Below, in pieces: positions 1 through 64,000 of a stretch of DNA of 64,000 nt. The DNA comes from Bradyrhizobium sp. AZCC 2176. GTDB lineage: Bacteria > Pseudomonadota > Alphaproteobacteria > Rhizobiales > Xanthobacteraceae. Each line of letters begins with the position of its first letter. Position 1 is the stretch's first letter. Made by a program: the position numbers and the translations under genes. The stretch covers positions 6,165,501 to 6,229,500 of the forward strand of contig NZ_JAZHRX010000001.1 in NCBI RefSeq assembly GCF_036924645.1. Reading direction: 5' to 3'. Below the pieces are notes generated by a model. It saw only the letters and a list, made by a program, of their open reading frames with translations. It had not been told where the DNA came from and searched no databases.

Positions 1-1206
1 CTTGTATTCGGAATACCCGTCGACTTCATCCTGTTCGCGCTGACGCTGCTCGGAGTCGCGCTGTTTCATCACAAGACGCTTCAGGTCGCGCTCGCCGGCC
101 TTGCCGCGATCATCGTCTACAAGTTGATCTTCACCGGTTTCAAATACGGCACCGGCCTCGGCGGCCTCGGCCACCACATGGCGCATGAGTGGGTCACGCT
201 CGCCAACCTGTTCCTGCTGCTGATGGGGTTTGCGCTGCTGTCCCGGCATTTCGAGGAAAGCCGGATTCCGGATGAGATGCCGGCGCTGCTGCCGGACGAC
301 TGGAAGGGCGGCGTCGTGCTGCTCGTGCTGGTGTTCGTGCTGTCGAGCTTCCTCGACAATATCGCCGCCGCCCTGATCGGCGGCACCGTTGCGCGGCATG
401 TATTCCAGGGCAAGGTTCACATCGGCTATCTCGCCGCGATCGTCGCGGCCTCCAACGCCGGCGGCGCGGGCAGCGTCGTCGGCGACACCACCACCACCAT
501 GATGTGGATCGCCGGCGTCAGCCCGCTCGCCGTGGTGGAAGCCTATGTCGCGGCGATCGTCGCCATGCTGATCTTTGCCGTGCCCGCCTCCATTCAGCAA
601 CAGCGCTACTCGCCGATCCAGAAGGATGCGTCGAAGGGCCTGAAGATCGACCCGGCGCGGGTTTTCATCGTCGCCGCGATTCTGCTCGCCGCGTTGGCCG
701 CGAACATCATCGCCAATCTGAAGTTCCCCGCCCTGCTCGATGCCGTCCCGGTTCTCGGCATCGCCGTCTGGGCGGTCATTCTGTTGACGGCGGGACTGCG
801 CGCGCCCGATTGGAAGGTGATGCCCGAAACCTTCAAGGGCACGATCTTTCTGCTGGCATTGGTCACCGCGGCCTCGCTGATGCCGGTCGAGAAACTGCCG
901 GCCGCCTCATGGCCGACCGCGCTGGGCTTAGGCTTCGTCTCGGCCGTGTTCGACAACATCCCCCTCACCGCGCTTGCGCTGAAACAGGGCGGCTACGACT
1001 GGGGTTATCTCGCCTATGCCGTCGGCTTCGGCGGATCGATGATCTGGTTCGGCTCGTCGGCGGGCGTCGCACTGTCGAACATGTATCCGGAAGCCAAATC
1101 CGTCGGGCGCTGGATCAGCCAGGGCTGGCCGGTGGCTGTGGCCTATGTCGTCGGGTTCTTCGCGATGCTGGCCGTGCTCGGCTGGCACCCGGATAAGCCG
1201 CTTTAG
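1..1206 (+). CDS. Ion transporter superfamily membrane protein (ArsB/NhaD/CitMHS type), 5' end outside window
   Basis: The frame is open from base 1, so the N-terminus lies upstream; 401 codons are visible. The protein is almost wholly hydrophobic, with about ten membrane segments. Two similar halves each carry a re-entrant-like motif: SSFLDNIAAALIGG near visible residue 115 and SAVFDNIPLTALAL near residue 315. The [F]DN[I] repeat is typical of the ArsB/NhaD and citrate-Mg/H symporter families. A Gly/Ala stretch followed by GDTTTTMMW fits the family's substrate region. Substrate (sodium, citrate, arsenite or other) cannot be told from sequence. No partner gene follows within 170 bases. Family call is firm, substrate unknown. 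Confidence 0.8.
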   Translation, partial: LVFGIPVDFILFALTLLGVALFHHKTLQVALAGLAAIIVYKLIFTGFKYGTGLGGLGHHMAHEWVTLANLFLLLMGFALLSRHFEESRIPDEMPALLPDDWKGGVVLLVLVFVLSSFLDNIAAALIGGTVARHVFQGKVHIGYLAAIVAASNAGGAGSVVGDTTTTMMWIAGVSPLAVVEAYVAAIVAMLIFAVPASIQQQRYSPIQKDASKGLKIDPARVFIVAAILLAALAANIIANLKFPALLDAVPVLGIAVWAVILLTAGLRAPDWKVMPETFKGTIFLLALVTAASLMPVEKLPAASWPTALGLGFVSAVFDNIPLTALALKQGGYDWGYLAYAVGFGGSMIWFGSSAGVALSNMYPEAKSVGRWISQGWPVAVAYVVGFFAMLAVLGWHPDKPL

Positions 1207-1382
1207 CCGCTTTCCATGGACGGCGAAGGCGATGGCCGGCCCGGCGTCGGCCATCATCCACTGCCTAGTTTTCCCAAAACAGACTTAAGCCGCAATGTCA
1301 TCCAAGTTTCAGGCTAGATTTTGCGCGTAACGAATCGGCCCGCTGATTCGGCGGACAATCGTGATGCGCGGGGGGTATTGCC

Positions 1383-2264
1383 ATGGCATTTTTCAAGCGC
1401 GAGCTCGGTCCGATCGAGCGCTTCGAGAACGCGCTGAAGGAGAAGCAGACGGCACGGCAGAAGCTGGCCGAGCGGCTGACCGTCGCCGAAGCGGAACTTG
1501 CAGAAAAGCGTGCCGCAGCCGAACGGCTGGCGGTGGCAGGCGCTGCCGCTGCCCGGCTCGATCGCGCAGAAGCCGACATGCGCGCTGTCGAGGAACGCAC
1601 CAAGACATGGCGCGCCGCATTGGCGGAACACGACGAGCAGGTCGCTTCAGCCGAACGGGCGCTGGCCGATGCCAAAGCCCAGCGCGACCGCGATGCGATG
1701 GCGGACCAGATTGAGGCGATGGCTGCGGCGATCGAGCGGGCCGCGCCGGGATTTGATGGCGGCGCCACCGCGCTGGTCGAGGCCGTCACCAAAGGCGCGA
1801 TGTCGATACCGGAAGCAACCAGGTTTTCGAGCAACGTGGATGCCGTGCGCCGCGAGGTTCTCGCCGCGGCGGACTTGATATGTTGGGAGCTGCGATCTGC
1901 AGCCGTACGGACACGTGCGGGCAACGCCAACCTCGCGAGCATCACGCTATCGGAATCGGAGCAACCGCCGTCGGCAGAGATCGATCGGCAACTGATCTAC
2001 ACCCTCCATCCCTTAGCTTGGCGCGAGGGGGACGAGGTGCGCAGGGTCCCGGCTTTTGCGCTGGTCGGGCTCCCCAAAGCGCTGCTGCCGATGGCGCTGC
2101 AGCATCAGCATGTGGACCATCTCAACGCCCGCCGTGTGCAGACGCTGATGCATCTTCACGGCAGCGCAGGACTCGGCGAACCCGAGGTTGACGATCCGCA
2201 GCTTGTCGATCTCGACGCTTTGCTGGCGGAGGAGACGCCGAGCGCGCAAGCCGACGTCGCATGA
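1383..2264 (+). CDS. Hypothetical coiled-coil protein
   Basis: 293 residues starting MAFFKRELGP, with ATG just after a purine-rich GGGGGG stretch. Residues about 10-120 are Ala/Glu/Arg/Lys-rich heptads that should form a long coiled coil. The remainder is a mixed region ending in an acidic tail. No signal peptide or membrane segment is seen. I do not recognise the family. A structural or scaffold role is possible but unsupported. It stands alone between the transporter and another hypothetical gene. Confidence 0.7.
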   Translation: MAFFKRELGPIERFENALKEKQTARQKLAERLTVAEAELAEKRAAAERLAVAGAAAARLDRAEADMRAVEERTKTWRAALAEHDEQVASAERALADAKAQRDRDAMADQIEAMAAAIERAAPGFDGGATALVEAVTKGAMSIPEATRFSSNVDAVRREVLAAADLICWELRSAAVRTRAGNANLASITLSESEQPPSAEIDRQLIYTLHPLAWREGDEVRRVPAFALVGLPKALLPMALQHQHVDHLNARRVQTLMHLHGSAGLGEPEVDDPQLVDLDALLAEETPSAQADVA

Positions 2265-2488
2265 GCCGGACGAATGGCGCTCGGTGATCGCGCGCCGGAG
2301 ATCGTCGAATGACGAGCGGAGCAGGTCCGGCTGCCTCGTTGCGGCGCTGCGCAGCCATCCGGAATCGCGAAAGCCGATAGTATAGGCGACATAGCCACAA
2401 GGTTCCCCCGGAAATCGGGTGGCCGCCACGCCTCCATCCTGCGATCTGAAGCGCTCCCGAAGCGAAGCAATTGCAACTGGAGACGCCG

Positions 2489-3001
2489 ATGAAATCCGAA
2501 AGCGCAAAGCGAAGCGTCGCATCCGAAAACGATCCGGCACCCCGAAATCCGTTCGGCGTCATCGACGTTCCAAATCCCAACGACGATGACGTGACGCAGT
2601 TTGCCCGCAACACGGCGCCCGAAGGATCCGCCGCCGATGAAAATGCAACGCCATGGGGCGCTGACGATGCGAGCGGCCAGCGCGGCACCATCGAAGGTCA
2701 ATGGTCGAGCCGCTGGAAAGGCGCTGCGGACCCCACCATACCGGGCGATGCCCCCGACAAATGGAAACAGGGCCGGGGCGAGGCAAGAATCGTCGGAGAC
2801 CGCGTGTACCTGCTCTTCGATTGGGATTCCGGCAGGCGCAGGGGACTGATCGATGCAAGGCGCGAAGGTCCGCGCCGGCTGGTGGGCAAGTATATCAACC
2901 TGAACAATCCGGAGATCACAGTCCCCTGGGTCGGCCTGGTGGTGAGCGATCAGCGAATAGACGGTTATTTCGCGCAAGGCCGGGTAGATTTTCGGAGATA
3001 A
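2489..3001 (+). CDS. Hypothetical soluble protein
   Basis: 170 residues. The frame opens at a TTG at 2471, but the ATG at 2489 has GGAG seven bases upstream and is preferred. The N-terminal 70 residues are polar and probably disordered, with many Asn, Asp and Ala. The C-terminal part (WSSRWKGAADP to the end) is a compact Trp/Gly/Arg-rich beta-type domain with repeated short strands. No signal peptide. Function not recognised. It ends 16 bases before the convergent AraC-type regulator. Confidence 0.65.
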   Translation: MKSESAKRSVASENDPAPRNPFGVIDVPNPNDDDVTQFARNTAPEGSAADENATPWGADDASGQRGTIEGQWSSRWKGAADPTIPGDAPDKWKQGRGEARIVGDRVYLLFDWDSGRRRGLIDARREGPRRLVGKYINLNNPEITVPWVGLVVSDQRIDGYFAQGRVDFRR

Positions 3002-3017
3002 TTTTTTCCCGAAACAT

Positions 3018-3956
3018 CTACCCTGCCCTTGCTGCGCGGCGCAGCGATTGCGGAGGCTGGCCGAAGGCGCGGATGAAGGCGCGGCGCATCCGCTCCGGAT
3101 CGCGGAAGCCGGTGGTTTGCGCGACGCGCTCGATCGCCTCGCTCGAGGACTGCACGCGCTGCCGCGCCACCTCGATGCGCAACCGCTCCACCGCCTTTGA
3201 TGGCGTGGTGCCGGTCTCCGCCATGAAGGCGCGGGTGAAATGCCGCGAACTCATGCCGGCCTGTTCGGCGAGATCCTCAACGGTGAGCGGCGCATCGAGA
3301 TGCTCGCGCGCCCAGGCCAAGAGCGGCCCGAAGCGGCCGTTCGGCGCCTTCAATTCCAGCAGCGAGGAGAATTGCGACTGGCCGCCGCTGCGGCGGTGAT
3401 AGAGCACCAATTGCTTCGCGGTCTTCTGCGCGATCTCGTCGCCATAGTCTTCTGCGATCATCGCCAGCGACAGATCGATGCCGGCCGATATCCCTGCCGA
3501 GGTCCAGACGTTGCCGTCGCGCACGAAAATGCGGTCGGGCTCCAGCTTCACCTGCGGATAGGTTTTCAGAAAGTGCCGCGTGCGCTGCCAATGCGTGGTG
3601 GCGCGACGGCCATCGAGCAGGCCGGCCTCCGCGAGGATGTAGGCGCCGGAGCATACGCTGGCGATGCGGATGCCGCGCTTGCCCAGCGCGCGCACGAAGC
3701 CGAGCGTCTTCTCGCAGGTCGCCGCCTGCCGCACGCCCTCACCGCCCGCGACGATCAGCGTCGTGATCGCGGATGCCGACTTCAATCCCCTCGCGACGAT
3801 CTCGACGCCTGACGACGAGCGCACCGGCCCCGGCGTCACCGCCAGAACGCGGATCGCCGACGCGCCTTCGGCAAAGCGCGCCGCGATCTCGAATGCCGAA
3901 ATCGGCCCGGCGGCGTCGAGCAACTGGAAATCCGGAAACACGAGAACGCCGATCAT
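3018..3956 (-). CDS. GlxA family transcriptional regulator (DJ-1/PfpI-like domain plus AraC HTH)
   Basis: 312 residues. Residues 1-170 form a DJ-1/PfpI (class I amidotransferase-like) sensor with the elbow SVCSGAYILAEAGLL around Cys102. Residues about 210-305 are an AraC/XylS DNA-binding domain with two helix-turn-helices (VEDLAEQAGMSSRHFTRAF and RVAQTTGFRDPERMRRAF). This architecture defines GlxA-type activators. It is divergent from a DJ-1/PfpI enzyme gene at 4070 and probably controls it. An inverted repeat TGTCCTAAA/TTTCGGACA lies in the shared gap. The inducing ligand is unknown. Confidence 0.9.
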   Translation of the reverse strand: MIGVLVFPDFQLLDAAGPISAFEIAARFAEGASAIRVLAVTPGPVRSSSGVEIVARGLKSASAITTLIVAGGEGVRQAATCEKTLGFVRALGKRGIRIASVCSGAYILAEAGLLDGRRATTHWQRTRHFLKTYPQVKLEPDRIFVRDGNVWTSAGISAGIDLSLAMIAEDYGDEIAQKTAKQLVLYHRRSGGQSQFSSLLELKAPNGRFGPLLAWAREHLDAPLTVEDLAEQAGMSSRHFTRAFMAETGTTPSKAVERLRIEVARQRVQSSSEAIERVAQTTGFRDPERMRRAFIRAFGQPPQSLRRAARAG

Positions 3957-3980
3957 GCTGCTGACCCGTTTTCTGGTTTA

Positions 3981-4015
3981 TGTCCTAAAATGAGGGAAAT
4001 ATACCGTTTCGGACA
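3981..4015. promoter_or_regulatory. Inverted repeat in the divergent GlxA / DJ-1 intergenic region
   Basis: TGTCCTAAA at 3981-3989 and TTTCGGACA at 4007-4015 are inverted copies (8 of 9 matching) separated by 17 bases of AT-richer sequence. They lie between the divergent starts at 3956 and 4070. Position and symmetry suggest an operator for the GlxA-type regulator. That assignment is inference. Confidence 0.4.
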
Positions 4016-4069
4016 CGAAGCGACCATGTCAGGATGCCTCCCGTCAAGCCAAATTTTCCGGAGGTCACG

Positions 4070-4774
4070 ATGTCCGCGCCGTCTCCCACGCCCACGCCGC
4101 TGCAAATCGGTCTCGTGCTGTTCCCGCGCGTGACCCAACTCGACTTCACCGGCCCGTTGCAGGTGTTCTCCAGCCTGCCCGGCGCCAACGTCCATCTGGT
4201 CTGGAAGCGGATCGAGCCGGTCACCAGCGACTCCGTGCTGATGCTGACGCCGACCACGACCTTTGCGGACTGCCCGCAGCTTGACGTCATCTGCGTGCCC
4301 GGCGGGTTCGGCACCGACGACATGATCAACGACGAGGAAATGCTGGCTTTCCTGCGTCAGCAGGCCTCTGGCGCCAAATACATCACCTCGGTCTGCACGG
4401 GTTCGCTGGTGCTCGGCGCCGCCGGCCTGCTCAAAGGCTATCGCGCGGCGACGCATTGGACGGCGATGGATTTCCTCTCGGCCTTCGGCGCGATCCCGAC
4501 CAAGACGCGCGTCTGCGTCGACCGCAACCGCGTCACCGGCGGCGGTGTCACCGCAGGCATCGATTTTGCGCTGACGCTGGTCTCGCTGCTGCACGACCAA
4601 AGAACCGCGGAAGCGATCCAGCTCCGGCTCGAATACAACCCGGCGCCACCGTTCAACTCCGGCTCACCGGAAACCGCGCCGCCGGAACTCCTCGCCCTCA
4701 TGAAAGACAGGATTGCTCAGGCGCAAATCCGCCGCGGCGAGATGATCGGCCGCGCCGCCGCGCGGCTGGCGTAG
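4070..4774 (+). CDS. DJ-1/PfpI family protein, isonitrile hydratase-like
   Basis: 234 residues. An upstream ATG exists at 4034, but GGAGG sits directly before the ATG at 4070, so that start is chosen. It is a single DJ-1/PfpI domain with the nucleophile elbow TSVCTGSLVLGAAGLL (Cys109), an acidic residue early (LDFTGPLQVF) and an ATHW motif after the elbow. These match the isonitrile hydratase/ThiJ-like branch. Expected reaction is hydration of an isonitrile or similar small-molecule chemistry; the actual substrate is unknown. It is divergent from the GlxA-type regulator, a common pairing. Confidence 0.85.
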   Translation: MSAPSPTPTPLQIGLVLFPRVTQLDFTGPLQVFSSLPGANVHLVWKRIEPVTSDSVLMLTPTTTFADCPQLDVICVPGGFGTDDMINDEEMLAFLRQQASGAKYITSVCTGSLVLGAAGLLKGYRAATHWTAMDFLSAFGAIPTKTRVCVDRNRVTGGGVTAGIDFALTLVSLLHDQRTAEAIQLRLEYNPAPPFNSGSPETAPPELLALMKDRIAQAQIRRGEMIGRAAARLA

Positions 4775-4798
4775 GCGCCGTACCTTTACATCCTGTCT

Positions 4799-4885
4799 CG
4801 GACCCGGCGCAGCGTTCTCCAGGCGATGCGAAGCATCGTCCGGTTACGCGTAAACGCGCCGATGGTGCCGCGCTGCGTCCGGGAC
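4799..4885. repeat. Long imperfect palindrome (dispersed-repeat type)
   Basis: CGGACCCGGCGCAGCG at 4799 pairs with CGCTGCGTCCGGGAC ending at 4885. Inside is a smaller hairpin, GATGCGAAGCATC. It lies in the 414-base gap between convergent genes ending at 4774 and 5189. It resembles the REP-like palindromes common between genes in Bradyrhizobium. Confidence 0.5.
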
Positions 4886-4908
4886 ATGCAACTGCCACAC
4901 ATAAGAAA

Positions 4909-4936
4909 AAGGCCGCCTGGTTTCCCAGACGACCTT
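4909..4936 (+). terminator. Hairpin downstream of the DJ-1 gene
   Basis: AAGGCCGCCTGG, a TTTC loop, then CCAGACGACCTT form a 12-base stem with two G-T wobbles. It is preceded by A-runs and followed by only TTCC, so it could work weakly on either strand. The rest of the gap to 5188 shows no gene. Confidence 0.45.
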
Positions 4937-5188
4937 TCCTGTCCTACGGCAGCCACACATTAGCGGGCGATTTCAGAACCTCTGCACCGGGGGCCTATCT
5001 CCCGGCCGTATCCTGATCGGTGGCCGCTGCAAATCGGGGCAGTCGCGACTGGAGCCCGACACCGACGCGATGGTTTCCCATCTCCGTAAGATGTCCCTAT
5101 TGAACCGCCACCACGCGCACAGTGCAATACGGCGCCAAGGAATGTCCCCGCTGTTACCGTTGTCCACAGGCCGGGACCATGATCGTCG

Positions 5189-5887
5189 TTACGACGCCTT
5201 CGCATCCCTGTCGGTACGGGCCAGTTGGGCGAAAATGACCGCGTGCACGATCAGGAACATCGGCACCAGGACGGTCGGGATCAGCGACCAAGGCAGCATC
5301 TGCACGCCCGCCGAGCCAATACCGGCGTGAATGATCTGCAGCGGCGAGCCACTCGCCGAGGTGATGCCGAGTGCAAGCGCGACCACAAGATCGAGCATCC
5401 CGAACGCATTCCAACCCCAGGCCAACGCTTTGCCTTGCCCGCGCAGCGCGAGCCAGGCCACCGGCAACGCGAGCACGCCGGTGATGATGTCTCCCCAGCC
5501 CGCCGAATACGGAAATGGCCCCTCAAGCCGGCCTTCGGCCGCGAGGAGCAGGAAGAATCCTCCCCCTATGCGCCAGACATTGAGACCGATCAGGAAAGGC
5601 ATCGGCATCCCGAGCAGCGAACCGCGCACCGATGCGGAAAGCGAAGCCGCGACAGCAGCCGCAACCAGCGGCGACGCAATGACCGTACCGATCATCACTG
5701 GCCCCACCGCCTTTGAGCCGAGGAACAGGTTCGCGCCGGCAAGCGCGGCGGCCAGGCCCGTCCACAGGCCGGCGGCCACCGAAAGGGCAATGCGCTGCGA
5801 TGCGCTGATCGGCATCGCGCCGGTGAGCGCATTGATGCTGACGATGATCGCGGCAACGAGAACGACGGTTCCGATGAAGTCCAGCAT
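5189..5887 (-). CDS. Hypothetical membrane protein with about seven transmembrane helices
   Basis: 232 residues, predominantly hydrophobic, with six or seven membrane segments beginning at residue 3. No catalytic or transport motif is recognised. It lies 69 bases downstream of a MarR regulator on the same strand. A site with GTGT/ACAC arms just upstream (5903-5918) matches one in front of the MarR gene. The regulator therefore probably controls both itself and this protein. Confidence 0.75.
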   Translation of the reverse strand: MLDFIGTVVLVAAIIVSINALTGAMPISASQRIALSVAAGLWTGLAAALAGANLFLGSKAVGPVMIGTVIASPLVAAAVAASLSASVRGSLLGMPMPFLIGLNVWRIGGGFFLLLAAEGRLEGPFPYSAGWGDIITGVLALPVAWLALRGQGKALAWGWNAFGMLDLVVALALGITSASGSPLQIIHAGIGSAGVQMLPWSLIPTVLVPMFLIVHAVIFAQLARTDRDAKAS

Positions 5888-5902
5888 GACACATCTCCTT
5901 AT

Positions 5903-5918
5903 GTGTGGTTACACCTAT
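5903..5918. promoter_or_regulatory. Putative MarR operator upstream of the membrane protein
   Basis: GTGTGGTTACACCTAT at 5903-5918 shares GTGT, then TACACCTAT, with GTGTATATACACCTAT at 6405-6420 in front of the MarR gene. Both sit 8-16 bases upstream of a start codon on the minus strand. The shared motif and placement suggest a common repressor site. Confidence 0.5.
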
Positions 5919-5956
5919 TGAGACGAACGAAGTGTCGACCAGACGTTCGGCTCGTT

Positions 5957-6397
5957 TCACCCCAAATTCCGGGAACCCAAAAGCCTCAGCGCGGCCTGGC
6001 CGTCGGCGCCGAGCAGCTTGCCGATGTGCGCCTGCGCTTTCGACCAGTAGGGAAATCCGCGGCGAACGAGGCCGCGTCCCTGCGCGGTAATGGCGATCAT
6101 GCGTGCGCGCGGATCCTCGCCGGCGCTGATCGAGATCCAGCCCTTGCCTTCCAGCAGATTCAGGTTGCGGCTCAGCGTGGTGCGCTCCATCCCAAGCTGG
6201 CCCGCCAGCTTGCCGATCGGCATTTCACCGCGGAGCATCAGTTGCGACAGGATGGTGAATTGCGTGACGCGGACGCCAGACCCCTGCATATAGGAATCGT
6301 ACAGCCGGGTGATCTTCCGCGCGGCCTGCCGCGACGCGAGGCAGAAGCAGCCGGCTGCGGCCATGTAATCGGTATCGCGATCGGACGGTTGTTTCAT
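5957..6397 (-). CDS. MarR family transcriptional regulator
   Basis: 146 residues from ATG MKQPSDRDTD. The frame extends further upstream, but the extension overlaps the operator and lacks a family match. The winged helix is clear: MPIGKLAGQLGMERTTLSRNLNLLEGKGWIS is the recognition helix and wing, and DPRARMIAIT follows. Cysteines CFCLASRQAARK near the N-terminus resemble the redox-sensing type, but this is not proven. It probably represses itself and the membrane protein gene downstream, since both carry GTGT-N4-ACAC-type sites. Confidence 0.88.
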   Translation of the reverse strand: MKQPSDRDTDYMAAAGCFCLASRQAARKITRLYDSYMQGSGVRVTQFTILSQLMLRGEMPIGKLAGQLGMERTTLSRNLNLLEGKGWISISAGEDPRARMIAITAQGRGLVRRGFPYWSKAQAHIGKLLGADGQAALRLLGSRNLG

Positions 6398-6404
6398 ATC
6401 ATGA

Positions 6405-6420
6405 GTGTATATACACCTAT
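6405..6420. promoter_or_regulatory. Putative MarR autoregulatory operator
   Basis: GTGTATATACAC at 6405-6416 is a perfect 12-base palindrome, followed by CTAT. It lies 8 bases upstream of the MarR start codon at 6397. The related site at 5903-5918 supports specific binding. Confidence 0.55.
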
Positions 6421-6471
6421 ATTGCCGTGACAAGACGCCGGCCGTGAAAGGCGGGTAAACTTGTCGGGAGT

Positions 6472-6882
6472 TCAGCTTCCGGGCGTCCAGGCCTGGTAGT
6501 CGCCGGTCGCCTTGGGGCGGCGGCCGCTGGCGAGCGTCGAGCCGGAGGGACGGTAGGCGGCGGGCGTGCCGGTCATGTTGGGCACATGCGGCTTTTCCCA
6601 CTCCCGCGCCGTGTAGCTCTCCTCGGTCGGCGCGGTATCGACAACGTGATGCAACCAGCCGTGCCATGACGGCGGCACCCGGCTCGCCTCGGCATACCCG
6701 TTGTAGATCACCCAGCGCCGCTCAAAGCCGAGCGTCGGATCGATCTTGCGGCCCTTGGTCCGATAGTAGCGGTTGCCCTGTTCGTCCTGGCCAACCAGCT
6801 CGCCGAATCGCCACGTCCACAGCTGCGTGCCGAAGGTCTGACCGTTCCACCAGGTGAAAAATTTCAGCAGAAACAGCTTCAT
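6472..6882 (-). CDS. NADH:ubiquinone oxidoreductase subunit NDUFA12
   Basis: 136 residues. The start is set at ATG MKLFLLKFFTWW; the open frame upstream has no family similarity. Sequence features typical of the B17.2 / NDUFA12 accessory subunit are present: WNGQTFGTQLWTWRFGELVG, then GNRYYRT and RRWVIYNG, then a WHGWLHH segment. It is a peripheral accessory subunit of respiratory complex I in alphaproteobacteria and mitochondria, needed for assembly. It usually lies away from the main nuo operon, as here. Confidence 0.93.
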   Translation of the reverse strand: MKLFLLKFFTWWNGQTFGTQLWTWRFGELVGQDEQGNRYYRTKGRKIDPTLGFERRWVIYNGYAEASRVPPSWHGWLHHVVDTAPTEESYTAREWEKPHVPNMTGTPAAYRPSGSTLASGRRPKATGDYQAWTPGS

Positions 6883-7144
6883 GAGGGCTCGGCCGGTTCG
6901 AGATGTCGTGCCGCTCTGATGCCATCCGCGGGGCGGATTGTCCAGACAAAGGCTGGTTGCCCCCGGCCTGTCGCTGCGGCCCGCGCGGCCATTTGGGCCG
7001 GCGTTGCCGCGGAACCGGCGCAATCCGTTCATTTCGCATACAGCTCCGGCGGGACAGGCTCGGTATGCGCACGATCAGCGCGTGGGCTTGGGAACGTCCA
7101 CCTCCGAAAATGGTTGAGACCATATCCCGGAAATGGAGCCTGAG

Positions 7145-7822
7145 ATGATCAATCTGAAAGTTTTAAGTACTGCAGCGGCGATCGCGCTGGTGTTGCCAAT
7201 GGTCGCGCCGAGCATCAGCGCCGTTCAGGCGCAGGAAGGCAGAGGCGGCGGGCCCGCCGGTGGCGGCGGTGCCGCCAGGGGCGGCGGCGGCGCAGCTATT
7301 GGCGGTGGCGCTGGCGTTAGAGGCGGTGGCGGCGGCGCTGTCGCGCCTAGCGGCGGCGGTGGCTTTAGAGGTGGCGGCATGGCCGTTGCACCCGGCGGTG
7401 GTAGTGGCTTCAGAGGTGGTGGCGTGGCCGCTGCGCCCAGCGGTGGTGGTGGCTTCAGAGCTGGCCCCGTTGCCAGCACCGACGGCCGCGGACCCGGCTT
7501 TGTCCGGCCCGCGCCCGGCGTCGGTGCAGGTGCCGTCGCGGGCGGCGGCTACTACGGCGGCCGTTACCATCATCACCGTCATCGTGGAGGCTTCTGGCCG
7601 GGCTTCGCGATCGGCGCCGGTATCGGGTCGGCCTATGCTTACAGCGATCCCTATTACTACGATGACTCGTACGGATATTACGACGACAGCGTGGTCGCTG
7701 CGGCGCCGCCGGCCGGCGATGATTCCGTGGCGTATTGCATGCAGAGGTACAAATCCTACGATCCGGCGTCGGGAACGTATCTCGGCTATGACGGACAACG
7801 GCACCCCTGCCCCGCGCAATAG
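7145..7822 (+). CDS. Gly-rich exported protein with BA14K-type C-terminus
   Basis: 225 residues. ATG 7145 is chosen over 7133 because GGAG lies five bases upstream. A signal peptide ends near SAVQA (about residue 28). Residues 30-120 are glycine repeats (GGGG with Ala, Val, Phe). Then come a His-rich YYGGRYHHHRHRGG and a Tyr/Asp segment. The C-terminus YCMQRYKSYDPASGTYLGYD is the BA14K immunoreactive-protein motif of Rhizobiales. It is likely periplasmic or surface located. A GGAAC-N16-GGTT sequence at 7091-7115 resembles an EcfG promoter with one mismatch. Confidence 0.85.
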   Translation: MINLKVLSTAAAIALVLPMVAPSISAVQAQEGRGGGPAGGGGAARGGGGAAIGGGAGVRGGGGGAVAPSGGGGFRGGGMAVAPGGGSGFRGGGVAAAPSGGGGFRAGPVASTDGRGPGFVRPAPGVGAGAVAGGGYYGGRYHHHRHRGGFWPGFAIGAGIGSAYAYSDPYYYDDSYGYYDDSVVAAAPPAGDDSVAYCMQRYKSYDPASGTYLGYDGQRHPCPAQ

Positions 7823-7840
7823 CGCGATATCGTGAGTTCG

Positions 7841-7872
7841 AAGGGCGGCGCGCTCCCCTGCGCCGCCCTTTT
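7841..7872 (+). terminator. Rho-independent terminator after the BA14K gene
   Basis: AAGGGCGGCGC at 7841-7851 pairs perfectly with GCGCCGCCCTT at 7860-7870, with an 8-base loop and TTTTCG following. It lies 19 bases after the stop codon. Confidence 0.8.
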
Positions 7873-7883
7873 CGTTTGCGAAA

Positions 7884-8066
7884 TTACGCACGCAGCGCCA
7901 ACGCCGCAGCGCCGGCGATGCCGCCCGGGCCGCGTGAGGACAATGGCGGCCATTCCGTCAGTAAATCTTTCATGATCGGGAAATTGAGGCCCCATCCCAC
8001 CGACGTAATGGCGAGCAGGATGAGTCCGAGCGGCGACTGCCGCCCTGCGTGCTTGATCGGGTGCAT
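7884..8066 (-). pseudogene. Remnant of an EamA/DMT-family transporter (N-terminal 60 residues)
   Basis: Starting MHPIKHAGRQ, the reading frame encodes LILLAITSVGWGLNFPIMKD and PPLSSRGPGG, then stops after 60 residues. This closely matches the start of the intact EamA transporter at 19500-20393 (LMFLAITSVGWGFNWPVTKY, PPLTLRG). Intact members have about 300 residues and ten helices. Only the first helix and part of the second remain here, so it is a truncated relic butting against the BA14K terminator. Confidence 0.7.
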
Positions 8067-8246
8067 GGCAGGCTTAGATCCGGAACCGGAAGTGCATTCG
8101 TTCTCGAACTGACGCAGCGAAACGGAATTGCCCTCAGCAACTTTTATGTGCACTCTATGAGACAGACGACCTGTCGCGTTTCGACTTAATCGTCACGTGG
8201 GCTGTGCAAGTCGCTTAAGCCGCCGCCCGAGGAAGAAGGAATCATC

Positions 8247-8651
8247 GTGCCGCGCGTTCTCGTGGTCGATGACGACCCGATGGTATGCGTTGCCATCGAG
8301 GTCTGTCTGACGCGCAAGGGTTTCGAGGTCACCGTCGCCGACGGTGGTGAGGCGGGAATGCGCGCACTCGAATCCTCCGATTTCGACGTCATGCTGGTCG
8401 ACGTGTTCATGCCGCATATGCGCGGCTTCGAATCGATCCGGATGTTCCACGAGCGCAGGCCCGACATACCGATCATCGCGATGTCGGGCTACGCCTTCGC
8501 CAACACCGAGCGCGCGCCGGATTTCCTGCGGATGACCATCGAGCTCGGCGCGGCATGCTGCCTGCGCAAGCCCTTCACGCCTGACGCGCTGTTGACCTCG
8601 GTCAATCAATGCATCACCACACCGAAAGCTTCCGCGCGCCACTCGAAATAG
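8247..8651 (+). CDS. Single-domain response regulator (CheY-like receiver)
   Basis: 134 residues with a GTG start. All receiver hallmarks are present: acidic pocket Asp8-10 (VVDDDP), phospho-acceptor Asp52 in MLVDVFMP, Ser80 in IAMSGYA, and Lys108 in LRKPFTP. There is no output domain, so it acts through protein contacts or as a phosphate relay. It sits 18 bases upstream of a hybrid histidine kinase gene and is very probably co-transcribed and paired with it. Confidence 0.9.
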   Translation: MPRVLVVDDDPMVCVAIEVCLTRKGFEVTVADGGEAGMRALESSDFDVMLVDVFMPHMRGFESIRMFHERRPDIPIIAMSGYAFANTERAPDFLRMTIELGAACCLRKPFTPDALLTSVNQCITTPKASARHSK

Positions 8652-8669
8652 TGAAGTAAGCAATTGGCA

Positions 8670-10905
8670 ATGCCCTCGCAGCGTATCATTCTTGGAATTG
8701 GCCTCGCCATCCTCCTCGCTATCGGCGCTGCCTCGATCGGTTTGGACCTCAAGTCAAGGTCCGATAACGCTTCCGTCGACCGTGCGCTTGGAATACTCGC
8801 GAAACTCTCCGATATGCGCCCGCTGCTGCGCCGGGCGGAAAGCGCGGCGCGGGCCTTCGCGATCAGCGGCGATCAGCAATTCACCACGGAATACCGCGAG
8901 GCCAGCGACGCGATCCTGCCGGCGCTGGCGGCGCTGATCGAGGCCGTCAAGGCCAATCCCACCGAAAAGCAACTGATCGAAGAGACCAAGGCGCTGGTGG
9001 AGCGCCAGATTGCCGTCAATGGCGAGTTGATCAGGCTGCGGACCGCGGGAGACAGCGCCGCGATCGAGGCGCTCGTTGGCCAGGAGGACCGTGCCGCGAC
9101 CGCCGCGATCACCGGAAACCTAGAAAAGGCCGTCGCGGAAGAGCGCAGGCTGCTGTTCGCGCGGCGCGCCGAATCCGAAACCAACGGCAGCTTCCTGCTG
9201 GCGATCGATCTCGCTGGCGTCGCGCTGATTCTGATCCTCGCCATCGTTCTGACGGTGTCGGCCCGCCGCTCGCGCCGGGCACTGCAGGATTCGCTGAGCG
9301 CCACCCAGGCCACCAACGAGGCGCTGGAGGCCGCGGTCGCCGAGCGCACCGAGCACCTAGTTGCCGCGCATGACGAACTCAGGCTTTCGGCCGCGGTCCT
9401 GCGCAGCACCTTTCACAGCATGGCGGAAGCGGTGCTGGTCATCGACACCAAGGGAGAGATTTTGCTCTCCAATCCGGCCGCCGAGAAGATGCTGCGCTTC
9501 CGGCGCGGGAATGACGGTGGAACTGCTGCACTCGCTCAGCACGGTGTTTCATGCCGACGGGGTCACGCCGCTGCTGGTCCATGATATGCCCGCCTCGCGC
9601 GCGCTGCGCGGCGAAGCGTTCGATGCCACCGAAATCGTGGTCCGCCCGGTCAGCGGCAGTCCGCCGGTTCATCTGATGATCAGCGGCCGGCCGCTGCGCG
9701 ATGCCTCGGGCGCCATCAGCGGCGCCGCGCTGGTCTATCACGACGCCACCGCCTCGCGGGAAACCGAGCACAAGCTCCTGCAATCGCAAAAGCTCGACGC
9801 CATCGGCAAGCTTACCGGCGGCGTCGCGCACGACTTCAACAACATGCTCACGGTGATCACCGGCACCACCGAAACGCTGGTCGCGCGCCTCGCGCACGAG
9901 CCGGCTCTGCAGAAGACGGCCGAATTGATCGATCAGGCGGCGGAACGCTGCAGCGAGCTGATCCAGCATCTGCTCGCCTTCGCCCGCCGCCAGCCGTTGC
10001 AGCCGCGCAATGTCGACATCAACGCTACCGTGCTCGATATCGCAAAACTGCTGCGGCCGACGCTCGGCGAGCAGATCGAGGTCAACTCGATCCTCGAGCA
10101 GGAAGTGGCGACCGCCCATATCGACCCCTCGCAGCTCGCCAACTCCCTGCTCAACATGGCGATCAACGCGCGCGACGCGATGCCGAATGGCGGCAAGCTG
10201 ATGCTGGAGACGCGCAACGTCGTGCTCGACGAAGCCTATGCACAGGCCAATCCGGACGCGAAACCCGGTCCCTATGTGATGCTCGCGGTCAGCGACAACG
10301 GCGCCGGCATGTCGCAGGACGTGCTGGACAAGGTGTTCGAGCCGTTCTTCACCACCAAGGAGGTCGGCAAGGGCTCGGGCCTCGGGCTGAGCATGGTCTA
10401 CGGCTTCGTCAAGCAATCGGGCGGACACATCCGGATCTACAGCGAGGTCGGCCACGGCACCACGATCAAGCTCTATCTGCCGCCCGCGCGCGGGCAAGCC
10501 GAGGCAGCGCCAGCCGCGGTGGCGCCGCTGCCGCATGGCAACGAAACCATCCTGGTGGTGGAAGACGACGCGCTGGTGCGCAATTTCGTCACCGCGCAAT
10601 TGCAGAGCCTCGGCTACCGCACGCTGGCCGCCGCCAACGGACCGGCGGCGATGCTGATGGTCGACAACGGCGAGCCGTTCGACCTCCTGTTCACCGACGT
10701 CATCATGCCCGGCGGCATGACCGGACGGCAGTTGGCCGACGAAGTGGCAAAACGCCGGCCCGGCATCAAGGTGCTCTACACGTCAGGCTATACCGACAAC
10801 GCGATCGTGCACCAGGGCCGTCTCGATCCCGGCGTGCTGCTGCTGACCAAGCCGTATCGAAAATCGCAACTGGCCAACATGGTCCGCCGCGCGCTGACGG
10901 GGTGA
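8670..10905 (+). pseudogene. Hybrid sensor histidine kinase (CHASE3-like/PAS/HisKA/HATPase/receiver), split by a frameshift
   Basis: Two overlapping frames together encode one family-typical protein of about 745 residues. The first (8670-9584) has a membrane helix, a helical periplasmic CHASE3-like sensor, a second helix near residue 185, a coiled coil and the start of a PAS domain (NPAAEKMLRF). The second continues from about 9505 with PAS, the H-box GGVAHDFNNML (His near 387), N-box NMAINARDAMPNGG, DNGAGM, GSGLGLSM, and a C-terminal receiver (FTDVIMPGG, LLTKPY). The switch lies near 9497-9512, where CGGCGCGGGAATG has one base too many. The total length leaves remainder one over three. Real decay and sequencing error are both possible. 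It lies 18 bases after its likely partner regulator. Confidence 0.8.
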
Positions 10906-10923
10906 GGTGGCGGAAGCTACCTA

Positions 10924-11787
10924 TTACCTTCCAATATCAATTGTGCTGGCAACCTCTTCGAGGCGTTCCATCGCGATTGGTTCGAGCAAGATGTTGTGAC
11001 CAAGACCTGGAGCAATCGTCACATTCACCGCAACATTGCGATTTCGTAGCGCTTCGGCATAGACGAGCGTCAGCGCTGAGGGTGTAATTTGATCGTCGCT
11101 ACCCACCAGCAACCAGATCTTCGCCGACGCGGGAACGCTATCAACCAGAGCCAGCGGTGAACGGGAGCGCACGTCGCGTTCCCAGATTGCGCCTCCTTTT
11201 ACCGACTGCATGTGCTTGCGCCATGCTGTGACATCACACGGGCATGACACCAACAGAGCGCCGTCCACCGCTGTCCCCTGCTGCCCCAATAAATTGCCAA
11301 CTATTGCAGCGCCTCCCGAGTGCCCAACCAGGATCACCCGGCGCGGATGATATTTGTCTTTCAGTTCAGAGAGCACGGTAGCCATCGCATTGATTACTTC
11401 AGGCGTCCAGTTGTCGCCCGTGGTGTAGCCGCGCATACCATCAGAGCTGTCTTCGCCGTCACTGTAGCCAGGCCGAAGAACCGCCGCGACAACTGTATCT
11501 GACATCAGGGCCGCAGCCCTCTGCGCAAATCGGTATTGGTACGTGGGAGGGTTGTCTGGCGAGTCCCCATGGACCACAAGGACAAGGATCGGATGCTGGC
11601 TTAGGCGGGCATTCTCATAGATTTTTGACTTGATACGTTGTGTCGTGGCTACCCACATTGTCGCACCCGTGTTCGTCGTGTCCTGCGCAGCGATTGTGGA
11701 TTGTGCGAACGCTGAAGGGGCAATTCCGAAGAGTACAAAGCACTGCGATATGAGCACGGCTGCAGCCGCGGACAAGATACGACTCAC
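10924..11787 (-). CDS. Exported alpha/beta hydrolase
   Basis: 287 residues from GTG at 11787, which has GGGGGAG upstream and begins a good signal peptide (hydrophobic to about residue 28, SAFAQ). The nucleophile elbow is VGHSGG (Ser157). GSDDQITPS and GLGHNIL provide the expected late Asp and His. It belongs to the broad alpha/beta-hydrolase (prolyl-oligopeptidase/dienelactone-like) group; substrate unknown. It lies 130 bases downstream of the M56 peptidase gene in the same direction, so it may be an output of that signalling cluster. Confidence 0.75.
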   Translation of the reverse strand: MSRILSAAAAVLISQCFVLFGIAPSAFAQSTIAAQDTTNTGATMWVATTQRIKSKIYENARLSQHPILVLVVHGDSPDNPPTYQYRFAQRAAALMSDTVVAAVLRPGYSDGEDSSDGMRGYTTGDNWTPEVINAMATVLSELKDKYHPRRVILVGHSGGAAIVGNLLGQQGTAVDGALLVSCPCDVTAWRKHMQSVKGGAIWERDVRSRSPLALVDSVPASAKIWLLVGSDDQITPSALTLVYAEALRNRNVAVNVTIAPGLGHNILLEPIAMERLEEVASTIDIGR

Positions 11788-11917
11788 TATCTGAAGCTCC
11801 CCCGCAACGATTGCACGCTTACTGTCGGTGGATTGCACACATGTACGTTCTGCACAGCGGACATCAATCACGAAGCCGGCCTCCTTCAAGATGCCGTGCA
11901 GATCCGGTCCAAATCTG

Positions 11918-13234
11918 TCACCGCAGGATTATCAAAGCGCCCACCCTGTCTGGCTTGGGTCGATAGCGTTGCTCGGCCTTGGTGCTGGCGATCCGCTGCG
12001 CAGTAGCGGCATCGATACGCTTCATCGGCATGTTTATGCCGTGCTGGTGCAATATCAGGGATGTCGTCTGCCCATCAGGTTCGGTGATGAAACTGATGCT
12101 TTTGTCTTTGTAAGAAAATTCGGTGTCGCTCCGAGCAAAGATCGGTACTGACGGCTGGCCGGTGAGTCGCGCATTCAGTTGCTGGCCATTGCGGGTAATC
12201 GTCAACATGGCATTGTCGTTCAGTTGGTAGAATCCGACATGGCCATCGCGTATTCTGCTATCTGTGGCGATCTCCTGCGATGCGGACTTGCCGGAGCCAT
12301 CGTTGTCGGGAGGGCTGATTTCAGCAGCGCCGACGGCAAATGCGATCCCCAGGCAGCCGAGCACCACCGCCGTTGCGGGGGTATATTTTGTCTTTTCCCG
12401 CAACATGTTCCGGATTCGCTGCTCGAGCAATGATCTCGGTTCGGACATCGCAGCTACCATGGCGATGGTTGCCGACTGCCTCTCGCCAATCGCAATCAGA
12501 GTTTCGCCGTAACGTGAAATGTCATAGCCGCATCGCAGGACTCTGGCATCACAATCGATCTCGATGGCAAAGCGCAGACGCCGCAATTGCCACCAGAGCG
12601 GCAGGTTCCAGGGCATGCAAACGAGAAGGCCAAGTGCGATCGTCACCAGCCGGGCATCATGCGCTTCAAGATGGCTCCGCTCATGCGCGATGACCAGTTC
12701 CTGTACATCGGGTGAGCACTGCAGCAGCCAGCGCGGTACGACGATGTGCGGATCAAGCAGTCCCACTATGGCGGGACCTGCATCTTCGGAGATGTGCACC
12801 GGGACGCCGGCCACGTTGCCGCGCTCCCAGTGACGTCGGCGCCGGTTCAGTTGCATGCTGCTGGCCAGGATTGCCAGGAACAAGATTGCCGACGCGGCGC
12901 TCCAACCAACCTGCAACAATCGGTCGAGACCGGGAGACGCCGAGAGTGATCCGGCAGTCGCGGTCAGCCAGCCGGATGGCGATAGTCCGCTTATGGTTAT
13001 GTCTCGCACCGCTACGACTCGCTGGGGTATCACTGGGTCGACGACGCCGGTCAGCCGCGGAATCTGCAAGGAAACCGAGGAAACGACCAGTGGAACCAGC
13101 AGCGAGGTAATCATGCTGGTGCCCCACAGCCAGCGCGTCGGCTTTTGCCGGAAGCGCGCCGAGTGCTCCAAGGCGAGAGCAGCCAGGCTCAGTAGCAAGC
13201 TTACCACGATGACGTATGACATCCAGGCCAGCAT
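11918..13234 (-). CDS. M56 family (BlaR1-type) membrane metallopeptidase with DUF3471-like C-terminus
   Basis: 438 residues. Helices lie near residues 5-22, 40-58 and 110-128. The zinc site HERSH is at 184-188 with a downstream EIDCDARVL Asp/Glu. Then a helix near 280, and a C-terminal region of about 140 residues. That region (FYQLNDNAMLTITRNG, LTGQPSVPIFARS, LHQHGINMPMKRI) looks like the DUF3471 domain of beta-lactamase-fold proteins. It is not the penicillin-binding sensor of BlaR1; no SxxK is seen. The start codon overlaps the BlaI stop by one base. It should cleave or trigger cleavage of the adjacent BlaI repressor in response to an unknown signal. Confidence 0.85.
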   Translation of the reverse strand: MLAWMSYVIVVSLLLSLAALALEHSARFRQKPTRWLWGTSMITSLLVPLVVSSVSLQIPRLTGVVDPVIPQRVVAVRDITISGLSPSGWLTATAGSLSASPGLDRLLQVGWSAASAILFLAILASSMQLNRRRRHWERGNVAGVPVHISEDAGPAIVGLLDPHIVVPRWLLQCSPDVQELVIAHERSHLEAHDARLVTIALGLLVCMPWNLPLWWQLRRLRFAIEIDCDARVLRCGYDISRYGETLIAIGERQSATIAMVAAMSEPRSLLEQRIRNMLREKTKYTPATAVVLGCLGIAFAVGAAEISPPDNDGSGKSASQEIATDSRIRDGHVGFYQLNDNAMLTITRNGQQLNARLTGQPSVPIFARSDTEFSYKDKSISFITEPDGQTTSLILHQHGINMPMKRIDAATAQRIASTKAEQRYRPKPDRVGALIILR

Positions 13235-13608
13235 CAGCTCTCTCTCTTCTGCGACTTGTCTTCCAGCAGCGCGCGCATGTTGCGGATCTGCTTCGCACTG
13301 AGTTTCTGGTCGGAAACCAGATGAGTGAAGAGCAATTCGGCCGATCCCTTGAAGAGCTTGCTGGTGAGGTGACGTAAGGCACTTTGCTGCGCGGTCTGTT
13401 GCTTGACCGAGGCGAAATAACGATGACCACGACCTTCTTGCTCATGGCCAACGTATCCCTTGCCCTCAAGCGTGCGTAGGATCGTCAGGACTGTGGTATA
13501 AGCCAGATCATCCTTCAAGGCGGCCCTGACCTCGCCGACCAGTGATGGTCCTCGCTCCCACAGCACTTCCATCACGTCGATTTCGCGATCTGTGAACTGG
13601 ATGTTCAT
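13234..13608 (-). CDS. BlaI/MecI/CopY family transcriptional repressor
   Basis: 124 residues. The winged helix is typical: FTDREIDVMEVLWERGP, then YTTVLTILRTLEGKGYVGHE, followed by a dimerisation helix region. It should repress its own operon and be released by the M56 peptidase encoded immediately downstream. Upstream are three BlaI-like palindromes. The start codon and operator lie inside a 46-base tandem duplication, and the outer copy encodes a ten-codon dead-end reading frame. Confidence 0.92.
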   Translation of the reverse strand: MNIQFTDREIDVMEVLWERGPSLVGEVRAALKDDLAYTTVLTILRTLEGKGYVGHEQEGRGHRYFASVKQQTAQQSALRHLTSKLFKGSAELLFTHLVSDQKLSAKQIRNMRALLEDKSQKRES

Positions 13609-13685
13609 CCATCACCATCTACTATAGATATAGTAGATGGAACTGGATGTTCATCCATCACCATCTACTATAGATATAGTAGATA
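13594..13685. repeat. 46-base tandem duplication covering the blaI start and operator
   Basis: Bases 13594-13639 and 13640-13685 are identical except for the last base. Each copy contains the blaI start codon (reverse strand), the preceding GATGGTGATGG and one palindromic operator. Because 46 is not a multiple of three, the upstream copy runs MNIQFHLLYL and then a stop. Confidence 0.9.
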
Positions 13686-13727
13686 GTCTCACCGTCGACG
13701 CCGATTGTCAACTATAGGAATAGTTGA
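13617..13727. promoter_or_regulatory. Three BlaI-type operator palindromes
   Basis: ATCTACTATAGATATAGTAGAT occurs at 13617-13638 and 13663-13684, with perfect 10-base arms about a two-base centre. TCAACTATAGGAATAGTTGA at 13708-13727 is a third, less perfect site. The TACTA/TAGTA arms resemble known BlaI/MecI operators. They sit immediately upstream of the blaI-type start. Confidence 0.75.
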
Positions 13728-13783
13728 TAGCGGCGGCTGTACCGACAACGCGTTCACCCAAACCACGCCCGCCATCCCGCGGG

Positions 13784-14146
13784 CTACGGCGGTGCAAGCC
13801 CGAGCTCAAGCCGCCTCTTCTTTGACATGCCCTGCGAGACGATAGAGTGAGACTGCCGGATGTAGTCGCGCAGCGCCGCATCAGGCAGCCCGGGCTTTTC
13901 GAAGTGCTGGATCCATTTCATGCCGCGCGATGCGAGGTACGGCGCAGGGCGCAAACCCGGCTGATCCTTGAGCATCTCATAAGCAATGTCGCTCACTTTG
14001 AAGGTGATGCTCGGCTCATCATGCTTCCCGCTGGCGATCGCAAAGACCTTGCCGCCGACTTTCCAGACATGCGACCCGCCCCACTGGATCACATGCGTGG
14101 TCGCAGGAAGTGTCCGGCAGAATGCATTGAATTTTCCGCGGGTCAT
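13784..14146 (-). CDS. MmcQ/YjbR family protein
   Basis: 120 residues. Features of the YjbR (CyaY-like fold, DNA-binding-like) family are visible: FNAFCRTLPATTHVIQWGG near the start, WKVGGKVFAIA, FKVSD, then RPAPYLASRGMKWIQ and LRDYIRQSHSIV. Biochemical role is not established. It begins three bases after the DUF1993 stop on the same strand, so the two form an operon. Confidence 0.85.
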   Translation of the reverse strand: MTRGKFNAFCRTLPATTHVIQWGGSHVWKVGGKVFAIASGKHDEPSITFKVSDIAYEMLKDQPGLRPAPYLASRGMKWIQHFEKPGLPDAALRDYIRQSHSIVSQGMSKKRRLELGLAPP

Positions 14147-14149
14147 ATC

Positions 14150-14665
14150 TCACGTTACTCTCATCGGAATGACACCGAGGAAATCGCGCTTGCCGATTTC
14201 GACACCGCAGTGACGGAGGATGTCGTAGGCGGTGGTGACGTGAAAGTAGAAATTTGGCACCGCAAAGTGGTTGAGATAGTCCACACCTTTCATGTAACCC
14301 GTATTCGGGCCGAGCGGGAAAGTGATCTCACGGTCGGAGGATTCGTCGATCCTCTTGGCGTCGAGCGCCTTCAAAAAGGCAATCGTCCTGACGATGCGCG
14401 CCTTGAGCTCGGCGATCGTCTTCTCGTTATCGTCAAATTTGGGCGGGTCGATGCCGGCGAGCCGTGCACCGCCGTTCTTCGCCTGGTTACAGGCGCTCTG
14501 CACCTGCCGGTTGAATGCGAACATATCTGGAAAGAGGCGCGCGCCGAGCAGCACCGCGGGGTCGATCGACTTGGCTGCCGCATATGCGTCGGCCTTGTCG
14601 AGAACCGCCGAGAGCGCGTTGAGGCCGATCTCGAATACCGGAATCGCTGCAAGGGACATCGACAT
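14150..14665 (-). CDS. DUF1993 domain-containing protein
   Basis: 171 residues from ATG MSMSLAAIPV, which has AAGGAGG eight bases upstream; an open extension to 14794 is not needed. The whole protein is one DUF1993 helical domain, including the family-typical segment around FPDMFAFNRQVQSACNQAKN and the C-terminal HFAVPNFYFHVTTAYDILRH. The fold resembles DinB-like four-helix bundles. It is transcribed divergently from a MarR regulator and upstream of yjbR, suggesting an inducible detoxification-type operon, which is inference. Confidence 0.88.
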   Translation of the reverse strand: MSMSLAAIPVFEIGLNALSAVLDKADAYAAAKSIDPAVLLGARLFPDMFAFNRQVQSACNQAKNGGARLAGIDPPKFDDNEKTIAELKARIVRTIAFLKALDAKRIDESSDREITFPLGPNTGYMKGVDYLNHFAVPNFYFHVTTAYDILRHCGVEIGKRDFLGVIPMRVT

Positions 14666-14879
14666 GGCAGAATCCTCCTTCGTAGATGAATTAGACAGGT
14701 CAGCGGCGCGGCCGGATGATTCCTTTGATTCCGCCTGACGGTCAGGCAGCGCCGCCATCAAGCGCAATAGCTCCGGCGCGATGCGCTCGTGCACGTCCCC
14801 TTGGAGGCCGGCGCCTTCGACCAGGCGGCCCGAAGTCCCTCGCCAATCGCCCGCTCGTTTCGACCCTTTCGAGAAATTA

Positions 14880-14960
14880 AATGCATATGCACTTATTCTG
14901 TCAATAGCTACCTCTCAGCTAAATTTAATCGACATTCGACAATTGAATGCATATACACTT
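14880..14960. promoter_or_regulatory. Direct repeats in the MarR / DUF1993 divergent promoter
   Basis: AATGCATATGCACTT (14880-14894) and AATGCATATACACTT (14946-14960) differ by one base. Each contains an inverted core (TGCATATGCA in the first). The second ends three bases before the MarR start codon. They are the likely MarR binding sites. Confidence 0.55.
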
Positions 14961-14963
14961 TCC

Positions 14964-15440
14964 ATGCCCGATTACTCTCATTTGGCGCGACAAATGGCCG
15001 AGAACTGCCCGGCCCTTCGCGTGCGGCAGGCGTCACGCGTTCTGGCCAGGCTCTACGACGACGAGTTGACGCCCTTCGGTCTGCATTCGTCGCAACTGCC
15101 GGTTCTCGTGGCGGCCGCACTGTTCGGGGATTCGGGCACGACCATGAGCAAGCTCGCGCAGGCCGTGCTGATGGACCGCACCACGCTGACGCGAAGCATT
15201 CTGCCGCTCGAGCGCGTAGGACTTCTACGCGTGGCGCGGTCGCCGGAAGATGCCCGCACCAAAGTCGTCGTCATCACGCGGGCCGGCGAGCGCATGATCG
15301 AATCTATCTTTCCCGTGTGGGAACGCGTCCTCACGCGAATCAAGGAAACCATCGGGGAAGATACCCTCATCGAACTTCATTCGCAGCTCGATGAAGTGAT
15401 TGGGTTGCGCAATCGGCCGTCGCCAAACAGGTCGGGTTGA
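14964..15440 (+). CDS. MarR family transcriptional regulator
   Basis: 158 residues from ATG MPDYSHLARQ; the upstream open frame runs through the operators and is rejected. The winged helix is TMSKLAQAVLMDRTTLTRSILPLERVGLLRV, and the wing is EDARTKVVVITRAGERM. It is divergent from the DUF1993-yjbR operon and presumably represses it. Its 3' end is followed at once by a relic of a histidine-kinase receiver domain. Confidence 0.88.
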   Translation: MPDYSHLARQMAENCPALRVRQASRVLARLYDDELTPFGLHSSQLPVLVAAALFGDSGTTMSKLAQAVLMDRTTLTRSILPLERVGLLRVARSPEDARTKVVVITRAGERMIESIFPVWERVLTRIKETIGEDTLIELHSQLDEVIGLRNRPSPNRSG

Positions 15441-15442
15441 CG

Positions 15443-15493
15443 TATCGCAAATCCCGATTGGCGAACATGGTCCGCCGTGCGTTGACGGGGTAA
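15443..15493 (+). pseudogene. Relic of a hybrid histidine kinase C-terminus
   Basis: Seventeen codons read YRKSRLANMVRRALTG and stop. The intact kinase at 8670-10905 ends YRKSQLANMVRRALTG and stop. The following bases also match (CTGGCGGAAG against GTGGCGGAAG). Nothing else of the kinase remains. It is a decayed paralogue tail directly after the MarR stop codon. The rest of the 165-base gap to 15606 shows nothing. Confidence 0.75.
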
Positions 15494-15605
15494 ACTGGCG
15501 GAAGGCGCAAGCTTCTCCTCACGTGCGGCGTGGTTTCAATGCCGATCTGGTGTATGAAGGGACGAGACGTTCGATGAAGGGATTCGGGGGAAGAGCCAAA
15601 GTCTA

Positions 15606-15938
15606 ATGGCCGACGTGATCTACAAGCGCTGCTATTTCGATTGGGGCGGACGATGCGCCTACTGCGACGTTGGACTCCCCCGGATAAAGACCGGCGGCAA
15701 GGTCAAGGCCAGTATTGACCATTTCATCCCGCTCTCAAAGGGAGGCCGGAACAGCAGGAGCAACCGCGTGCTGTCCTGCTACCCCTGCAACCTCGCCAAG
15801 GGCGACACCGACCCGCGCGAGACGAGCCAATGGTCCCACGTTGAACGGCGGCTTGCCGAGATCGCCGCTTCGCCGCTCATCAGTCACGGGCGACTCAAAC
15901 TGCTTATTCCCGAACTGGTGAAACAACTTGGCGTCTAG
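15606..15938 (+). CDS. HNH endonuclease domain protein
   Basis: 110 residues. The HNH signature is complete: zinc ligands Cys17/Cys20 (CAYC) and Cys58/Cys61 (CYPC), with Asp38-His39 (SIDHFIPLSKGG), Asn53 and Asn62. It is likely a small DNA nuclease. No phage, restriction or methyltransferase gene is adjacent, so its cellular role is unclear. It resembles stand-alone HNH proteins of mobile or homing origin. Confidence 0.88.
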   Translation: MADVIYKRCYFDWGGRCAYCDVGLPRIKTGGKVKASIDHFIPLSKGGRNSRSNRVLSCYPCNLAKGDTDPRETSQWSHVERRLAEIAASPLISHGRLKLLIPELVKQLGV

Positions 15939-15970
15939 CAGCACCGAACCTGACATGGAAATCCGTCACG

Positions 15971-17032
15971 TCACGAGCCGGATCCGCCTGCCACGATCTT
16001 CTCGTTCAGCTTCTGATCGACGGTCTGAACCGTGCGGTCGATCTCGGCACTGGGTAGGCCGAGTTGATCCGAAACCAATTTCACCAGCAGATCAACCCGC
16101 TCGATGAAGGGCGCTCCGGCGGCGACCGCCCGGGCCGCCGATGACGGCTTGAGAAGGCTTTCCGCCGCCTTGGCATATTTCTCGAAAGGCACCTGATCCG
16201 CCGAGTCGGCGCCCAGACGGCGGGCGACGGTGTCGACATGGTCATAGATCGACTGCGAGAGTTTCAGGTCGCTGTGCACGGCGTCGCGGATCGACTGCGG
16301 CTCGTGCGGCGTGATGCAGCGGTAATTCCCGGTCAGCAGCATCGACCATTTGGCCAAGGGCACGAACAGCGAATCGAACACCTTGAGCTTTACTGGAACG
16401 TCCTTGCGATCCAGCGTCACCGCGTCGATATCGGCTTCGAGTTCGCGCAGCAGCTTGTTGTGCTGCTCGTCCTCAAATGCCGCGGCCTTGAAGTTGGTCG
16501 GCAGGCCGACATGAAGCACGTTCGCCGCCTCTTCCGGCGGGCGGAAGGCCTGCGGATCGGGCGAGCAGAGCGACACCAGTCCCGGCTTGAACCGCTCCCA
16601 CACCTGGGCGTTCGTATAGGCCTCCTCCAGATCCATGTCCGCCAGCGCCGGGATCCGCTTGAGATAGGGCAACGGCGGCATGTTCATGATCGAAAGGCAA
16701 GGCAGTTTTGCCTCGGCGATCTTGATCATCAGAACGCGGATCGTGTGGTTGGTGTATTGCGGCTCCTGCATTGCAAGGCCGACCAGATCGTAGCGGGAAA
16801 GGTCGACCTCGGCGGGCGTGGTGGCGTCCAGTTTGCCGGGCAGATCGCGCGAAAAGATCGCGCGATGCACCGCCTCGTCGCGCAGCTTGATGCGAACTTC
16901 GGTGCCGTCGCGGTTGATGAGGTCTGCCGTCTTCCTCCGGCACACCAGCGTCACATTGTGACCCGCCATCAAAAGCTTCGTCGCCAGCAAGGAGCCATAC
17001 GAGGCCCCAAGGATCAAAATGTTGCGCGCCAT
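15971..17032 (-). CDS. NAD(P)-binding protein of ketopantoate reductase/ApbA type
   Basis: 353 residues. The start is placed at ATG MARNILILGAS, preceded by GAAAGAGAG; the extension to 17110 lacks similarity. The N-terminus is a Rossmann dinucleotide fold (ILILGASYGSLLATKLLMAG, then VTLVCRR) as in ApbA/PanE reductases. The C-terminus is helical. It differs from true panE (42404) in its GASYGS loop and longer middle region. A reductase on an unknown 2-oxo acid is likely. No operon partner is seen. Confidence 0.7.
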   Translation of the reverse strand: MARNILILGASYGSLLATKLLMAGHNVTLVCRRKTADLINRDGTEVRIKLRDEAVHRAIFSRDLPGKLDATTPAEVDLSRYDLVGLAMQEPQYTNHTIRVLMIKIAEAKLPCLSIMNMPPLPYLKRIPALADMDLEEAYTNAQVWERFKPGLVSLCSPDPQAFRPPEEAANVLHVGLPTNFKAAAFEDEQHNKLLRELEADIDAVTLDRKDVPVKLKVFDSLFVPLAKWSMLLTGNYRCITPHEPQSIRDAVHSDLKLSQSIYDHVDTVARRLGADSADQVPFEKYAKAAESLLKPSSAARAVAAGAPFIERVDLLVKLVSDQLGLPSAEIDRTVQTVDQKLNEKIVAGGSGS

Positions 17033-17289
17033 ACTCTCTCTTTCACAGGTGATGCCGGAATCTTCTTGAACGCCCCGGCCCGTGCGGAGCCAAAATTTCG
17101 CCCGTGGCATACAACGAATTAATAGGCGTTACAATCACATAGCGGCCCGCAATCTCTCCTTCTCGGGCGCCAAGACAGAACTAGAAGGGAGATATTCCCA
17201 GGATCGCGCCGCCGGCACCGCGCCAGCCAGCGTAAAACACCTCCACCGCGATCTGCGTCGGTCCGAGCGACGCGCCCAGCGAAACAACC

Positions 17290-18693
17290 TCAGGGCTTCC
17301 GCAGGTGGCGCAGGCGCAAGCCCGCCAGGCAGGCGAAGGCCGCCGGCACGACAAAGCTTGCCGGCACCCAGAACGCCACTTGCATCATGCTTTCATCCGC
17401 GGCCCCGGCGGAGAAACCACTGGCATTTGCAACCAGGCCCGCGAGCGCCGCGCCCAGGGCAAACCCGGTCTGCTGGACGGTCGGGACCGCGGAGGCCGCG
17501 ACGACCTCATCGCCCGCTTTGGCGCCGTTCATGATCCGGTGGGCTACAAAGGGCCAGCATTGGCCGATGCCCATCCCCAGTGCGGCAATGGCCGGGAGCA
17601 AAGTCAGCGTCGCCGCGGAGCCTGGGAGCAGCGACGCGATAGCCATCAGCCCGATGCCCATCATCACCGGACCGGCCAGCATGAGCCGGTCCGGCCACGG
17701 CCCGGCTGCGCCGGCGGTGACAAGGGACGCGATCGTCCATCCCAGTGAGCCGCTTGCAACCATGAAACCGGCCGCCAGCGGATCCAGTCCGCGCAAGTGC
17801 TGCAGGAAGATCGGCACGTATATCTGCAACGGGCTGAAAGTGATGCAAAGCAGCAGCGCCAGCCACAAGCCTGCGCCGGTCGGCGTGTACAATGAAAACG
17901 CATCGCTCGGCAGCAGCGGCGCCGCCGCGACACGATCAAGCCGCAGCATCGCCGCGAGCGCTCCGATCGCAAGGACGATCAGGCTGGCTTTGGCAAACGA
18001 TGATTCGACGATTGAGGCTGAAGACATCCCGGCGATTGCGAGCCAGATCAATGCGACGCGTCCGGCCGGCAGGCGTGCAGCGGGCGTCCGGCGTTCCGAC
18101 GTGCCCGACGGCAGGATGACATAGGCGCTCGCGGCCAATATGCCGGCGACGATCGCGGTCGCGACGAACGCACCGCGCCAATTGCCGAAGCGGGCGAACA
18201 TTCCGCCGACCAGCGGCCCGAGCAAGACAGACATGCTCCAACTGGTCGACATCAATGCAATCGTCCGTGACCAGACTGCTTCCGGGAAAGTCGCTCGCAC
18301 CGCGACATAGGCTGCGGCCGCCTCCAAACCACCGCCGAATCCCTGCACCAACCGGCCGACGACGATCCAGCCCATTGTTGGCGCGAGCGAGCAAAGCAGC
18401 GCGCCGAGACCGAATGTCGCTACCCCGGCGCAGTAGGCCGCCCGGGGACCGATCGCAGCCGCGAGCATGCCAGCACAACTCGCTGCGACAATGGATGACG
18501 CAAGAAATGCGGTTGTCGGCCAACTCAACATGGCGACGCCGCCCAGCTCGCCGACGATGGACGGCAGCACCGTCGTCAGCATCAGAACGTTCATCGATTG
18601 AAGCAGCACGCCGCCCAGCAGGATCCCGAGCGTCGGTATCCACTCCCATTTGAGGAGCGATCGCCATCCCTCGCGCCCCGGGTTCTGTTGCAT
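17290..18693 (-). CDS. MFS transporter (drug efflux type)
   Basis: 467 residues with 12-14 hydrophobic segments. The N-terminal half has a DHA2-like pattern: LMLTTVLPSIVGELGG after helix 1 and GRLVQGFGGGLEAAAAYVAVRATFP around the central helices. It should be a proton-driven exporter in the inner membrane. It is divergent from a SufR-like regulator at 18791 with a strong palindrome between them, so the regulator likely controls the pump. Confidence 0.85.
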   Translation of the reverse strand: MQQNPGREGWRSLLKWEWIPTLGILLGGVLLQSMNVLMLTTVLPSIVGELGGVAMLSWPTTAFLASSIVAASCAGMLAAAIGPRAAYCAGVATFGLGALLCSLAPTMGWIVVGRLVQGFGGGLEAAAAYVAVRATFPEAVWSRTIALMSTSWSMSVLLGPLVGGMFARFGNWRGAFVATAIVAGILAASAYVILPSGTSERRTPAARLPAGRVALIWLAIAGMSSASIVESSFAKASLIVLAIGALAAMLRLDRVAAAPLLPSDAFSLYTPTGAGLWLALLLCITFSPLQIYVPIFLQHLRGLDPLAAGFMVASGSLGWTIASLVTAGAAGPWPDRLMLAGPVMMGIGLMAIASLLPGSAATLTLLPAIAALGMGIGQCWPFVAHRIMNGAKAGDEVVAASAVPTVQQTGFALGAALAGLVANASGFSAGAADESMMQVAFWVPASFVVPAAFACLAGLRLRHLRKP

Positions 18694-18755
18694 GCCTGTT
18701 GCTTCCCTTCCGGGATTAACGCGCCGGGATTGCCAGCCATCAGCGTTCGGGTTAT

Positions 18756-18779
18756 TTTAGATAGTAATTGCTTCCTAAA
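18756..18779. promoter_or_regulatory. 24-base operator-like palindrome between MFS and regulator
   Basis: TTTAGATAGTAATTGCTTCCTAAA matches its own reverse complement at 18 of 24 positions, with perfect TTTAG/CTAAA ends and an AATT centre. It lies in the 97-base gap between divergent starts at 18693 and 18791. It is a likely binding site for the adjacent regulator. Confidence 0.6.
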
Positions 18780-18790
18780 TCAAGGACCCC

Positions 18791-19432
18791 ATGAGTCAAG
18801 ACGAGGATCGCAGTCAGCATCGCATCCTGTTTCACCTGAAGACCCGCGGATCGCAGACCGCTGCAGATGTCGGGTCACACCTCGACATGACCCCGGCCGG
18901 CGCACGTCAGCATCTCGTCAAGCTCGAAACGGCAGGTCTGGTGGAAAGCGAGGACCGACGCGAAGGGCGGGGACGGCCAAGGAAATACTGGCGGTTGGCG
19001 CCGCGAGGTCACGAACGATTCCCCGACCGTCATTCCGATCTTACTCTTGATCTGTTGCGATCCATGCGCGACGTCTTTGGGGAGCGCGGATTGGAACAGC
19101 TAATCGAGCACCGCGAACATGCGAGCATTGCAGATTACCGGAAGCTCGTCGGAGAGCGACGCTCGCTTCACCAAAAGCTGAACGCCCTCGCCAAAATTCG
19201 AAGCCGCGAGGGCTACATGGCGAGCGTCGCCAAAGACACGCGAGAAAGCTTTCTGTTTGTCGAGAACCACTGCCCGATTTGCGCGGCGGCGACAGCTTGC
19301 CAGGGTCTCTGTCGTTCGGAATTGGCGATCTTCCGCGCCGTGCTGGGGACCGACGTCACCGTCGAGCGCATCGATCATATCCTCGCCGGTGCCCGTCGCT
19401 GCGCTTACCGGATTGGCAAGCGTCAGCAGTGA
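18791..19432 (+). CDS. SufR-like winged-helix transcriptional regulator with cysteine cluster
   Basis: 213 residues. Residues 10-70 form a winged helix (TAADVGSHLDMTPAGARQHLVKLETAGLV, then EGRGRPRKYWRL). The C-terminal domain carries Cys161, Cys164, Cys170, Cys174 and a late Cys in GARRCAYRI, as in SufR/COG2345 regulators that bind an iron-sulfur cluster. The exact spacing differs from classical SufR, so the cluster is inferred. It lacks a nearby suf operon and instead faces an MFS exporter, so redox- or metal-responsive control of efflux is plausible. Confidence 0.8.
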   Translation: MSQDEDRSQHRILFHLKTRGSQTAADVGSHLDMTPAGARQHLVKLETAGLVESEDRREGRGRPRKYWRLAPRGHERFPDRHSDLTLDLLRSMRDVFGERGLEQLIEHREHASIADYRKLVGERRSLHQKLNALAKIRSREGYMASVAKDTRESFLFVENHCPICAAATACQGLCRSELAIFRAVLGTDVTVERIDHILAGARRCAYRIGKRQQ

Positions 19433-19499
19433 AGCCAGGCGTGCGACGAGCCAGTGACAAACTTGGGGCCGAGACCCCTCGCCTCCCCCAAATCGGCGG

Positions 19500-20393
19500 C
19501 TACGATCTTGTCGCCAGCACCACGCCGGCGAGCGTGAACACCAGCGCCACGATCTGAATCACGCCGAGCGGCTCGCCGAGCGCGACTGCGGATGCCACCA
19601 CGCCGATCACAGGCACCGCCATGGTGCCGATCGCCGCGACCGACGCCGGCAGGCGGGCGAGCGCGGCGAACCAGCTCACATAGGCGATGCAGAACTGGAT
19701 CACGGTCGAATAGATCAGGAGCCACCAGCCGAGCTGCGTCACCTTTTCGATATGCGTGGTCTCGACGGCGAGACCGATGATGACGATCGGAAAACAACCC
19801 AGCCCGATCTGCCAGGCCGCGGCCGGGATCGGCGGCAGCGGCACCGGCAACCTCTTCGCCAGCACCGTGCCGAGCGCGAAACCGAAAGCGCCGCCGAGCG
19901 CCATCACCATGCCCGGCAGTTTTGCGGCGGTCGCGCTAAAACCGTTGCCGCCCATGATCGCTGCAAGACCAGCAAACGCCATCACCAGCGCCACCGTGCG
20001 CAAGATCGTCGGCCGTTCGCCGAGCACCGGCCAGGCCAGCAGCGAGGCCCATACCGGCATGGTGTAGGCGATCAGCGCCGCTTCGCTCGCCGGCAGCCAC
20101 AACAGCGCCAGCCCCATCAGCACCATCCAGCCCGTGACGTTGAGCAGCGCCGCCAGCATCAGCCGCGGCCACAGATGACGCTCGACCTTCAGGCTCTGGG
20201 CGCGCGCCAGCGCCAGCACGGCCAAGAGCGCAGCGCCGATCACGCCGGTGGTGCCGCGCAGCGTCAGCGGCGGCAGCTCGCTCAGGAGGTATTTTGTAAC
20301 GGGCCAGTTGAAGCCCCAGCCCACCGAGGTGATGGCGAGGAACATCAGGCCCGCGGGCGCGATCCGCGGCGCGGTGGGTTTTGAGTCTGTCAT
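19500..20393 (-). CDS. EamA/DMT family transporter
   Basis: 297 residues with ten hydrophobic segments in two homologous EamA halves (LAITSVGWGFNWPVTKYLLSELPP, and the second half from about residue 150). The open frame reaches a TTG at 20405, but ATG MTDSKPT at 20393 is preferred. It is an inner-membrane metabolite exporter of unknown substrate. A truncated copy of its first 60 residues lies at 7884-8066. Confidence 0.85.
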   Translation of the reverse strand: MTDSKPTAPRIAPAGLMFLAITSVGWGFNWPVTKYLLSELPPLTLRGTTGVIGAALLAVLALARAQSLKVERHLWPRLMLAALLNVTGWMVLMGLALLWLPASEAALIAYTMPVWASLLAWPVLGERPTILRTVALVMAFAGLAAIMGGNGFSATAAKLPGMVMALGGAFGFALGTVLAKRLPVPLPPIPAAAWQIGLGCFPIVIIGLAVETTHIEKVTQLGWWLLIYSTVIQFCIAYVSWFAALARLPASVAAIGTMAVPVIGVVASAVALGEPLGVIQIVALVFTLAGVVLATRS

Positions 20394-20405
20394 GGAGCCC
20401 GGCAA

Positions 20406-21133
20406 AGGGTGGAATCAGGGGCGCACCATGCCGCGTATCCGCCCCACCGACCACGGATGCGCCGACATGCCAGACCTCGCCTCCCCGTAGCATCAGGCAA
20501 GCCCGCTCCGTAGCCGTACGTGAGTCTCATCAACGCAATCCCGGCGGCTGAAAAAATACCTGCCCTGTGAACAGCGGGGCGAAGGTGGTTTCCACACGCC
20601 GCAAGAAATTTTTTGTGTTGGGAATCCCTGAGGACTCACTGATACTTGGCGTCATCACAGGCGCGGGATCACCCCCTGTTTTCCCGTACTTTCCACCATA
20701 TTTAGTATTTGATTCAGGAACTCGTACTAGTCCTTGACGGGCGCGACGGGTTTGGCCTAGCCTCTTTGCTGGACGGCGCGAGTTAAGTTTTGGGTCCCGC
20801 CGGACGCTCCCAAACGGGTTCCCCAGACGAGCACTCCGTCAGCCGGTCGAGGCACGGATCGAGCGCTCGTCTGCCCGAAAACGGCGGCGATCCGGCGCTG
20901 AAAAACGAGCCGAATGGCTCAGGCGATCGAGTAGCGGCGTTGAGTTGGGATTGGCCCCGTCGATCGGCGGGACCATGGGGTGGCGAAGACAGAAACAGGG
21001 CCGGGTCCACCGGTAGAGCTTGCGGATCTCAGGCCCAAGGTTGTCTTCAACCTTGGTGCCGATGGTTCGCTCACTGAAAACATCCGGCAACCGCGGAAAA
21101 TGCGGACCGGGCAAGAAGACGGGGCACGACAAA
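20406..21133 (+). other. Long leader / intergenic region upstream of nrdJ, with a strong hairpin
   Basis: There is no convincing gene in 728 bases. At 21035-21056, CCAAGGTTG, TCTT, CAACCTTGG form a perfect nine-base stem, extended to 21032-21060 by GGC/GCC with a bulge. It lies about 75 bases before the nrdJ ATG. ACGAGC near 20826 and GCTCGT near 20864 form another pairing. An AT-rich stretch with TTGACG near 20730 could hold a promoter. A structured regulatory leader is possible. I could not recognise a cobalamin riboswitch by eye. Confidence 0.4.
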
Positions 21134-24100
21134 ATGCGAATCGAACGGCGCAACACCACTTCCGGCCAGTCACCCTACGCAGGGATTGATTTCAGGCTGA
21201 CGACATCGGAGATCCGCAACCCCGACGGTTCGATCGTGTTCCGGCTCGAAAATGTCGAAGTGCCCCAGTTCTGGTCGCAGGTCGCCTCCGACGTGCTGGC
21301 CCAGAAGTATTTTCGGAAAGCGGGCGTCGCCGCGCGGCTGAAGAAGGTCGAGGAAGAGACCGTGCCGTCCTGGCTGTGGCGCTCGGTGCCCGACACCGAG
21401 GCGCTCGCCCTCCTCCCCGAATCCGAGCGTTACGTCAGCGAACTCAGCGCCAAGCAGGTGTTCGACCGCCTCGCCGGTTGCTGGACCTATTGGGGCTGGA
21501 AGGGCGGCTACTTCTCGACCGAGGAAGATGCCTCCGCCTTCTTCGACGAGCTGCGCTACATGCTGGCGAAACAGATGGTCGCGCCGAACTCGCCGCAATG
21601 GTTCAACACCGGTCTGCATTGGGCCTACGGCGTCGATGGCCCCGGCCAGGGCCACTATTATGTCGACTGGAAGACCGGCAAGCTGACGAAGTCCAAGTCG
21701 GCCTACGAGCACCCCCAGCCGCACGCCTGCTTCATCCAGGGCATCGAGGACGACCTCGTCAACGAGGGCGGCATCATGGACCTCTGGGTGCGTGAGGCGC
21801 GCCTGTTCAAATACGGCTCCGGCACCGGCTCCAACTTTTCGCGCCTGCGCGGCGAAGGCGAGCGCCTCTCCGGCGGCGGCCGCTCCAGCGGCCTGATGAG
21901 CTTCCTCAAGATCGGCGACCGTGCCGCGGGCGCGATCAAGAGCGGCGGCACCACGCGCCGCGCGGCCAAGATGGTCGTGGTCGACGCCGACCATCCCGAT
22001 ATCGAGACCTATATCGACTGGAAGGTGAAGGAGGAGCAGAAGGTTGCCGCGCTCGTCACCGGCTCCAAGATCAACCAGAAGCACCTCAAGGCCGTGCTGA
22101 AGGCCTGCGTGAACTGCGAAGGCTCGGGCGACGACTGCTTCGATCCCGAGAAGAACCCGGCCCTGCGCCGCGAAATCAAGCTGGCGCGCCGCGCGCTGGT
22201 GTCCGACAACGTCATCAAGCGCGTCATCCAGTTCGCCAAGCAGGGCTACAAGGACATCGACTTCCCGACCTACGACACCGATTGGGATTCGGAAGCCTAC
22301 CTCACGGTATCCGGCCAGAACTCCAACAATTCGGTATCGCTGAAGGACGATTTCCTGCGCGCCGTGGAAACCGATGGCGACTGGAACCTGATCGGCCGCA
22401 CCAACAAGAAAATTACAAAAACGCTGAAGGCCCGCGAGCTCTGGGAAAAGATCGGCCACGCCGCCTGGGCCTCGGCCGATCCCGGTCTGCACTTCAACAC
22501 CACCATGAACGACTGGCACACCTGCAAGGCGTCCGGCGAGATCCGCGCGTCGAATCCGTGCTCGGAATACATGTTCCTGGACGACACCGCCTGCAATCTG
22601 GCGTCCGCCAATCTCATCACCTTCTATTCGACCACCACAAAACGGTTCGACGTCGAATCCTACGAGCATCTCTGCCGGCTCTGGACCATCGTGCTCGAAA
22701 TCTCCGTGATGATGGCGCAGTTCCCGTCGAAGGCGATCGCCGAACTCTCCTACGAGTTCCGCACGCTGGGCCTCGGCTTCGCCAACATCGGCGGTCTCTT
22801 GATGACCATGGGCTTGCCCTATAACAGCAAGGAAGGCCGCTCGCTGTGCGGCGCCCTGACTGCCGTGATGACCGGCGTGGCGTATGCGACCTCGGCCGAA
22901 ATGGCCAAGGAACTTGGCCCCTTCCCCGGCTACAAGAAGAACGCCCAGCACATGCTGCGCGTGATCCGCAACCACCGCCGCGCGGCGCATGGCGAGAGCC
23001 GCGGCTATGAGGCGCTGGCGGTCAATCCCGTGCCGCTCGATCACGCCTCCTGCCCGCAAGCGGATGTCATCGCCCACGCCAAGGCGGCCTGGGACAAGGC
23101 GCTCGAACTCGGCGAGCTCAACGGCTACCGCAACGCCCAGACCACCGTCGTGGCGCCGACCGGCACCATCGGCCTGGTGATGGATTGCGACACCACCGGC
23201 ATCGAGCCTGATTTCGCGCTGGTGAAATTCAAGAAGCTCGCCGGCGGCGGCTACTGGAAGATCATCAACCAGGCAGTGCCGGTGGCGCTGCGGACGCTCG
23301 GCTACAGCGAGGCTGATATTGCGGAGATCGAGGCCTACGCCGTCGGCCACGGCTCGCTGTCCAATTCGCCCGGCATCAATGTTTCGACGCTGAAGGCCAA
23401 AGGCTTCACCGACGAAGCGTTGGCCAAGGTGGAGAAGGCGCTGCCGACCGCGTTCGACATCAAGTTCGCCTTCAACAAGTGGACCTTTGGCGAAGATTTC
23501 CTGCGCGAGACGCTCAACCTCGCGCCCGAGACGATCGCAGCCCCCGGCTTCGACCTGCTCGCCGCGCTGGGCTTCACCAAGCGCGAGATCGAGGCCGCCA
23601 ACGTGCACATTTGCGGCGCGATGACGGTGGAAGGCGCGCCGCACCTTAGGCCTGAGCACTATCCGGTGTTCGACTGCGCCAACCCCTGCGGCAAGATCGG
23701 CAAGCGTTATCTGTCGGTCGAGAGCCACATCCGCATGATGGCGGCGTCGCAGCCGTTCATCTCGGGCGCGATCTCGAAAACCATCAACATGCCGAACGAC
23801 GCCACCGTCGAGGATTGCAAGGCGGCGTATCTCCTTTCCTGGAAACTCGCGCTGAAGGCCAACGCGCTCTACCGCGATGGCTCGAAGCTGAGCCAGCCCC
23901 TGAACTCGCAGCTCATCGCCGACGATGACGACGAGGAAGATGCGGTGGAGGCGCTCTACGAGAAGCCGATGGCGGCGCGTGCCGCGCAGGTCTCGGAAAA
24001 GATCGTCGAAAAACTGGTCGAGCGCATCGTCGTGATGCGCGAGCGCGAAAAAATGCCGGATCGCCGCAAGGGCTACACCCAGAAGGCGGTGGTCGGCGGC

Positions 24101-24880
24101 CACAAGGTGTACTTGCGCACCGGCGAGTATGACGACGGCCGGCTCGGCGAGATCTTCATCGACATGCACAAGGAAGGCGCGGCGCTTCGCTCCTTCATCA
24201 ACAACTTCGCCATCGCGGTTTCGCTCGGCCTGCAATACGGCGTGCCGCTGGAGGAATATGTCGACGCCTTCACCTTCACCCGCTTCGAGCCGGCGGGTCC
24301 CGTGCAGGGCAACGACTCGATCAAGTACGCGACCTCGATCCTCGACTATGTGTTCCGCGAACTTGCGGTCAGCTACATGTCGCGCTTCGATCTCGCCCAT
24401 GTCGATCCCAGCGAGTCCAACTTCGACGCGATGGGCAAAGGCGTCGAGGAAGGCAAGGAGCCGTCCGACGGCAGCCAGCAGGCGACAAAATATCTGTCCA
24501 AGGGCCTGACCCGCTCGCGCACGGATAATCTGGTCGTGATGCGCGGCGGCGATGCCGACGCGCGCGGCTCCCACAACGTCACCGCCATCGGCGGCCACGG
24601 CCCCAGCGCCCGCGTCTCCGACGCGCACGAAGGCGCAGTCGCCCTGAAGCAGGAAACCCAGCACGACCTGTCACCGACGGAAAAGCTGGAAGCGATGAAA
24701 TGGAGCAAGGCCGGCAGCGCCGCAGTGGCGGTCGCCCCGTCCAAGGCCGAACGCAGGGCGGAAGCCAAGGCCAAGGGCTACGAAGGCGAGATGTGCTCGG
24801 AGTGCGGCAACTTCACGCTGGTGCGGAATGGGACCTGCATGAAGTGCGATACGTGTGGAAGCACGACGGGGTGTAGCTAG
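21134..24880 (+). CDS. nrdJ: Vitamin B12-dependent (class II) ribonucleotide reductase
   Basis: 1248 residues, within the range for alphaproteobacterial NrdJ. The start is placed at [18 protein letters not shown]; the upstream open frame is unlike the family. It contains [24 protein letters not shown], the active-site loop [18 protein letters not shown] (Cys near 474), and a C-terminal zinc ribbon [20 protein letters not shown] that returns electrons to the active site. It makes deoxyribonucleotides using adenosylcobalamin, independent of oxygen. It is monocistronic, with a strong hairpin after the stop codon. Confidence 0.96.
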
Positions 24881-24900
24881 CCGTCGATTAGAAAAAAGGC

Positions 24901-24930
24901 GTACGGGCCGCTCATAAGAGCGGCCCGTAC
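24901..24930 (+). terminator. Terminator hairpin after nrdJ
   Basis: GTACGGGCCGCTC, loop ATAA, then GAGCGGCCCGTAC form a perfect 13-base stem, followed by GGTTTC. It starts 20 bases after the nrdJ stop codon. Confidence 0.75.
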
Positions 24931-24958
24931 GGTTTCTGTAGAAGCCTCAGAGACAGCC

Positions 24959-25699
24959 ATGGATGACGCTGTAAGGGCCCTTCTCACGCTTGTTGGTCTA
25001 GTTTTTGGCGCTGGCGGCGGAATTGCCGTTGTCGCCTACGGCATACTTCGCTTTTTCGGTGAGAAGTGGATGAACGCCAAGTTTGAAGAACGACTGGCGG
25101 CGTTTAAACATGCACAAGAAAAGGAGCTTGAGGAGCTACGTTACAAGATCAATGCGCTCATGGATCGAACCATCAAGCTTCACCAAAAAGAATTTGATGT
25201 AGTTCCGGAAGCATGGGGCAAGCTCACTCAGGCGCACGGCATTGTTATGACCGTCACATCTTCGATTCAACAGTATCCAGACTTAGATCGAATGGCCGCA
25301 GGTCAGCTTGAAGAATTTCTAGAAGGAGGTTTCCTAGCTAGATGGCAGAAGGACGAACTTAAGGAAGTCGACCAGCGCAATGAGTATTACCAAAGGGCGT
25401 GCACTTTGCATCGGATATGGGAAGCGCGCGAAGCTTGCTGGGACTTCCATATCTATTTCAAAAAGAATGGAATCTTTGTGCCTGAGCCGATAAAGGCTAA
25501 GTTCTTGCATTTGGACAAACTGATATACGACGCTCTGATTGAGCATCAAATCAACGAGCAAGAGGAAATCCGGCCTAGACTACGCGAGAACACAAAAAGA
25601 CTGTCTGAGGCGGAAGAGATCATGAATACGCTCGAGCAGGATATTCAGCACCGACTCTGGAGCACCGCTAAAAGCGACGAGCGTATCAAGCAAATGTAG
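24959..25699 (+). CDS. Hypothetical membrane-anchored coiled-coil protein
   Basis: 246 residues. One membrane helix lies near residues 6-30 (LTLVGLVFGAGGGIAVVAYG), followed by charged coiled-coil helices (KFEERLAAFKHAQEKELEELR) and a helical C-terminal region. Base composition is visibly AT-richer than its neighbours, and codon choice differs. It is followed by REPIN-like inverted repeats. Together these suggest acquisition by transfer. No functional family recognised; such proteins are sometimes found near defence loci, but nothing here shows that. Confidence 0.72.
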   Translation: MDDAVRALLTLVGLVFGAGGGIAVVAYGILRFFGEKWMNAKFEERLAAFKHAQEKELEELRYKINALMDRTIKLHQKEFDVVPEAWGKLTQAHGIVMTVTSSIQQYPDLDRMAAGQLEEFLEGGFLARWQKDELKEVDQRNEYYQRACTLHRIWEAREACWDFHIYFKKNGIFVPEPIKAKFLHLDKLIYDALIEHQINEQEEIRPRLRENTKRLSEAEEIMNTLEQDIQHRLWSTAKSDERIKQM

Positions 25700-26045
25700 C
25701 CCGGATGGGCGGAGTGACATCCGGGGATACCCTGTTGGCGAACCACCTCGCTTCGCTCATGCGGGCCACTCGCTTGCCTACACTTCGGACCGGACAGGCG
25801 GCCCGCACGGATACCGGCTCCTCTCCCATAGATCTGTCGTCTACGTAGACATTTATGATGGCCTACTCCATGCCCGCCTCTGTTAGGTTCGCTCGCTAGG
25901 TGATACCAGCGAGTCTTTCAACATTGGACCATTTTCATGGACCCCGATCAGAAGGTTTGGCGATACCTTGGATTTTTCCGTTTCATGTGGATGCTGCAGC
26001 GCCGTCAGCTTTGGCTTGCCCGCGCCGACAAGCTCGAAGATCCTT
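25700..26045. other. Intergenic stretch without a gene
   Basis: It starts with a half of the dispersed GTAGCCCGGATGGGCGGAG palindrome (25698-25733). The rest, to the inverted repeat at 26046, shows no credible reading frame with a ribosome site. Composition is mixed and it may be decayed sequence. Confidence 0.4.
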
Positions 26046-26135
26046 GAATTACGGTGACAGTGCACTCAATTCGAAAGCCGGTAGCAAAGCCGTATGGTGC
26101 TCAACAGGGAATTGAATGCACTGTCATCGTAATTC
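26046..26135. repeat. REPIN-like inverted repeat pair
   Basis: A 27-base arm at 26046-26072 (GAATTACGGTGACAGTGCAC and seven more bases) is matched in inverted orientation at 26109-26135 with only two mismatches, around a 36-base centre. The GAATTACGGTGACAGTGCAC core is of the kind I associate with REP elements mobilised by REP-associated tyrosine transposases. No transposase lies in the window. A degraded second copy is at 26656-26733. Confidence 0.7.
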
Positions 26136-26203
26136 CCCGTAATACCCCGCTCGAAAGAGCGGCCTTTTGATTATGGGCGAATGAGTTTAAGTTGGGCAAC
26201 AAC

Positions 26204-26518
26204 ATGAGAAGCATGCTGTCCAGACTGTTCAGGGTGATGAAATTTGTCGTGCCCGCTCTCTATATCGCGGGAGCAATGGGTATCTGGCTGGCCTTTTCCA
26301 GAACGAACCCCGATGGGCTCGCCAATATCTGGATTGCAGTCTACACCTTTCCAATGGTCCTGATCGGCACCTTTCTGCTGCAAGGCGAGTTTCCATATCT
26401 GCCTGGCCGCTACTATGAAGCACACGCCCTCTACTTCTGGCCAAGCGTTGCCGTTTTGGCTCTTGCATTATTTCTCTTTTTTCATGGATTGCAGCGACTG
26501 GCTCGCAAGGTGGAATAG
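26204..26518 (+). CDS. Small hypothetical membrane protein
   Basis: 104 residues from ATG MRSMLSRLF; a TTG twelve bases upstream is less likely. There are three hydrophobic helices (VVPALYIAGAMGIWLAF, WIAVYTFPMVLIGTFLL, FWPSVAVLALALFLFF) and a short basic C-terminus. Family not recognised. It stands alone between the two REPIN-like elements. Confidence 0.6.
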   Translation: MRSMLSRLFRVMKFVVPALYIAGAMGIWLAFSRTNPDGLANIWIAVYTFPMVLIGTFLLQGEFPYLPGRYYEAHALYFWPSVAVLALALFLFFHGLQRLARKVE

Positions 26519-26655
26519 CAAGCGCAGGGCGGATTAGTTAGTTAGCCGACTTGTCCGCCGTAGCTCGAAGAGCGAAGGCGGAAGGCGTAATCCGCCATTC
26601 CAAGTGCCGGGTCGGCGGGTTACGCTGCGCTAACCCACCTTGCTCACTTGCTTCG

Positions 26656-26733
26656 CCGTTACGTGACAGCGCACCTAACCATTCGATATGCTGACCGAGG
26701 CACAATTCATTGCCTGCACTGGCAACGTAATTC
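26656..26733. repeat. Degenerate second copy of the REPIN-like inverted repeat
   Basis: GTTACGTGACAGCGCACCTA on the left, and TGCCTGCACTGGCAACGTAA with TTCC on the right, match the arms of the 26046-26135 element with several changes. It follows another dispersed repeat (26540-26650, GGCGTAATCCGCC and GGCGGGTTACGCTGCGCTAA). Confidence 0.5.
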
Positions 26734-26775
26734 CGCGGGCGCGCGGGACCGATGCCCGCGTCGCCCTGCTGTCGG

Positions 26776-27432
26776 TTAGCCTTGTGGGGCTGCCGTGGTA
26801 GCCGGGGCACTCAGGACTGCTCCTCCGACCGAAACAGGTCCAAAAGGCTTTGACTGCCGAGCCATTTTTTTGCGCATTACCCGGGATAGCCGGTTGCGAG
26901 CGTGCCTTGTTGGAATGGACGAAGTCACTTCCGGGGTCATTGCATTTTTCAGCGAGTCGACCTTCGCCATCAGCGTGGAAATCTGAGCAGAGATCTTCTT
27001 CACGTCTTCATGTTCATCCGTGATCTGAGCGGATATTTTCTTCACGACGACCTGCTCATCCGCGACGCTCTGTCTTAGGGAAGCAAGCGCAATTGAATCC
27101 TGCTGAAGAAGCGCTGCGTTTTGCTGCAACAGCGAGCTGTTCTCTTGCAGAGCGGCAGCCTGTTGCTGCTCGGCCGACTGAGCATCCTTCGATGCGGCGC
27201 CGGCCAAATCGGCTATGAGATCGGAAACTTTCTGGTGCGGAATCAGATCGGCCAACATGCTGACATTCGGCAGGGCAAAATCGGAAGGGGTCATGGTATA
27301 GACGGCCGCAGCACTGTTTATTCCAAGCGCGATCACCGACAGCGCCAGGATCGATTTCCGGCTCGATTGCTTGCTCGGCGCCGTGGATTCAGGTTGTTCG
27401 CTTTGGCTCTGCTTTTCCGATGTGCTGGTCAC
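26776..27432 (-). CDS. Hypothetical membrane-anchored coiled-coil protein
   Basis: 218 residues. The GTG at 27432 is favoured because GAGG lies eight bases before it; a TTG two codons upstream is the alternative. The N-terminus is polar (Ser/Gln/Glu), then one helix near residues 27-47 (ILALSVIALGINSAAAVYT), then a long Gln/Ala/Val heptad region (LQQNAALLQQD, KKISAQITDEHEDVKKISAQ) and a basic, disordered tail. It probably crosses the inner membrane once with a periplasmic coiled coil. Function unknown. Confidence 0.65.
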   Translation of the reverse strand: MTSTSEKQSQSEQPESTAPSKQSSRKSILALSVIALGINSAAAVYTMTPSDFALPNVSMLADLIPHQKVSDLIADLAGAASKDAQSAEQQQAAALQENSSLLQQNAALLQQDSIALASLRQSVADEQVVVKKISAQITDEHEDVKKISAQISTLMAKVDSLKNAMTPEVTSSIPTRHARNRLSRVMRKKMARQSKPFGPVSVGGAVLSAPATTAAPQG

Positions 27433-27544
27433 GTGCAATACCTCAAATGAGTGAGCGAAAAGAAGCCGTCGCCGGATCGTCCCTCGCGACGGCTCCTTTA
27501 CGCGGCACCCAACTGGAACTGCCTGAGACTTTAGGCTGATCAGA

Positions 27545-27652
27545 TTAATTCGGCGTTAGCGCCTCGGTCGTCTGGCATGAGCCGCAAGCGGTTGCCGGCT
27601 GCGCTTCCGATGTGATGGGCGCAGGCGCAGCGACGTCCGGGACAACGCTCAT
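27545..27652 (-). CDS. Possible very small protein or gene remnant
   Basis: 35 codons beginning MSVVPDVAAPAP and ending CGSCQTTEALTPN. A CxxC motif and lack of low-complexity codons make it slightly better than chance. There is no good ribosome site and its start abuts a dispersed repeat (27671). It may be the tail of a gene cut by that repeat. Weak call. Confidence 0.2.
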   Translation of the reverse strand: MSVVPDVAAPAPITSEAQPATACGSCQTTEALTPN

Positions 27653-27670
27653 ACCGCCCCGGATTGCGTG

Positions 27671-27761
27671 GAGCCTGTCATCACTGTGCGAGCGCAATTG
27701 CGCTCGTCGCGGGGCGCGCATTCGCGCGACCCGTTGGCTCGATCCGGGCTACGCTCGCTAC
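27671..27761. repeat. Dispersed palindromic repeat, type A
   Basis: It contains GAGCGCAATTGCGCTC (a perfect palindrome), then GCGCGCATTCGCGCGACCCG and TTGGCTCGATCCGGGCTACG. The same modules recur at 32831, 37260, 42292 and 52521. On one strand it translates as PVIT(A/V/T)RAQLRSSRGAHSRD, creating spurious reading frames. Confidence 0.75.
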
Positions 27762-27864
27762 TTTGCATGGGGTTGTTTTCGCGATTTTGTGTCTGGGTCC
27801 TGGGGTGTACTGCGGAAGAGTATCTGCACCGGGGCTACGCTCCGCCACAACTCACTTCATCCTC

Positions 27865-28851
27865 TTACTTCGCCAGCCCGAGCGACTTCAGCGCCTTGCC
27901 GTTGTCCTCGTTGTCCGCCTTCATGAACTCCGCGAAGCCGGCCGAATCCAGATAGATCATGTCGAAGCCGCGCCGGTTCATGAACTCCTTGAACTCCGCG
28001 CTGTCCCAGACCTTCTTGATCGCGGTCTCGTACTGCGTGGCAATCTCCTTCGGCAGGCCCCTGGGCGCCGCAAAGCCACGCCACACACCCTTGTGCCACT
28101 TGTGACCCGTCGCCTCCTCGGTGGTCGGCACGTCAGGGAAGTTCGGCGCGCGGTTGGGCGAGAAGAACACGAGGCTGCGGATACGCCCCGCCTTGAGCAG
28201 CGCCTCGGCTTCCGGCATCGAGCACGCGACGAAGTCGACGCCGCCGGCCGCCAGATCGGTCAGCGCGGTCGCAGCGCCGGTGGACGGCACCCAGCGGATC
28301 GAGCCGGGCGAAACGCCGTCGGCCTGCATCAGGCCGGCGAGCGCGACATGCCAGCTTCCGCCCTGCCCCGTACCCGAGGCCACCACCTTGTTCGGGTTCG
28401 CCTTGATATGCGCGAACAGCTCCTTGACGTTCTTGTAGGGCGAGTCCGCCTTGACGTGAATCGCGGCGGGGTCCTGGTTGACCAGCGCGATCGGCGTATA
28501 CTTCTCCCAGGTGAGATCGGTGAGCCCCACCCAGTGCATCAGGTTGATCTCGAGCGTGATGAGACCGAACGTGTAGCCGTCCGGCGCGGCGGTGGCGATC
28601 GCCTGGTGGCCGACCACGCCCGAGCCGCCCGTGCGGTTCACGACGTTCACCGGCTGCTTGAGATCGCGCTCCAGCATGTGGGCGATCTGGCGCGCGACCG
28701 CGTCGGTGCCGCCGCCGGCGGCCCACGGCACGATCAGCGTGATCGGCCGCTCCGGGAAGGCCGCTTGCGCGTTTCCGGCACCGAGCAGGCTTGCGGCCGC
28801 AAGCGCCGCAAGCGCGAAATTTCTGACATGATTTCTCGCTTGGCGAAACAT
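27865..28851 (-). CDS. Tripartite tricarboxylate transporter substrate-binding protein (Bug/TctC family)
   Basis: 328 residues from ATG at 28851, with GGAGG nine bases upstream. The signal peptide runs to about residue 30 (LLGAGNAQA). Family motifs follow: ITLIVPWAAGGGTDAVARQI, the PDGYTFG loop, ASGTGQGGSWH, and a C-terminal GVWRGFAAPRGLPKEI. It binds a carboxylate in the periplasm. No tctA/tctB transporter genes are nearby, so it is an orphan receptor, as is common for Bug proteins. Confidence 0.92.
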   Translation of the reverse strand: MFRQARNHVRNFALAALAAASLLGAGNAQAAFPERPITLIVPWAAGGGTDAVARQIAHMLERDLKQPVNVVNRTGGSGVVGHQAIATAAPDGYTFGLITLEINLMHWVGLTDLTWEKYTPIALVNQDPAAIHVKADSPYKNVKELFAHIKANPNKVVASGTGQGGSWHVALAGLMQADGVSPGSIRWVPSTGAATALTDLAAGGVDFVACSMPEAEALLKAGRIRSLVFFSPNRAPNFPDVPTTEEATGHKWHKGVWRGFAAPRGLPKEIATQYETAIKKVWDSAEFKEFMNRRGFDMIYLDSAGFAEFMKADNEDNGKALKSLGLAK

Positions 28852-29082
28852 TCGCAAACCCTCCCGCCTTGCTTTTTATGCGTCGGGTGAGGCACCGCGA
28901 CGCCGCGCTTATGCGCTATTCGCCATTCGGGCGACGGAGGGCCAACATGTCAAGGGGAAGCAAGCCTGGCGCGGATTGGCATAGGGTAATCCGCCATCAG
29001 CGCCAGACAGTGCAGTACGCGGAATTTATCATCGGGCGCACAATCGCGCGACGCGTTGGCTCTTGCGCCCCGTTTGACCTGA
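28852..29082. other. Intergenic stretch with a decayed repeat
   Basis: No gene seen. Bases around 29035-29075 (GGGCGCACAATCGCGCGACG, then CGTTGGCTC) are a diverged copy of the dispersed repeat seen at 27671. Confidence 0.4.
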
Positions 29083-29442
29083 TCAGCCGCAATTCCAGAT
29101 CGGCCCGATCGGTGTCCGCGTCCAGCACGGGCCGAAGCTGCCGCCATTGTAGCGTCCGCCGTAAAAGCCGGGCCGGCCAAAATAGTGCCAGTCGCCATCA
29201 TACCCGTAGTAACGGGGGACCGGGTCAATATACCAATGGCGCCGGTCGCGGCGTGCCAAACGCCGCGTCGCGTCTTTCTGGGCGTAAAGTGGAAGGTTGT
29301 TGTTCAGCGGCTGATGGTAACCTGGCAGGAAGCCGTAGCCGTGCCAGCGCGCAGCCGGCCGCTTATGCACCGGCGCAGCCAGCGCGGCGACGGACAACAG
29401 GGACAGGAGGACAGCCGTCAACAGACACACAAGGCGGGACAT
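29083..29442 (-). CDS. Hypothetical exported protein
   Basis: 119 residues from ATG MSRLVCLLTAVLLSLLS; the open frame extends twelve codons further. A signal peptide ends near residue 23 (VAALAAP). The mature part is rich in Arg, Tyr, Pro and Gly, with a C-terminal GFYGGRYNGGSFGPCWTRTP and two cysteines. Similar short Tyr/Gly-rich secreted proteins are frequent in Bradyrhizobium, but no function is known. Confidence 0.65.
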   Translation of the reverse strand: MSRLVCLLTAVLLSLLSVAALAAPVHKRPAARWHGYGFLPGYHQPLNNNLPLYAQKDATRRLARRDRRHWYIDPVPRYYGYDGDWHYFGRPGFYGGRYNGGSFGPCWTRTPIGPIWNCG

Positions 29443-29537
29443 CTGCACACCATAGACAGTCCACTGTTGAGAGGCCATTCAAATCCAGGTGCAAAGCTCA
29501 CGCGCCTGTGCACCGGCGCCGCCAGCTCCGGCTTGCT

Positions 29538-30251
29538 CTACTGCCGTACACTGGACGCTTTGACCGCCCCCTTCTTCCACAGTCGAAATCCGCCCTCGAA
29601 CGCGTTGGTGTTGGCGCCGAGCCGGACCTTGCGCGGCAGCTTGTCGATCTTGTCGGCGTTTCCGCCGCCCAGCATGACGTAATCCGGCTCCAGCGCAGCG
29701 AGCAGACGCTTCAGGACGTCATCCACCGCGCGTTGCCATTTCTTCCTGCCAACGCGCTTGAGGGCCGCGGCGCCAACGCATTGCTCGAACGTCTTGCCGT
29801 TACGGTACGGCAGGTGAGCGAGCTCCATCGGTTCCAGAATGCCATCCACGATCATCGCGGAGCCAAGACCCGTCCCCAGGCCCAGAAACAGCATCCGGCC
29901 GCCCCGGTAGCTGCCGATCGCCTGCATCAGCGCATCGTTGACGACCTTGGTCGGGCGGCCGAAGGCCTTTTCGAAATTGAAACCGGCCCACCCCTGACCG
30001 AGATTGTGCGGCTCCGACAAGGGCCGGTTGTTGACCACGGGCCCCGGATATCCGATCGAGATGACGTCATAGGACCAGTCTTTCGTCAGCGCCTTGACCT
30101 TCCTTACCATCACTCTCGCGGAAAGGTCGGGACCGGACGCAAACGCGCGCCTGGTTCGCTCCCTGCTGGTCATGGCCTTGACGCGCGAACCACCGACGTC
30201 GATCACGAGGACCGTATGCCGCGATATCAGCTTGCCGGTTTTCTTCGCCAT
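29538..30251 (-). CDS. ROK family kinase, polyphosphate-glucokinase-like
   Basis: 237 residues from ATG MAKKTGKLIS. The phosphate-binding motif DVGGSRVKA is near residue 18. A sugar-site segment NDALMQAIGSYRGG and the LGLGTGLGSAMIVDG loop follow, then MLGGGNADKID. Length and motifs match bacterial polyphosphate/ATP glucokinases of the ROK superfamily. It would phosphorylate glucose with polyphosphate or ATP. No sugar operon is adjacent. A 98-base repeat lies about 75 bases upstream of the start. Confidence 0.82.
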   Translation of the reverse strand: MAKKTGKLISRHTVLVIDVGGSRVKAMTSRERTRRAFASGPDLSARVMVRKVKALTKDWSYDVISIGYPGPVVNNRPLSEPHNLGQGWAGFNFEKAFGRPTKVVNDALMQAIGSYRGGRMLFLGLGTGLGSAMIVDGILEPMELAHLPYRNGKTFEQCVGAAALKRVGRKKWQRAVDDVLKRLLAALEPDYVMLGGGNADKIDKLPRKVRLGANTNAFEGGFRLWKKGAVKASSVRQ

Positions 30252-30325
30252 GAATTCGCGGCTTGCACTGTAGGACGAGCACAACTGTACTCTGCCGAGG
30301 TAAAGAAGCAAACAGCACCACAGCC

Positions 30326-30424
30326 TTGTTCTCCATCCGACTCCATTTTGTTCGCAAGGAACGAATCGGAATCGCGCAAATCAGCGCGAGGCAATTCTTA
30401 ACGATGCGTTTGCTTCATGCTTGC
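30326..30424. repeat. Dispersed repeat of about 98 bases, type B (copy 1)
   Basis: It begins TTGTTCTCCATCCGACTCCA and includes TTTGTTCGCAAGGAACGAAT inside a TCCGA/TCGGA inverted frame. It matches 37327-37424 at roughly nine of every ten bases in the same orientation. It is followed by another palindrome with AGCCCGGATCAGCCAATAGG. Confidence 0.8.
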
Positions 30425-30475
30425 GCAGCAAGTAGCCCGGATCAGCCAATAGGTCGCGCGAATGCGCCCGTTGGC

Positions 30476-30784
30476 TCATCCGGCCTGCGCTCGCTGTTCT
30501 TGCAGGATCGGTGAACCGAGTTCATCGAAACGAAAGAGCTGAAAGATCCGCTGGCCGTTGAAGTCGAGGATCCTCAAATCATCAGTCTCGTGCAGATTGC
30601 TTTCGACGGCTTGAAAATGTCCGCCGTAGCGCTGCCTGGCAAGTGACAATGGAACCTCAAACGCGACGAACTTGCCGATGCCTTTTTGCCTGAGCACCTC
30701 AAGAAGCTTCTGATCGGTTAAGGACTCGTGCGATGTGAGAATGAGCAGCGGACCGCTCGCCGTGAGCAGCAAAAGCGATTTCAT
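30476..30784 (-). CDS. Hypothetical small protein
   Basis: 102 residues from ATG MKSLLLLTAS, with AAGGAG eight bases upstream; the longer open frame is rejected. It has a hydrophobic start (LLLLTASGPLLILTSH) followed by a compact alpha/beta sequence (KLLEVLRQKGIGKFVAFEVP and LDFNGQRIFQLFRF). No family recognised. Its C-terminal codons overlap a dispersed palindrome, so the 3' end may be repeat-derived. Confidence 0.6.
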   Translation of the reverse strand: MKSLLLLTASGPLLILTSHESLTDQKLLEVLRQKGIGKFVAFEVPLSLARQRYGGHFQAVESNLHETDDLRILDFNGQRIFQLFRFDELGSPILQEQRAQAG

Positions 30785-30866
30785 CGGATACTCCTTCGCG
30801 GGTTGGGCTGGACTCACCCGTCCTATGCAGATTAGCGCGCAGGACGGATCAGCAAGTAGTCCGAGC

Positions 30867-30896
30867 AAAAAAAGCCCGGCTCAAGGCCGGGCTTTT
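30867..30896 (-). terminator. Bidirectional-looking terminator after the SH3 gene
   Basis: AAAAGCCCGGC, CTTGAG loop region, GCCGGGCTTTT on the minus strand, with a seven-T run. It lies four bases past the SH3 protein stop codon. The plus strand also ends in TTTT. Confidence 0.8.
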
Positions 30897-30899
30897 CGT

Positions 30900-31928
30900 T
30901 CATTGGCGCTGACCGTGGCCTCCGCCGCCGCCCGGTGCTCCGCCACCACCGCGCGGGGCGGCGTTGATGTGCGGTGCGCCGCCGCCCTGCGGCATCGCGG
31001 GCGCTGCTGCGCGCGGGGCGGCCGGGGCCGGCATCTGCGCGCGTGCGCTCGCCGGCGGGCCACCGCCGCCGCGCGCTGCATTGGGCTGCGTCATGTGGGG
31101 CGTGCCACGCTCGATCCGCGGCGCAGCCGCACGCGGTTCGTCATGACCGCGGGCCATGACCGGCGGCGTCTGCGTGCGGGTGCGACCCATCGGCTGCTCG
31201 CGCACGGCCGCTTTTGCATTCCCTCTTGCGTTCTCACGCGTCATCCGCGCGTTCTCGCGCGTCATGCGGGACTGGACCGCCGCACGTTCGCGCACCTCTC
31301 GCGCGCTGCGCGTGGCGAGGTCTCTCTCCCGCGTCACGCGCTCCGTCACACCGGCGCGGGTCCGATCCCGCGTCCGCTCCTCGACACGGGCACGCGACCT
31401 CTCCTCGACACCGAAACGCTCCGTTGCACGCGTCCTTGCCTCAGGCAGCGCAGCATCGCGCGCTGCCGCCGCGCGGCCGATCCGGGCCGCCGAGCGGTCG
31501 ATCGTCAACCGCGTCGCGAAACGCTCATGCGATTGCCAGTAGCCGCTCCAGTGGGCGCGGCGGTGATACCAGGGACGTCCCGCATAATAGCTCGACCAGT
31601 ACGAGGTCAGCACGAACGGCACGACGGGAACGTCGATCTCGTCGACATAGTCGGGCAGATAGACGTAGCGGTTGCGGTAGAGATATTCGAGATATCGCGA
31701 CGATACCCAGCCACGATCATCCGACCAACTCACATCGCACCAGGCCTTGCCTCTGAAGCACCCGTGGATGTTGACACGGGCGCCGCCGGGAATGCGGTCG
31801 ACCGTCGGAAAGCCTTCACCGGGCCCTGCCTTGAGGCTGACCGTGGTGGTGACGATGCCCGGCGCCGCCAATGCGGCGGTCGGCATCAGCAGCATGGCTG
31901 CTGCGATAAACAATCCTTTTAATTTCAT
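30900..31928 (-). CDS. Exported SH3-domain protein with Arg-rich and Gly/Pro-rich tail
   Basis: 342 residues. A signal peptide ends near ALAAP (residue 22). Residues about 24-85 are a bacterial SH3 domain (VSLKAGPGEGFPTVDRIPGG, then WCDVSWSDDRGWVSSRYLEY). A Tyr-rich linker follows, then about 120 residues of Arg/Glu/Ala/Thr helix (ERTRDRTRAGVTERVTRERD), and a Gly/Pro/Ala tail. The SH3 part suggests peptidoglycan contact. A GGAGGAA ribosome site and a perfect EcfG-type promoter (31955-31979) lie upstream, so general-stress control is likely. Confidence 0.82.
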   Translation of the reverse strand: MKLKGLFIAAAMLLMPTAALAAPGIVTTTVSLKAGPGEGFPTVDRIPGGARVNIHGCFRGKAWCDVSWSDDRGWVSSRYLEYLYRNRYVYLPDYVDEIDVPVVPFVLTSYWSSYYAGRPWYHRRAHWSGYWQSHERFATRLTIDRSAARIGRAAAARDAALPEARTRATERFGVEERSRARVEERTRDRTRAGVTERVTRERDLATRSAREVRERAAVQSRMTRENARMTRENARGNAKAAVREQPMGRTRTQTPPVMARGHDEPRAAAPRIERGTPHMTQPNAARGGGGPPASARAQMPAPAAPRAAAPAMPQGGGAPHINAAPRGGGGAPGGGGGHGQRQ

Positions 31929-31954
31929 GGCGAGTTCCTCCTCATAAGTTATGG

Positions 31955-31979
31955 AACGCCGCAGCGAAACAGGCGTTCC
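31955..31979 (-). promoter_or_regulatory. EcfG-type general-stress promoter
   Basis: Reading the minus strand, GGAAC, 16 bases, CGTT matches the consensus of the alphaproteobacterial EcfG sigma factor exactly. It lies 27 bases upstream of the SH3 protein start at 31928, with room for a short leader and the GGAGGAA site. Confidence 0.75.
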
Positions 31980-32091
31980 CTAATGGAGTGGTCGCGTTAA
32001 CCAAAGGGTGCAGGCGTCTCGCAGGTGCGAGACGCCTCGCTTTTGTCGCTGGGCGCGCATTCGCGCGACCATTGGCTCACCCCGTTACTCG

Positions 32092-32277
32092 CTATTGAAT
32101 GTGCTGCTGCTGAGCATCGCGGCGAACCTGTTCCTGCACCTGCTTGAAGGTCGGCAATGCCGGGTTCGGCTGCACCGGGGAAACCTTGACCGTTACGGCG
32201 TTTGGACTGTTCAGGAACCATGACGCCGCGACGGCAGCAATAAGTATGGCCACAGCGATGGCAGCAATTCCCTTCAT
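32092..32277 (-). CDS. Small membrane-anchored protein
   Basis: 61 residues. A hydrophobic helix MKGIAAIAVAILIAAVAASW is followed by a polar stretch (NPALPTFKQVQEQVRRDAQQ). It is probably a single-pass or lipoprotein-like periplasmic microprotein. It lies 31 bases downstream of the next membrane protein gene in the same direction. Family unknown. Confidence 0.55.
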   Translation of the reverse strand: MKGIAAIAVAILIAAVAASWFLNSPNAVTVKVSPVQPNPALPTFKQVQEQVRRDAQQQHIQ

Positions 32278-32308
32278 CGCGCGTCTCCCGGAAAATCTGT
32301 TTGCGGAA

Positions 32309-32887
32309 CTAGCTGGAGAGGATCACGCTGTGCTGACGTCGCGACGGATGATCGGCGCCGACCAATGCTTGCGGGTCGGTTGCAATCACGACTTCCGGCA
32401 ACGGCACCGGCTCGATACCGGCAAAGCGACGGTAGAGCGCACCCATGATCGCGCCGTTGACGACTGCAATCGCAAGGAACAGAAACATCGTATGGACGGC
32501 CAATAGCGGCGTCAGCAGCACGACACCCCCGGCCACGAGGCTTCCAATCGCTGCATACTCGCCGCCCCTGCCGCGGTTAAGCGCCCTGGCGATATGGTGG
32601 GCGGCAAGCATGAGAATAGCCGATGGCACGCTGGTGCCGATCAGGGCTGTCAGAAATATCTGCGCCGGAAGCGCGGCAGCGAAAATCGCACCGGGACCTT
32701 CCGCTCCCGCCATTCCGCCGAAAATGACCATAAACATAAACACCAGCACGGCTGAAAGGGCCGCTGGCGCCGTTGCCGCGATGGCAATAGCGCCCACCGA
32801 GGTGCGAACGCGGACGGGACCATCGCCCAGCGACGAGCGCAATTGCGCTCGCGCAGTGATGACAGGCTCCGCGACATCCGCGACCAC
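32309..32887 (-). CDS. Hypothetical membrane protein whose 5' end overlaps a dispersed repeat
   Basis: Up to 192 residues, with four to five membrane helices in the middle (AALSAVLVFMFMVIFGGMAG, SAILMLAAHHIARAL, and further segments). The first 27 codons of the open frame read through dispersed repeat A (EPVITARAQLRSS), so the true start is uncertain and may be the GTG near 32807. The repeat may have replaced the original start region. Family not recognised. Confidence 0.5.
   Translation of the reverse strand: MVADVAEPVITARAQLRSSLGDGPVRVRTSVGAIAIAATAPAALSAVLVFMFMVIFGGMAGAEGPGAIFAAALPAQIFLTALIGTSVPSAILMLAAHHIARALNRGRGGEYAAIGSLVAGGVVLLTPLLAVHTMFLFLAIAVVNGAIMGALYRRFAGIEPVPLPEVVIATDPQALVGADHPSRRQHSVILSS
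32831..32869. repeat. Dispersed palindromic repeat, type A (inverted copy)
   Basis: CGACGAGCGCAATTGCGCTC followed by GCGCAGTGATGACAGGCTC is the reverse complement of the 27671 element. It lies in the 5' end of the membrane protein frame. A related partial copy (GGGCGCGCATTCGCGCGACC) is at 32051-32070. Confidence 0.7.
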
Positions 32888-32964
32888 TTTAACCCGGATA
32901 TCGCTTGGCTCATCCGGGCCACCAGCTAGCTAAAAATCGACGACCTTCCTCACCCCAGCCAACA

Positions 32965-33933
32965 TCATTCCATCATCGGCCGGCCGATCCAAAGCCGGTT
33001 GAGCCAGCGCACGGCCAGGTCCGGTTGCTTGTCGCCTTGCAGGCGTGCCAGCGCCTCCTGATAAGGACCCACTGCGCGCAGACGCATGGGAAGGCGGGGA
33101 TAGATGCGCCGGATCCACGCCAGCGCCCGGTCCATGCTGCGCTGCTCGCGTTCGCCGAACTCAAATCCGAATTCCTGGGCCAAACGCTCCGGCAGCAAAT
33201 GGGCCGTCAGCGCGCGATACCATCTGGGTACGCGCAGTCCTGTGGCGGAGCCCGAAAAGATCTGCTCCGCAATGTCGCGGGCGGCAGGACTGACCGCGAG
33301 GCTATCCGAGTGCGACATCGCTTCCGTGTAGGCTGCGAACGACGTCCAGTCCGCAGGCAGGTCGACCGCGCGAACGCCGAATAGCGCCGCGTACAGCTTC
33401 GCCTCGGCCCAGTATTGTTCGCGCTCGCTGTTGGTGAGTGCAGGCAAGACAAGGTCATGCGTCTGCCAGGCGGTCTCCACCAGCGTGGCGTGAACCCAGC
33501 GTAGCGCCGAAACCTCATTGGCGCTGTAAGCCGAACCGGCTTCGAAGCGGCCTGCTGCCTGTGGCAACGTTCCGGTGATCACGGCGTGGCGGCGATGCAG
33601 CCGGCGGCTTGCGGCCAGCGCCTGATCGAGCGAGCCGAACACCATCGTGAACGTGATGTTGAATGTCCGGTGAAACCGGCCGACGGGATCGGCAAAGGTC
33701 CGGGAATGCTCCGATATGGCGGCGGCGACCCAGGGGTGCGCCAACTGCAGCAACAGCGCCCGCCCGGCGCCAAGGAAAACCGCCGCCTCGCGGTCGACCC
33801 GCCACGTCAAGGACTCCGGGCCAAAGATTCCCGCGATGGGTCCGGCCGCCGCCGCGCGAACGGCATCGAGACTGTTTTCAAAATCATCTGCGGACAACAA
33901 CAACGGCGCGTCCTCAAGCGGGCCTGCCCTCAC
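32965..33933 (-). CDS. Oxygenase MpaB-family (DUF2236) protein
   Basis: 322 residues from GTG at 33933, whose GTGA overlaps the stop of the upstream Bug-type gene, with GGAGG just before. The DUF2236 pattern is visible: TWRVDREAAVFLGAGRALLL near residue 45, HPWVAAAISEHSRT, and HATLVETAW later. MpaB and latex-clearing relatives are heme or iron oxygenases; substrate unknown here. The overlapping start implies translational coupling to the binding protein. Confidence 0.85.
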   Translation of the reverse strand: MRAGPLEDAPLLLSADDFENSLDAVRAAAAGPIAGIFGPESLTWRVDREAAVFLGAGRALLLQLAHPWVAAAISEHSRTFADPVGRFHRTFNITFTMVFGSLDQALAASRRLHRRHAVITGTLPQAAGRFEAGSAYSANEVSALRWVHATLVETAWQTHDLVLPALTNSEREQYWAEAKLYAALFGVRAVDLPADWTSFAAYTEAMSHSDSLAVSPAARDIAEQIFSGSATGLRVPRWYRALTAHLLPERLAQEFGFEFGEREQRSMDRALAWIRRIYPRLPMRLRAVGPYQEALARLQGDKQPDLAVRWLNRLWIGRPMME

Positions 33934-34928
33934 CCGCCCTCCGGCTTGATTCCGGCCGCCTTCATGATCGGCAGCAACCGAGCTTCTTCGCTGTCGCGAT
34001 AGGCTGATATCTCCTGCGGCGTGGTCGGCCAAGCGGTGGCGCCGAGGTCGGCGTAGCGCTGTTTCAACCAGGGATCGCTGAGCGCCTTCACGACGAGTGC
34101 GTTGATTTGCGCCACGAGGTCGGCGGGCATGTTCGCGGGGCCGACCAGGCCGGCCCATGAGGTGATCTCGTAGCCGGGCAACAGTTCTGCCATCGCGGGC
34201 ACGTCGGGAAGCTCCGCCAGCCGCTTCTTCGCGGTGACCGCGACCGGCCTGATCGCGCCCGAGCGCACGCTCGGCAGCGAGCCCGGCAGATTGTCGAACA
34301 ACAGATCGACATTGCCGCCGAGCAGGTCGTTCAGCGCCGGCGCCGCGCCGCGATAGGGCACGTGACGGACCTGGACGCCGGCCATGCTGTTCATCATCTC
34401 ACCGGAGAGATGCAGCGTGGTGCCGAAGCCGGCGGAGGCATAGGTGTATTTGCCCGGCTCCTTCTTGAATGCCGCGAGCAACTCCTTCAGGTCCGCGGAG
34501 AACAGGTCCTTCTTCGCGGTCAAAATGTTCGGCAATTGCCACATGCCGGAGATGAAGGTGAAATCCTCGCGCGGATGATACGGCAGCTTGGCGTAGCTGC
34601 CGATCGCCAGCACGTTGGAGGCGATGCCGCCGAGCCCGACCGTATAGCCGTCCGGCGGTGACTTCACGATCGCATCCGCGCCCAGCACGCCGCCGGCGCC
34701 AGCCTTGTTCTCGACCACGAAGGTTTGCCCGGAAAGTTCGCTCATCTTCTGGCAGATCAGGCGCGAGAGCGTGTCGGTGGCGCCGCCAGCCGGAAAGCCG
34801 TTGACGTAGCGCACCTGGCGGATCGGCCAGCTCTCTCCGGCGCGCCCCACACGCGGCGCCAGCCAGGACGCGGCAACGAAAGAGCCAATGGTCGCGAGCG
34901 CGCGACGGCGGTTCACGGACGACGGCAT
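33930..34928 (-). CDS. Tripartite tricarboxylate transporter substrate-binding protein (Bug/TctC family)
   Basis: 332 residues with a GGGAGG ribosome site. The N-terminus NRRRALATIGSFVAASW is a Tat-like or Sec signal. Bug motifs follow: VRYVNGFPAGGATDTLSRLI, ENKAGAGGVLGADAI, PPDGYTVGLGG, and AGLVGPANMPADLVAQIN. It binds a carboxylate or similar small molecule in the periplasm. It is translationally coupled to the MpaB-like protein, so its ligand may be the substrate or product of that enzyme (inference). No tctA/tctB nearby. Confidence 0.92.
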   Translation of the reverse strand: MPSSVNRRRALATIGSFVAASWLAPRVGRAGESWPIRQVRYVNGFPAGGATDTLSRLICQKMSELSGQTFVVENKAGAGGVLGADAIVKSPPDGYTVGLGGIASNVLAIGSYAKLPYHPREDFTFISGMWQLPNILTAKKDLFSADLKELLAAFKKEPGKYTYASAGFGTTLHLSGEMMNSMAGVQVRHVPYRGAAPALNDLLGGNVDLLFDNLPGSLPSVRSGAIRPVAVTAKKRLAELPDVPAMAELLPGYEITSWAGLVGPANMPADLVAQINALVVKALSDPWLKQRYADLGATAWPTTPQEISAYRDSEEARLLPIMKAAGIKPEGG

Positions 34929-35249
34929 CAGTGTCCTCCCCTTTCAAAGGCCGTGTGCCGCGCTGCAGCTTTTCGCTGTTCTTCTCCCCGGGCTGCGATC
35001 GGCGTGACGGAACGATCTGCCGGTCAGAGGGAGGGCGCGTTCGGCTGGCTTCAGCTTAAGGGCTGCGGGCTATGCTGCAAAGCCCGCATTTCGCAACAAA
35101 AGGTCCCGCGCGCTCCTCACCTGCTCTCTGGCGCCTGATGATTTCAAGTCGAAGACATGCGGCTTCGCCGTTGTCGCTGGAGATGCGAGCGAAGCGAGCC
35201 TCGACGAACGCGCTGCGCGGGCCGTGTCCTTTTTCCTTTGATCCCGCCC
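34929..35249. other. Intergenic stretch without a gene
   Basis: No credible reading frame. Short inverted pairs such as GCTGCGGGCTATGCTGC and GAGATGCGAGCGAAGCGAGC (a fragment seen elsewhere in Bradyrhizobium repeats) are present. Confidence 0.35.
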
Positions 35250-35462
35250 TCACCCGCCCAGCACGTTTCCCCAACCGTCGAACACATACTCTCTCCACGC
35301 GACGGTCCCGTCATCGCGGAACACGCTGGAACGGCGGAAGTCGTCGGCTTCCTCGCCAGTCCAGCTAATGATCTGATCGGCCGTGAGGTCGTGCAGGACT
35401 GCCGGCTCGAACGGGTCGAAGGTCGTCATGGGACGCATGGCTGGCGCTGTCATCATGCGCAT
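35250..35462 (-). CDS. Hypothetical small protein
   Basis: 70 residues if the ATG at 35462 (MRMMTAPAMRPMTT) is used; internal ATGs at 35456, 35453 and nearer MTTFDPFEP are possible. The C-terminal two thirds are acidic and well formed (LTADQIISWTGEEADDFRRS, VFRDDGTVAWREYVFDGWGN). Family not recognised. It is divergent from the CsaA-like gene. Confidence 0.5.
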   Translation of the reverse strand: MRMMTAPAMRPMTTFDPFEPAVLHDLTADQIISWTGEEADDFRRSSVFRDDGTVAWREYVFDGWGNVLGG

Positions 35463-35558
35463 GCAACGCTTTCGCGGCAAGAAAGGTTGCGTTACGGCAT
35501 CCCCAGATATTCGATGCGGATATCTTTGGCGGCCGACCGCGCAAACAATGAGCAAGAC

Positions 35559-35903
35559 ATGCCCCCGCTAAAACCCCAGGCTACCTACGACGATTTCGCG
35601 CGTCTCGATATCCGGATCGGCAAGGTTGTCGACGTGCAGCCGTTTCCCCGCGCGCGCAATCCGTCCCTCAAGGTCGGCGTCGACGTCGGCGCCGGCAGGA
35701 TCATGTGGTCGAGCGCGCAGATCACGAACTACGAGCCGGCAGCCCTGCTCGGCTCGCTGGTCGTGTGCGTCTGCAATCTGGGCGCGAAGAACATCGCAGG
35801 CTTCACATCCGAACTCTTGATCCTCGGCGCCAAGGACGCGGCAGGCAACGTGATCGTGCTGGGCCCGCGCAGCGAGATTGCGATCGGCGAGCCGATCTTT
35901 TGA
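35559..35903 (+). CDS. CsaA-like tRNA-binding protein
   Basis: 114 residues from ATG MPPLKPQATYDDFARLDIRI. The whole protein is one OB-fold tRNA-binding domain: IRIGKVVDVQPFPRARNPSL, then VGVDVGAG, SSAQITNY, and the C-terminal NVIVLGPRSEI, as in CsaA and the Arc1p/MetRS C-terminal domain. CsaA is described as a secretion-related chaperone in Bacillus. The longer open frame is rejected. A small membrane protein follows. Confidence 0.9.
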   Translation: MPPLKPQATYDDFARLDIRIGKVVDVQPFPRARNPSLKVGVDVGAGRIMWSSAQITNYEPAALLGSLVVCVCNLGAKNIAGFTSELLILGAKDAAGNVIVLGPRSEIAIGEPIF

Positions 35904-36020
35904 CATCACGGGTGACGCGGGCGCGGCCTTGTTCGCAGGGACTTCGGCGGGGTACGCTACCGCCGCCCCGCTTCAACGGGCGCGGCTCCAATCCACGCCT
36001 ATCGCAGGGTAAGGATCGCC

Positions 36021-36194
36021 ATGAACGGAAATCGATATTACGGGGTTCGCGTCGAGGGCGCGAAATACGGCGTGGGTTTTGGCTCGGCGCTCGCCATCGC
36101 GATCTCCTACACCAACAACCACTCGATCCTCTGGGCGATCATCCACGGCATCCTGGGCTGGCTCTACGTGATATATGTCGCGCTGTTCAAGTAG
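36021..36194 (+). CDS. Small hypothetical membrane protein
   Basis: 57 residues starting MNGNRYYGVRVEGAKYGVGF and continuing with a hydrophobic stretch (ALAIAISYTNN, LWAIIHGILGWLYVIYVALF). AAGGA lies five bases before the ATG. It is a well-formed frame with good codon use and probably real. It may be a one- or two-helix membrane protein. Function unknown. Confidence 0.65.
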   Translation: MNGNRYYGVRVEGAKYGVGFGSALAIAISYTNNHSILWAIIHGILGWLYVIYVALFK

Positions 36195-36238
36195 GCGCAG
36201 GTAAGCCCCGCCCGAACGGCAAAGCTAAGAGGGCTCCC

Positions 36239-37249
36239 ATGTACCAGATGTTATGCGTTCTACTGGCGACGATCGCCTATGGAAGCACGACTGGACACTG
36301 CCAAGGCACTCAAGAAAGCACTCAGGCCGGCATGACCGCGGTCACGTTTCAGTCTTCCACCTACAGCGACATGGGTCAGCTCTTGACGCGAGAGGCTGCG
36401 ACCGGAGCGGTGACGGTCAGGGCCGAACTCGGCTTCCCCGAACAGGCCAGGAATCGCTATCCTGCCGTCATCGTCGTTCACACCCTCGCCGGCTATCGTG
36501 ACGCCAACGAAGGCTATGCCGCGGCCGAATTGCGCAAGGCGGGCTTCGCGACATTGACCTACGACAGTTTCGCCGCGCGCGGAACCACGGGCGCTGCCCT
36601 GCAGGGATCAACAGGCTATCTGCCGCTTGGCGTTGCGGACGCATACGCCGCGCTGCGGCTTCTTTCGGGCGAGCCACGAATCGATGCCGACCGCATTGCC
36701 ATCATCGGCTTCTCGTACGGCGCTGAAGTGGCGCATCTCGCTTCATTCGAGACGCTGCGATCGGCGCTCATTCCCGGACCGGGCCGGTTTGCCGCGCACG
36801 CCGCGTTCTATCCCGGCGGGAGTTTTGGCGCGGTCGCCGAAGCCAGCGCCTATACCGGCTCTCCGGTGCTGATGCTGCTCGGCGAGAAAGACGACAATTT
36901 GCCGGTGACAAAGATCGAGAGCTATCTGGCCTACGCGCGCGCCGCCGGGACTCCGGCCCCGATCGAAACCGTGATCTACCCGGGCGCCTACCATGCATGG
37001 ACCGTTCCCGACCTCACCCGCGCGCGCTTCTATCCGAACCTCGTCAGCACGAAAAAATGTCCGCTCATCCTGCTCGGGCCGAAGTGGCCGGCTTTGCTCA
37101 TCGACGGCGAGGCGAAGCCGTTCGACCCGGCCACCTTCGGTGCGTGCATAGCGGCAGCGCCCGGCTATTCGATGGGATTTGATGCGGCGGTTCGCGCCCA
37201 ATCGATCACCGACACGGTTCGGTTCCTTCAACGGAGCCTGCGACCGTAG
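36239..37249 (+). CDS. Exported dienelactone hydrolase family protein
   Basis: 336 residues from ATG MYQMLCVLLATIAYG with AGAGGG six bases upstream. A short signal sequence ends near residue 20. The alpha/beta-hydrolase core shows VIVVHTLAGYRDANEG, the nucleophile elbow IGFSYGAEVA, GEKDDNLPVTK (Asp) and YPGAYHAWTV (His). Dienelactone-hydrolase relatives cleave lactones and esters. Substrate unknown. Repeats of two families follow the stop codon. Confidence 0.82.
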   Translation: MYQMLCVLLATIAYGSTTGHCQGTQESTQAGMTAVTFQSSTYSDMGQLLTREAATGAVTVRAELGFPEQARNRYPAVIVVHTLAGYRDANEGYAAAELRKAGFATLTYDSFAARGTTGAALQGSTGYLPLGVADAYAALRLLSGEPRIDADRIAIIGFSYGAEVAHLASFETLRSALIPGPGRFAAHAAFYPGGSFGAVAEASAYTGSPVLMLLGEKDDNLPVTKIESYLAYARAAGTPAPIETVIYPGAYHAWTVPDLTRARFYPNLVSTKKCPLILLGPKWPALLIDGEAKPFDPATFGACIAAAPGYSMGFDAAVRAQSITDTVRFLQRSLRP

Positions 37250-37259
37250 CGAGTAGCCC

Positions 37260-37322
37260 GGGATGAGCCAATGGAGCACGCATTCGCGCGACCCGTTGGC
37301 TCAGCCCGGCTACGTTCGCTAC
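37260..37322. repeat. Dispersed palindromic repeat, type A (partial)
   Basis: GGGATGAGCCAATGGAGCAC, then GCATTCGCGCGACCCGTTGG and CTCAGCCCGGCTACGTTCGC match the second half of the 27671 element. It lies directly after the hydrolase stop codon. Confidence 0.65.
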
Positions 37323-37326
37323 AGTT

Positions 37327-37424
37327 TTGTTCTCCATCCGACTCCAATTTGTTCGCAAGGAACGAATCGGAATCGCACAAGTCAGCGCGGGCCAATTCTT
37401 AACAAGGCGTTTGCTTCGTGCTTC
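37327..37424. repeat. Dispersed repeat, type B (copy 2)
   Basis: Same orientation as 30326-30424, about 90 percent alike by hand alignment, including TTTGTTCGCAAGGAACGAAT. In both places a type A or related palindrome is adjacent, hinting at a composite element. After it, 37500-37585 holds another inverted repeat (GGCGGATTAGCGTTAGCGCA with GGCGCTAATCCACCCTGC). Confidence 0.8.
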
Positions 37425-37591
37425 CGCGAGGATACAGCGGAGAAGTTGCGACGAAGCCGCGCCGCGTTGTCCTTAGCGAACGGCGCGACCGACGGATTCG
37501 CAAGTAGGGCGGATTAGCGTTAGCGCAATCCGCCGTTCTCGCGAAAATTCGGTGGGTTACGCTGGCGCTAATCCACCCTGCTCACCGAAGC

Positions 37592-37861
37592 TCAGGCCGC
37601 TTTCGCGGTCTTCTCCGGCGGCGCGGTTTCCATCGCGCGCATGTAGAGATCGAGCAGGCTTTCGCGCTCGTCGCGCTCGTCCTGGTCCTGCTTCCGCAGC
37701 TTGATGATCTCCTTGAGGATCTTCACATCAAACCCCTCGCCCTTGGCCTCCGAAAACACTTCCTTCTTCTGCTCGTTCAGTTCCTGCAATTCGGTGTCGA
37801 TATTCTCGATCCGCTCGACGAAAGAACGAATCCGGCCGCCGGGAATGGTGACGTCAGACAT
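37592..37861 (-). CDS. gapR: GapR family nucleoid-associated protein (DUF2312)
   Basis: 89 residues with GGAGG five bases before the ATG. The single DUF2312 domain is clear: IRSFVERIENIDTELQELNE, then EVFSEAKGEGFDVKILKEII and LRKQDQDERDERESLLDLYM. GapR of Caulobacter binds overtwisted AT-rich DNA ahead of replication and transcription. Length matches the family. The neighbouring pdxY gene is divergent. Confidence 0.9.
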   Translation of the reverse strand: MSDVTIPGGRIRSFVERIENIDTELQELNEQKKEVFSEAKGEGFDVKILKEIIKLRKQDQDERDERESLLDLYMRAMETAPPEKTAKAA

Positions 37862-37972
37862 GGTGCCTCCCTGTTGAATGAGGTCGTGAAAATGCCCGCA
37901 AACAAATAACCAATGTGTTAACCTCGGCAGGTTCCCCGCCCCGACAACCGGCTTATTCCCCAGATCAATCTC

Positions 37973-38833
37973 ATGAACGTGATTTCTATCCAGTCGCAGG
38001 TCGCCTACGGCCATGTCGGCAACAGCGCCGCGGTGTTTCCGATGCAGATGCACGGGATCGACGTGGTGGCGGTGCCGACCACGCTGCTCAGCAACCGGCC
38101 GGGCTATCCGACCATTCGCGGCCGGGTGCTCGATCGAGAGCTCGTCGCCGACCTCTTGCACGGGATCGAGGAGCGCGGCGCGGTCGATACTGCCACGATG
38201 ATCCTGTCCGGCTATCTCGGCTCGGCCGACAACGCCGCCGTGGTCGCGGACTTTGTCGCCCGCGCCAAGGCCAGGAATCCGGCGCTAGTCTATTGCTGCG
38301 ACCCCGTGCTCGGGGATCGCGACCGCGGCCTGTTCGTCCACGCCGACATCCCGCCGCTGGTGCGCGATTTGCTGTGCCCGCTGGCCGATATCATCACGCC
38401 CAATCATTTCGAGTTCGAATGGCTGTGCGGGGCCAAGGCAACTTCGATCGATCAGGTGCTTAAGGCGGCGCGCGCGTTCATGGCGCGCGGGACGGTTGTC
38501 GTCACCAGCGCCGAGCTTGCCGACACGCCCGAAGGCGAGATCGAGACGCTCGCCGTCGAACGCGCCGACGAAGGGTTCAAGGCCTTTCGCGTCCGCACCC
38601 CAAAACTGCCGATCAGCCCGAACGGCACCGGCGATCTGTTTGCCGCGCTATTGGTGTCGGCGCGCGTCCGCGGCTTCGACACGCCGGATGCGCTCAGCCA
38701 CGCCGCCTCCGCCATCTTCGCCGTGCTGGAACGCACCGAGGCCAGTGGCACCGAGGAAATGCGCATCGTCGAGAGCGCAGAGTGGCTCGTTCATCCGCAA
38801 CGCAAATTCGAATGCATCGCGATCGGCCAGTAG
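37973..38833 (+). CDS. pdxY: Pyridoxal kinase
   Basis: 286 residues. PdxY/PdxK ribokinase-fold signatures are present: ISIQSQVAYGHVGNSAAVFP, then VPTTLLSNRPGYP, YCCDPVLGDRDRGLF, ITPNHFEFEWL, and the catalytic ISPNGTGDLFAAL (Asp in GTGD). It phosphorylates pyridoxal to pyridoxal 5'-phosphate in the vitamin B6 salvage pathway. It stands alone; a shared terminator lies downstream. Confidence 0.95.
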   Translation: MNVISIQSQVAYGHVGNSAAVFPMQMHGIDVVAVPTTLLSNRPGYPTIRGRVLDRELVADLLHGIEERGAVDTATMILSGYLGSADNAAVVADFVARAKARNPALVYCCDPVLGDRDRGLFVHADIPPLVRDLLCPLADIITPNHFEFEWLCGAKATSIDQVLKAARAFMARGTVVVTSAELADTPEGEIETLAVERADEGFKAFRVRTPKLPISPNGTGDLFAALLVSARVRGFDTPDALSHAASAIFAVLERTEASGTEEMRIVESAEWLVHPQRKFECIAIGQ

Positions 38834-38907
38834 GGCGGATCAGCCGCAGGCGTAATCCGCGGTCCATCCGCGGCCGATCGGCTACTCGCTGTCACTCATC
38901 CGTACAA

Positions 38908-38934
38908 AAAGCCCGCGACGAAATCGCGGGCTTT
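38908..38934. terminator. Bidirectional terminator between pdxY and the exported protein gene
   Basis: AAAGCCCGCGA, loop CGAAA, TCGCGGGCTTT form an 11-base perfect stem with A-run on one side and T-run on the other. It separates convergent genes. Confidence 0.8.
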
Positions 38935-38973
38935 CTGGCGCAAGCGGCGATGGAGACGCCGGCGCGACCGTGG

Positions 38974-39249
38974 TCAGCGAATGGCGCGGCCGGTGGTCGG
39001 GGTTGGGGCGGCCGTCTCGGCCGTCCGTGTCGTTCGCGGCGTCAAGACGCTCAACTGATGCGCAGTGGCTGTGGAGGTCAGCGCCGGCGACTGCTCCCTG
39101 ACGTCAGCGGCTCCCAGCACGCGTACCTGCACCGCCGATATCGGCAGCCCCTTCGTTTCATAGCGCGGCAACTCTGCTGCAAAACCGGCAGTGGCACCCG
39201 CAATCGAGAATGCGGCAACGGCTGCGATCGACAAGGTCGTCTTCTTCAC
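38974..39249 (-). CDS. Hypothetical exported protein
   Basis: 91 residues. A clear signal peptide MKKTTLSIAAVAAFSIAGAT ends near residue 24 (GFAAE). The mature part has LPISAVQVRVLGAADVREQS and a Thr/Ala/Pro-rich tail. Family unknown. It may be a small periplasmic protein. Confidence 0.65.
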   Translation of the reverse strand: MKKTTLSIAAVAAFSIAGATAGFAAELPRYETKGLPISAVQVRVLGAADVREQSPALTSTATAHQLSVLTPRTTRTAETAAPTPTTGRAIR

Positions 39250-39347
39250 TTCAATTCTCCGGACGAAAGGATTCGAGGGGGCAGCTTACACCTTTTTGCT
39301 GCGCTGCGATATCATAATATTGCATTGCAACAATGCAGCGCCCTACC

Positions 39348-39400
39348 CTCAATTAATAGTGAGAGGCCAACCAGTTAGCCGAAAGGCCTGGCGTGTGTTC
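39348..39400. repeat. Dispersed repeat, type C (copy 1)
   Basis: CTCAATTAATAGTGAGAGGC, then CAACCAGTTAGCCGAAAGGC and CTGGCGTGTGTTC. About 45 of 53 bases match 42222-42274. It lies upstream of hisC. Confidence 0.7.
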
Positions 39401-39514
39401 CGGGGGCCGTGGGCAGGCCGCCCAGCAGGTCGGCAACGGCGCGCGCATTGGGACTGGCAAACGAGCACATAGGGCCTTAGGCCGGATAGCCGACTTGTCC
39501 GCTTGGAGAGAAAA

Positions 39515-40579
39515 ATGAGCCGTTTCTGGAGCAGCCTGACGCACGACCTGAGGCCTTATGTGCCAGGCGAACAGCCCCGCATGGCGGAACTGGTCAAGCT
39601 CAACACCAATGAAAGTCCCTTCGGTCCTTCCCCGCGCGCGTTGGAAGCGATCCGCGGCGAGGCCGCTGATACGCTGCGTCTATATCCGGACCCGCAGGCG
39701 TCAGCGCTGCGGGCTGCGTTGGCCGACCATCATCAGGTACGGTCAGAACAAGTGTTCGTCGGCAATGGCTCGGACGAGGTGCTGGCCCACGTCTTCGCCG
39801 CGCTGCTAAAGCATGATGCGCCGTTGCTCTTCCCTGACATCACCTACAGTTTCTACCCGGTCTATTGCCGCCTGTTCGGCATTGCTTACGAAACCGTCCC
39901 GCTCGATCAGGCCATGCAAATCCGCTGTTCCGATTATCGCCGGCCGGCCGGTGCGCTCATCCTGCCCAATCCGAATGCGCCAACAGGCGTTGCGTTGTCA
40001 CGGGCCGAGATCGTTACCTTGCTGGAGGACCATCCCGACGCTCCCGTTGTCATCGACGAAGCCTATGTCGATTTCGGTGCCGAGACCGCGATACCGCTGG
40101 TCGCCTCCCACCCGAACCTTCTGGTCGTTCAAACCATGTCCAAGTCCCGGGCCCTGGCTGGCTTGCGGGTTGGCTATGCCATCGGCAACGCCGACCTGAT
40201 CGAGGGGCTCACCCGGGTGAAGGACAGCTTCAACTCCTATCCCCTCGGCCGGCCCGCCCAGGCCGGCGCCATCGCCTCGCTGCAGGACGAAGCCTATTTT
40301 CAACAGAGCCGCGCGCGCGTGATCGAAGGCCGGGAGCGGCTGAACCGCGGCCTGGTCGGGCTTGGCTTCGAGGTGCTGCCGTCCTCCGCCAATTTCGTCT
40401 TTGCGCGGCATCCGGCACGCGAGGGCGCGGCGCTGGCCACCGCGCTGCGCCAACGGGCGGTGATCGTCCGCCATTTTTCCGCTCCCCGTATCGCCGACCA
40501 TCTTCGGATAAGTGTGGGCACAGACGAGCAAGTTGACCGGCTGTTGTCGGCGCTATCGGACATCTTGGACAGCCCATAG
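39515..40579 (+). CDS. hisC: Histidinol-phosphate aminotransferase
   Basis: 354 residues from ATG at 39515, with GGAG seven bases upstream. Fold-type I aminotransferase motifs are clear: [47 protein letters not shown], and the PLP lysine in [19 protein letters not shown] (about Lys210). It transfers an amino group to imidazole-acetol phosphate in histidine synthesis. Lying outside any his operon, it may be a paralogue acting on other substrates. Confidence 0.9.
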
Positions 40580-40584
40580 CCAGA

Positions 40585-40658
40585 AGCCCGGATGAGCGGA
40601 GCGATATCCGGGGCGGTATCAGAGTGGTCGCCGGATGTCGCTTCGCTCATCCCGGGCT
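40585..40658. repeat. Dispersed palindrome, type D
   Basis: AGCCCGGATGAGCGGAGCGA and TATCCGG on the left pair with CCGGATGTCGCTTCGCTCAT and CCCGGGCT on the right, forming a near-perfect hairpin. Half copies occur at 25698 and near 30438. It separates hisC from the convergent cyclase gene. Confidence 0.75.
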
Positions 40659-40680
40659 ACGCCATTACCAGCTAGCCATG

Positions 40681-42087
40681 TCAGGGAATCTCATAGACCG
40701 ACACCTTGTCCGCGATGCCGCTCAGCGCCACGCGTCTCGTCGCCGGCTTCAGCCCGTTGCTCTCGAGCAGGGCCCGGGCATGCGCGTTTTCCACCACCGA
40801 TTCCGTCACCACGATCGAGCGTGAGGCCGCAAGCCCCTGGACGCGCGAGGCGATATTGACCGTCTGGCCAAAATAGTCCTGCTGGCCATTGAGTGTGACC
40901 GCAAGGCATGAGCCTTCGTGGATGCCCATCTTCAGGCGCAGGCTCTGATGCTGGCGCTCGGCGCCAAGATCGCTCATCGCCTCGCGCATGCGGATCGCCG
41001 CGGCAATGGCGCGGTCGGGCGTCTCGAAAGTCGCCATGACGGCATCGCCGATAGTCTTCACGATCGCTCCCCTTTCGGACGCAATAATCTCCTGCAGCAG
41101 CCTGAAATGCTCATTGACGAGATCGAAGGCCGTGAGGTCACCGACGCGCTCATAGAGCTCGGTGGAGTCCTTGAGATCGCTGAACAGGAAAGTCAGGCTC
41201 AGGATCTTGAGGCGCTGGCCAATGGCGAGCGTATCGGTCCGGTAGATATCGCGAAACGTCTGATTGGTGAGGAGACGCGTTGCCGTGAGAACCGACTTGC
41301 GTCGCTTGAGGATGTCGTCCAGCGCAGGGTTCGCCACCCATACCGCCGGCAGCACGCGACCGTCGGTGCGGTTGTCCAGGGCGAGGCGCAGCGGCCCGGG
41401 ACGCAAGGTCACGGTATCGACGGGAACCTGGACCCTGTTGAAGATCACCGACAGGTTCTGGCGCTCGCTGGTCTCTTCGCCGCTGACCTCCAGGAACTGG
41501 GCCGCATGCGTCACGGGATCGAACACGATCAACGTGCCCTGCGGCACCTGCAAGGAAAGGATGGCCCTTTCGCCTGCCGGCAAGTCGACGATTTCGAGCG
41601 TGACCTCGTCCAGCAGCTTCTCCAGATCGGTCGGAAGATCGATCGCCGAACTCCAGAAGATCTGGCGATAATATTCGGCCGCGGATAGTTCGTCGGGATT
41701 ATGGGCCGCGATCTTGCGCACGCGCGGGCTTACCGTAAAAGTCACCTCGACCAGATTATCGAGCGTCGTCTCATAGCCCGCGGCGCAGAAGGCGCAATGA
41801 TACTGCGTCCGATCCAGGGTCTTCAGGCTTTTGTTGGCGGAAAGAACCCCGGCGCAGCTCGGGCACATCACGTTCCATGTCATCTCGAATATGCCGAGCC
41901 CCACCGCATTCAGAAGGGCTGCGATGACCCGATCTTCGTCGATACCTTCCGTGCCTGCGAGATCAAGCGCGTTCATCTTGTTCAAGGCATGATCCGGGGC
42001 ATGCCGCACCATCCGCTCGAGCATGTCGACAACGGCTTCGTCGGACGACTGGCGCAGGGCCACAAACAAAGTCCCGGTTTCACTCAT
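40681..42087 (-). CDS. Class III adenylate/guanylate cyclase with N-terminal zinc-ribbon region
   Basis: 468 residues. Residues about 1-265 are an accessory region resembling DUF5939, including paired CPSC and CAFC cysteines (near residues 75 and 98) that could bind zinc. Residues about 280-468 are a class III cyclase catalytic domain: LTFLFSDLKDSTELYERVGD with a metal-binding Asp, IVKTIGDAVMATF with the second Asp, and DYFGQTVNIASRVQ. It makes cAMP (or cGMP) in the cytosol. The sensed signal is unknown. Not linked to an effector nearby. Confidence 0.88.
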   Translation of the reverse strand: MSETGTLFVALRQSSDEAVVDMLERMVRHAPDHALNKMNALDLAGTEGIDEDRVIAALLNAVGLGIFEMTWNVMCPSCAGVLSANKSLKTLDRTQYHCAFCAAGYETTLDNLVEVTFTVSPRVRKIAAHNPDELSAAEYYRQIFWSSAIDLPTDLEKLLDEVTLEIVDLPAGERAILSLQVPQGTLIVFDPVTHAAQFLEVSGEETSERQNLSVIFNRVQVPVDTVTLRPGPLRLALDNRTDGRVLPAVWVANPALDDILKRRKSVLTATRLLTNQTFRDIYRTDTLAIGQRLKILSLTFLFSDLKDSTELYERVGDLTAFDLVNEHFRLLQEIIASERGAIVKTIGDAVMATFETPDRAIAAAIRMREAMSDLGAERQHQSLRLKMGIHEGSCLAVTLNGQQDYFGQTVNIASRVQGLAASRSIVVTESVVENAHARALLESNGLKPATRRVALSGIADKVSVYEIP

Positions 42088-42221
42088 GCGACAATGCTAC
42101 CTGAAAGAAGGCCGCGCGAACACCCGCTAAGCCATGCGCCCATCTAACAAGATGCTCGCCCATCGCCCGAGACAGTGAAAGATCAGCGGATTGGATGGCG
42201 TATTCCCCACGCTCAGTTACG

Positions 42222-42274
42222 CTCAATTAATGGTGAGAGCCCAACCGGTTAGCAGAAGGGCCTGACATGCGTTC
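42222..42274. repeat. Dispersed repeat, type C (copy 2)
   Basis: CTCAATTAATGGTGAGAGCC, then CAACCGGTTAGCAGAAGGGC and CTGACATGCGTTC. It matches 39348-39400. It is followed by GGCGGGTTACGCTGAGCC and a type A element. Confidence 0.7.
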
Positions 42275-42291
42275 TATCGGCGGGTTACGCT

Positions 42292-42360
42292 GAGCCTGTC
42301 ATCACTACGCGAGCGCAATTGCGCTCGTCGGGGGTGCGCATTCGCGCGACCCATTGGCTA
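42292..42360. repeat. Dispersed palindromic repeat, type A
   Basis: GAGCCTGTCATCACTACGCG, then AGCGCAATTGCGCTCGTCGG and GTGCGCATTCGCGCGACCCA. It lies 44 bases before the panE start. Confidence 0.75.
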
Positions 42361-42403
42361 ACTCGCCCTATTCAAACCGGCGTCCGCCGAACGGGAGAAA
42401 AGC

Positions 42404-43309
42404 ATGCAAGTCGCAGTCGTCGGTGCCGGAGCGGTCGGGTGCTACTATGGAGGACTGCTGCTGAGGGCCGGGCATGACGTGACGTTCATCGGCCGGCCGC
42501 CGCATGTCGATGCCATCAACACTCATGGCCTGCTGCTGGATACCAACACGTTCAAAGGCCACCTGCCCGCCAAAGCCGCAACCGACGCAACGGCGCTTGC
42601 CTCACCCGATCTGGTGCTGGTGTGCGTGAAGTCGGCCGATACCGAGCAGGCAGGCCGATCGCTTGCCGGACGCTTGCTGCCGCAAGCATCCGTTCTCAGC
42701 CTGCAGAACGGCGTCGACAACGCGTCGCGTCTTTCCGCCGTCACCGGCCACGCCGTCATTCCCGTCGTCGTCTATGTCGGCAGCGAGATGGCCGGGCCCG
42801 GACACGTCCGGCATCACGGCGGCGGCGACCTCGCCATCGGCCCCTCCGCCGCGAGCGAAGCGCTGGCGCAAACGCTTCGAGCCGCCGGCATCCGCACCAC
42901 GATCGCCGATGACATCGACAAGACGCTGTGGAGCAAGCTGATCATCAACTGCGCCTTTAACGCGCTTTCCGCCGTGGCCGGCATCTCCTACGGCCCGATG
43001 CTGGAAGTCGAAGGCACAAGCGATGTCGTCACGCGCGCGGTGCAGGAAGCAGCATCCGTCGCCCGCGCCTGCGGCGTATCGATATCAGACGATATCATCG
43101 AGCAGATCCTGAAAATCCCCGCCAACATGCCGAACCAGATGTCGTCTACCGCGCAGGATCTTGCGCGCGGCAAGCCCAGCGAGATCGACTTTCTCAACGG
43201 CTACGTGGTGCGCAAGGGCGCCGAGCTCGGCATTGCCACGCCGACCAATCATGCCCTGCAGGTCATGGTGAAGCTGGCGGAACGGGGCAAGGCGATGTCG
43301 CGGAAATAG
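42404..43309 (+). CDS. panE: 2-dehydropantoate 2-reductase
   Basis: 301 residues. N-terminal NADPH-binding Rossmann motif VAVVGAGAVGCYYGGLLLRAG, then VCVKSADTEQA and LQNGVDN. The C-terminal substrate domain has the conserved LWSKLIINCAFNALSAVAGI (catalytic Lys) and SSTAQDLARGKPSEIDFLNG (Glu). It reduces ketopantoate to pantoate for coenzyme A synthesis. It stands alone. Confidence 0.92.
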   Translation: MQVAVVGAGAVGCYYGGLLLRAGHDVTFIGRPPHVDAINTHGLLLDTNTFKGHLPAKAATDATALASPDLVLVCVKSADTEQAGRSLAGRLLPQASVLSLQNGVDNASRLSAVTGHAVIPVVVYVGSEMAGPGHVRHHGGGDLAIGPSAASEALAQTLRAAGIRTTIADDIDKTLWSKLIINCAFNALSAVAGISYGPMLEVEGTSDVVTRAVQEAASVARACGVSISDDIIEQILKIPANMPNQMSSTAQDLARGKPSEIDFLNGYVVRKGAELGIATPTNHALQVMVKLAERGKAMSRK

Positions 43310-43326
43310 CCCGAATCAACGGCCGC

Positions 43327-43509
43327 CTACGCGACCAGGCGCTTCTCGAGGATCTTCCGGAAATCCGTGGCCAAGCTGCCGTAGTAGCCGGCCAGCACCT
43401 CATAAAAGCTCTGCTCGGCCTTGTCGGTTGCATCCCGCGCCTGCTGTTCGCAGCGCGAGGCTTTCGTCTCATACTTCTCCACTTTGGTCTGGAGTTCAGC
43501 CACCACCAT
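43327..43509 (-). CDS. Small hypothetical coiled-coil protein
   Basis: 60 residues from ATG MVVAELQTKVEKYETKAS, with GGGGAG upstream. It is highly helical and charged (QQARDATDKAEQSFYEVLAG). No cysteine pairs or signal peptide. Similar tiny helical proteins are common in the genus. Function unknown. Confidence 0.6.
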   Translation of the reverse strand: MVVAELQTKVEKYETKASRCEQQARDATDKAEQSFYEVLAGYYGSLATDFRKILEKRLVA

Positions 43510-43630
43510 CGTCGTTACTCCCCGCCACACGCACCCCTAGGATGCTAGGCCGGCAAAGGTCGAAAAGATGGCCGGGCTAAGGAGATTTCGTAGCGCAGCC
43601 GTGAGCAAGTCGTGGCTGATAGCGCGGGGC

Positions 43631-43987
43631 CTATCGTGCCGGCACCGGCGCCGGCGGACGCAAGCGTGACCGCGACGCGGCTGTCGCGGCAACCTGTGGC
43701 TTCGCCGCAACGCGCTTCGCATTGTCGATGGATTCCAGATAGGACGTCAGCGCCCAAGCCGAGCTGGAGCCGCTGGAGTAGTGCTTCTGCAGGAACAGAT
43801 AGAGCGTGAGGTGAAAGCGGCCCTTGGCGAGCCCGCGCGGGCTGCGATGGCAGGACACGCAACTTTCGGCAAACAGTTTTGGCGCCGGTTTTCCCTGATC
43901 GAGGTTCTGTGCGAAGGCCACCGATCCGCCCAGCGCAGCCATGACGGCAACAACAAGCAGACCGCAGCGCGCTTTCATGGGCGACAT
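43631..43987 (-). CDS. Small exported c-type cytochrome
   Basis: 118 residues from ATG MSPMKARCGLL with GGAAA seven bases upstream. A signal peptide ends near residue 26 (VAFAQ). A single heme site CVSCH is at residues 43-47 (AESCVSCHRSPRGL). The C-terminus is Ala/Pro/Arg-rich. No distal Met ligand is obvious, so the heme may be bis-His or labile. It is a periplasmic electron carrier, or a heme-bound fragment of one. No redox partner adjacent. Confidence 0.72.
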   Translation of the reverse strand: MSPMKARCGLLVVAVMAALGGSVAFAQNLDQGKPAPKLFAESCVSCHRSPRGLAKGRFHLTLYLFLQKHYSSGSSSAWALTSYLESIDNAKRVAAKPQVAATAASRSRLRPPAPVPAR

Positions 43988-44152
43988 CAGTTTTTCCGGC
44001 ATATGGAGCGGATGAGCTGCCTCAGGCAACTCGGGAGGAAGGCAGGCGACACGCAATCTGCTGTCCAGCCGTGGCAAAAAATGGGTGCGCCTCCGCCAAC
44101 ATTGCGTTCCAATCGCGGCATGGCGCAGTTCGTGGGATGGGAGGAGCATCGC

Positions 44153-44743
44153 TCAATACGGCGGCTTCTTCTTTTCCCGCTGCGCCCGCGCCGCCTCCAT
44201 CCACCACGCGAGATCATCGGCAAAGCGCGGAAACGTGTGCGACAGCGCCTTGCCGCCGTCGCCGGTCGGCTTGGCGTCTTCGCTGAGCGTCTGCGCGATC
44301 GGGCCGACCGCGATCGAGCTCGAAATCACCACCATGCCCATTTCCGACAGCGTGCCATGCCATGCCAGCGCCGCGCGCGCGCCGGAGAAGCGGCCGGCCG
44401 AATAGCTGGCAATCGCGGCGGGACGCCAGAACCATTCTTCGAGGAAATGGTCGGTGAGGTTTTTCAGCCCCGGCTGCATGCCCCAATTGTACTCGCCGGT
44501 GACGAACACGAAGCCGTCGGCGGTGCGGATCCGCCCGGCCAGTTTCTCGAGCGCGTCCGGCGCGCCGCCTTTCGGATATTCCTTGTACATCCGGTCCAGC
44601 ATCGGCAGGCCGATCGCCTTGGCGTCGATCAGTTCGACATCATCGCCGCGGGCGGCAAATCCCTCGACAACGAATTGCGCCAGCCGGATGCCCATGCGGT
44701 CGGACCGGTAGGAGCCGTAAAAGACGAGAATGCGGTTGCTCAT
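44153..44743 (-). CDS. NADPH-dependent FMN reductase family oxidoreductase
   Basis: 196 residues from ATG MSNRILVFYGSYRSDRMGIR; an extension upstream is possible. Flavodoxin-like features are the phosphate loop GSYRSDRMG and the GEYNWGMQPGLKNLTDHF flavin-contact segment. It should reduce FMN, quinones or azo compounds with NAD(P)H. Lies alone. Confidence 0.88.
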   Translation of the reverse strand: MSNRILVFYGSYRSDRMGIRLAQFVVEGFAARGDDVELIDAKAIGLPMLDRMYKEYPKGGAPDALEKLAGRIRTADGFVFVTGEYNWGMQPGLKNLTDHFLEEWFWRPAAIASYSAGRFSGARAALAWHGTLSEMGMVVISSSIAVGPIAQTLSEDAKPTGDGGKALSHTFPRFADDLAWWMEAARAQREKKKPPY

Positions 44744-44950
44744 GGGACCTGCACCTTGAGACATTGGATGATGCATCCGAACCATGCGGGCCATTCCCAT
44801 GCAAGCCCTCGCCTGCCGCAAAATAAACCGAAAAGGCTGCCGCGCGATACCTAAGGCCGGACTTCATGCTCTTCGATAATTCCCGGATGAAGCTGCATCT
44901 TTTCCGGATTACCGCATAGAGACGCCACCGCCCGCCGAATCAAGCCAACA

Positions 44951-44973
44951 AAAAAGCGGCCTTGCGGCCGCTT
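44951..44973 (-). terminator. Rho-independent terminator
   Basis: On the minus strand AAGCGGCC, loop GCAA, GGCCGCTT then TTTTGTTGG. It lies 23 bases past the stop codon of the exported protein gene. Confidence 0.75.
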
Positions 44974-44995
44974 CGTTGCAGTTGCGCGTCCGGCT

Positions 44996-45334
44996 CTACC
45001 AATAGCCGGGCTCGTCATAATAGGCGTAGGAATCAACGTATGGCGCGCCTGCGATCGCAGCCGCCGTTCCGATCGCACCGGCGGCTACGCCAGCCGCAAG
45101 CCCAACAGGCCCGGGACCGTAATAGACGCGAGGTCCGTAATAGACGCGAGGTCCATAGTAGCTATAGTCATAGCGGCTTGGCGTCCGCACGCCATACCCG
45201 CCGCGCAGATAGTTGGAGTTCGGGTAGGTGAACCCGATCATGCCGGGCTCCTGGGTCGCTTCCTGCGACATCGCAGGCGTGGCAAGTGCGGTCGCAAGGA
45301 TCGCGGCCCCGCCAAGCAGTGTCAGTTTCGTCAT
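44996..45334 (-). CDS. Hypothetical exported Tyr/Gly-rich protein, likely general-stress induced
   Basis: 112 residues. A signal peptide MTKLTLLGGAAILATALATP ends near residue 23. The mature chain has repeated RVYYGP units, a hydrophobic Gly/Ala helix (VGLAAGVAAGAIGTAAAIAG) and a Tyr-rich end. A perfect GGAAC-N17-CGTT promoter lies 30 bases upstream, so it should be under EcfG. Function unknown. Confidence 0.72.
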   Translation of the reverse strand: MTKLTLLGGAAILATALATPAMSQEATQEPGMIGFTYPNSNYLRGGYGVRTPSRYDYSYYGPRVYYGPRVYYGPGPVGLAAGVAAGAIGTAAAIAGAPYVDSYAYYDEPGYW

Positions 45335-45363
45335 CGTTCACTCTCCTGTTCATATGAACAGCG

Positions 45364-45389
45364 AACGGACGAGACGAGATGCTTGTTCC
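45364..45389 (-). promoter_or_regulatory. EcfG-type general-stress promoter
   Basis: Minus strand GGAAC, 17 bases, CGTT. It lies 30 bases upstream of the 45334 start. It matches the EcfG consensus exactly. Confidence 0.72.
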
Positions 45390-45476
45390 GGAGGGCGATT
45401 CACAGCGCCGTGATGTTCAGAAGCATCGCCTGCATGTCACCGCCAAGAGGCCCGCCAAGGAGAAGCCCCAAGAGAA

Positions 45477-45506
45477 AAGGCCGGCGGGCATTACGCCGCC
45501 GGCCTT
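45477..45506. other. Strong orphan hairpin
   Basis: AAGGCCGGCGG and CCGCCGGCCTT are perfect 11-base arms with an eight-base loop and TCTCTT following. It lies between divergent genes and does not end a recognised gene. It could terminate an unannotated small RNA read from the left. Confidence 0.5.
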
Positions 45507-45686
45507 CTCTTGCAACTGCCGGCTCGGGAGGTCCGGTTCCGCTGCGATTCCATGCCTAAAATTTGACCTCTATAGTATTAATAAAATCTTAACGATCCGA
45601 TGTGAGGTGCATCACGGTTGGGCAGAACCTTCTGCGGCTAGCTTCGTACCAATACGAGTAGCTTCGCTTATGCGCAGGAGGCCAAC

Positions 45687-45920
45687 ATGGCCCAGGTTTA
45701 TTTCCACTGTTCGAACTCCCGGGAAGTCCGGATCGACCGGTCCGGCGAAGCGGTGAGCGACCTCGCCGAGGCCCGCGACCGCGCGGCCTGCATCGTCCGG
45801 TCGCTGATCATGGGACGCGACTCGGAAGACTGGCGCGACTGGGTCGTGCATGTCAGCGACGATTTCGACGACGAGATCTTCGTTCTGCCGTTCGCCTTCG
45901 TCCTCGGCAAGCCGCACTGA
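45687..45920 (+). CDS. DUF6894 family protein (copy 1)
   Basis: 77 residues, ATG preceded by AGGAGG. The DUF6894 pattern is VYFHCSNSREVRIDRSGEAV, then DLAEARDRAACIVRSLI, then DWRDWVVHVSDDFDDEIFVL. Function unknown for the family. A paralogue about two thirds identical is at 47903. Each is followed after about nine bases by a small RDPYRPE protein, so the pair was duplicated as a unit. An AGAAC-N16-CGTA sequence upstream (45624-45648) is a weak EcfG-like match. Confidence 0.85.
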   Translation: MAQVYFHCSNSREVRIDRSGEAVSDLAEARDRAACIVRSLIMGRDSEDWRDWVVHVSDDFDDEIFVLPFAFVLGKPH

Positions 45921-45929
45921 GAGGCTGCC

Positions 45930-46112
45930 ATGCTGCCGGCGCGACCGCCCTTCATGCCGCTGCTTCGCCGCCTCGATGCCATGATGGCGCGGTGCCACCG
46001 CCTGATCGAGCGCGCCCGCGACCCCTATCGTCCCGAGCGCCACTACATGCGCGGCCCCGGCCCGAAATGGCACGCCAGGCATCGCGCCGACATCGCAGGC
46101 GTTGCCCTCTAA
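45930..46112 (+). CDS. Small basic protein with RDPYRPE-HYMRGPGPKWHA motif (copy 1)
   Basis: 60 residues beginning MLPARPPFMPLLRRLDAMMA. A helical basic start precedes ARDPYRPERHYMRGPGPKWH. The second copy at 48146 keeps the RDPYRPE(L/R)HYMRGPGPKWHA block exactly but differs elsewhere, showing that the block is under selection. It is nine bases after the DUF6894 gene. Family not recognised. Confidence 0.75.
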   Translation: MLPARPPFMPLLRRLDAMMARCHRLIERARDPYRPERHYMRGPGPKWHARHRADIAGVAL

Positions 46113-46362
46113 GGACCCGGCCGACCGCGCAGCCGACACGTTCGGCGCCAGACCTGGAAAATCCCGATTCCCTTCGCATTCTTTGCTGCGCGCCGGTCCA
46201 GCGCCTGGAACCCGCGGCCCCAACCTCTCCACGAGATTGCCTTGCTTTGGTCAAACCTCGCTGGCCGTGTGGCGGCTTGGACAAGGCTTTCCGGGATTTC
46301 GACACCGCAAAGCGTGCTCGCCGCCCGATGTGGGTGCCATTGGACTGAGCAAGGGACCGCCA

Positions 46363-47394
46363 ATGCAATCGCCAACGCTGAAAGACACCGATCCGCACGA
46401 CGTCTTTGCGATCGAGACGCTGCTGGCCGCGCATGCCGAAAAGGCGCCGCCGCTGGCGCACGATCCGGCCGCCCATCCAGCGGCGCCGCCGGTAGATGTT
46501 GCGGCGGGGCCGCAAACCCAGCCCGCGGCGGCACCGCAAATTCACGTCGCGCCCGCGATTTCGGTCGCGCCAACCCCGCAGGTCGAACCGACGTTTCGTG
46601 CGCCCGACGTGCGCGATATCCGGATCGAGAATGTCAGGCCGAGCGAGATCAAGGTGGACGGTCTCAAGCCTCTTGGCGAACGGCCGACGGCCAAATGGGT
46701 GAAGCGCATTGTCATGGCGCTCCTGGGCCTGTGCGGCGCAATGGCTGCCGCCGCCTGGCAGCACTATGGCGATCATGCCAAGGCGATGGCCGCCGAGTGG
46801 ACGCCGCCCTTTGTGCTGGCTGCATTGTCCTCGGACAAGCCTGCCATTGCCGAGCAACCAAACGCGCCTGCAGTCCAGGCCGCCGCGGCTGATCCGGCCG
46901 CCGCGCAGCAGCCGGTGGCAGCGGCACCGACCCAGCCCGAACCCGCCGCCACGGCTGCGGTCGCGCCTTCTGCCGCGCCTTCCGCAGAGTCGGCCCAGTT
47001 GCAATCGATGACGCAGGATCTCGCCGCAATGGGCCAGCAGGTGGAGGAGTTGAAAGCCACCATCGCGCAGCTCAAAGCGAGCCAGGCCCAAATGGCGCGT
47101 GAACTTGCCAAAGCCTCGGAGGGCAAGGCGGCCGAAGCCAGGCCTGTCGAGCAGAACGTGCGGCCCAGGGTGTCGGCGCTGACGCCGCCTGCGCCGCGGC
47201 CGGCCGCCCCGCCGCCTGCGCGCAAGCCGAAGCCGGCCTATTCCTATTCGCCGTCCTATTCACCGGCACCGATTGCCGCCGCGCCCGCAGCACCGCTGCC
47301 GCCGGCGCAAGCCGGCGCGCCATTGCCGCCACCCCAGCAAACGATGGCCGACGACGGCGCACCAGTGGTGCGCCCACCGATGCCGCTGCGGTAG
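46363..47394 (+). CDS. Hypothetical membrane-anchored coiled-coil / Pro-Ala-rich protein
   Basis: 343 residues from ATG MQSPTLKDTDPHDVFAIETL with AAGGGA six bases upstream; the longer frame is rejected. An Ala/Pro-rich N-terminus, a segment DVRDIRIENVRPSEIKVDGL, one membrane helix near residues 115-135 (IVMALLGLCGAMAAAAW), a coiled coil (DLAAMGQQVEELKATIAQLK) and a Pro/Ala/Tyr-rich tail. Probably spans the inner membrane with a periplasmic coiled coil. It sits between the two duplicated cassettes. Confidence 0.72.
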   Translation: MQSPTLKDTDPHDVFAIETLLAAHAEKAPPLAHDPAAHPAAPPVDVAAGPQTQPAAAPQIHVAPAISVAPTPQVEPTFRAPDVRDIRIENVRPSEIKVDGLKPLGERPTAKWVKRIVMALLGLCGAMAAAAWQHYGDHAKAMAAEWTPPFVLAALSSDKPAIAEQPNAPAVQAAAADPAAAQQPVAAAPTQPEPAATAAVAPSAAPSAESAQLQSMTQDLAAMGQQVEELKATIAQLKASQAQMARELAKASEGKAAEARPVEQNVRPRVSALTPPAPRPAAPPPARKPKPAYSYSPSYSPAPIAAAPAAPLPPAQAGAPLPPPQQTMADDGAPVVRPPMPLR

Positions 47395-47474
47395 GGAGCT
47401 GCGTTCCCCGGATGCTGCGCGGCGCGCCGCCGGCGGCGTGATGCGCTGCTGATCCAACTGGCCACGCCAATCCG

Positions 47475-47660
47475 CTAGCTCTGATGCGGTCCCCGCATCA
47501 GCTTCATGGCGTCCTCGATATGACGCCATTCCCTGGCTTCCTCGGCATCACCCTTGCTCTCGCAAGCCTGTGCATTATGCGCGGCTTGCGCGATCGCGGT
47601 GAGGCCGTGCTTCTCCATCATCTGGCGCGCAATCGTGTGGATCTGCATTTCCGACATCAT
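47475..47660 (-). CDS. Small hypothetical helical protein
   Basis: 61 residues, MMSEMQIHTIARQMMEKHGL, then AIAQAAHNAQACESKGDAEE and AREWRHIEDAMKLMRG. A GGGGAGA site lies before the ATG. Entirely helical, cytosolic. Family unknown. It is divergent from the second DUF6894 cassette. Confidence 0.65.
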   Translation of the reverse strand: MMSEMQIHTIARQMMEKHGLTAIAQAAHNAQACESKGDAEEAREWRHIEDAMKLMRGPHQS

Positions 47661-47902
47661 GTCGCTCTCCCCAGGGTTCCACCAGTCCAGGCCGCAGCGT
47701 TTCGGTCATCGCGGCTTGCTCGTGAAACTGCCGAACCGAAAGTCTCGTTCCTCCCGCTGCGGCAGATAATTTTCGGACAAGTTTAGGGATCGCGCGGTTC
47801 CACTGCGGGTCCCCGTAATATCCCGTCCGCAATCTCCCCGAATATCAAGTCGATCTTGCGGCTGGTATTTTTCAGCGTGAATCGCAATCGCGGGAGTCGG
47901 AC
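47661..47902. other. Intergenic region between divergent genes
   Basis: It holds the promoters of 47660(-) and 47903(+). No clear EcfG or operator motif is seen. Confidence 0.4.
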
Positions 47903-48136
47903 ATGGCAAAAGTCTATTTCCACTACTCCAATTCCGAAGGCGTATGCATCGACCAGCGCGGCACTGCCGTCGGAAACCTGACCGAGGTGCGCGAGCACGC
48001 CGCCCGCGTCGTGCAGTCGCTGATTGCGGCGCAGGGCCCGGAAGACTGGCGCGACTGGACGTTGCATGTCAGCGACGATCTCAACGACGAAATCTTCGCC
48101 CTGCCGTTTTCGTCCGTGCTCGGCAAGCTGCATTGA
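47903..48136 (+). CDS. DUF6894 family protein (copy 2)
   Basis: 77 residues, paralogous to 45687-45920: VYFHYSNSEGVCIDQRGTAV, EDWRDWTLHVSDDLNDEIFA. It differs at about a third of positions. It starts the second duplicated cassette and is followed nine bases later by the small RDPYRPE protein. Confidence 0.85.
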   Translation: MAKVYFHYSNSEGVCIDQRGTAVGNLTEVREHAARVVQSLIAAQGPEDWRDWTLHVSDDLNDEIFALPFSSVLGKLH

Positions 48137-48145
48137 GAGGTCGCC

Positions 48146-48298
48146 ATGCTGGCCATGCAACCGCTTCTCCGGCGCCTGACAGAGATCGTGATCCATTGGC
48201 ACAGGCTGGTCGACCTGGCCCGCGACCCCTACCGCCCCGAGTTGCACTACATGCGCGGCCCCGGCCCGAAATGGCACGCGAAGCATGAGAGCACATAG
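48146..48298 (+). CDS. Small basic protein with RDPYRPE-HYMRGPGPKWHA motif (copy 2)
   Basis: 50 residues, MLAMQPLLRRLTEIVIHWHR, then the conserved block LARDPYRPELHYMRGPGPKW and a short tail. It is paralogous to 45930-46112 and uses the same spacing after its DUF6894 gene. Function unknown. Confidence 0.75.
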   Translation: MLAMQPLLRRLTEIVIHWHRLVDLARDPYRPELHYMRGPGPKWHAKHEST

Positions 48299-48369
48299 CG
48301 CTTAGGATGTAGGCTGGGCAAAGGCGCTCTTGCGACCCGGTGGCTTTTGCCCATCCTATAATTCATTAC

Positions 48370-49158
48370 CTACAAATCCCCTAATTCCGGCGGCTCGAAC
48401 CAGTTCGTCAGCGACAGGCCACCGTCGATCACGATCGCGGCGCCCGTAACGTAAGCCGATATCCGGTTCGACAGCACCGCCAGCGCGAGCGGCGCAAGAT
48501 CGCTGGCCTGGCCGAGCCGGCCGAGCGGAATGTGTTTTGCGAGCGCGGGATCGGCGACGAAGCCGCCGGCCGCAATCGCGCCGGGCACCAGCGCGTTGAC
48601 GCGGATGCCGAAGCGGCCGAACGTCTTCGCCAGCTCCTTCACCAGCACCGAAAGCCCCGCCTTCGACGTCGAGTAATGCGGCAGGTTGCGCGGGGTACCG
48701 GCATGCAGCGAGGTCAAGAGCAGGAACGAGCCGGGTCTTTTGTCGGCGATCAGCTTTCGCGCCAGTTCGCGCGACAGATGGAATCCGGCTTCAAGATTCA
48801 CCGCATGCATCTGCGCCCAGGTCTCCGTGCTGACGCCAAGCGCATGATCCGCTTCGCGCCGCGGCGGAGAGGCGCTGTGCACGAAGTGCGTCACGCGCCC
48901 GAGGGTGGCGGCTGCTTCCGCCAATAGCGCCTCGCGCGCCGCGACATCGGCGAGATCGCCGACCCAGGGCACGGCGAGCTCCGGCCGCGACGAAGCGTTG
49001 ACGGCTGCGGTCACCGTTTCCCGGTTCACGTCGGCGAATACCGTTCGCACACCCTCGCCGACCAGGGCTTGCGCGATCGCGCGGCCGATCCCGTTGCCCG
49101 CGCCGGTGACGAGCGCCGCCTCGCTTGCAGGGTCGAATGGATTATCGAGCAGGCTCAT
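48370..49158 (-). CDS. SDR family oxidoreductase
   Basis: 262 residues with GGAG before the ATG. Classical SDR motifs: cofactor loop VTGAGNGIGRAIAQAL, VGDLADVAARE, HFVHSASPP, active site HYSTSKAGLSVLVKEL (Tyr, Lys), VNALVPGAI. It reduces or oxidises an unknown substrate with NAD(P)H. Lies alone. Confidence 0.9.
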   Translation of the reverse strand: MSLLDNPFDPASEAALVTGAGNGIGRAIAQALVGEGVRTVFADVNRETVTAAVNASSRPELAVPWVGDLADVAAREALLAEAAATLGRVTHFVHSASPPRREADHALGVSTETWAQMHAVNLEAGFHLSRELARKLIADKRPGSFLLLTSLHAGTPRNLPHYSTSKAGLSVLVKELAKTFGRFGIRVNALVPGAIAAGGFVADPALAKHIPLGRLGQASDLAPLALAVLSNRISAYVTGAAIVIDGGLSLTNWFEPPELGDL

Positions 49159-49305
49159 GTCGGTAACTCCTTTCGAGGGATGTCATCATGCCCGAACAAA
49201 CAGCACGGAGGGCCCCTCGCCCTGGATGTCACGGGCATCCATCTCTTACCTGATCTCAATCGCGGACTCATTAGTGCGTAGCCGAATACGGATTATGCCA
49301 GCTTG

Positions 49306-50979
49306 CTACCTTGCCAATCGCTCAAAACGAAAGTTGCGGATCCTGAGGGTGCTGAGCAACGCACCCGAAACATGCCCCTGGTCATTACGTGTAAATCGAA
49401 TTCGATTCTGCCCGTTCACGAACAGGTCAGTCGTGACGGGAAGCAGCGGCAGATCCGCTGCCTTCGATCGCACCACCAGATGACCGTCCTTGATGATCAC
49501 TTCATACGGCAGGTCGATTTCGTCGCTGCGAAACATGCCGGTGAAACCCTCAAGCTGTGCGACCGTTGGCTGATAGGCGGCCGCGCGGCTGAAGTGGAAC
49601 GACTTGCCTGCTTTGGTTCGCGCAGTGAATCCGCTGGGCGTCCCGGCCTCGTCCGGCCGGAAGCTCAATTCGGTCTGGAAAACAACATAGCGGAATCGCG
49701 TGTCGCTGATCGCTCTCAGCTCGTACCCTTTGCCGTTGAGGCCTCCACCCCAAAGTTTCCCATCTTCCACGTGCAGGCGCAGAACGCGAATGTCATCAGG
49801 ATCGACATATACGCCCGCGAGAGCGGCCAGCCTGTCGGGGCCGGGCTGGGGCAACGTCGTGAAATCGCCATCTGCAGCATCAGCAGACGCAAGCTCGGGG
49901 GCGAGATAGATATCAGCGATCTTCCGATTCAATGCGCCGGGATTGATGGAGGCGAGATTGCACAACGTCGCGACGGAGAAATGCTGGCCGGGGAATCGCA
50001 TCATAGCGGCTTTGTAGCCGGCATCTTCACCAGCATGCTCGGCGATTTTCAGGCCGCGATATCTGGTGACGACCAGGCCGGCCGCGTAGTCGATAGCCGT
50101 GCCGTCGTCCAGACGTCGCGGCTCCTGCAATTCCTTGATAATCGCTTCACCGCCAACGCGGGCTGTGTAGAAATTTTCATCCCAAAGCGCCAAATCCTCG
50201 ACCGTGGTAAGAAGACTTGTCGCGCCCACGGTATCGAAATTGGGAACATTCAAGTCGAAGCGACTTCCCTTCTGCCTGTAACCATAAGCGATGTTCTCAA
50301 CGATTTCCGCGTGATCATCGCGAAAGTGCGTATGTTTCATGACAAGGGGCTGGAAAACGCGCTCCGTTGTAAAGCTACGAAATGTCCTGCCGCTCACGCG
50401 CTTGACGACCTGCGCCAGAAGCGTGAAACCCGTATTTGAATAGAGGAATTCAGAACCGGGTGGAAAGTTGAGCGTTCGCTGGCGCGACATTATCGTCAGT
50501 ACGTCTTGGTCAGTGATCAAATCCGAGGGGCGCCAACCCGCAAGCGTCAATAGCTCCCATTGGTCACGCAACCCGCTGGTGTGATGCAGCAAGTGACGAA
50601 GCGTGATCTTGACGCCAAAATCCGGCAGCTCGGGCACATAGGTCTTCACGGCGTCGTCGCGCGAAAGCTTGCCCTCGTGCTCCAACACCAGCACCGCCGC
50701 GGCCGTGAACTGCTTGGATATGGAGCCGACATGAAACACGGTCGCAGGCGTGATCTTCTCGCCGCGATCGAGGTCCGCCATGCCGTAGCCGCGCTTATGG
50801 ACGATCCGGCCATCTTTCATGACGGCCACGGCGCAGCCGGGAGAATTCGGCTTGTCCCACTGCTGGAACAATTGATCGACGCGGGCAGTCTCGTCCGGTG
50901 ATTCCGATCGCGCGGTCGAGGTTGTCGCCAGGCCCAGGGTCGCAGCCAAGAGCACAAGCAGGTCCAGGCGCAATCGCAT
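49306..50979 (-). CDS. Exported beta-lactamase-fold serine hydrolase
   Basis: 557 residues from ATG MRLRLDLLVLLAATLG; a longer open frame exists. A signal peptide ends near residue 23. The class C beta-lactamase/D-Ala-D-Ala-peptidase fold shows SxxK at Ser86-Lys89 (VGSISKQFTAAAVLVLEHEG), YSN (EFLYSNTGF) and a later HAGEDAGYK in the KTG position. The C-terminal 200 residues are beta-rich accessory domains. Probable esterase or peptidase in the periplasm; antibiotic hydrolysis not implied. Confidence 0.85.
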   Translation of the reverse strand: MRLRLDLLVLLAATLGLATTSTARSESPDETARVDQLFQQWDKPNSPGCAVAVMKDGRIVHKRGYGMADLDRGEKITPATVFHVGSISKQFTAAAVLVLEHEGKLSRDDAVKTYVPELPDFGVKITLRHLLHHTSGLRDQWELLTLAGWRPSDLITDQDVLTIMSRQRTLNFPPGSEFLYSNTGFTLLAQVVKRVSGRTFRSFTTERVFQPLVMKHTHFRDDHAEIVENIAYGYRQKGSRFDLNVPNFDTVGATSLLTTVEDLALWDENFYTARVGGEAIIKELQEPRRLDDGTAIDYAAGLVVTRYRGLKIAEHAGEDAGYKAAMMRFPGQHFSVATLCNLASINPGALNRKIADIYLAPELASADAADGDFTTLPQPGPDRLAALAGVYVDPDDIRVLRLHVEDGKLWGGGLNGKGYELRAISDTRFRYVVFQTELSFRPDEAGTPSGFTARTKAGKSFHFSRAAAYQPTVAQLEGFTGMFRSDEIDLPYEVIIKDGHLVVRSKAADLPLLPVTTDLFVNGQNRIRFTRNDQGHVSGALLSTLRIRNFRFERLAR

Positions 50980-51136
50980 CGGGTCAGGCCTCGCTATTCC
51001 CTTCCAGCTTGACGCAAAGTCTATACTACGCCTCACACCTTGCGCTGTATCAATTCGGCACCATCTGCACCGCTAGGTTGCTTCCAGCTCGCTGGAAACG
51101 GTCCTAAGCTCCCTCGGTAACCGGCGGGCACCGCCC

Positions 51137-51568
51137 ATGCAAACCCGCGTCCGAAAAGTCGCCCACGTGCTGGAACGCCTTGGGCTTGCCATGGCAGGTG
51201 CGGCGAGCGGGTTGTTCGTGGCGGCTCTGGTGGGAACGAGCCATTCCGCCCTCACCAATCAGGCCTTCCTGCTCCTGATGATGATCGGCGGCGCCGTCGG
51301 CTTTTACCTTGGCATCGATACGCCGCCCCATCGCCTCACTGCATCGGACGGCGGGTCTGATGGCGCCTGGGAAGGCAAGATCGACACGCCGGAGCTGCTC
51401 AGCGCGGTCGGCACCTTCCTCGCGGCATTCTCGGCGTTCGCTTGCGTCGGCGTGATCGTGCTGCGCCACGATCCGCATTTGGCATGGATATCGATGATCA
51501 TGGCCGGATGGGTGGTCGGCGTCGCGATGCAGATCATCGCCGGCACGATCGCCCGCCTGCACCGCTAG
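51137..51568 (+). CDS. Hypothetical membrane protein
   Basis: 143 residues with four hydrophobic segments (LGLAMAGAASGLFVAALVG, AFLLLMMIGGAVGFYLGI, LLSAVGTFLAAFSAFACVGV, ISMIMAGWVVGVAMQIIAG). No motif recognised. A REP-type palindrome starts at its stop codon. Confidence 0.65.
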   Translation: MQTRVRKVAHVLERLGLAMAGAASGLFVAALVGTSHSALTNQAFLLLMMIGGAVGFYLGIDTPPHRLTASDGGSDGAWEGKIDTPELLSAVGTFLAAFSAFACVGVIVLRHDPHLAWISMIMAGWVVGVAMQIIAGTIARLHR

Positions 51569-51643
51569 AGCATGATCCGGAAAAGTGGGTACCGGTTTTC
51601 CCTCGCGACAAACGCGGAACGCGTCTGCGCGGAGATCATGCTC
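51568..51643. repeat. Dispersed palindrome, type E
   Basis: GAGCATGATCCGGAAAAGTG at 51568 pairs with GCGGAGATCATGCTC ending 51643, with CGCGACAAACGCGGAACGCG at the tip. This is a common Bradyrhizobium intergenic repeat by memory; copy number cannot be checked here. Confidence 0.7.
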
Positions 51644-51656
51644 AAATCAAAGAGAT

Positions 51657-51695
51657 AGAGCGAGATGACGATTCGAAGAAAAGTCATCTCGCTCT
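51657..51695. repeat. Inverted repeat / hairpin (13-base arms)
   Basis: AGAGCGAGATGAC and GTCATCTCGCTCT are perfect inverted arms with a 13-base loop. It follows the type E palindrome and may serve as a terminator. Confidence 0.65.
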
Positions 51696-51718
51696 AGTCG
51701 GCAGCAGCCCATTCGCCG

Positions 51719-51976
51719 TCAGCTCTCCTCCTCCTCCAGCGTCAGCACCAGACCCGTCAGCGCCGCGCCGATGCCGAACATCAACCCATAGGTCGTGACC
51801 AGCATCACCGTGGTCTGAACAGGTGCGTCACTTTTGGCGACAAGGTCCCTGACATGGAAGGCATCGGTCAGGCCGAGCAATAGGACCAGCGACAGCCCAA
51901 GCGCCACGCCCATCAGGAAATGGGTCAGTAGCGCATTGAAGAGTGACTTTTCCGGACGCGATCTTTCCCGACGCAT
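51719..51976 (-). CDS. Small membrane protein, likely general-stress induced
   Basis: 85 residues from ATG MRRERSRPEKSLFNALLTHF; two helices (LMGVALGLSLVLLLGLTDAF and VMLVTTYGLMFGIGAALTGL). A perfect GGAAC-N17-CGTT lies at 52008-52033. The upstream open frame is rejected because it crosses that promoter. Function unknown. Confidence 0.7.
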   Translation of the reverse strand: MRRERSRPEKSLFNALLTHFLMGVALGLSLVLLLGLTDAFHVRDLVAKSDAPVQTTVMLVTTYGLMFGIGAALTGLVLTLEEEES

Positions 51977-52007
51977 GGACGCCGTGCCTTCGGCATGATG
52001 CCAAGCC

Positions 52008-52033
52008 AACGCACGGCCGAAGGAACTGGTTCC
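52008..52033 (-). promoter_or_regulatory. EcfG-type general-stress promoter
   Basis: Minus strand GGAAC, 17 bases, CGTT, an exact consensus match 32 bases upstream of the 51976 start. Confidence 0.7.
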
Positions 52034-52194
52034 CGGCTGCGAGAATAGAATTCGACCAGTGCTACGGCGCGTCAGCCCCCCGGAGGCGTTTGCCAAACGT
52101 TAAGCAAGCGCCGGCATACCCATCGGCATTCCCAAGAAACTCCACAATCTTTCCTGGGAAGAAGACAGCATTTTTCGACAAAGGAGAATTTTCC

Positions 52195-52449
52195 ATGCGG
52201 TTAGGGCAAGCGATCTTCTTCGGTTCGGCGGCCGCCCTCCTCACCTTGGCAGCGCCGACGCTCGCCAGGAATTCCAGCACGAACGCCCATACGGCGAAGG
52301 CGACCGAGGCGCCCGCGGCCGGCAGCTGCCATGCCTATCAGCAGGCGGCCGACGGCTCATGGACGCAGCGGCCCTGTGAGGCGATGGGCTCCAAGGCGCC
52401 GGCCCAGCCCCGCTCCGCCGCAAAGGGCGCCACCGAAGATATGCAGTGA
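52195..52449 (+). CDS. Small exported protein with two cysteines
   Basis: 84 residues, with AAAGGAG upstream. A signal peptide MRLGQAIFFGSAAALLTLAA ends near residue 24. The mature part has GSCHAYQQAADGSWTQRPCE, suggesting a disulfide-bonded microprotein. Function unknown. It uses its own start; the longer frame overlaps the minus-strand promoter. Confidence 0.65.
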   Translation: MRLGQAIFFGSAAALLTLAAPTLARNSSTNAHTAKATEAPAAGSCHAYQQAADGSWTQRPCEAMGSKAPAQPRSAAKGATEDMQ

Positions 52450-52520
52450 TGCGGGCAAAGGCGCCTGTGCGCCGTGTCCACCATCCATCATCGATCGTGC
52501 ATCTTGATGGTGGGCACGCG

Positions 52521-52592
52521 GGGCCTGTCATCACTACGCGAGCGCTATTGCGCTCGTCGCGGGGCGCGGCATTCGCCGCGATCCGGTGGCTT
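52521..52592. repeat. Dispersed palindromic repeat, type A (diverged)
   Basis: GGGCCTGTCATCACTACGCG, then AGCGCTATTGCGCTCGTCGC and GGGGCGCGGCATTCGCCGCG. Same family as 27671. Confidence 0.65.
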
Positions 52593-53304
52593 TGTCCACA
52601 CGGACTGCGAACTGATTTGCTTCGTGCGCAAGCGTAAATACATGTAGCGGCCTGCGACAAGCTGGCACGACGGGCAAATCACCAAAAATCTGTCCAGCCC
52701 TCCCAGCAAAAATATTCTGCTTTCGTTCTCACCCAAATCAGCTCCATAACTCCGCCCGTCTCACGGCAGATGAGGGGCGTTGGCCATCGTCACGAACGCG
52801 CGGTGAGATGCGATGGACGCTGATGGCGCGCTAGACGTACGCGCCGGACGCGTACGGCGAAGTCGTGTGGTTCGGGCGCCGCGGTGCTGGCGCTAAGTTG
52901 CGTGAAACTGTTTGCGCAGCGACGGAGGCAACAGAGCCGTTCTCCGGGAAGAGCACGAAGTAAGCCGTAAAGCCATTGCGCAGGGAAGGCCGGAATGCTC
53001 CCGCTGCCCTGTATGCTCGTGTGCAGTTTTGTTTGCGCAAATCGCACGCGAGACCGCGGGTGCAGCAAGCACCCGGTCTTCCCTGCGCCCTCTGAACGAG
53101 AGGGTACAGTTCAAGTGCAAACCTCGGGCGCGACGCGCCGCGAGATCATAACGTCATATTCAGTTGTCATCGTCCGCCTTGTGCGCAATTGCGCACTGGG
53201 GCGGACGATCCGGTATTCCAGAGACGCCAGTGATTGAACCAAGAAGTCGCGGCGTACTGGATGCCCGCCTTCGCGGGCATGACGAGCCCGTGCAATTTTC
53301 GGCG
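52593..53304. other. Repeat-rich intergenic region without a gene
   Basis: About 700 bases with no convincing gene. Reading frames on both strands overlap and look spurious. GCCCGCCTTCGCGGGC at 53262-53277 is a palindrome known from dispersed Bradyrhizobium repeats, followed by GCGTCATTGCGAGGAGCGAA. GACCGCGGGTGCAGCAAGCA around 53052 also resembles a repeat. Several short hairpins. Confidence 0.5.
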
Positions 53305-54066
53305 TCATTGCGAGGAGCGAAGCGCCGCCCTGCTCAGCCAATCGTCGAAACGCGTCGGCATGATCCGCGCGCCAGCGTCCGGCACCAGCGTGCGCAACGC
53401 GAGCGGCGCACCGAAATACGGCACGTCAGCGCCCGACACGATCTTGCTGCTGTCGCCCTGCTTGCGCAGCCAGCGGCCGACGAAATCCGCAAGCGTCGCC
53501 GGTTCCGGACCTGCGACCTCGCGTATGCCGTTGGCGGGATCCCCGAGGGTCACGTCGGCGAGCGCGACGGCGACCTCGTCGGAAAGCAACGGCTGCATCA
53601 ACTGGCTGGAGACGTGGACCGCGCCATCCCTGCGCCCGGAATCTGCGATCGCGCCGACGAATTCGAAGAACTGGGTAGCGCGCAGGATCGTGTAGGCCAG
53701 GCCGGATTTCGCGATCAGCCGCTCCTGTGCCAGCTTGGCACGGAAGTAGCCGCTGCTCTCGAGCCGGTCGGTGCCGACGATCGACAGCGCAACGCAATGC
53801 CGTACGCCGCCCTGCTTCGCGGCCGCGATCAGGTTGCGCGTCCCCATCTCGAAGAAGTGCAGTACCGCCTTGTCCTCGAACGAGGGCGAATTCGACACAT
53901 CAACGACAATGTCGGCGCCTGCAAGCGCTACTTGCAGGCCCTCTCCGGTCACAGCGTTGACGCCCCTGCTCGGCGACGCCTGCAGCACCTCATGGCCGCG
54001 CGACCGGAGCAGAGATGCCAATTTCGAGCCGATAAGGCCTGTTCCACCGATGACAACGATCTTCAT
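53305..54066 (-). CDS. NmrA-like / atypical SDR NAD(P)-binding protein
   Basis: 253 residues from ATG MKIVVIGGTGLIGSKLASLL, with a strong GGAG site. Atypical-SDR features: N-terminal GGTGLIGSKL, GADIVVDVSN, HCVALSIVGTDRLESSGYFR, then RATQFFEFVG. No catalytic YxxxK is clear, so it may act as a regulator or isomerase. The frame upstream is rejected. Confidence 0.82.
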   Translation of the reverse strand: MKIVVIGGTGLIGSKLASLLRSRGHEVLQASPSRGVNAVTGEGLQVALAGADIVVDVSNSPSFEDKAVLHFFEMGTRNLIAAAKQGGVRHCVALSIVGTDRLESSGYFRAKLAQERLIAKSGLAYTILRATQFFEFVGAIADSGRRDGAVHVSSQLMQPLLSDEVAVALADVTLGDPANGIREVAGPEPATLADFVGRWLRKQGDSSKIVSGADVPYFGAPLALRTLVPDAGARIMPTRFDDWLSRAALRSSQ

Positions 54067-54227
54067 TTTCCTCGCTCCTCTCTCGAAAGCCGCGGCAACC
54101 CGCACTGCATCAAGACGACTGTGCAAGGCGCCGGCGTGACACGCCACCACTGTAAACTCTGGATTAAGTTGCACCACCTATACTGGTGGCCTACATGCCC
54201 TGACCCGCGCAAATGGCCTAAAATCCC

Positions 54228-56311
54228 ATGAAAATCGGCACCCTCCTGACCACTGCCATCGTCTCGCTTTCCGCCGTCGGCGGCGGGCTCGCCGTCTATG
54301 TGGCGGCTTCGAAATACCAGACCATGGACAAGGTTTCGGTCGCCCAGAGCCGGCTGGAGCTGGTGCGCGCGGTCGGCGATATCCCGCGCTACATGAATCC
54401 CGAGCGTGGCTTTGCCACCAACATCATGTTCGGACCTCCCGCCGTGGATCCGAAGCTGATCGCCGAACTCGACAAATATCGCAAGAACACCGATGGCGCG
54501 CGCGACACAAAATGAACCGGGTCAAAACGACTCTGCCCGGCGCGATCGACGACAGTGCCGCCGTCACCAGCAGCATCGATGCCCTGAACTCACAGTTCGC
54601 TGCGCTGCGCACGGCCATCGACAAGGCCCTCACCGGTCCGCCGGAAGCCCGCCGCGATGCGGCCAAGAAAATCGTCTCCGACAACTCGGTCTTCAACAAG
54701 GCTATCACCACGCTGCTCGACGAGCAGGTGCGCAAGATTGCGCTGCTCGACGGCACGGCCTACCGGCAGGCAAGCTACGCCAATATCGCCTGGACGCTAC
54801 GCGACGTCGGCGGTCTCAACTCCAGCCTGCACAAGAATCTCATCGGCGCCAACCGGGTAGCCACCGAAGCCGAGAAGATGGAGATCAGCCGCTCGCAGGG
54901 GCGAAACGATCAGATTCTGATGACGCTGCAGGAATTGCGCGGCAATCCCTCCACGCCGGCCAATGTGGTCACCGCGCTTGACAAGATGAACGCAGCCTAT
55001 GTCGATCGTTTCGGCAAAGAGCTGAAGCTCGTCAAGGATGGCGCCATCAGCGGCAAATATGAACACGATATGGAGACCTACTACGCAGAGACGCAACTCG
55101 GTCTTGCGTCCATCATTACGGTCCGCGACGCCTTTTACGATAACGCTGAACAGGTGCTCGGTGAAGCCTATTCCTCCGCGCGCTTCAGCTTCCTGATTGC
55201 GCTCGCAGGCCTGGCCGCGGTTGTCACCGCAAGCGGCGCGCTGATCGCGATGGTGCGCCGCCGGGTCTGCAAGCCGATCATCGACCTCACCGCCACCATG
55301 TCGCGGCTGGCCAGCGGCGACGTGTCCGGTGAAATCGCCGGCACCGGGCGCAGCGATGAGATTGGCGCGATGTCCGCTGCCGTTGGTATCTTCAAGGACA
55401 GCATGATCGAGGCCGAACGGCTCGCAGCCGAAAAGGCCGCCGAGAACGACGGCAAGATGCGCCGCGCCCAGGTGCTCGACGAGCTCACCCGCGTATTCGA
55501 AGCCAAGGTTACCGAACTCGTCGGCGGGCTGTCGTCGGCATCGTCAGTCATGGAAGACACCGCACAGTCGATGTCGTCGACCGCAACGCTTACCAATCGT
55601 CAGGCCGCCATCGTTGCCGCCGCTTCCGAACAAACCTCCGCCAACGTGCAGACGGTGGCGAGCGCCACCGAGGAACTGGCCTCCTCGATCTCGGAGATCG
55701 GCCGTCAGGTCGCGCAATCGACCGAAATCGCCGCCCGCGCAGTCGACAATGCGCGGCGCACCGGCGACACCGCCCGCTCGCTCGCCGACGGCGCGCAGAA
55801 GATCGGCGACGTCGTGACGCTGATCCAGAGCATTGCCGCGCAAACCAACCTTCTGGCGCTGAACGCGACCATCGAAGCCGCGCGCGCCGGCGATGCCGGC
55901 CGCGGCTTCGCCGTTGTCGCCTCTGAAGTCAAATCGCTGGCCGGCCAGACCGCAAAGGCGACCACTGAAATCTCCGAACAGATCGCCGCGATTCAGGCGG
56001 CGAGCGACCAGACCGTGACGGCGATCCAGAACGTCGCCAACGTGATCGGCGAGATCGACCAGATCGGCACCGCGATTGCGGCCGCGATCGAGGAACAGGG
56101 CTCCGCGACCAAGGAAATCTCCCGCAGCGTCCAGGAAGCCGCGCGCGGTACCCAGGAGGTCAATTCCAACATCACCGGCGTCCAGAAGGCCGCCGACGAC
56201 ACCGGCGCCGCCGCCAATCAGGTGCTCGGTGCGGCCGAGCAATTGTCCTCGCAGTCCAAGGATCTCGCCGGACAGGTCAACCGCTTCCTCTCGGAGGTGC
56301 GTGCGGCGTAG
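54228..56311 (+). pseudogene. Methyl-accepting chemotaxis protein, split by a frameshift
   Basis: 54228-54515 encodes an N-terminal membrane helix and the start of the sensor; 54512-56311 continues the sensor (four-helix bundle), second helix near 55180-55250, HAMP, and an MCP signalling domain (hairpin tip [40 protein letters not shown]). The frames overlap as ATGA at GACACAAAATGAAC, where adding one A to the A-run would join them into about 694 residues. Read-through loss, or termination-reinitiation coupling, or sequencing error are all possible. No chemotaxis operon nearby. Confidence 0.82.
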
Positions 56312-56405
56312 GCCTAACGGGCGAGTTCCGGACCGACAAGCCGCGCGCAAGTTGTAGCGCCATGCGTTTCGGCTTTCCCTGCCCTCCGCCGCAAATCGAA
56401 CAGAA

Positions 56406-57419
56406 ATGCTGCCTAGCGAATGCGCCTCCTACGCGGGGGCACACTTGAACAAGAAACTGAAATATGCCGCGGCGGCGATCGTCGTCTTCGCCGCAGCCGT
56501 CTACGTCAACAACACCAACCATCTCGCCGCGCATCGGGACGGCAAGCCCGTACTTCTCGCCCATCGCGGCATTGCCCAACGCTTCGACGAACGCGAGCTG
56601 AAGAACGACACCTGCACCGCGGCGCGGATGCTTCCGTCCAGTCACCAGTATCTGGAGAACACGATCGAATCGATGCGAGCCGGTTTTGCGGCGGGCGCCG
56701 ATATCGTCGAGTTCGACGTTCATCCCACCACCGACGGCGAATTCGCGGTGTTTCATGACTGGACGCTGGATTGCCGCACCGACGGCCACGGCGTCACGCG
56801 CGAACACTCCATGGCCTATTTGAAGAAGCTCGATATCGGCCATGGCTATACGGCTGACGGCGGCAAGACCTTTCCGTTTCGCGGCAAGGGCATCGGCCTG
56901 ATGCCAACGCTAGGCGAGGTGCTGGCAACCTTTCCGGAACAGCGGCTATTGATCAATGCAAAGAGCCGCGACCCCTCCGAGGGAGAGAAGCTCGCGGCCG
57001 CGCTGAACAAGCTTCCCGCCGAACGCCGGGCGCAGATCATGGTCTATGGCGGCGACGAGCCGGTCGAGACCGTGCGCCAGTATGCGCCCGGTGTCCGGAC
57101 GATCTCGCGCGGTGCGATCAAGAGCTGCCTCCTCGGCTACATCGGCTACGGCTGGAGCGGTGTGGTGCCGAAAGCCTGCCACAACGCGATGGTGATGCTG
57201 CCGATCAACGTCGCCCCGTGGATGTGGGGCTGGCCGGACCGCTTCCTCAACCGCATGAAGGCGGCCAACAGCGAGGTCTTCGTGCTCGGCCCCTACCGGG
57301 GCGGCGAGTTCTCGACCGGAATAGATACGCCTGAGCAGTTTGCGCGTTTGCCGCAAAACTATTCCGGCGGCATCTGGACCAATGAAATCGAGGCCATCGC
57401 CCCGCTAACGGGCAAGTAG
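56406..57419 (+). CDS. Membrane-anchored glycerophosphodiester phosphodiesterase-like protein
   Basis: 337 residues from ATG 56406; a TTG at 56445 (NKKLKYAAAA) is an alternative start. A signal anchor near residues 18-33, then GDPD-type features: LLAHRGIAQRFDE, ENTIESMRAGFAAGADIVEF, DVHPTTDGEFAVFHDWTLDC. The TIM-barrel HRG...E.D.H set is conserved. It should hydrolyse glycerophosphodiesters or a related phosphodiester, in the periplasm. Confidence 0.85.
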   Translation: MLPSECASYAGAHLNKKLKYAAAAIVVFAAAVYVNNTNHLAAHRDGKPVLLAHRGIAQRFDERELKNDTCTAARMLPSSHQYLENTIESMRAGFAAGADIVEFDVHPTTDGEFAVFHDWTLDCRTDGHGVTREHSMAYLKKLDIGHGYTADGGKTFPFRGKGIGLMPTLGEVLATFPEQRLLINAKSRDPSEGEKLAAALNKLPAERRAQIMVYGGDEPVETVRQYAPGVRTISRGAIKSCLLGYIGYGWSGVVPKACHNAMVMLPINVAPWMWGWPDRFLNRMKAANSEVFVLGPYRGGEFSTGIDTPEQFARLPQNYSGGIWTNEIEAIAPLTGK

Positions 57420-57430
57420 CCCATAGCCCG

Positions 57431-59053
57431 CTAGCTCCGTAACCCCGGCGCCTCGTGCCCGGTGCGCGCGACATATTCGGTGTAGCCGCCGCCAAATTGA
57501 TGAATGCCTTCGGGCGTCAGCTCCAGCACGCGGTTGGAGAGCGCCGCCAGGAAATGCCGGTCGTGGGAGACAAACAGCATGGTGCCCTCGAACTCGGAGA
57601 GCGCGTTGATCAGCATTTCCTTGGTCGCGAGATCCAGATGGTTGGTCGGCTCGTCCAGCACCAGGAAATTCGGCGGGTCGTAAAGCATTTTTGCCATCAC
57701 GAGACGCGCCTTCTCGCCGCCTGACAGCACCCGGCATTTTTTCTCGACATCGTCGCCCGAGAAGCCGAAGCAGCCCGCCAGCGCGCGGAGCGAGCCTTGG
57801 CCCGCTTGCGGGAAGGAATCCTCCAGCGACTGGAACACGGTGCGCTCGCCGTCGAGCAGATCCATGGCATGCTGGGCGAAGTAGCCCATCTTGACGCTGC
57901 CGCCGACGGCGACCGTGCCGTCGTCGGGTTCGGCTGAACCCGCCACCAGCTTCAACAGGGTCGACTTGCCGGCGCCGTTAACGCCCATCACGCACCACCG
58001 CTCCTTGCGGCGGATCATGAAGTCCAGTCCCTGATAGATGCTGCGGCTGCCATAGCCCTTGTGGACATTCTTCAGGCTGACGACGTCCTCGCCCGAGCGC
58101 GGCGCCGGCATGAATTCGAACGCCACCGTCTGGCGGCGCTTCGGCGGCTCGACGCGCTCGATCTTGTCGAGTTTCTTGACCCGGCTCTGCACCTGGGCTG
58201 CATGGGAAGCGCGCGCCTTGAAGCGTTCGATGAACTTGATTTCCTTGGCCAGCATCGCCTGCTGGCGCTCGAACTGAGCCTGCTGCTGTTTTTCGTTCAG
58301 CGCGCGCTGCTGCTCGTAGAACTCGTAATTACCGGAATAGGTCGAGAGCGTGCCGCCGTCGATCTCGACGACCTTGTTGATGATGCGGTTGATGAACTCG
58401 CGGTCATGCGAGGTCATCAACAGCGCGCCCTCGTACCCCTTCAGAAACTGCTCCAGCCAGATCAGGCTCTCCAGGTCGAGATGGTTGCTCGGCTCGTCCA
58501 GCAACATCACGTCGGGACGCATCAGGAGAATGCGCGCCAGCGCCACGCGCATCTTCCAGCCGCCCGAAAGCGCGCCGACGTCGCCCTCCATCATCTCCTG
58601 GCTGAAGCCCAAGCCCGCCAACGCCTCGCGCGCCCGGCCGTCGAGGGCATAGCCATCGAGCTCCTCAAAACGGTGCTGCACCTCGCCGTAGCGCACGATG
58701 ATCTCGTCCATGTCGTCGGCGCGATCGGGATCGGCCATCGCGGACTCGAGTTCCCGGAGCTCGTTCGCTACGGCGCTGACGGGCCCTGCGCCGTCCATCA
58801 CCTCTGCCACCGCGCTGCGGCCCGACATTTCACCGACGTCCTGGCTGAAGTATCCGATGGTAATGCCCCGATCGAGCGAGACCTGGCCCTCATCCGGCGG
58901 CTCCTGGCCCGAAATCATCCGGAAAAGCGTGGTCTTGCCCGCCCCGTTCGGGCCGACGAGGCCGATCTTCTCCCCCTTCTGGAGGGCCGCGGAGGCTTCG
59001 ATGAAGAGGATCTGGTGGCCGACTTGCTTGCTGACGTTATCGAGACGGATCAT
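57431..59053 (-). CDS. ABC-F family ATP-binding protein
   Basis: 540 residues from ATG MIRLDNVSKQVGHQILFIEA; upstream extension rejected. Two ATPase domains: first with GLVGPNGAGKTTLFRMISGQ, SGGWKMRVALARILLMRPDV and LLDEPSNHLDLESL; a charged linker (YEQQRALNEKQQQAQFERQQ); second with GVNGAGKSTLLKLVAGS, SGGEKARLVMAKMLYDPPN and LDEPTNHLD. No membrane segments. ABC-F proteins act on the ribosome E site in translation. Paralogue type not decided. Confidence 0.92.
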   Translation of the reverse strand: MIRLDNVSKQVGHQILFIEASAALQKGEKIGLVGPNGAGKTTLFRMISGQEPPDEGQVSLDRGITIGYFSQDVGEMSGRSAVAEVMDGAGPVSAVANELRELESAMADPDRADDMDEIIVRYGEVQHRFEELDGYALDGRAREALAGLGFSQEMMEGDVGALSGGWKMRVALARILLMRPDVMLLDEPSNHLDLESLIWLEQFLKGYEGALLMTSHDREFINRIINKVVEIDGGTLSTYSGNYEFYEQQRALNEKQQQAQFERQQAMLAKEIKFIERFKARASHAAQVQSRVKKLDKIERVEPPKRRQTVAFEFMPAPRSGEDVVSLKNVHKGYGSRSIYQGLDFMIRRKERWCVMGVNGAGKSTLLKLVAGSAEPDDGTVAVGGSVKMGYFAQHAMDLLDGERTVFQSLEDSFPQAGQGSLRALAGCFGFSGDDVEKKCRVLSGGEKARLVMAKMLYDPPNFLVLDEPTNHLDLATKEMLINALSEFEGTMLFVSHDRHFLAALSNRVLELTPEGIHQFGGGYTEYVARTGHEAPGLRS

Positions 59054-59234
59054 TGGGGCCTGAAAGGGAGGAAATCGCTGCGGCCCGCTGCTTAGGACAT
59101 CTGGCGCGCCGGTGGAAGCGGTTCCGAATAGCATCATTCGGAGTGATCACTCTACCCATGGGCGGGAGCTATTATGCCTGCAACCGCATGCCGCTCGGAT
59201 GCAGAATCGGTCGCGGCAAAACCTTTGAGCCTCG

Positions 59235-59259
59235 CGAACCGATCAGGGCAAGCCTCGTT
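59235..59259 (+). promoter_or_regulatory. EcfG-like promoter (one mismatch)
   Basis: CGAAC, 16 bases, CGTT at 59235-59259, one base off the GGAAC consensus. It lies 36 bases before the DUF2267 start. Confidence 0.55.
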
Positions 59260-59295
59260 ACTTCGTCATATCCAATTGAAGAACGGAGTAGTTCC

Positions 59296-59745
59296 ATGAG
59301 CGCAACAGGTCTCGAAGTGTTCGACAGAACCCTTCAAATCACCAACACCTGGTTGGACGAAATGATGGCGACGCTGCCGCGCGATCGCAAGCTGGCATGG
59401 CATGTATTGGGCGCAGTGCTGCGAACCATCCGTGACCGGGTTCCGGCCAATCTCGCCGCACATCTTGGCGCGCAGCTCCCGCTGTTGGTGCGCGGCACCT
59501 ACTATGACCAATGGCGGCCGAGTGAAACGCCGAAGGCATGGCGATCGGCAGACGAATTTCTCTCCATCGTTTCGGCAGAACTAAGTTCCGTGAAACCGAT
59601 CGGCGCTGATGACGCGGTGCGCGCGGTGTTTCGGGTTCTGAACCACCATGTCGATCCTCATCAGGTCGAGAAGGTCCGACACGCACTTCCCGAAGAGGTT
59701 CAGAAGTTGTGGCCCGCCGATAATCAGGTTTCCTCGGCTGCCTGA
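59296..59745 (+). CDS. DUF2267 domain-containing protein
   Basis: 149 residues from ATG MSATGLEVFDRTLQITNTWL; upstream open frame is rejected. DUF2267 features: WLDEMMATLPRDRKLAWHVL, IRDRVPANLAAHLGAQLPLL, RGTYYDQWRPSETP, then a helical C-terminal half. Family function unknown, often stress linked. It opens a run of five same-strand genes and has its own EcfG-like promoter. Confidence 0.88.
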   Translation: MSATGLEVFDRTLQITNTWLDEMMATLPRDRKLAWHVLGAVLRTIRDRVPANLAAHLGAQLPLLVRGTYYDQWRPSETPKAWRSADEFLSIVSAELSSVKPIGADDAVRAVFRVLNHHVDPHQVEKVRHALPEEVQKLWPADNQVSSAA

Positions 59746-59778
59746 TGCGGCATGTGATCGCGGTTCCGCTAATCGAGA

Positions 59779-59803
59779 AGAACTCTCGCGTTCAGCGGGC
59801 GTT
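59779..59803 (+). promoter_or_regulatory. EcfG-like promoter (one mismatch)
   Basis: AGAAC, 16 bases, CGTT at 59779-59803, one base off GGAAC. It lies 29 bases before the next start at 59833. Confidence 0.55.
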
Positions 59804-59832
59804 GTTTCTCGAAAGCGACAACGGAGACAGCC

Positions 59833-60015
59833 ATGACCAAGCCTCCACCCGTGCCGCCGGACAATCAAAGCCACAAGGGCACCGGTGATCCGAAAACCGG
59901 CAACGCTCATCAGGCCCAGAAGGGCCGCGGCCATATCGAAAATCCCCGAGAACAGGGACAGCCCGGCAATACCGCGCAGAACACCACGCATCAGGGCTAT
60001 CAGCAGGATCGCTAG
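59833..60015 (+). CDS. Small very hydrophilic disordered protein 1
   Basis: 60 residues, MTKPPPVPPDNQSHKGTGDP, rich in Gln, Asn, Gly, Pro and His, with no hydrophobic core. GGAG precedes the ATG. Composition is like hydrophilins (desiccation or salt-stress proteins). No named family. Confidence 0.7.
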   Translation: MTKPPPVPPDNQSHKGTGDPKTGNAHQAQKGRGHIENPREQGQPGNTAQNTTHQGYQQDR

Positions 60016-60030
60016 TCAGGAGCGAGCGCC

Positions 60031-60255
60031 ATGTCGACTTCAACAAAAACGCCGGCGAGCATTCGCCAAGGCGGCCCGGGCGCTTCCCACGAGAGCGCCT
60101 GGGAGCCCCTTCACGTCAGCAAACCGCCGGCCGATGATCCACAGCGCCGGCACAGCAAAGTGTCCGGCGGCGGCGGCGAGCACGATACCCATCATACGCA
60201 TCGCCCGGAACGAAAGGGCGGTGGCAGCCACCCAGGTTCGAAGAGCACGTCATGA
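60031..60255 (+). CDS. Small very hydrophilic disordered protein 2
   Basis: 74 residues, starting MSTSTKTPASIRQGGPGASH and ending in GGGGEHDTHHTHRPERKGGG plus GSKSTS. His, Gly, Ser and Arg-rich. AGGAG nine bases before the ATG. Its stop overlaps the next start by ATGA, so the two are co-translated. Confidence 0.65.
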   Translation: MSTSTKTPASIRQGGPGASHESAWEPLHVSKPPADDPQRRHSKVSGGGGEHDTHHTHRPERKGGGSHPGSKSTS

Positions 60256-60755
60256 GCACCAAGCATGTGAAACTGAACAGGCCGACCAACGCAGATCTCG
60301 CCCGCAACCCGCTGATTGGCGGATCGAAGGGCGTGACGATGGCGGGGGCTACGCCGGACGAGCTGGAGGAGTTCGAAGGCGCCAACACCTTCGAGGGCGA
60401 CATCGAGAACGACACCAATCCGCAGGGCGGCATCAACAAGGCAGAAGTTCGCGACCGACGCCGCGGACCGCCGCAAAACGATCGGGACAGCGGCCCGCGG
60501 AAAATGCCGCTGCAGGGAAGGAAGACCCATGAGCAGCAATTGCGTATCCTGGAAAGGAAGCCTGATGTTCCTGACGCGAGGCGGGAGGAGCAGATTGCGC
60601 GCACCCAGCGCGAAGGCGGTGCAAAAACCGCGAAGCGTGGCGGACGCCAATCGGAATTTCCGGTGAGTCGCGCCGGCCTCAACCAGGAAAGCCAGCACAA
60701 CAAGCACAATCATCCGGGGCAGTCGGGCCATAAGCCCCAAAAACCGCAGGGATAG
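60252..60755 (+). CDS. Hydrophilic disordered protein 3
   Basis: 167 residues, MSTKHVKLNRPTNADLARNP. Contains a short acidic helix (ATPDELEEFEGANTFEGDIE), then Arg/Gln/Asp/Pro-rich disordered sequence ending NKHNHPGQSGHKPQKPQ. Start overlaps the stop of protein 2. Family not recognised. Confidence 0.7.
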   Translation: MSTKHVKLNRPTNADLARNPLIGGSKGVTMAGATPDELEEFEGANTFEGDIENDTNPQGGINKAEVRDRRRGPPQNDRDSGPRKMPLQGRKTHEQQLRILERKPDVPDARREEQIARTQREGGAKTAKRGGRQSEFPVSRAGLNQESQHNKHNHPGQSGHKPQKPQG

Positions 60756-60760
60756 AGATC

Positions 60761-60982
60761 ATGACACGTGGAGCACACGGAGATGGCAGGCATCTGGGAC
60801 CGGGAGCCAAGGGCAAGGGCGCGGGCACCGGCGCGATGACCGACCTGCAGGACGAGTTGATTGGCGATAACGTGCTCTCCAACCGCGACAAGGCCGAGCA
60901 TTCGCGCGATCGGGGCCAGGACAGCAAATGGGCCCAAACCGAACAGTTGCATGATCACGCTGCCAACAAGGGCCGCGGATAG
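60761..60982 (+). CDS. Small hydrophilic disordered protein 4
   Basis: 73 residues, MTRGAHGDGRHLGPGAKGKG, then TDLQDELIGDNVLSNRDKAE and DSKWAQTEQLHDHAANKGRG. Begins five bases after protein 3 stops. Last gene of the DUF2267/hydrophilin run. Family not recognised. Confidence 0.65.
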   Translation: MTRGAHGDGRHLGPGAKGKGAGTGAMTDLQDELIGDNVLSNRDKAEHSRDRGQDSKWAQTEQLHDHAANKGRG

Positions 60983-61012
60983 GCGGGATGCCGTCGGCCC
61001 GGCAGGGCGGAG

Positions 61013-61387
61013 TTACAGGTGGATCACGCCGCGCCGCGCGGCGTGTGCCACAGCGTCGGTACGGCCGGTGGCGTCGAGTTTATCGAGCAATGATCCGACG
61101 TGGAATTTGGCCGTGTGAACGGATATTCCAAGCTGTCTCGCAATAGCCTTGTTCGATGCGCCTTCGGCCATCAGCACAAGCACGTCGCGTTCGCGCGGCG
61201 TAAGCTCGATGTCGGCGGGTTCGAGCGCGTGCGCTTCACGTGACACGAGCACGACCGCGGCAGCCTCCCCCGGTGTCGCCAGGCGGATACCGGCAACGCC
61301 ACCGAGCAGCGACGCAAGCCGGTCCGCCAGCGCGGGATCGGAAATCTCGATGGCGACCACAACAACCGGCGAAATTTCCTCGCTCAC
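61013..61387 (-). CDS. LuxR-type helix-turn-helix regulator with short N-terminal domain
   Basis: 124 residues from GTG at 61387; GTGA overlaps the stop of the upstream HtrA-like gene. Residues 1-55 look like a short truncated receiver without the phosphorylation site. Residues 60-124 are a LuxR/GerE helix-turn-helix: LTPRERDVLVLMAEGASNKA, then LGISVHTAKFHVGSLLDKLD. Translational coupling to the protease-like protein suggests joint action, perhaps signal-free constitutive binding or membrane-stress control. Confidence 0.85.
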   Translation of the reverse strand: MSEEISPVVVVAIEISDPALADRLASLLGGVAGIRLATPGEAAAVVLVSREAHALEPADIELTPRERDVLVLMAEGASNKAIARQLGISVHTAKFHVGSLLDKLDATGRTDAVAHAARRGVIHL

Positions 61388-62259
61388 GCCTCCGCCCTTT
61401 CGCCGATCGTGAGCTTGACCCGCACTGGTTCGCCGCCGCGCCGAATCTCGACGTCAACGACCGAGCCGACGCTGTCCGGCCCGAGCGCTCGTAACAGCGA
61501 ACGCACGCCGGAGAGCTTCTCGTCGTTCCAGCCGACGATGATATCGCCTTGCCGGATGCCGGCTGCGGCCGAAGGGCCCGACTTGTCGACGCTCATCACC
61601 ATCGCGCCGATGCCATCGTCCAGCTTGACGGGCTGCAGCCCAACCCCGAGATAGCCCCGCGCGATCCGGCCATGGGTTTCAAGTCTTGCTGCGATCCGGC
61701 CGATCGTCGCGCTGGGAATGACAAGAACACGTCGCACCCCCTGGACAGCCATGCCAATCGCTTCACCGGAGGCAGTGAGCGCAAGGCCCCCCTCGTGGCT
61801 GTGTCGCAACCGGACGCCGAGTTCGATCCGGGCGTCTATCTCGCCACCGCGCAGGCTTCGCCAGCGGCCGCCGACCAACGATACCGCACCCAGCGCTGCG
61901 GTGGGAACGCCATGCTCGGCGGCGACCACGACCGACAGCGAGCCGAGATCAGGAATGACAGATGCAAGCGCGACCGGCGCAATACTCTTGTCCTCGAATC
62001 GCAGCAGCGCGATGTCGGTTGTATGATCACGGCCTGCGATGCTGGCCGGCCGCGTCGTTCCGTCGGCAAGTCTGATCGAGACTTCGCCCTCGTCGGCCAA
62101 TGCCTCGTCAGCCGTTACGATCAGGCCGGGTTTCCAGACGAAGCCCGAGGCCCTCAAGCGGTGCGAATGCACCGAGACGATCGCGGGCCTTGTTCGGGCG
62201 ACCATCTCGGCGAGGGCGGAGGAGAGTGAGGAAAGGACGGTTGCGCTCGGGTCGGACAT
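61384..62259 (-). CDS. HtrA-like (S1C) PDZ protein lacking catalytic residues
   Basis: 291 residues from ATG at 62259. Trypsin-like fold: SGFVWKPGLIVTADEALADE where a catalytic His is expected reads TADEAL; Asp82 (TDIALLRF) is kept; the active-site GNSGG reads SHEGG, with Glu156 where Ser should be. A PDZ domain covers about 195-285 (RGYLGVGLQP, GPSAAAGIRQGDIIVGWNDE). No signal peptide, so it may be cytosolic. Likely a sensor or scaffold, not a protease. Confidence 0.82.
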   Translation of the reverse strand: MSDPSATVLSSLSSALAEMVARTRPAIVSVHSHRLRASGFVWKPGLIVTADEALADEGEVSIRLADGTTRPASIAGRDHTTDIALLRFEDKSIAPVALASVIPDLGSLSVVVAAEHGVPTAALGAVSLVGGRWRSLRGGEIDARIELGVRLRHSHEGGLALTASGEAIGMAVQGVRRVLVIPSATIGRIAARLETHGRIARGYLGVGLQPVKLDDGIGAMVMSVDKSGPSAAAGIRQGDIIVGWNDEKLSGVRSLLRALGPDSVGSVVDVEIRRGGEPVRVKLTIGERAEA

Positions 62260-62469
62260 GACTGGAAGCTCCTGGATTGTTTGATCCAATCTGGGGGTTC
62301 GGATTGCGTTCGGGAACTAGCCTGATGGGGAGGCGCGATGGGTTTGACGTCGAGCACACCATCAGGGAACCAGCATCGACGAGCTGTCCGACTTCTCAGC
62401 CGCTACGTGTTGTTGTGGCGGCCAGCAATTTTTCGCACCTATTTTTGGAAATCTTCTAAGAGCTTCTCT

Positions 62470-62503
62470 AAGAACCTTTCTAGCGACTCCAAGAACCTTT
62501 CTA
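62470..62503. promoter_or_regulatory. Iron-control-like direct repeats upstream of TonB receptor
   Basis: AAGAACCTTTCTA occurs at 62470-62482 and 62491-62503, spaced 21 bases (two turns). Each contains TAGAA/TTCTA-type half sites. Such motifs resemble the iron control element bound by Irr or Fur-like regulators in rhizobia. About 100 bases upstream of the receptor start. Confidence 0.45.
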
Positions 62504-62601
62504 TTAGAGAAATCATCGTCCCTCGCGTATGCGTCCCACTGGGGTTGCGCTGCCAAGTTTCCTGAAAGCGCGACAAGTGCTCTCAGGGTTGGGGTGACGC
62601 T

Positions 62602-64000
62602 TTGAAGTCTCGTGATTTGTTGAGGGTCGCCGCGTCGGCGACCGTGTCCGTATTGGTCTTGTGGCCGCAGGCGATGTTGGCGCAGTCGAGCTCCGGCTCC
62701 GCGTCGCAATCACTCCCGTCAGTCGTTGTCACCTCACCTGAAAAGCGCACCGCGGCAACGACGACGCGGCGCGCCCGGCACCCGGCCGCGCAAAGCGCAG
62801 CCGCGGCCCAAAGGCCCCAACCGAAGCGCGAGGCAACCACTGTTGTCGAGAATCCGCGCGGCGCGGTCCAGGGTTACGTCGCCGGCCGCTCGATGGCGGG
62901 CACCAAGACCAACACGCCGATCATGGAGACGCCGCAGTCCCTCTCGGTCATCGGCAGCGAACAGATTCGCGACCAGAAACCCGGCAAGTTCGACGAGATC
63001 ATGCGTTACACGCCGGGCGTTCTTGCCGGAACGTTCGGCGCCGATCCGCGCAACGACTGGTTCCTGATCCGCGGCTTCAAGTCTGACGACGTCGGCCTCT
63101 TCCTCGACGGGCTGCAATTATTCTACACATCGTTTGCGAGCTGGAAGCTGCAGCCGTTCAACCTTGAGCGCGTCGAAGTGCTCCGCGGCCCCTCCGCCGT
63201 GCTGTACGGCGGCTCCAGCCCGAGCGGCATCGTCAATGCGGTCAGCAAGATGCCGCCGACGGAGCCGATCCGCTATCTCGAGACCGGGGTCAATAATTTC
63301 GGCAACGCTTATTTCGCCTTCGATCTGGGTGGTCCAGTGGCGACGGCTGCCGAGAATGGAAAACTGTTCTATCGGGTGGTCGGTCAGATCCAGAACGGCG
63401 GTACCCAAGTCGATTTCACGCCCGACAACAACTACTTCATCGCGCCGTCGCTGACCTGGAAGCCCGACGCCGATACGACCTTCACCGTGCTGGCGTCAGC
63501 CTCGAAGAACGACACCCGCAGCCAGAACTTCCTGCCCCATACCGGCACTGTCGTATCAGCGCCATTCGGCCGGATTCCGACCAGTCTGTTCGCCAGCGAT
63601 CCCAGCGTCGACAAGTTCAAGCGAGAGCAGGAAATGCTCGGCTACCAGCTCGAGCGCAACCTCTCCGACGACGTGACCTTCCGGCAGAACGCTCGATTCG
63701 CCCATGTCGACGTGACTCTCGCGACGCTGTTCGGCCTCGGTTATGAAACGACGCCCGCGGCAGCCAATCTGATGCGGGGCAATTTCATCACTCGTGGTGT
63801 CGCCAATCAGGGCAATCTCGACAGCCAGCTTGAATACCGTTTCAACACCGGCATTCTCAGGCACACTGCGCTGTTCGGTGTCGACCTGAAGCATTACCGC
63901 ATCGACGATCGACAAGGGTTCACCTGCTGCGCACCCGCCCTCAATCTCGTGAATCCGGTTTACGGCTCCGTCGCGCCTATCAATTGGACGTTTAATAGTA
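62602..64000 (+). CDS. TonB-dependent siderophore receptor, 3' end outside window
   Basis: 466 codons visible from TTG 62602 (KSRDLLRVAA); frame open to the window end. A signal peptide to about residue 27 (QAMLAQ). A Ton-box-like LPSVVVTSP near residue 40, plug domain with MAGTKTNTPIMETPQSLSVI, DQKPGKFDEIMRYTPGV, then VLRGPSAVLYGGSSPSGIVN, and beta-barrel strands. The pattern fits hydroxamate-type (ferrichrome/ferrioxamine) outer-membrane receptors. Iron-starvation control likely. Confidence 0.92.
   Translation, partial: MKSRDLLRVAASATVSVLVLWPQAMLAQSSSGSASQSLPSVVVTSPEKRTAATTTRRARHPAAQSAAAAQRPQPKREATTVVENPRGAVQGYVAGRSMAGTKTNTPIMETPQSLSVIGSEQIRDQKPGKFDEIMRYTPGVLAGTFGADPRNDWFLIRGFKSDDVGLFLDGLQLFYTSFASWKLQPFNLERVEVLRGPSAVLYGGSSPSGIVNAVSKMPPTEPIRYLETGVNNFGNAYFAFDLGGPVATAAENGKLFYRVVGQIQNGGTQVDFTPDNNYFIAPSLTWKPDADTTFTVLASASKNDTRSQNFLPHTGTVVSAPFGRIPTSLFASDPSVDKFKREQEMLGYQLERNLSDDVTFRQNARFAHVDVTLATLFGLGYETTPAAANLMRGNFITRGVANQGNLDSQLEYRFNTGILRHTALFGVDLKHYRIDDRQGFTCCAPALNLVNPVYGSVAPINWTFNS

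Follow-up and report, generated by a model that had tools for sequence, protein, structure and literature searches.

Conserved candidate promoters for EcfG, the general stress sigma factor, upstream of mostly small-protein genes in Bradyrhizobium sp. AZCC 2176

Introduction

Do the GGAAC-N16/17-CGTT strings found ahead of several genes in Bradyrhizobium sp. AZCC 2176 tie these genes to the general stress sigma factor EcfG? The question was raised by a first-pass annotation of a 64,000-nucleotide stretch of this genome (the window). In B. diazoefficiens, more than 100 genes are under EcfG control (PMC8092242), and a transcription start map has been published for B. japonicum USDA 110 (PMC4842269). 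Reports on R. etli (PMC3892343) and Sphingopyxis granuli (PMC7083833) give GGAAC-N16-CGTT, the same motif as here; the Sphingopyxis report adds the −10 variants TGTT, CATT, and GGTT and the −35 variant GCAAC.

Placement of exact matches in the window and genome

The three exact sites proposed in the annotation were present on the minus strand at 31955-31979 (N16), 45364-45389 (N17), and 52008-52033 (N17), lying 27, 30, and 32 bases, by its way of counting, from genes starting at 31928, 45334, and 51976. Its two one-mismatch sites, 59235-59259 and 59779-59803 (both plus strand), were likewise recovered. The inverted-repeat nature of the site at 31955-31979 also gives rise to a fourth, overlapping exact match (31953-31977, plus strand) that the annotation had not reported. 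None of 100 dinucleotide shuffles of the window reached four matches (mean, 0.86), but three sites alone are not extreme, since the largest shuffle also gave 3.

Counting by itself gave no reason to reject chance occurrence of the motif, which high GC content would lead one to expect. Across the genome, the exact string occurred 148 times (67 + 81) compared with 191 (105 + 86) for the reversed control, and one-mismatch matches in the window were at chance level (N16, 19 versus 14.2 expected; N17, 10 versus 13.7 expected). The original argument that three exact, correctly placed matches are unlikely by chance was therefore wrong as far as it rested on counts, and we dropped raw motif counting as evidence. 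With the genome total below its control, the string is no proof, and placement and conservation decide.

By the annotation's own criterion, its reading would fail if matches were as frequent within genes as ahead of them. We ran this comparison on 1.264 Mb of the 7.15-Mb genome, with gene starts from our own simple caller and with "promoter-located" defined as 5 to 70 bp upstream of a called start. Eight exact matches were coding and 20 were noncoding, and 12 of the 28 were promoter-located, compared with a mean of 0.60 and a maximum of 4 for 200 permuted motifs. The promoter-located share was thus 43% for the exact motif versus 2.4% for the permuted motifs, whose noncoding share was 16%. Enrichment depended on the spacer: 5/15 matches were promoter-located for N16 and 7/13 for N17 versus 7/126 for 13 other spacings pooled, among which N21 was highest (2/8). 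Among −10 variants, GGTT (6/18) and TGTT (4/18) were often promoter-located, while the reported variant CATT showed no promoter enrichment in this genome (0/12).

Nine of the 12 promoter-located exact sites precede genes encoding at most 112 aa (median, 80 aa versus 231 aa). The 1.264-Mb sample suggests that exact-consensus EcfG promoters in this genome serve mostly very short genes, which annotation and genetics are prone to overlook in the stress response. The 64-kb window has three exact sites at promoter distance, and nine were counted over 1,200 kb (Poisson P = 0.013); we claim no density excess, because the region was the annotation's choice.

Conservation of the exact sites

The site at 31955-31979 precedes a minus-strand gene (30900-31928) for a 342-aa protein that combines a signal-like N terminus (judged by eye) with a single SH3_3 domain (PF08239, E = 5e-9) and a long Arg/Pro/Gly-rich tail. 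At this length the protein is not small, and the annotation's description of "small exported or membrane" proteins fails for it; the other two products have 112 and 85 aa. The SH3 promoter was exact in 30/30 SH3-protein loci, at a constant distance from the start, with all nine motif positions invariant across 29 distinct rows. It was also exact in 80/80 named SH3 loci, of which 78 were labeled Bradyrhizobium. The two sets, which share some genomes, together give GGAAC-N16/17-CGTT in 110/110 loci.

The 85-aa protein encoded at 51719-51976 (minus strand) has two hydrophobic stretches (by eye) and no Pfam match over the cut-off, the Romo1 model scoring 19 bits against a threshold of 27.6. Its promoter at 52008-52033 was exact in 28/30 loci of this family, comprising 13/13 close homologues and 15/17 distant ones (33 to 47% identity), and was kept in 7/7 relatives (genomes from the homologue search). 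Matches to the family occurred in 13 of 297 genomes of the order; five lay outside Bradyrhizobium, all weak (E = 2.8e-6 to 3.1e-4), and none of these five loci carried the exact motif.

The 112-aa product of the third gene (44996-45334, minus strand) has Tyr/Gly-rich repeats and an N-terminal signal-like sequence (by eye) and belongs to no Pfam or NCBIfam family. Its site, 45364-45389, was exact in 12/13 close homologues and in 15/30 loci over all, the other 15 being one close homologue (L073) and 14 loci with 39 to 67% identity. It was kept in 7/7 relatives, whose genomes are already within the 30-locus set.

Retention of the motif in many species despite diverged spacers, together with the promoter-located share, refutes chance for the three exact sites, and we give chance as a general explanation practically no weight.

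Variant and one-mismatch sites

Two further sites keep GGAAC exactly. One, missed by the annotation, is GGAAC-N17-AGTT at 47726-47751 (minus strand), upstream of a 61-aa protein without a Pfam match over the cut-off (47475-47660, minus strand). With 65 bp between its end and the called start, it lies farther off than the other sites; it reads as exact GGAAC-N17-CGTT in 6/7 relatives. The other is GGAAC-N16-GGTT at 7091-7115 (plus strand), upstream of a 225-aa Gly-rich BA14K-domain protein (7145-7822, plus strand; PF07886, E = 3.2e-16) with an N-terminal signal-like sequence (by eye). It belongs to the promoter-enriched GGTT class and was kept in three of the four relatives that have the gene; the row of the fourth (G052) was misplaced and unreadable and was not counted. 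The annotation had listed this site as a weaker candidate beside AGAAC-N16-CGTA at 45624. Both strings exist, but only that at 7091 is conserved: at 45624 the CGTA is lost in 5/7 relatives, with the whole site intact in this genome and, among the seven, in G054 alone, and we rejected it as an EcfG site. At 45601-45615, a TGTGAGGTGCATCAC box that recurs in similar form in relatives suggests a candidate CRP/FNR-type promoter.

For the one-mismatch sites at 59235 and 59779, it is conservation only that opposes chance, because the [ACT]GAAC-CGTT class is not promoter-enriched (3/72, two of the three being these very sites). CGAAC-N16-CGTT at 59235-59259 precedes a 149-aa DUF2267 protein (59296-59745, plus strand; PF10025, E = 1.9e-30). 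Among the 9 closest of 23 loci, xGAAC-N16-CGTT was kept in all nine, and the first base was never G. The nine motif positions score 0.988, no better than the best other window (0.988); across the families compared here, same-shape upstream windows without a known role are nearly equally conserved (0.944 to 0.988). In Sphingomonas melonis, where the motif is GGAAC-N17-20-GTT, one target has CGAAC-N17-CGTT, comparable to the CGAAC here, and numerous EcfG targets are hypothetical proteins like those of the window. A literature search for EcfG together with DUF2267 returned no paper.

AGAAC-N16-CGTT at 59779-59803 precedes four plus-strand genes for hydrophilic proteins of 60, 74, 167, and 73 aa (59833-60015, 60031-60255, 60252-60755, and 60761-60982), none with a Pfam match. 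Our caller did not pick the 74-aa frame, taking 60040-60231 on the other strand; the frame aligned upstream of 60252 in 9/11 loci and was absent there in L152 and L153. In the 11 of 30 loci with near whole-length matches and at least 69% identity, the site was always within one mismatch and always had CGTT (eight AGAAC-N16, two GAAAC-N17, and one TGAAC-N16, the last in L155 and read from the alignment). Rfam at the gathering cut-off gave no match in 30000-62000.

Overall, the candidate sites lie in noncoding DNA just upstream of a gene on the same strand, with a 16- to 17-bp spacer, a −10 element of CGTT or a reported variant (45624, and AGTT at 47726, excepted), and conservation at the same place in relatives, which for the 45334 family extends to half of the loci.

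Regulators and the probable sigma factor

The genome encodes EcfG, NepR, PhyR, and an HWE kinase together, at its one ecfG-nepR/phyR locus. This is the locus type of the Bradyrhizobium PhyR-NepR-EcfG regulon (PMC8092242). NepR was found in 59/60 genomes of the genus, this one included. As a near-consensus control, GGAAC-N16-CGT(A/C) pointed at phyR in 27/30 phyR upstream regions, and exact GGAAC-N16/17-CGTT occurred in 0/30 phyR/nepR upstream regions; the AZCC 2176 phyR site deviates more than most of the 30.

The sites could be real promoters used by another ECF sigma factor, alone or along with EcfG. R. etli and Sphingopyxis each have two EcfG factors with partly shared targets (PMC3892343, PMC7083833), and further ECF-like sigma genes are present here. 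The nearest of these (565714-566160) is 39% identical to EcfG, and we rejected it as a second canonical EcfG. Directly after it comes a frame that has a single hydrophobic stretch and no Pfam match and looks like that sigma factor's own anti-sigma factor. A sigma gene followed by its anti-sigma gene is an arrangement of other ECF groups. This pairing and the single NepR of the genome argue against use by another sigma factor, which we regard as very improbable.

The EcfG reading of the first-pass annotation thus mostly holds, on placement, conservation across Bradyrhizobium, and the single regulator locus. From these features we infer, with a probability of about 0.92, that the window sites are promoters of sigma-EcfG. 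Because relatives retain these signals at matching positions, the genes' link to the general stress response is very probably real. In the mechanism known for the pathway, stress-activated PhyR would remove NepR from sigma-EcfG; EcfG-RNA polymerase would then bind GGAAC and CGTT 16 to 17 bp apart, and transcription would begin a few bases downstream. EcfG would drive the exported-looking SH3-domain and Tyr/Gly-rich proteins, the small two-helix membrane protein, the DUF2267 protein, the run of hydrophilic small proteins, the BA14K protein, and the 61-aa protein, which may serve as protectants of the envelope and desiccation types. The stress system as such is already well described, and the genes would be new members of a known regulon, as judged before comparison with published target families. 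Several protein families with no assigned function would thereby be tied to one defined response, and the evidence suffices for planning a study with mutants.

Self-complementarity of the SH3 promoter

The SH3 promoter lies within a 27-bp inverted repeat, GGAACGCC...GGCGTTCC (31953-31979), that reads GGAAC-N16-CGTT on either strand. Self-complementarity, with G after GGAAC and CC after CGTT, was kept in 73/81 distinct sites, and of the 12 promoter-located exact sites sampled, no other has the G as well as the CC needed for a complete dyad. Both observations would fit a repeat that serves chiefly for the binding of a dimeric regulator and resembles an EcfG promoter only as a by-product. GGAAC-N16/17-CGTT is nevertheless present in 110/110 SH3 loci, including eight distinct sites whose dyad is incomplete, and the site-to-start distance is constant, which makes such a regulator site quite improbable. 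The accessible texts on R. etli, Sphingopyxis, and S. melonis promoters do not mention a self-complementary promoter like the one seen here, and a literature search for EcfG promoter, palindrome, and GGAAC found no paper.

The self-complementary promoter at this gene leads one to ask if a single site can serve an ECF sigma factor in both directions. GGAACG and CGTTCC are reverse complements, so in a two-way reading EcfG polymerase could bind in either orientation. Symmetry might then be kept so that stress also yields a short divergent RNA limiting or tuning the SH3 gene, an idea that we hold to be unlikely; in the close group, such an RNA would enter a hairpin about 35 bases on.

Placement of exact EcfG-type sites

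Motif search of the window recovered three exact GGAAC-N16/17-CGTT sites, together with the one-mismatch sites, where the first-pass annotation had located them. The exact sites precede an SH3 gene (30900 to 31928, minus strand; site at 31955 to 31979), a Tyr/Gly-rich gene (44996 to 45334, minus strand; site at 45364 to 45389), and a membrane-protein gene (51719 to 51976, minus strand; site at 52008 to 52033). The site at 31955 is an inverted repeat, which gives rise to a fourth, overlapping exact match on the plus strand at 31953. Shuffles of the window (n = 100) contained a mean of 0.86 exact matches, with a maximum of 3 and never 4. Across the genome (7.15 Mb, one contig), however, the exact motif occurred 148 times, compared to 191 times for the reversed pattern, and the motif string alone thus carries no evidential weight. 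Taken from the count alone, the original argument that three exact matches would be unlikely by chance does not survive this control.

Matches inside genes were compared with those upstream, a check proposed in the first-pass annotation, in 1.2 Mb of the same genome (three 400-kb blocks picked by coordinate) plus the window, where a dicodon model called 1,287 genes. Of 28 exact matches, 20 were noncoding, and 12 were promoter-located (same strand, 5 to 70 bp upstream of a start). Permuting both elements 200 times gave means of 25.1 matches, 3.9 noncoding and 0.60 promoter-located, the last with a maximum of 4. With the window excluded, 9 of 24 exact matches remained promoter-located (binomial P of about 3 × 10−9 versus the pooled control share). 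Their distribution was uneven, the 2.0- to 2.4-Mb block holding three matches, none promoter-located. The promoter-located share was 5/15 for N16 and 7/13 for N17, versus 7/126 for other spacers (10 to 15 and 18 to 24; highest for N21, 2/8). Among −10 variants with GGAAC, it was 6/18 for GGTT, 4/18 for TGTT, 3/14 for CGTA, and 0/12 for CATT; among −35 variants, it was 4/23 for GAAAC, 3/17 for GCAAC, and 3/72 for [ACT]GAAC. Sphingopyxis EcfG promoters are reported to include the variants GCAAC, TGTT, GGTT, and CATT (PMC7083833); the first three agree with the enrichment seen here, whereas CATT does not.

Conservation of exact and weaker sites

Among 60 genomes of the genus, matches were detected in 37 for the SH3 gene, 59 for the Tyr/Gly-rich gene, and 43 for the small membrane protein, and 30 loci per gene were fetched. 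The exact site was present in 30/30 SH3 loci, starting 49 to 51 bp upstream of the gene; in 28/30 membrane-protein loci, including 15 of the 17 distant ones (33 to 47% identity); and in 15/30 Tyr/Gly-rich loci, including 12 of 13 close homologues (78 to 100%). The sole close exception, L073, has its N-terminal part in a different frame. All of the best 80 of 93 named matches to the SH3 alignment, which share some genomes with the genus set, also carried the site; their titles name Bradyrhizobium (78 loci), an Alphaproteobacteria MAG (L353), and Frankia (L328, taken as a mislabel). The nine motif positions were invariant in all three families (29, 12, and 13 distinct rows), against a mean identity of 66 to 81% elsewhere and 94 to 98% for the best other upstream window of the same shape. 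From their placement and conservation, we hold with high confidence that the three exact sites are real promoters.

The one-mismatch sites at 59235, before a DUF2267 gene (59296 to 59745, plus strand), and at 59779, before a run of small-protein genes from 59833, fared unevenly: both were conserved, while their class was not enriched at promoters. At 59235, xGAAC-N16-CGTT was kept in 9/9 close loci (73 to 100% identity), with G as first base in none; over these nine rows, motif conservation (0.988) equaled that of the best other window (0.988). At 59779, the 11 close loci carried AGAAC-N16 (8), GAAAC-N17 (2), or TGAAC-N16 (1), each with CGTT. Because their class is not enriched, conservation is the one line of support for reading both as putative near-consensus promoters. 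Elsewhere in this genome, a paralogue combining DUF2267 with CBS (495052 to 495483 as matched; G000:C1 495052 to 495539) has an exact site 31 bp upstream, and 2 of the 13 other loci of the DUF2267 search (L136 and L142) also carry an exact site. The first −35 base is thus G in the paralogue and not in the window gene or its eight close homologues, possibly a fixed difference in promoter strength.

Two weaker candidates had been put forward. That at 7091, before a BA14K gene, was supported by GGAAC-N16-GGTT in 3/4 relatives (the fourth row is misplaced); that at 45624 was not kept in relatives and was dropped as an EcfG promoter. A site missed previously (47726 to 47751, minus strand) is exact in 6/7 relatives, and this strain and the relative G054 each carry a single mismatch; the site stops 65 bp short of the called start of a 61-aa gene, farther than the other sites. 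Separately, a TGTGAGGTGCATCAC box at 45601 to 45615, upstream of a 77-aa gene at 45687, has close versions in relatives and resembles a CRP/FNR site.

Predicted target genes and the regulator locus

The 12 promoter-located exact sites precede genes for proteins of 32, 50, 51, 75, 75, 78, 82, 85, 112, 160, 299, and 342 aa. Counting the three window genes and using our own dicodon calls, 9/12 are of 112 aa or less, versus 22% of 867 genes with an upstream gap of at least 60 bp (binomial P = 1.3 × 10−4). Eight had no Pfam match at an E value of 0.01; the others matched SH3_3, DUF2267 with CBS, DUF2188, and, under its cutoff, Romo1. Judging from signal-like, hydrophobic, or hydrophilic sequence seen by eye, and from the role of this regulon elsewhere, the products may protect the cytoplasm as well as the envelope during desiccation or osmotic stress. 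Such a regulon is already known in kind: in B. diazoefficiens, it is reported to comprise over 100 genes (PMC8092242). Four exact promoter-located sites lie within 3.1 kb (G000:C1 4987243 to 4990348), before genes of 51 to 78 aa, and four more exact matches, two promoter-located, lie at 491 to 496 kb. Downstream of the membrane-protein gene (51657 to 51695) is a REP-like inverted repeat, AGAGCGAGATGAC...GTCATCTCGCTCT, with a similar one seen by eye in the homologous locus L034.

A single locus carries ecfG, nepR, divergent phyR, and an HWE histidine kinase. NepR has one copy in this genome and was found in 59/60 genus genomes. Upstream of phyR, GGAAC-N16-CGT(A/C) occurred in 27 of 30 loci scanned, being absent in this genome, L202, and L203; the exact CGTT site occurred in 0/30. 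The closest other sigma factor shares 39% identity with EcfG and lies next to a putative anti-sigma gene.

Palindromic promoter of the SH3 gene

An EcfG promoter reads identically on both strands if its −35 element is followed by G and its −10 element by CC, since GGAACG is the reverse complement of CGTTCC. This form, GGAACG...CGTTCC, occurred in 73/81 distinct SH3-gene sites (window copy at 31953 to 31979). Both features were found together in 0/11 other promoter-located sites of the placement sample, and the spacer of membrane-protein sites starts with C in 26/26 scanned, and with T in L035, outside that scan. In the literature collection searched, no paper tied an EcfG promoter with GGAAC to a palindrome, and an Rfam search of the upstream region gave no match over cutoffs. 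The palindrome is the sole part of these results that might be new in kind; transcription in the reverse direction from it is a hypothetical consequence of its sequence.

On the divergent side, close SH3 loci share a TCTCGC/GCGAGA (or longer) hairpin about 35 bases out (19/20 loci; 13/14 distinct rows), in place of which distant loci keep different blocks. In the window (32013 to 32036) it is a perfect GGCGTCTCGC/GCGAGACGCC hairpin followed by TCGCTTTT on the divergent strand, slightly terminator-like. In 17/19 distant and 0/11 close SH3 loci, the EcfG site is preceded, 56 to 68 bp upstream, by a GATGAA-N5-(A/G)ATGAA direct repeat with an 11-bp period. This repeat (17/30 SH3 loci; e.g., L108, L118, and L120) resembles a two-component regulator site, and GATGAA-like strings were seen by eye before some distant membrane-protein homologues (L052 and L053).
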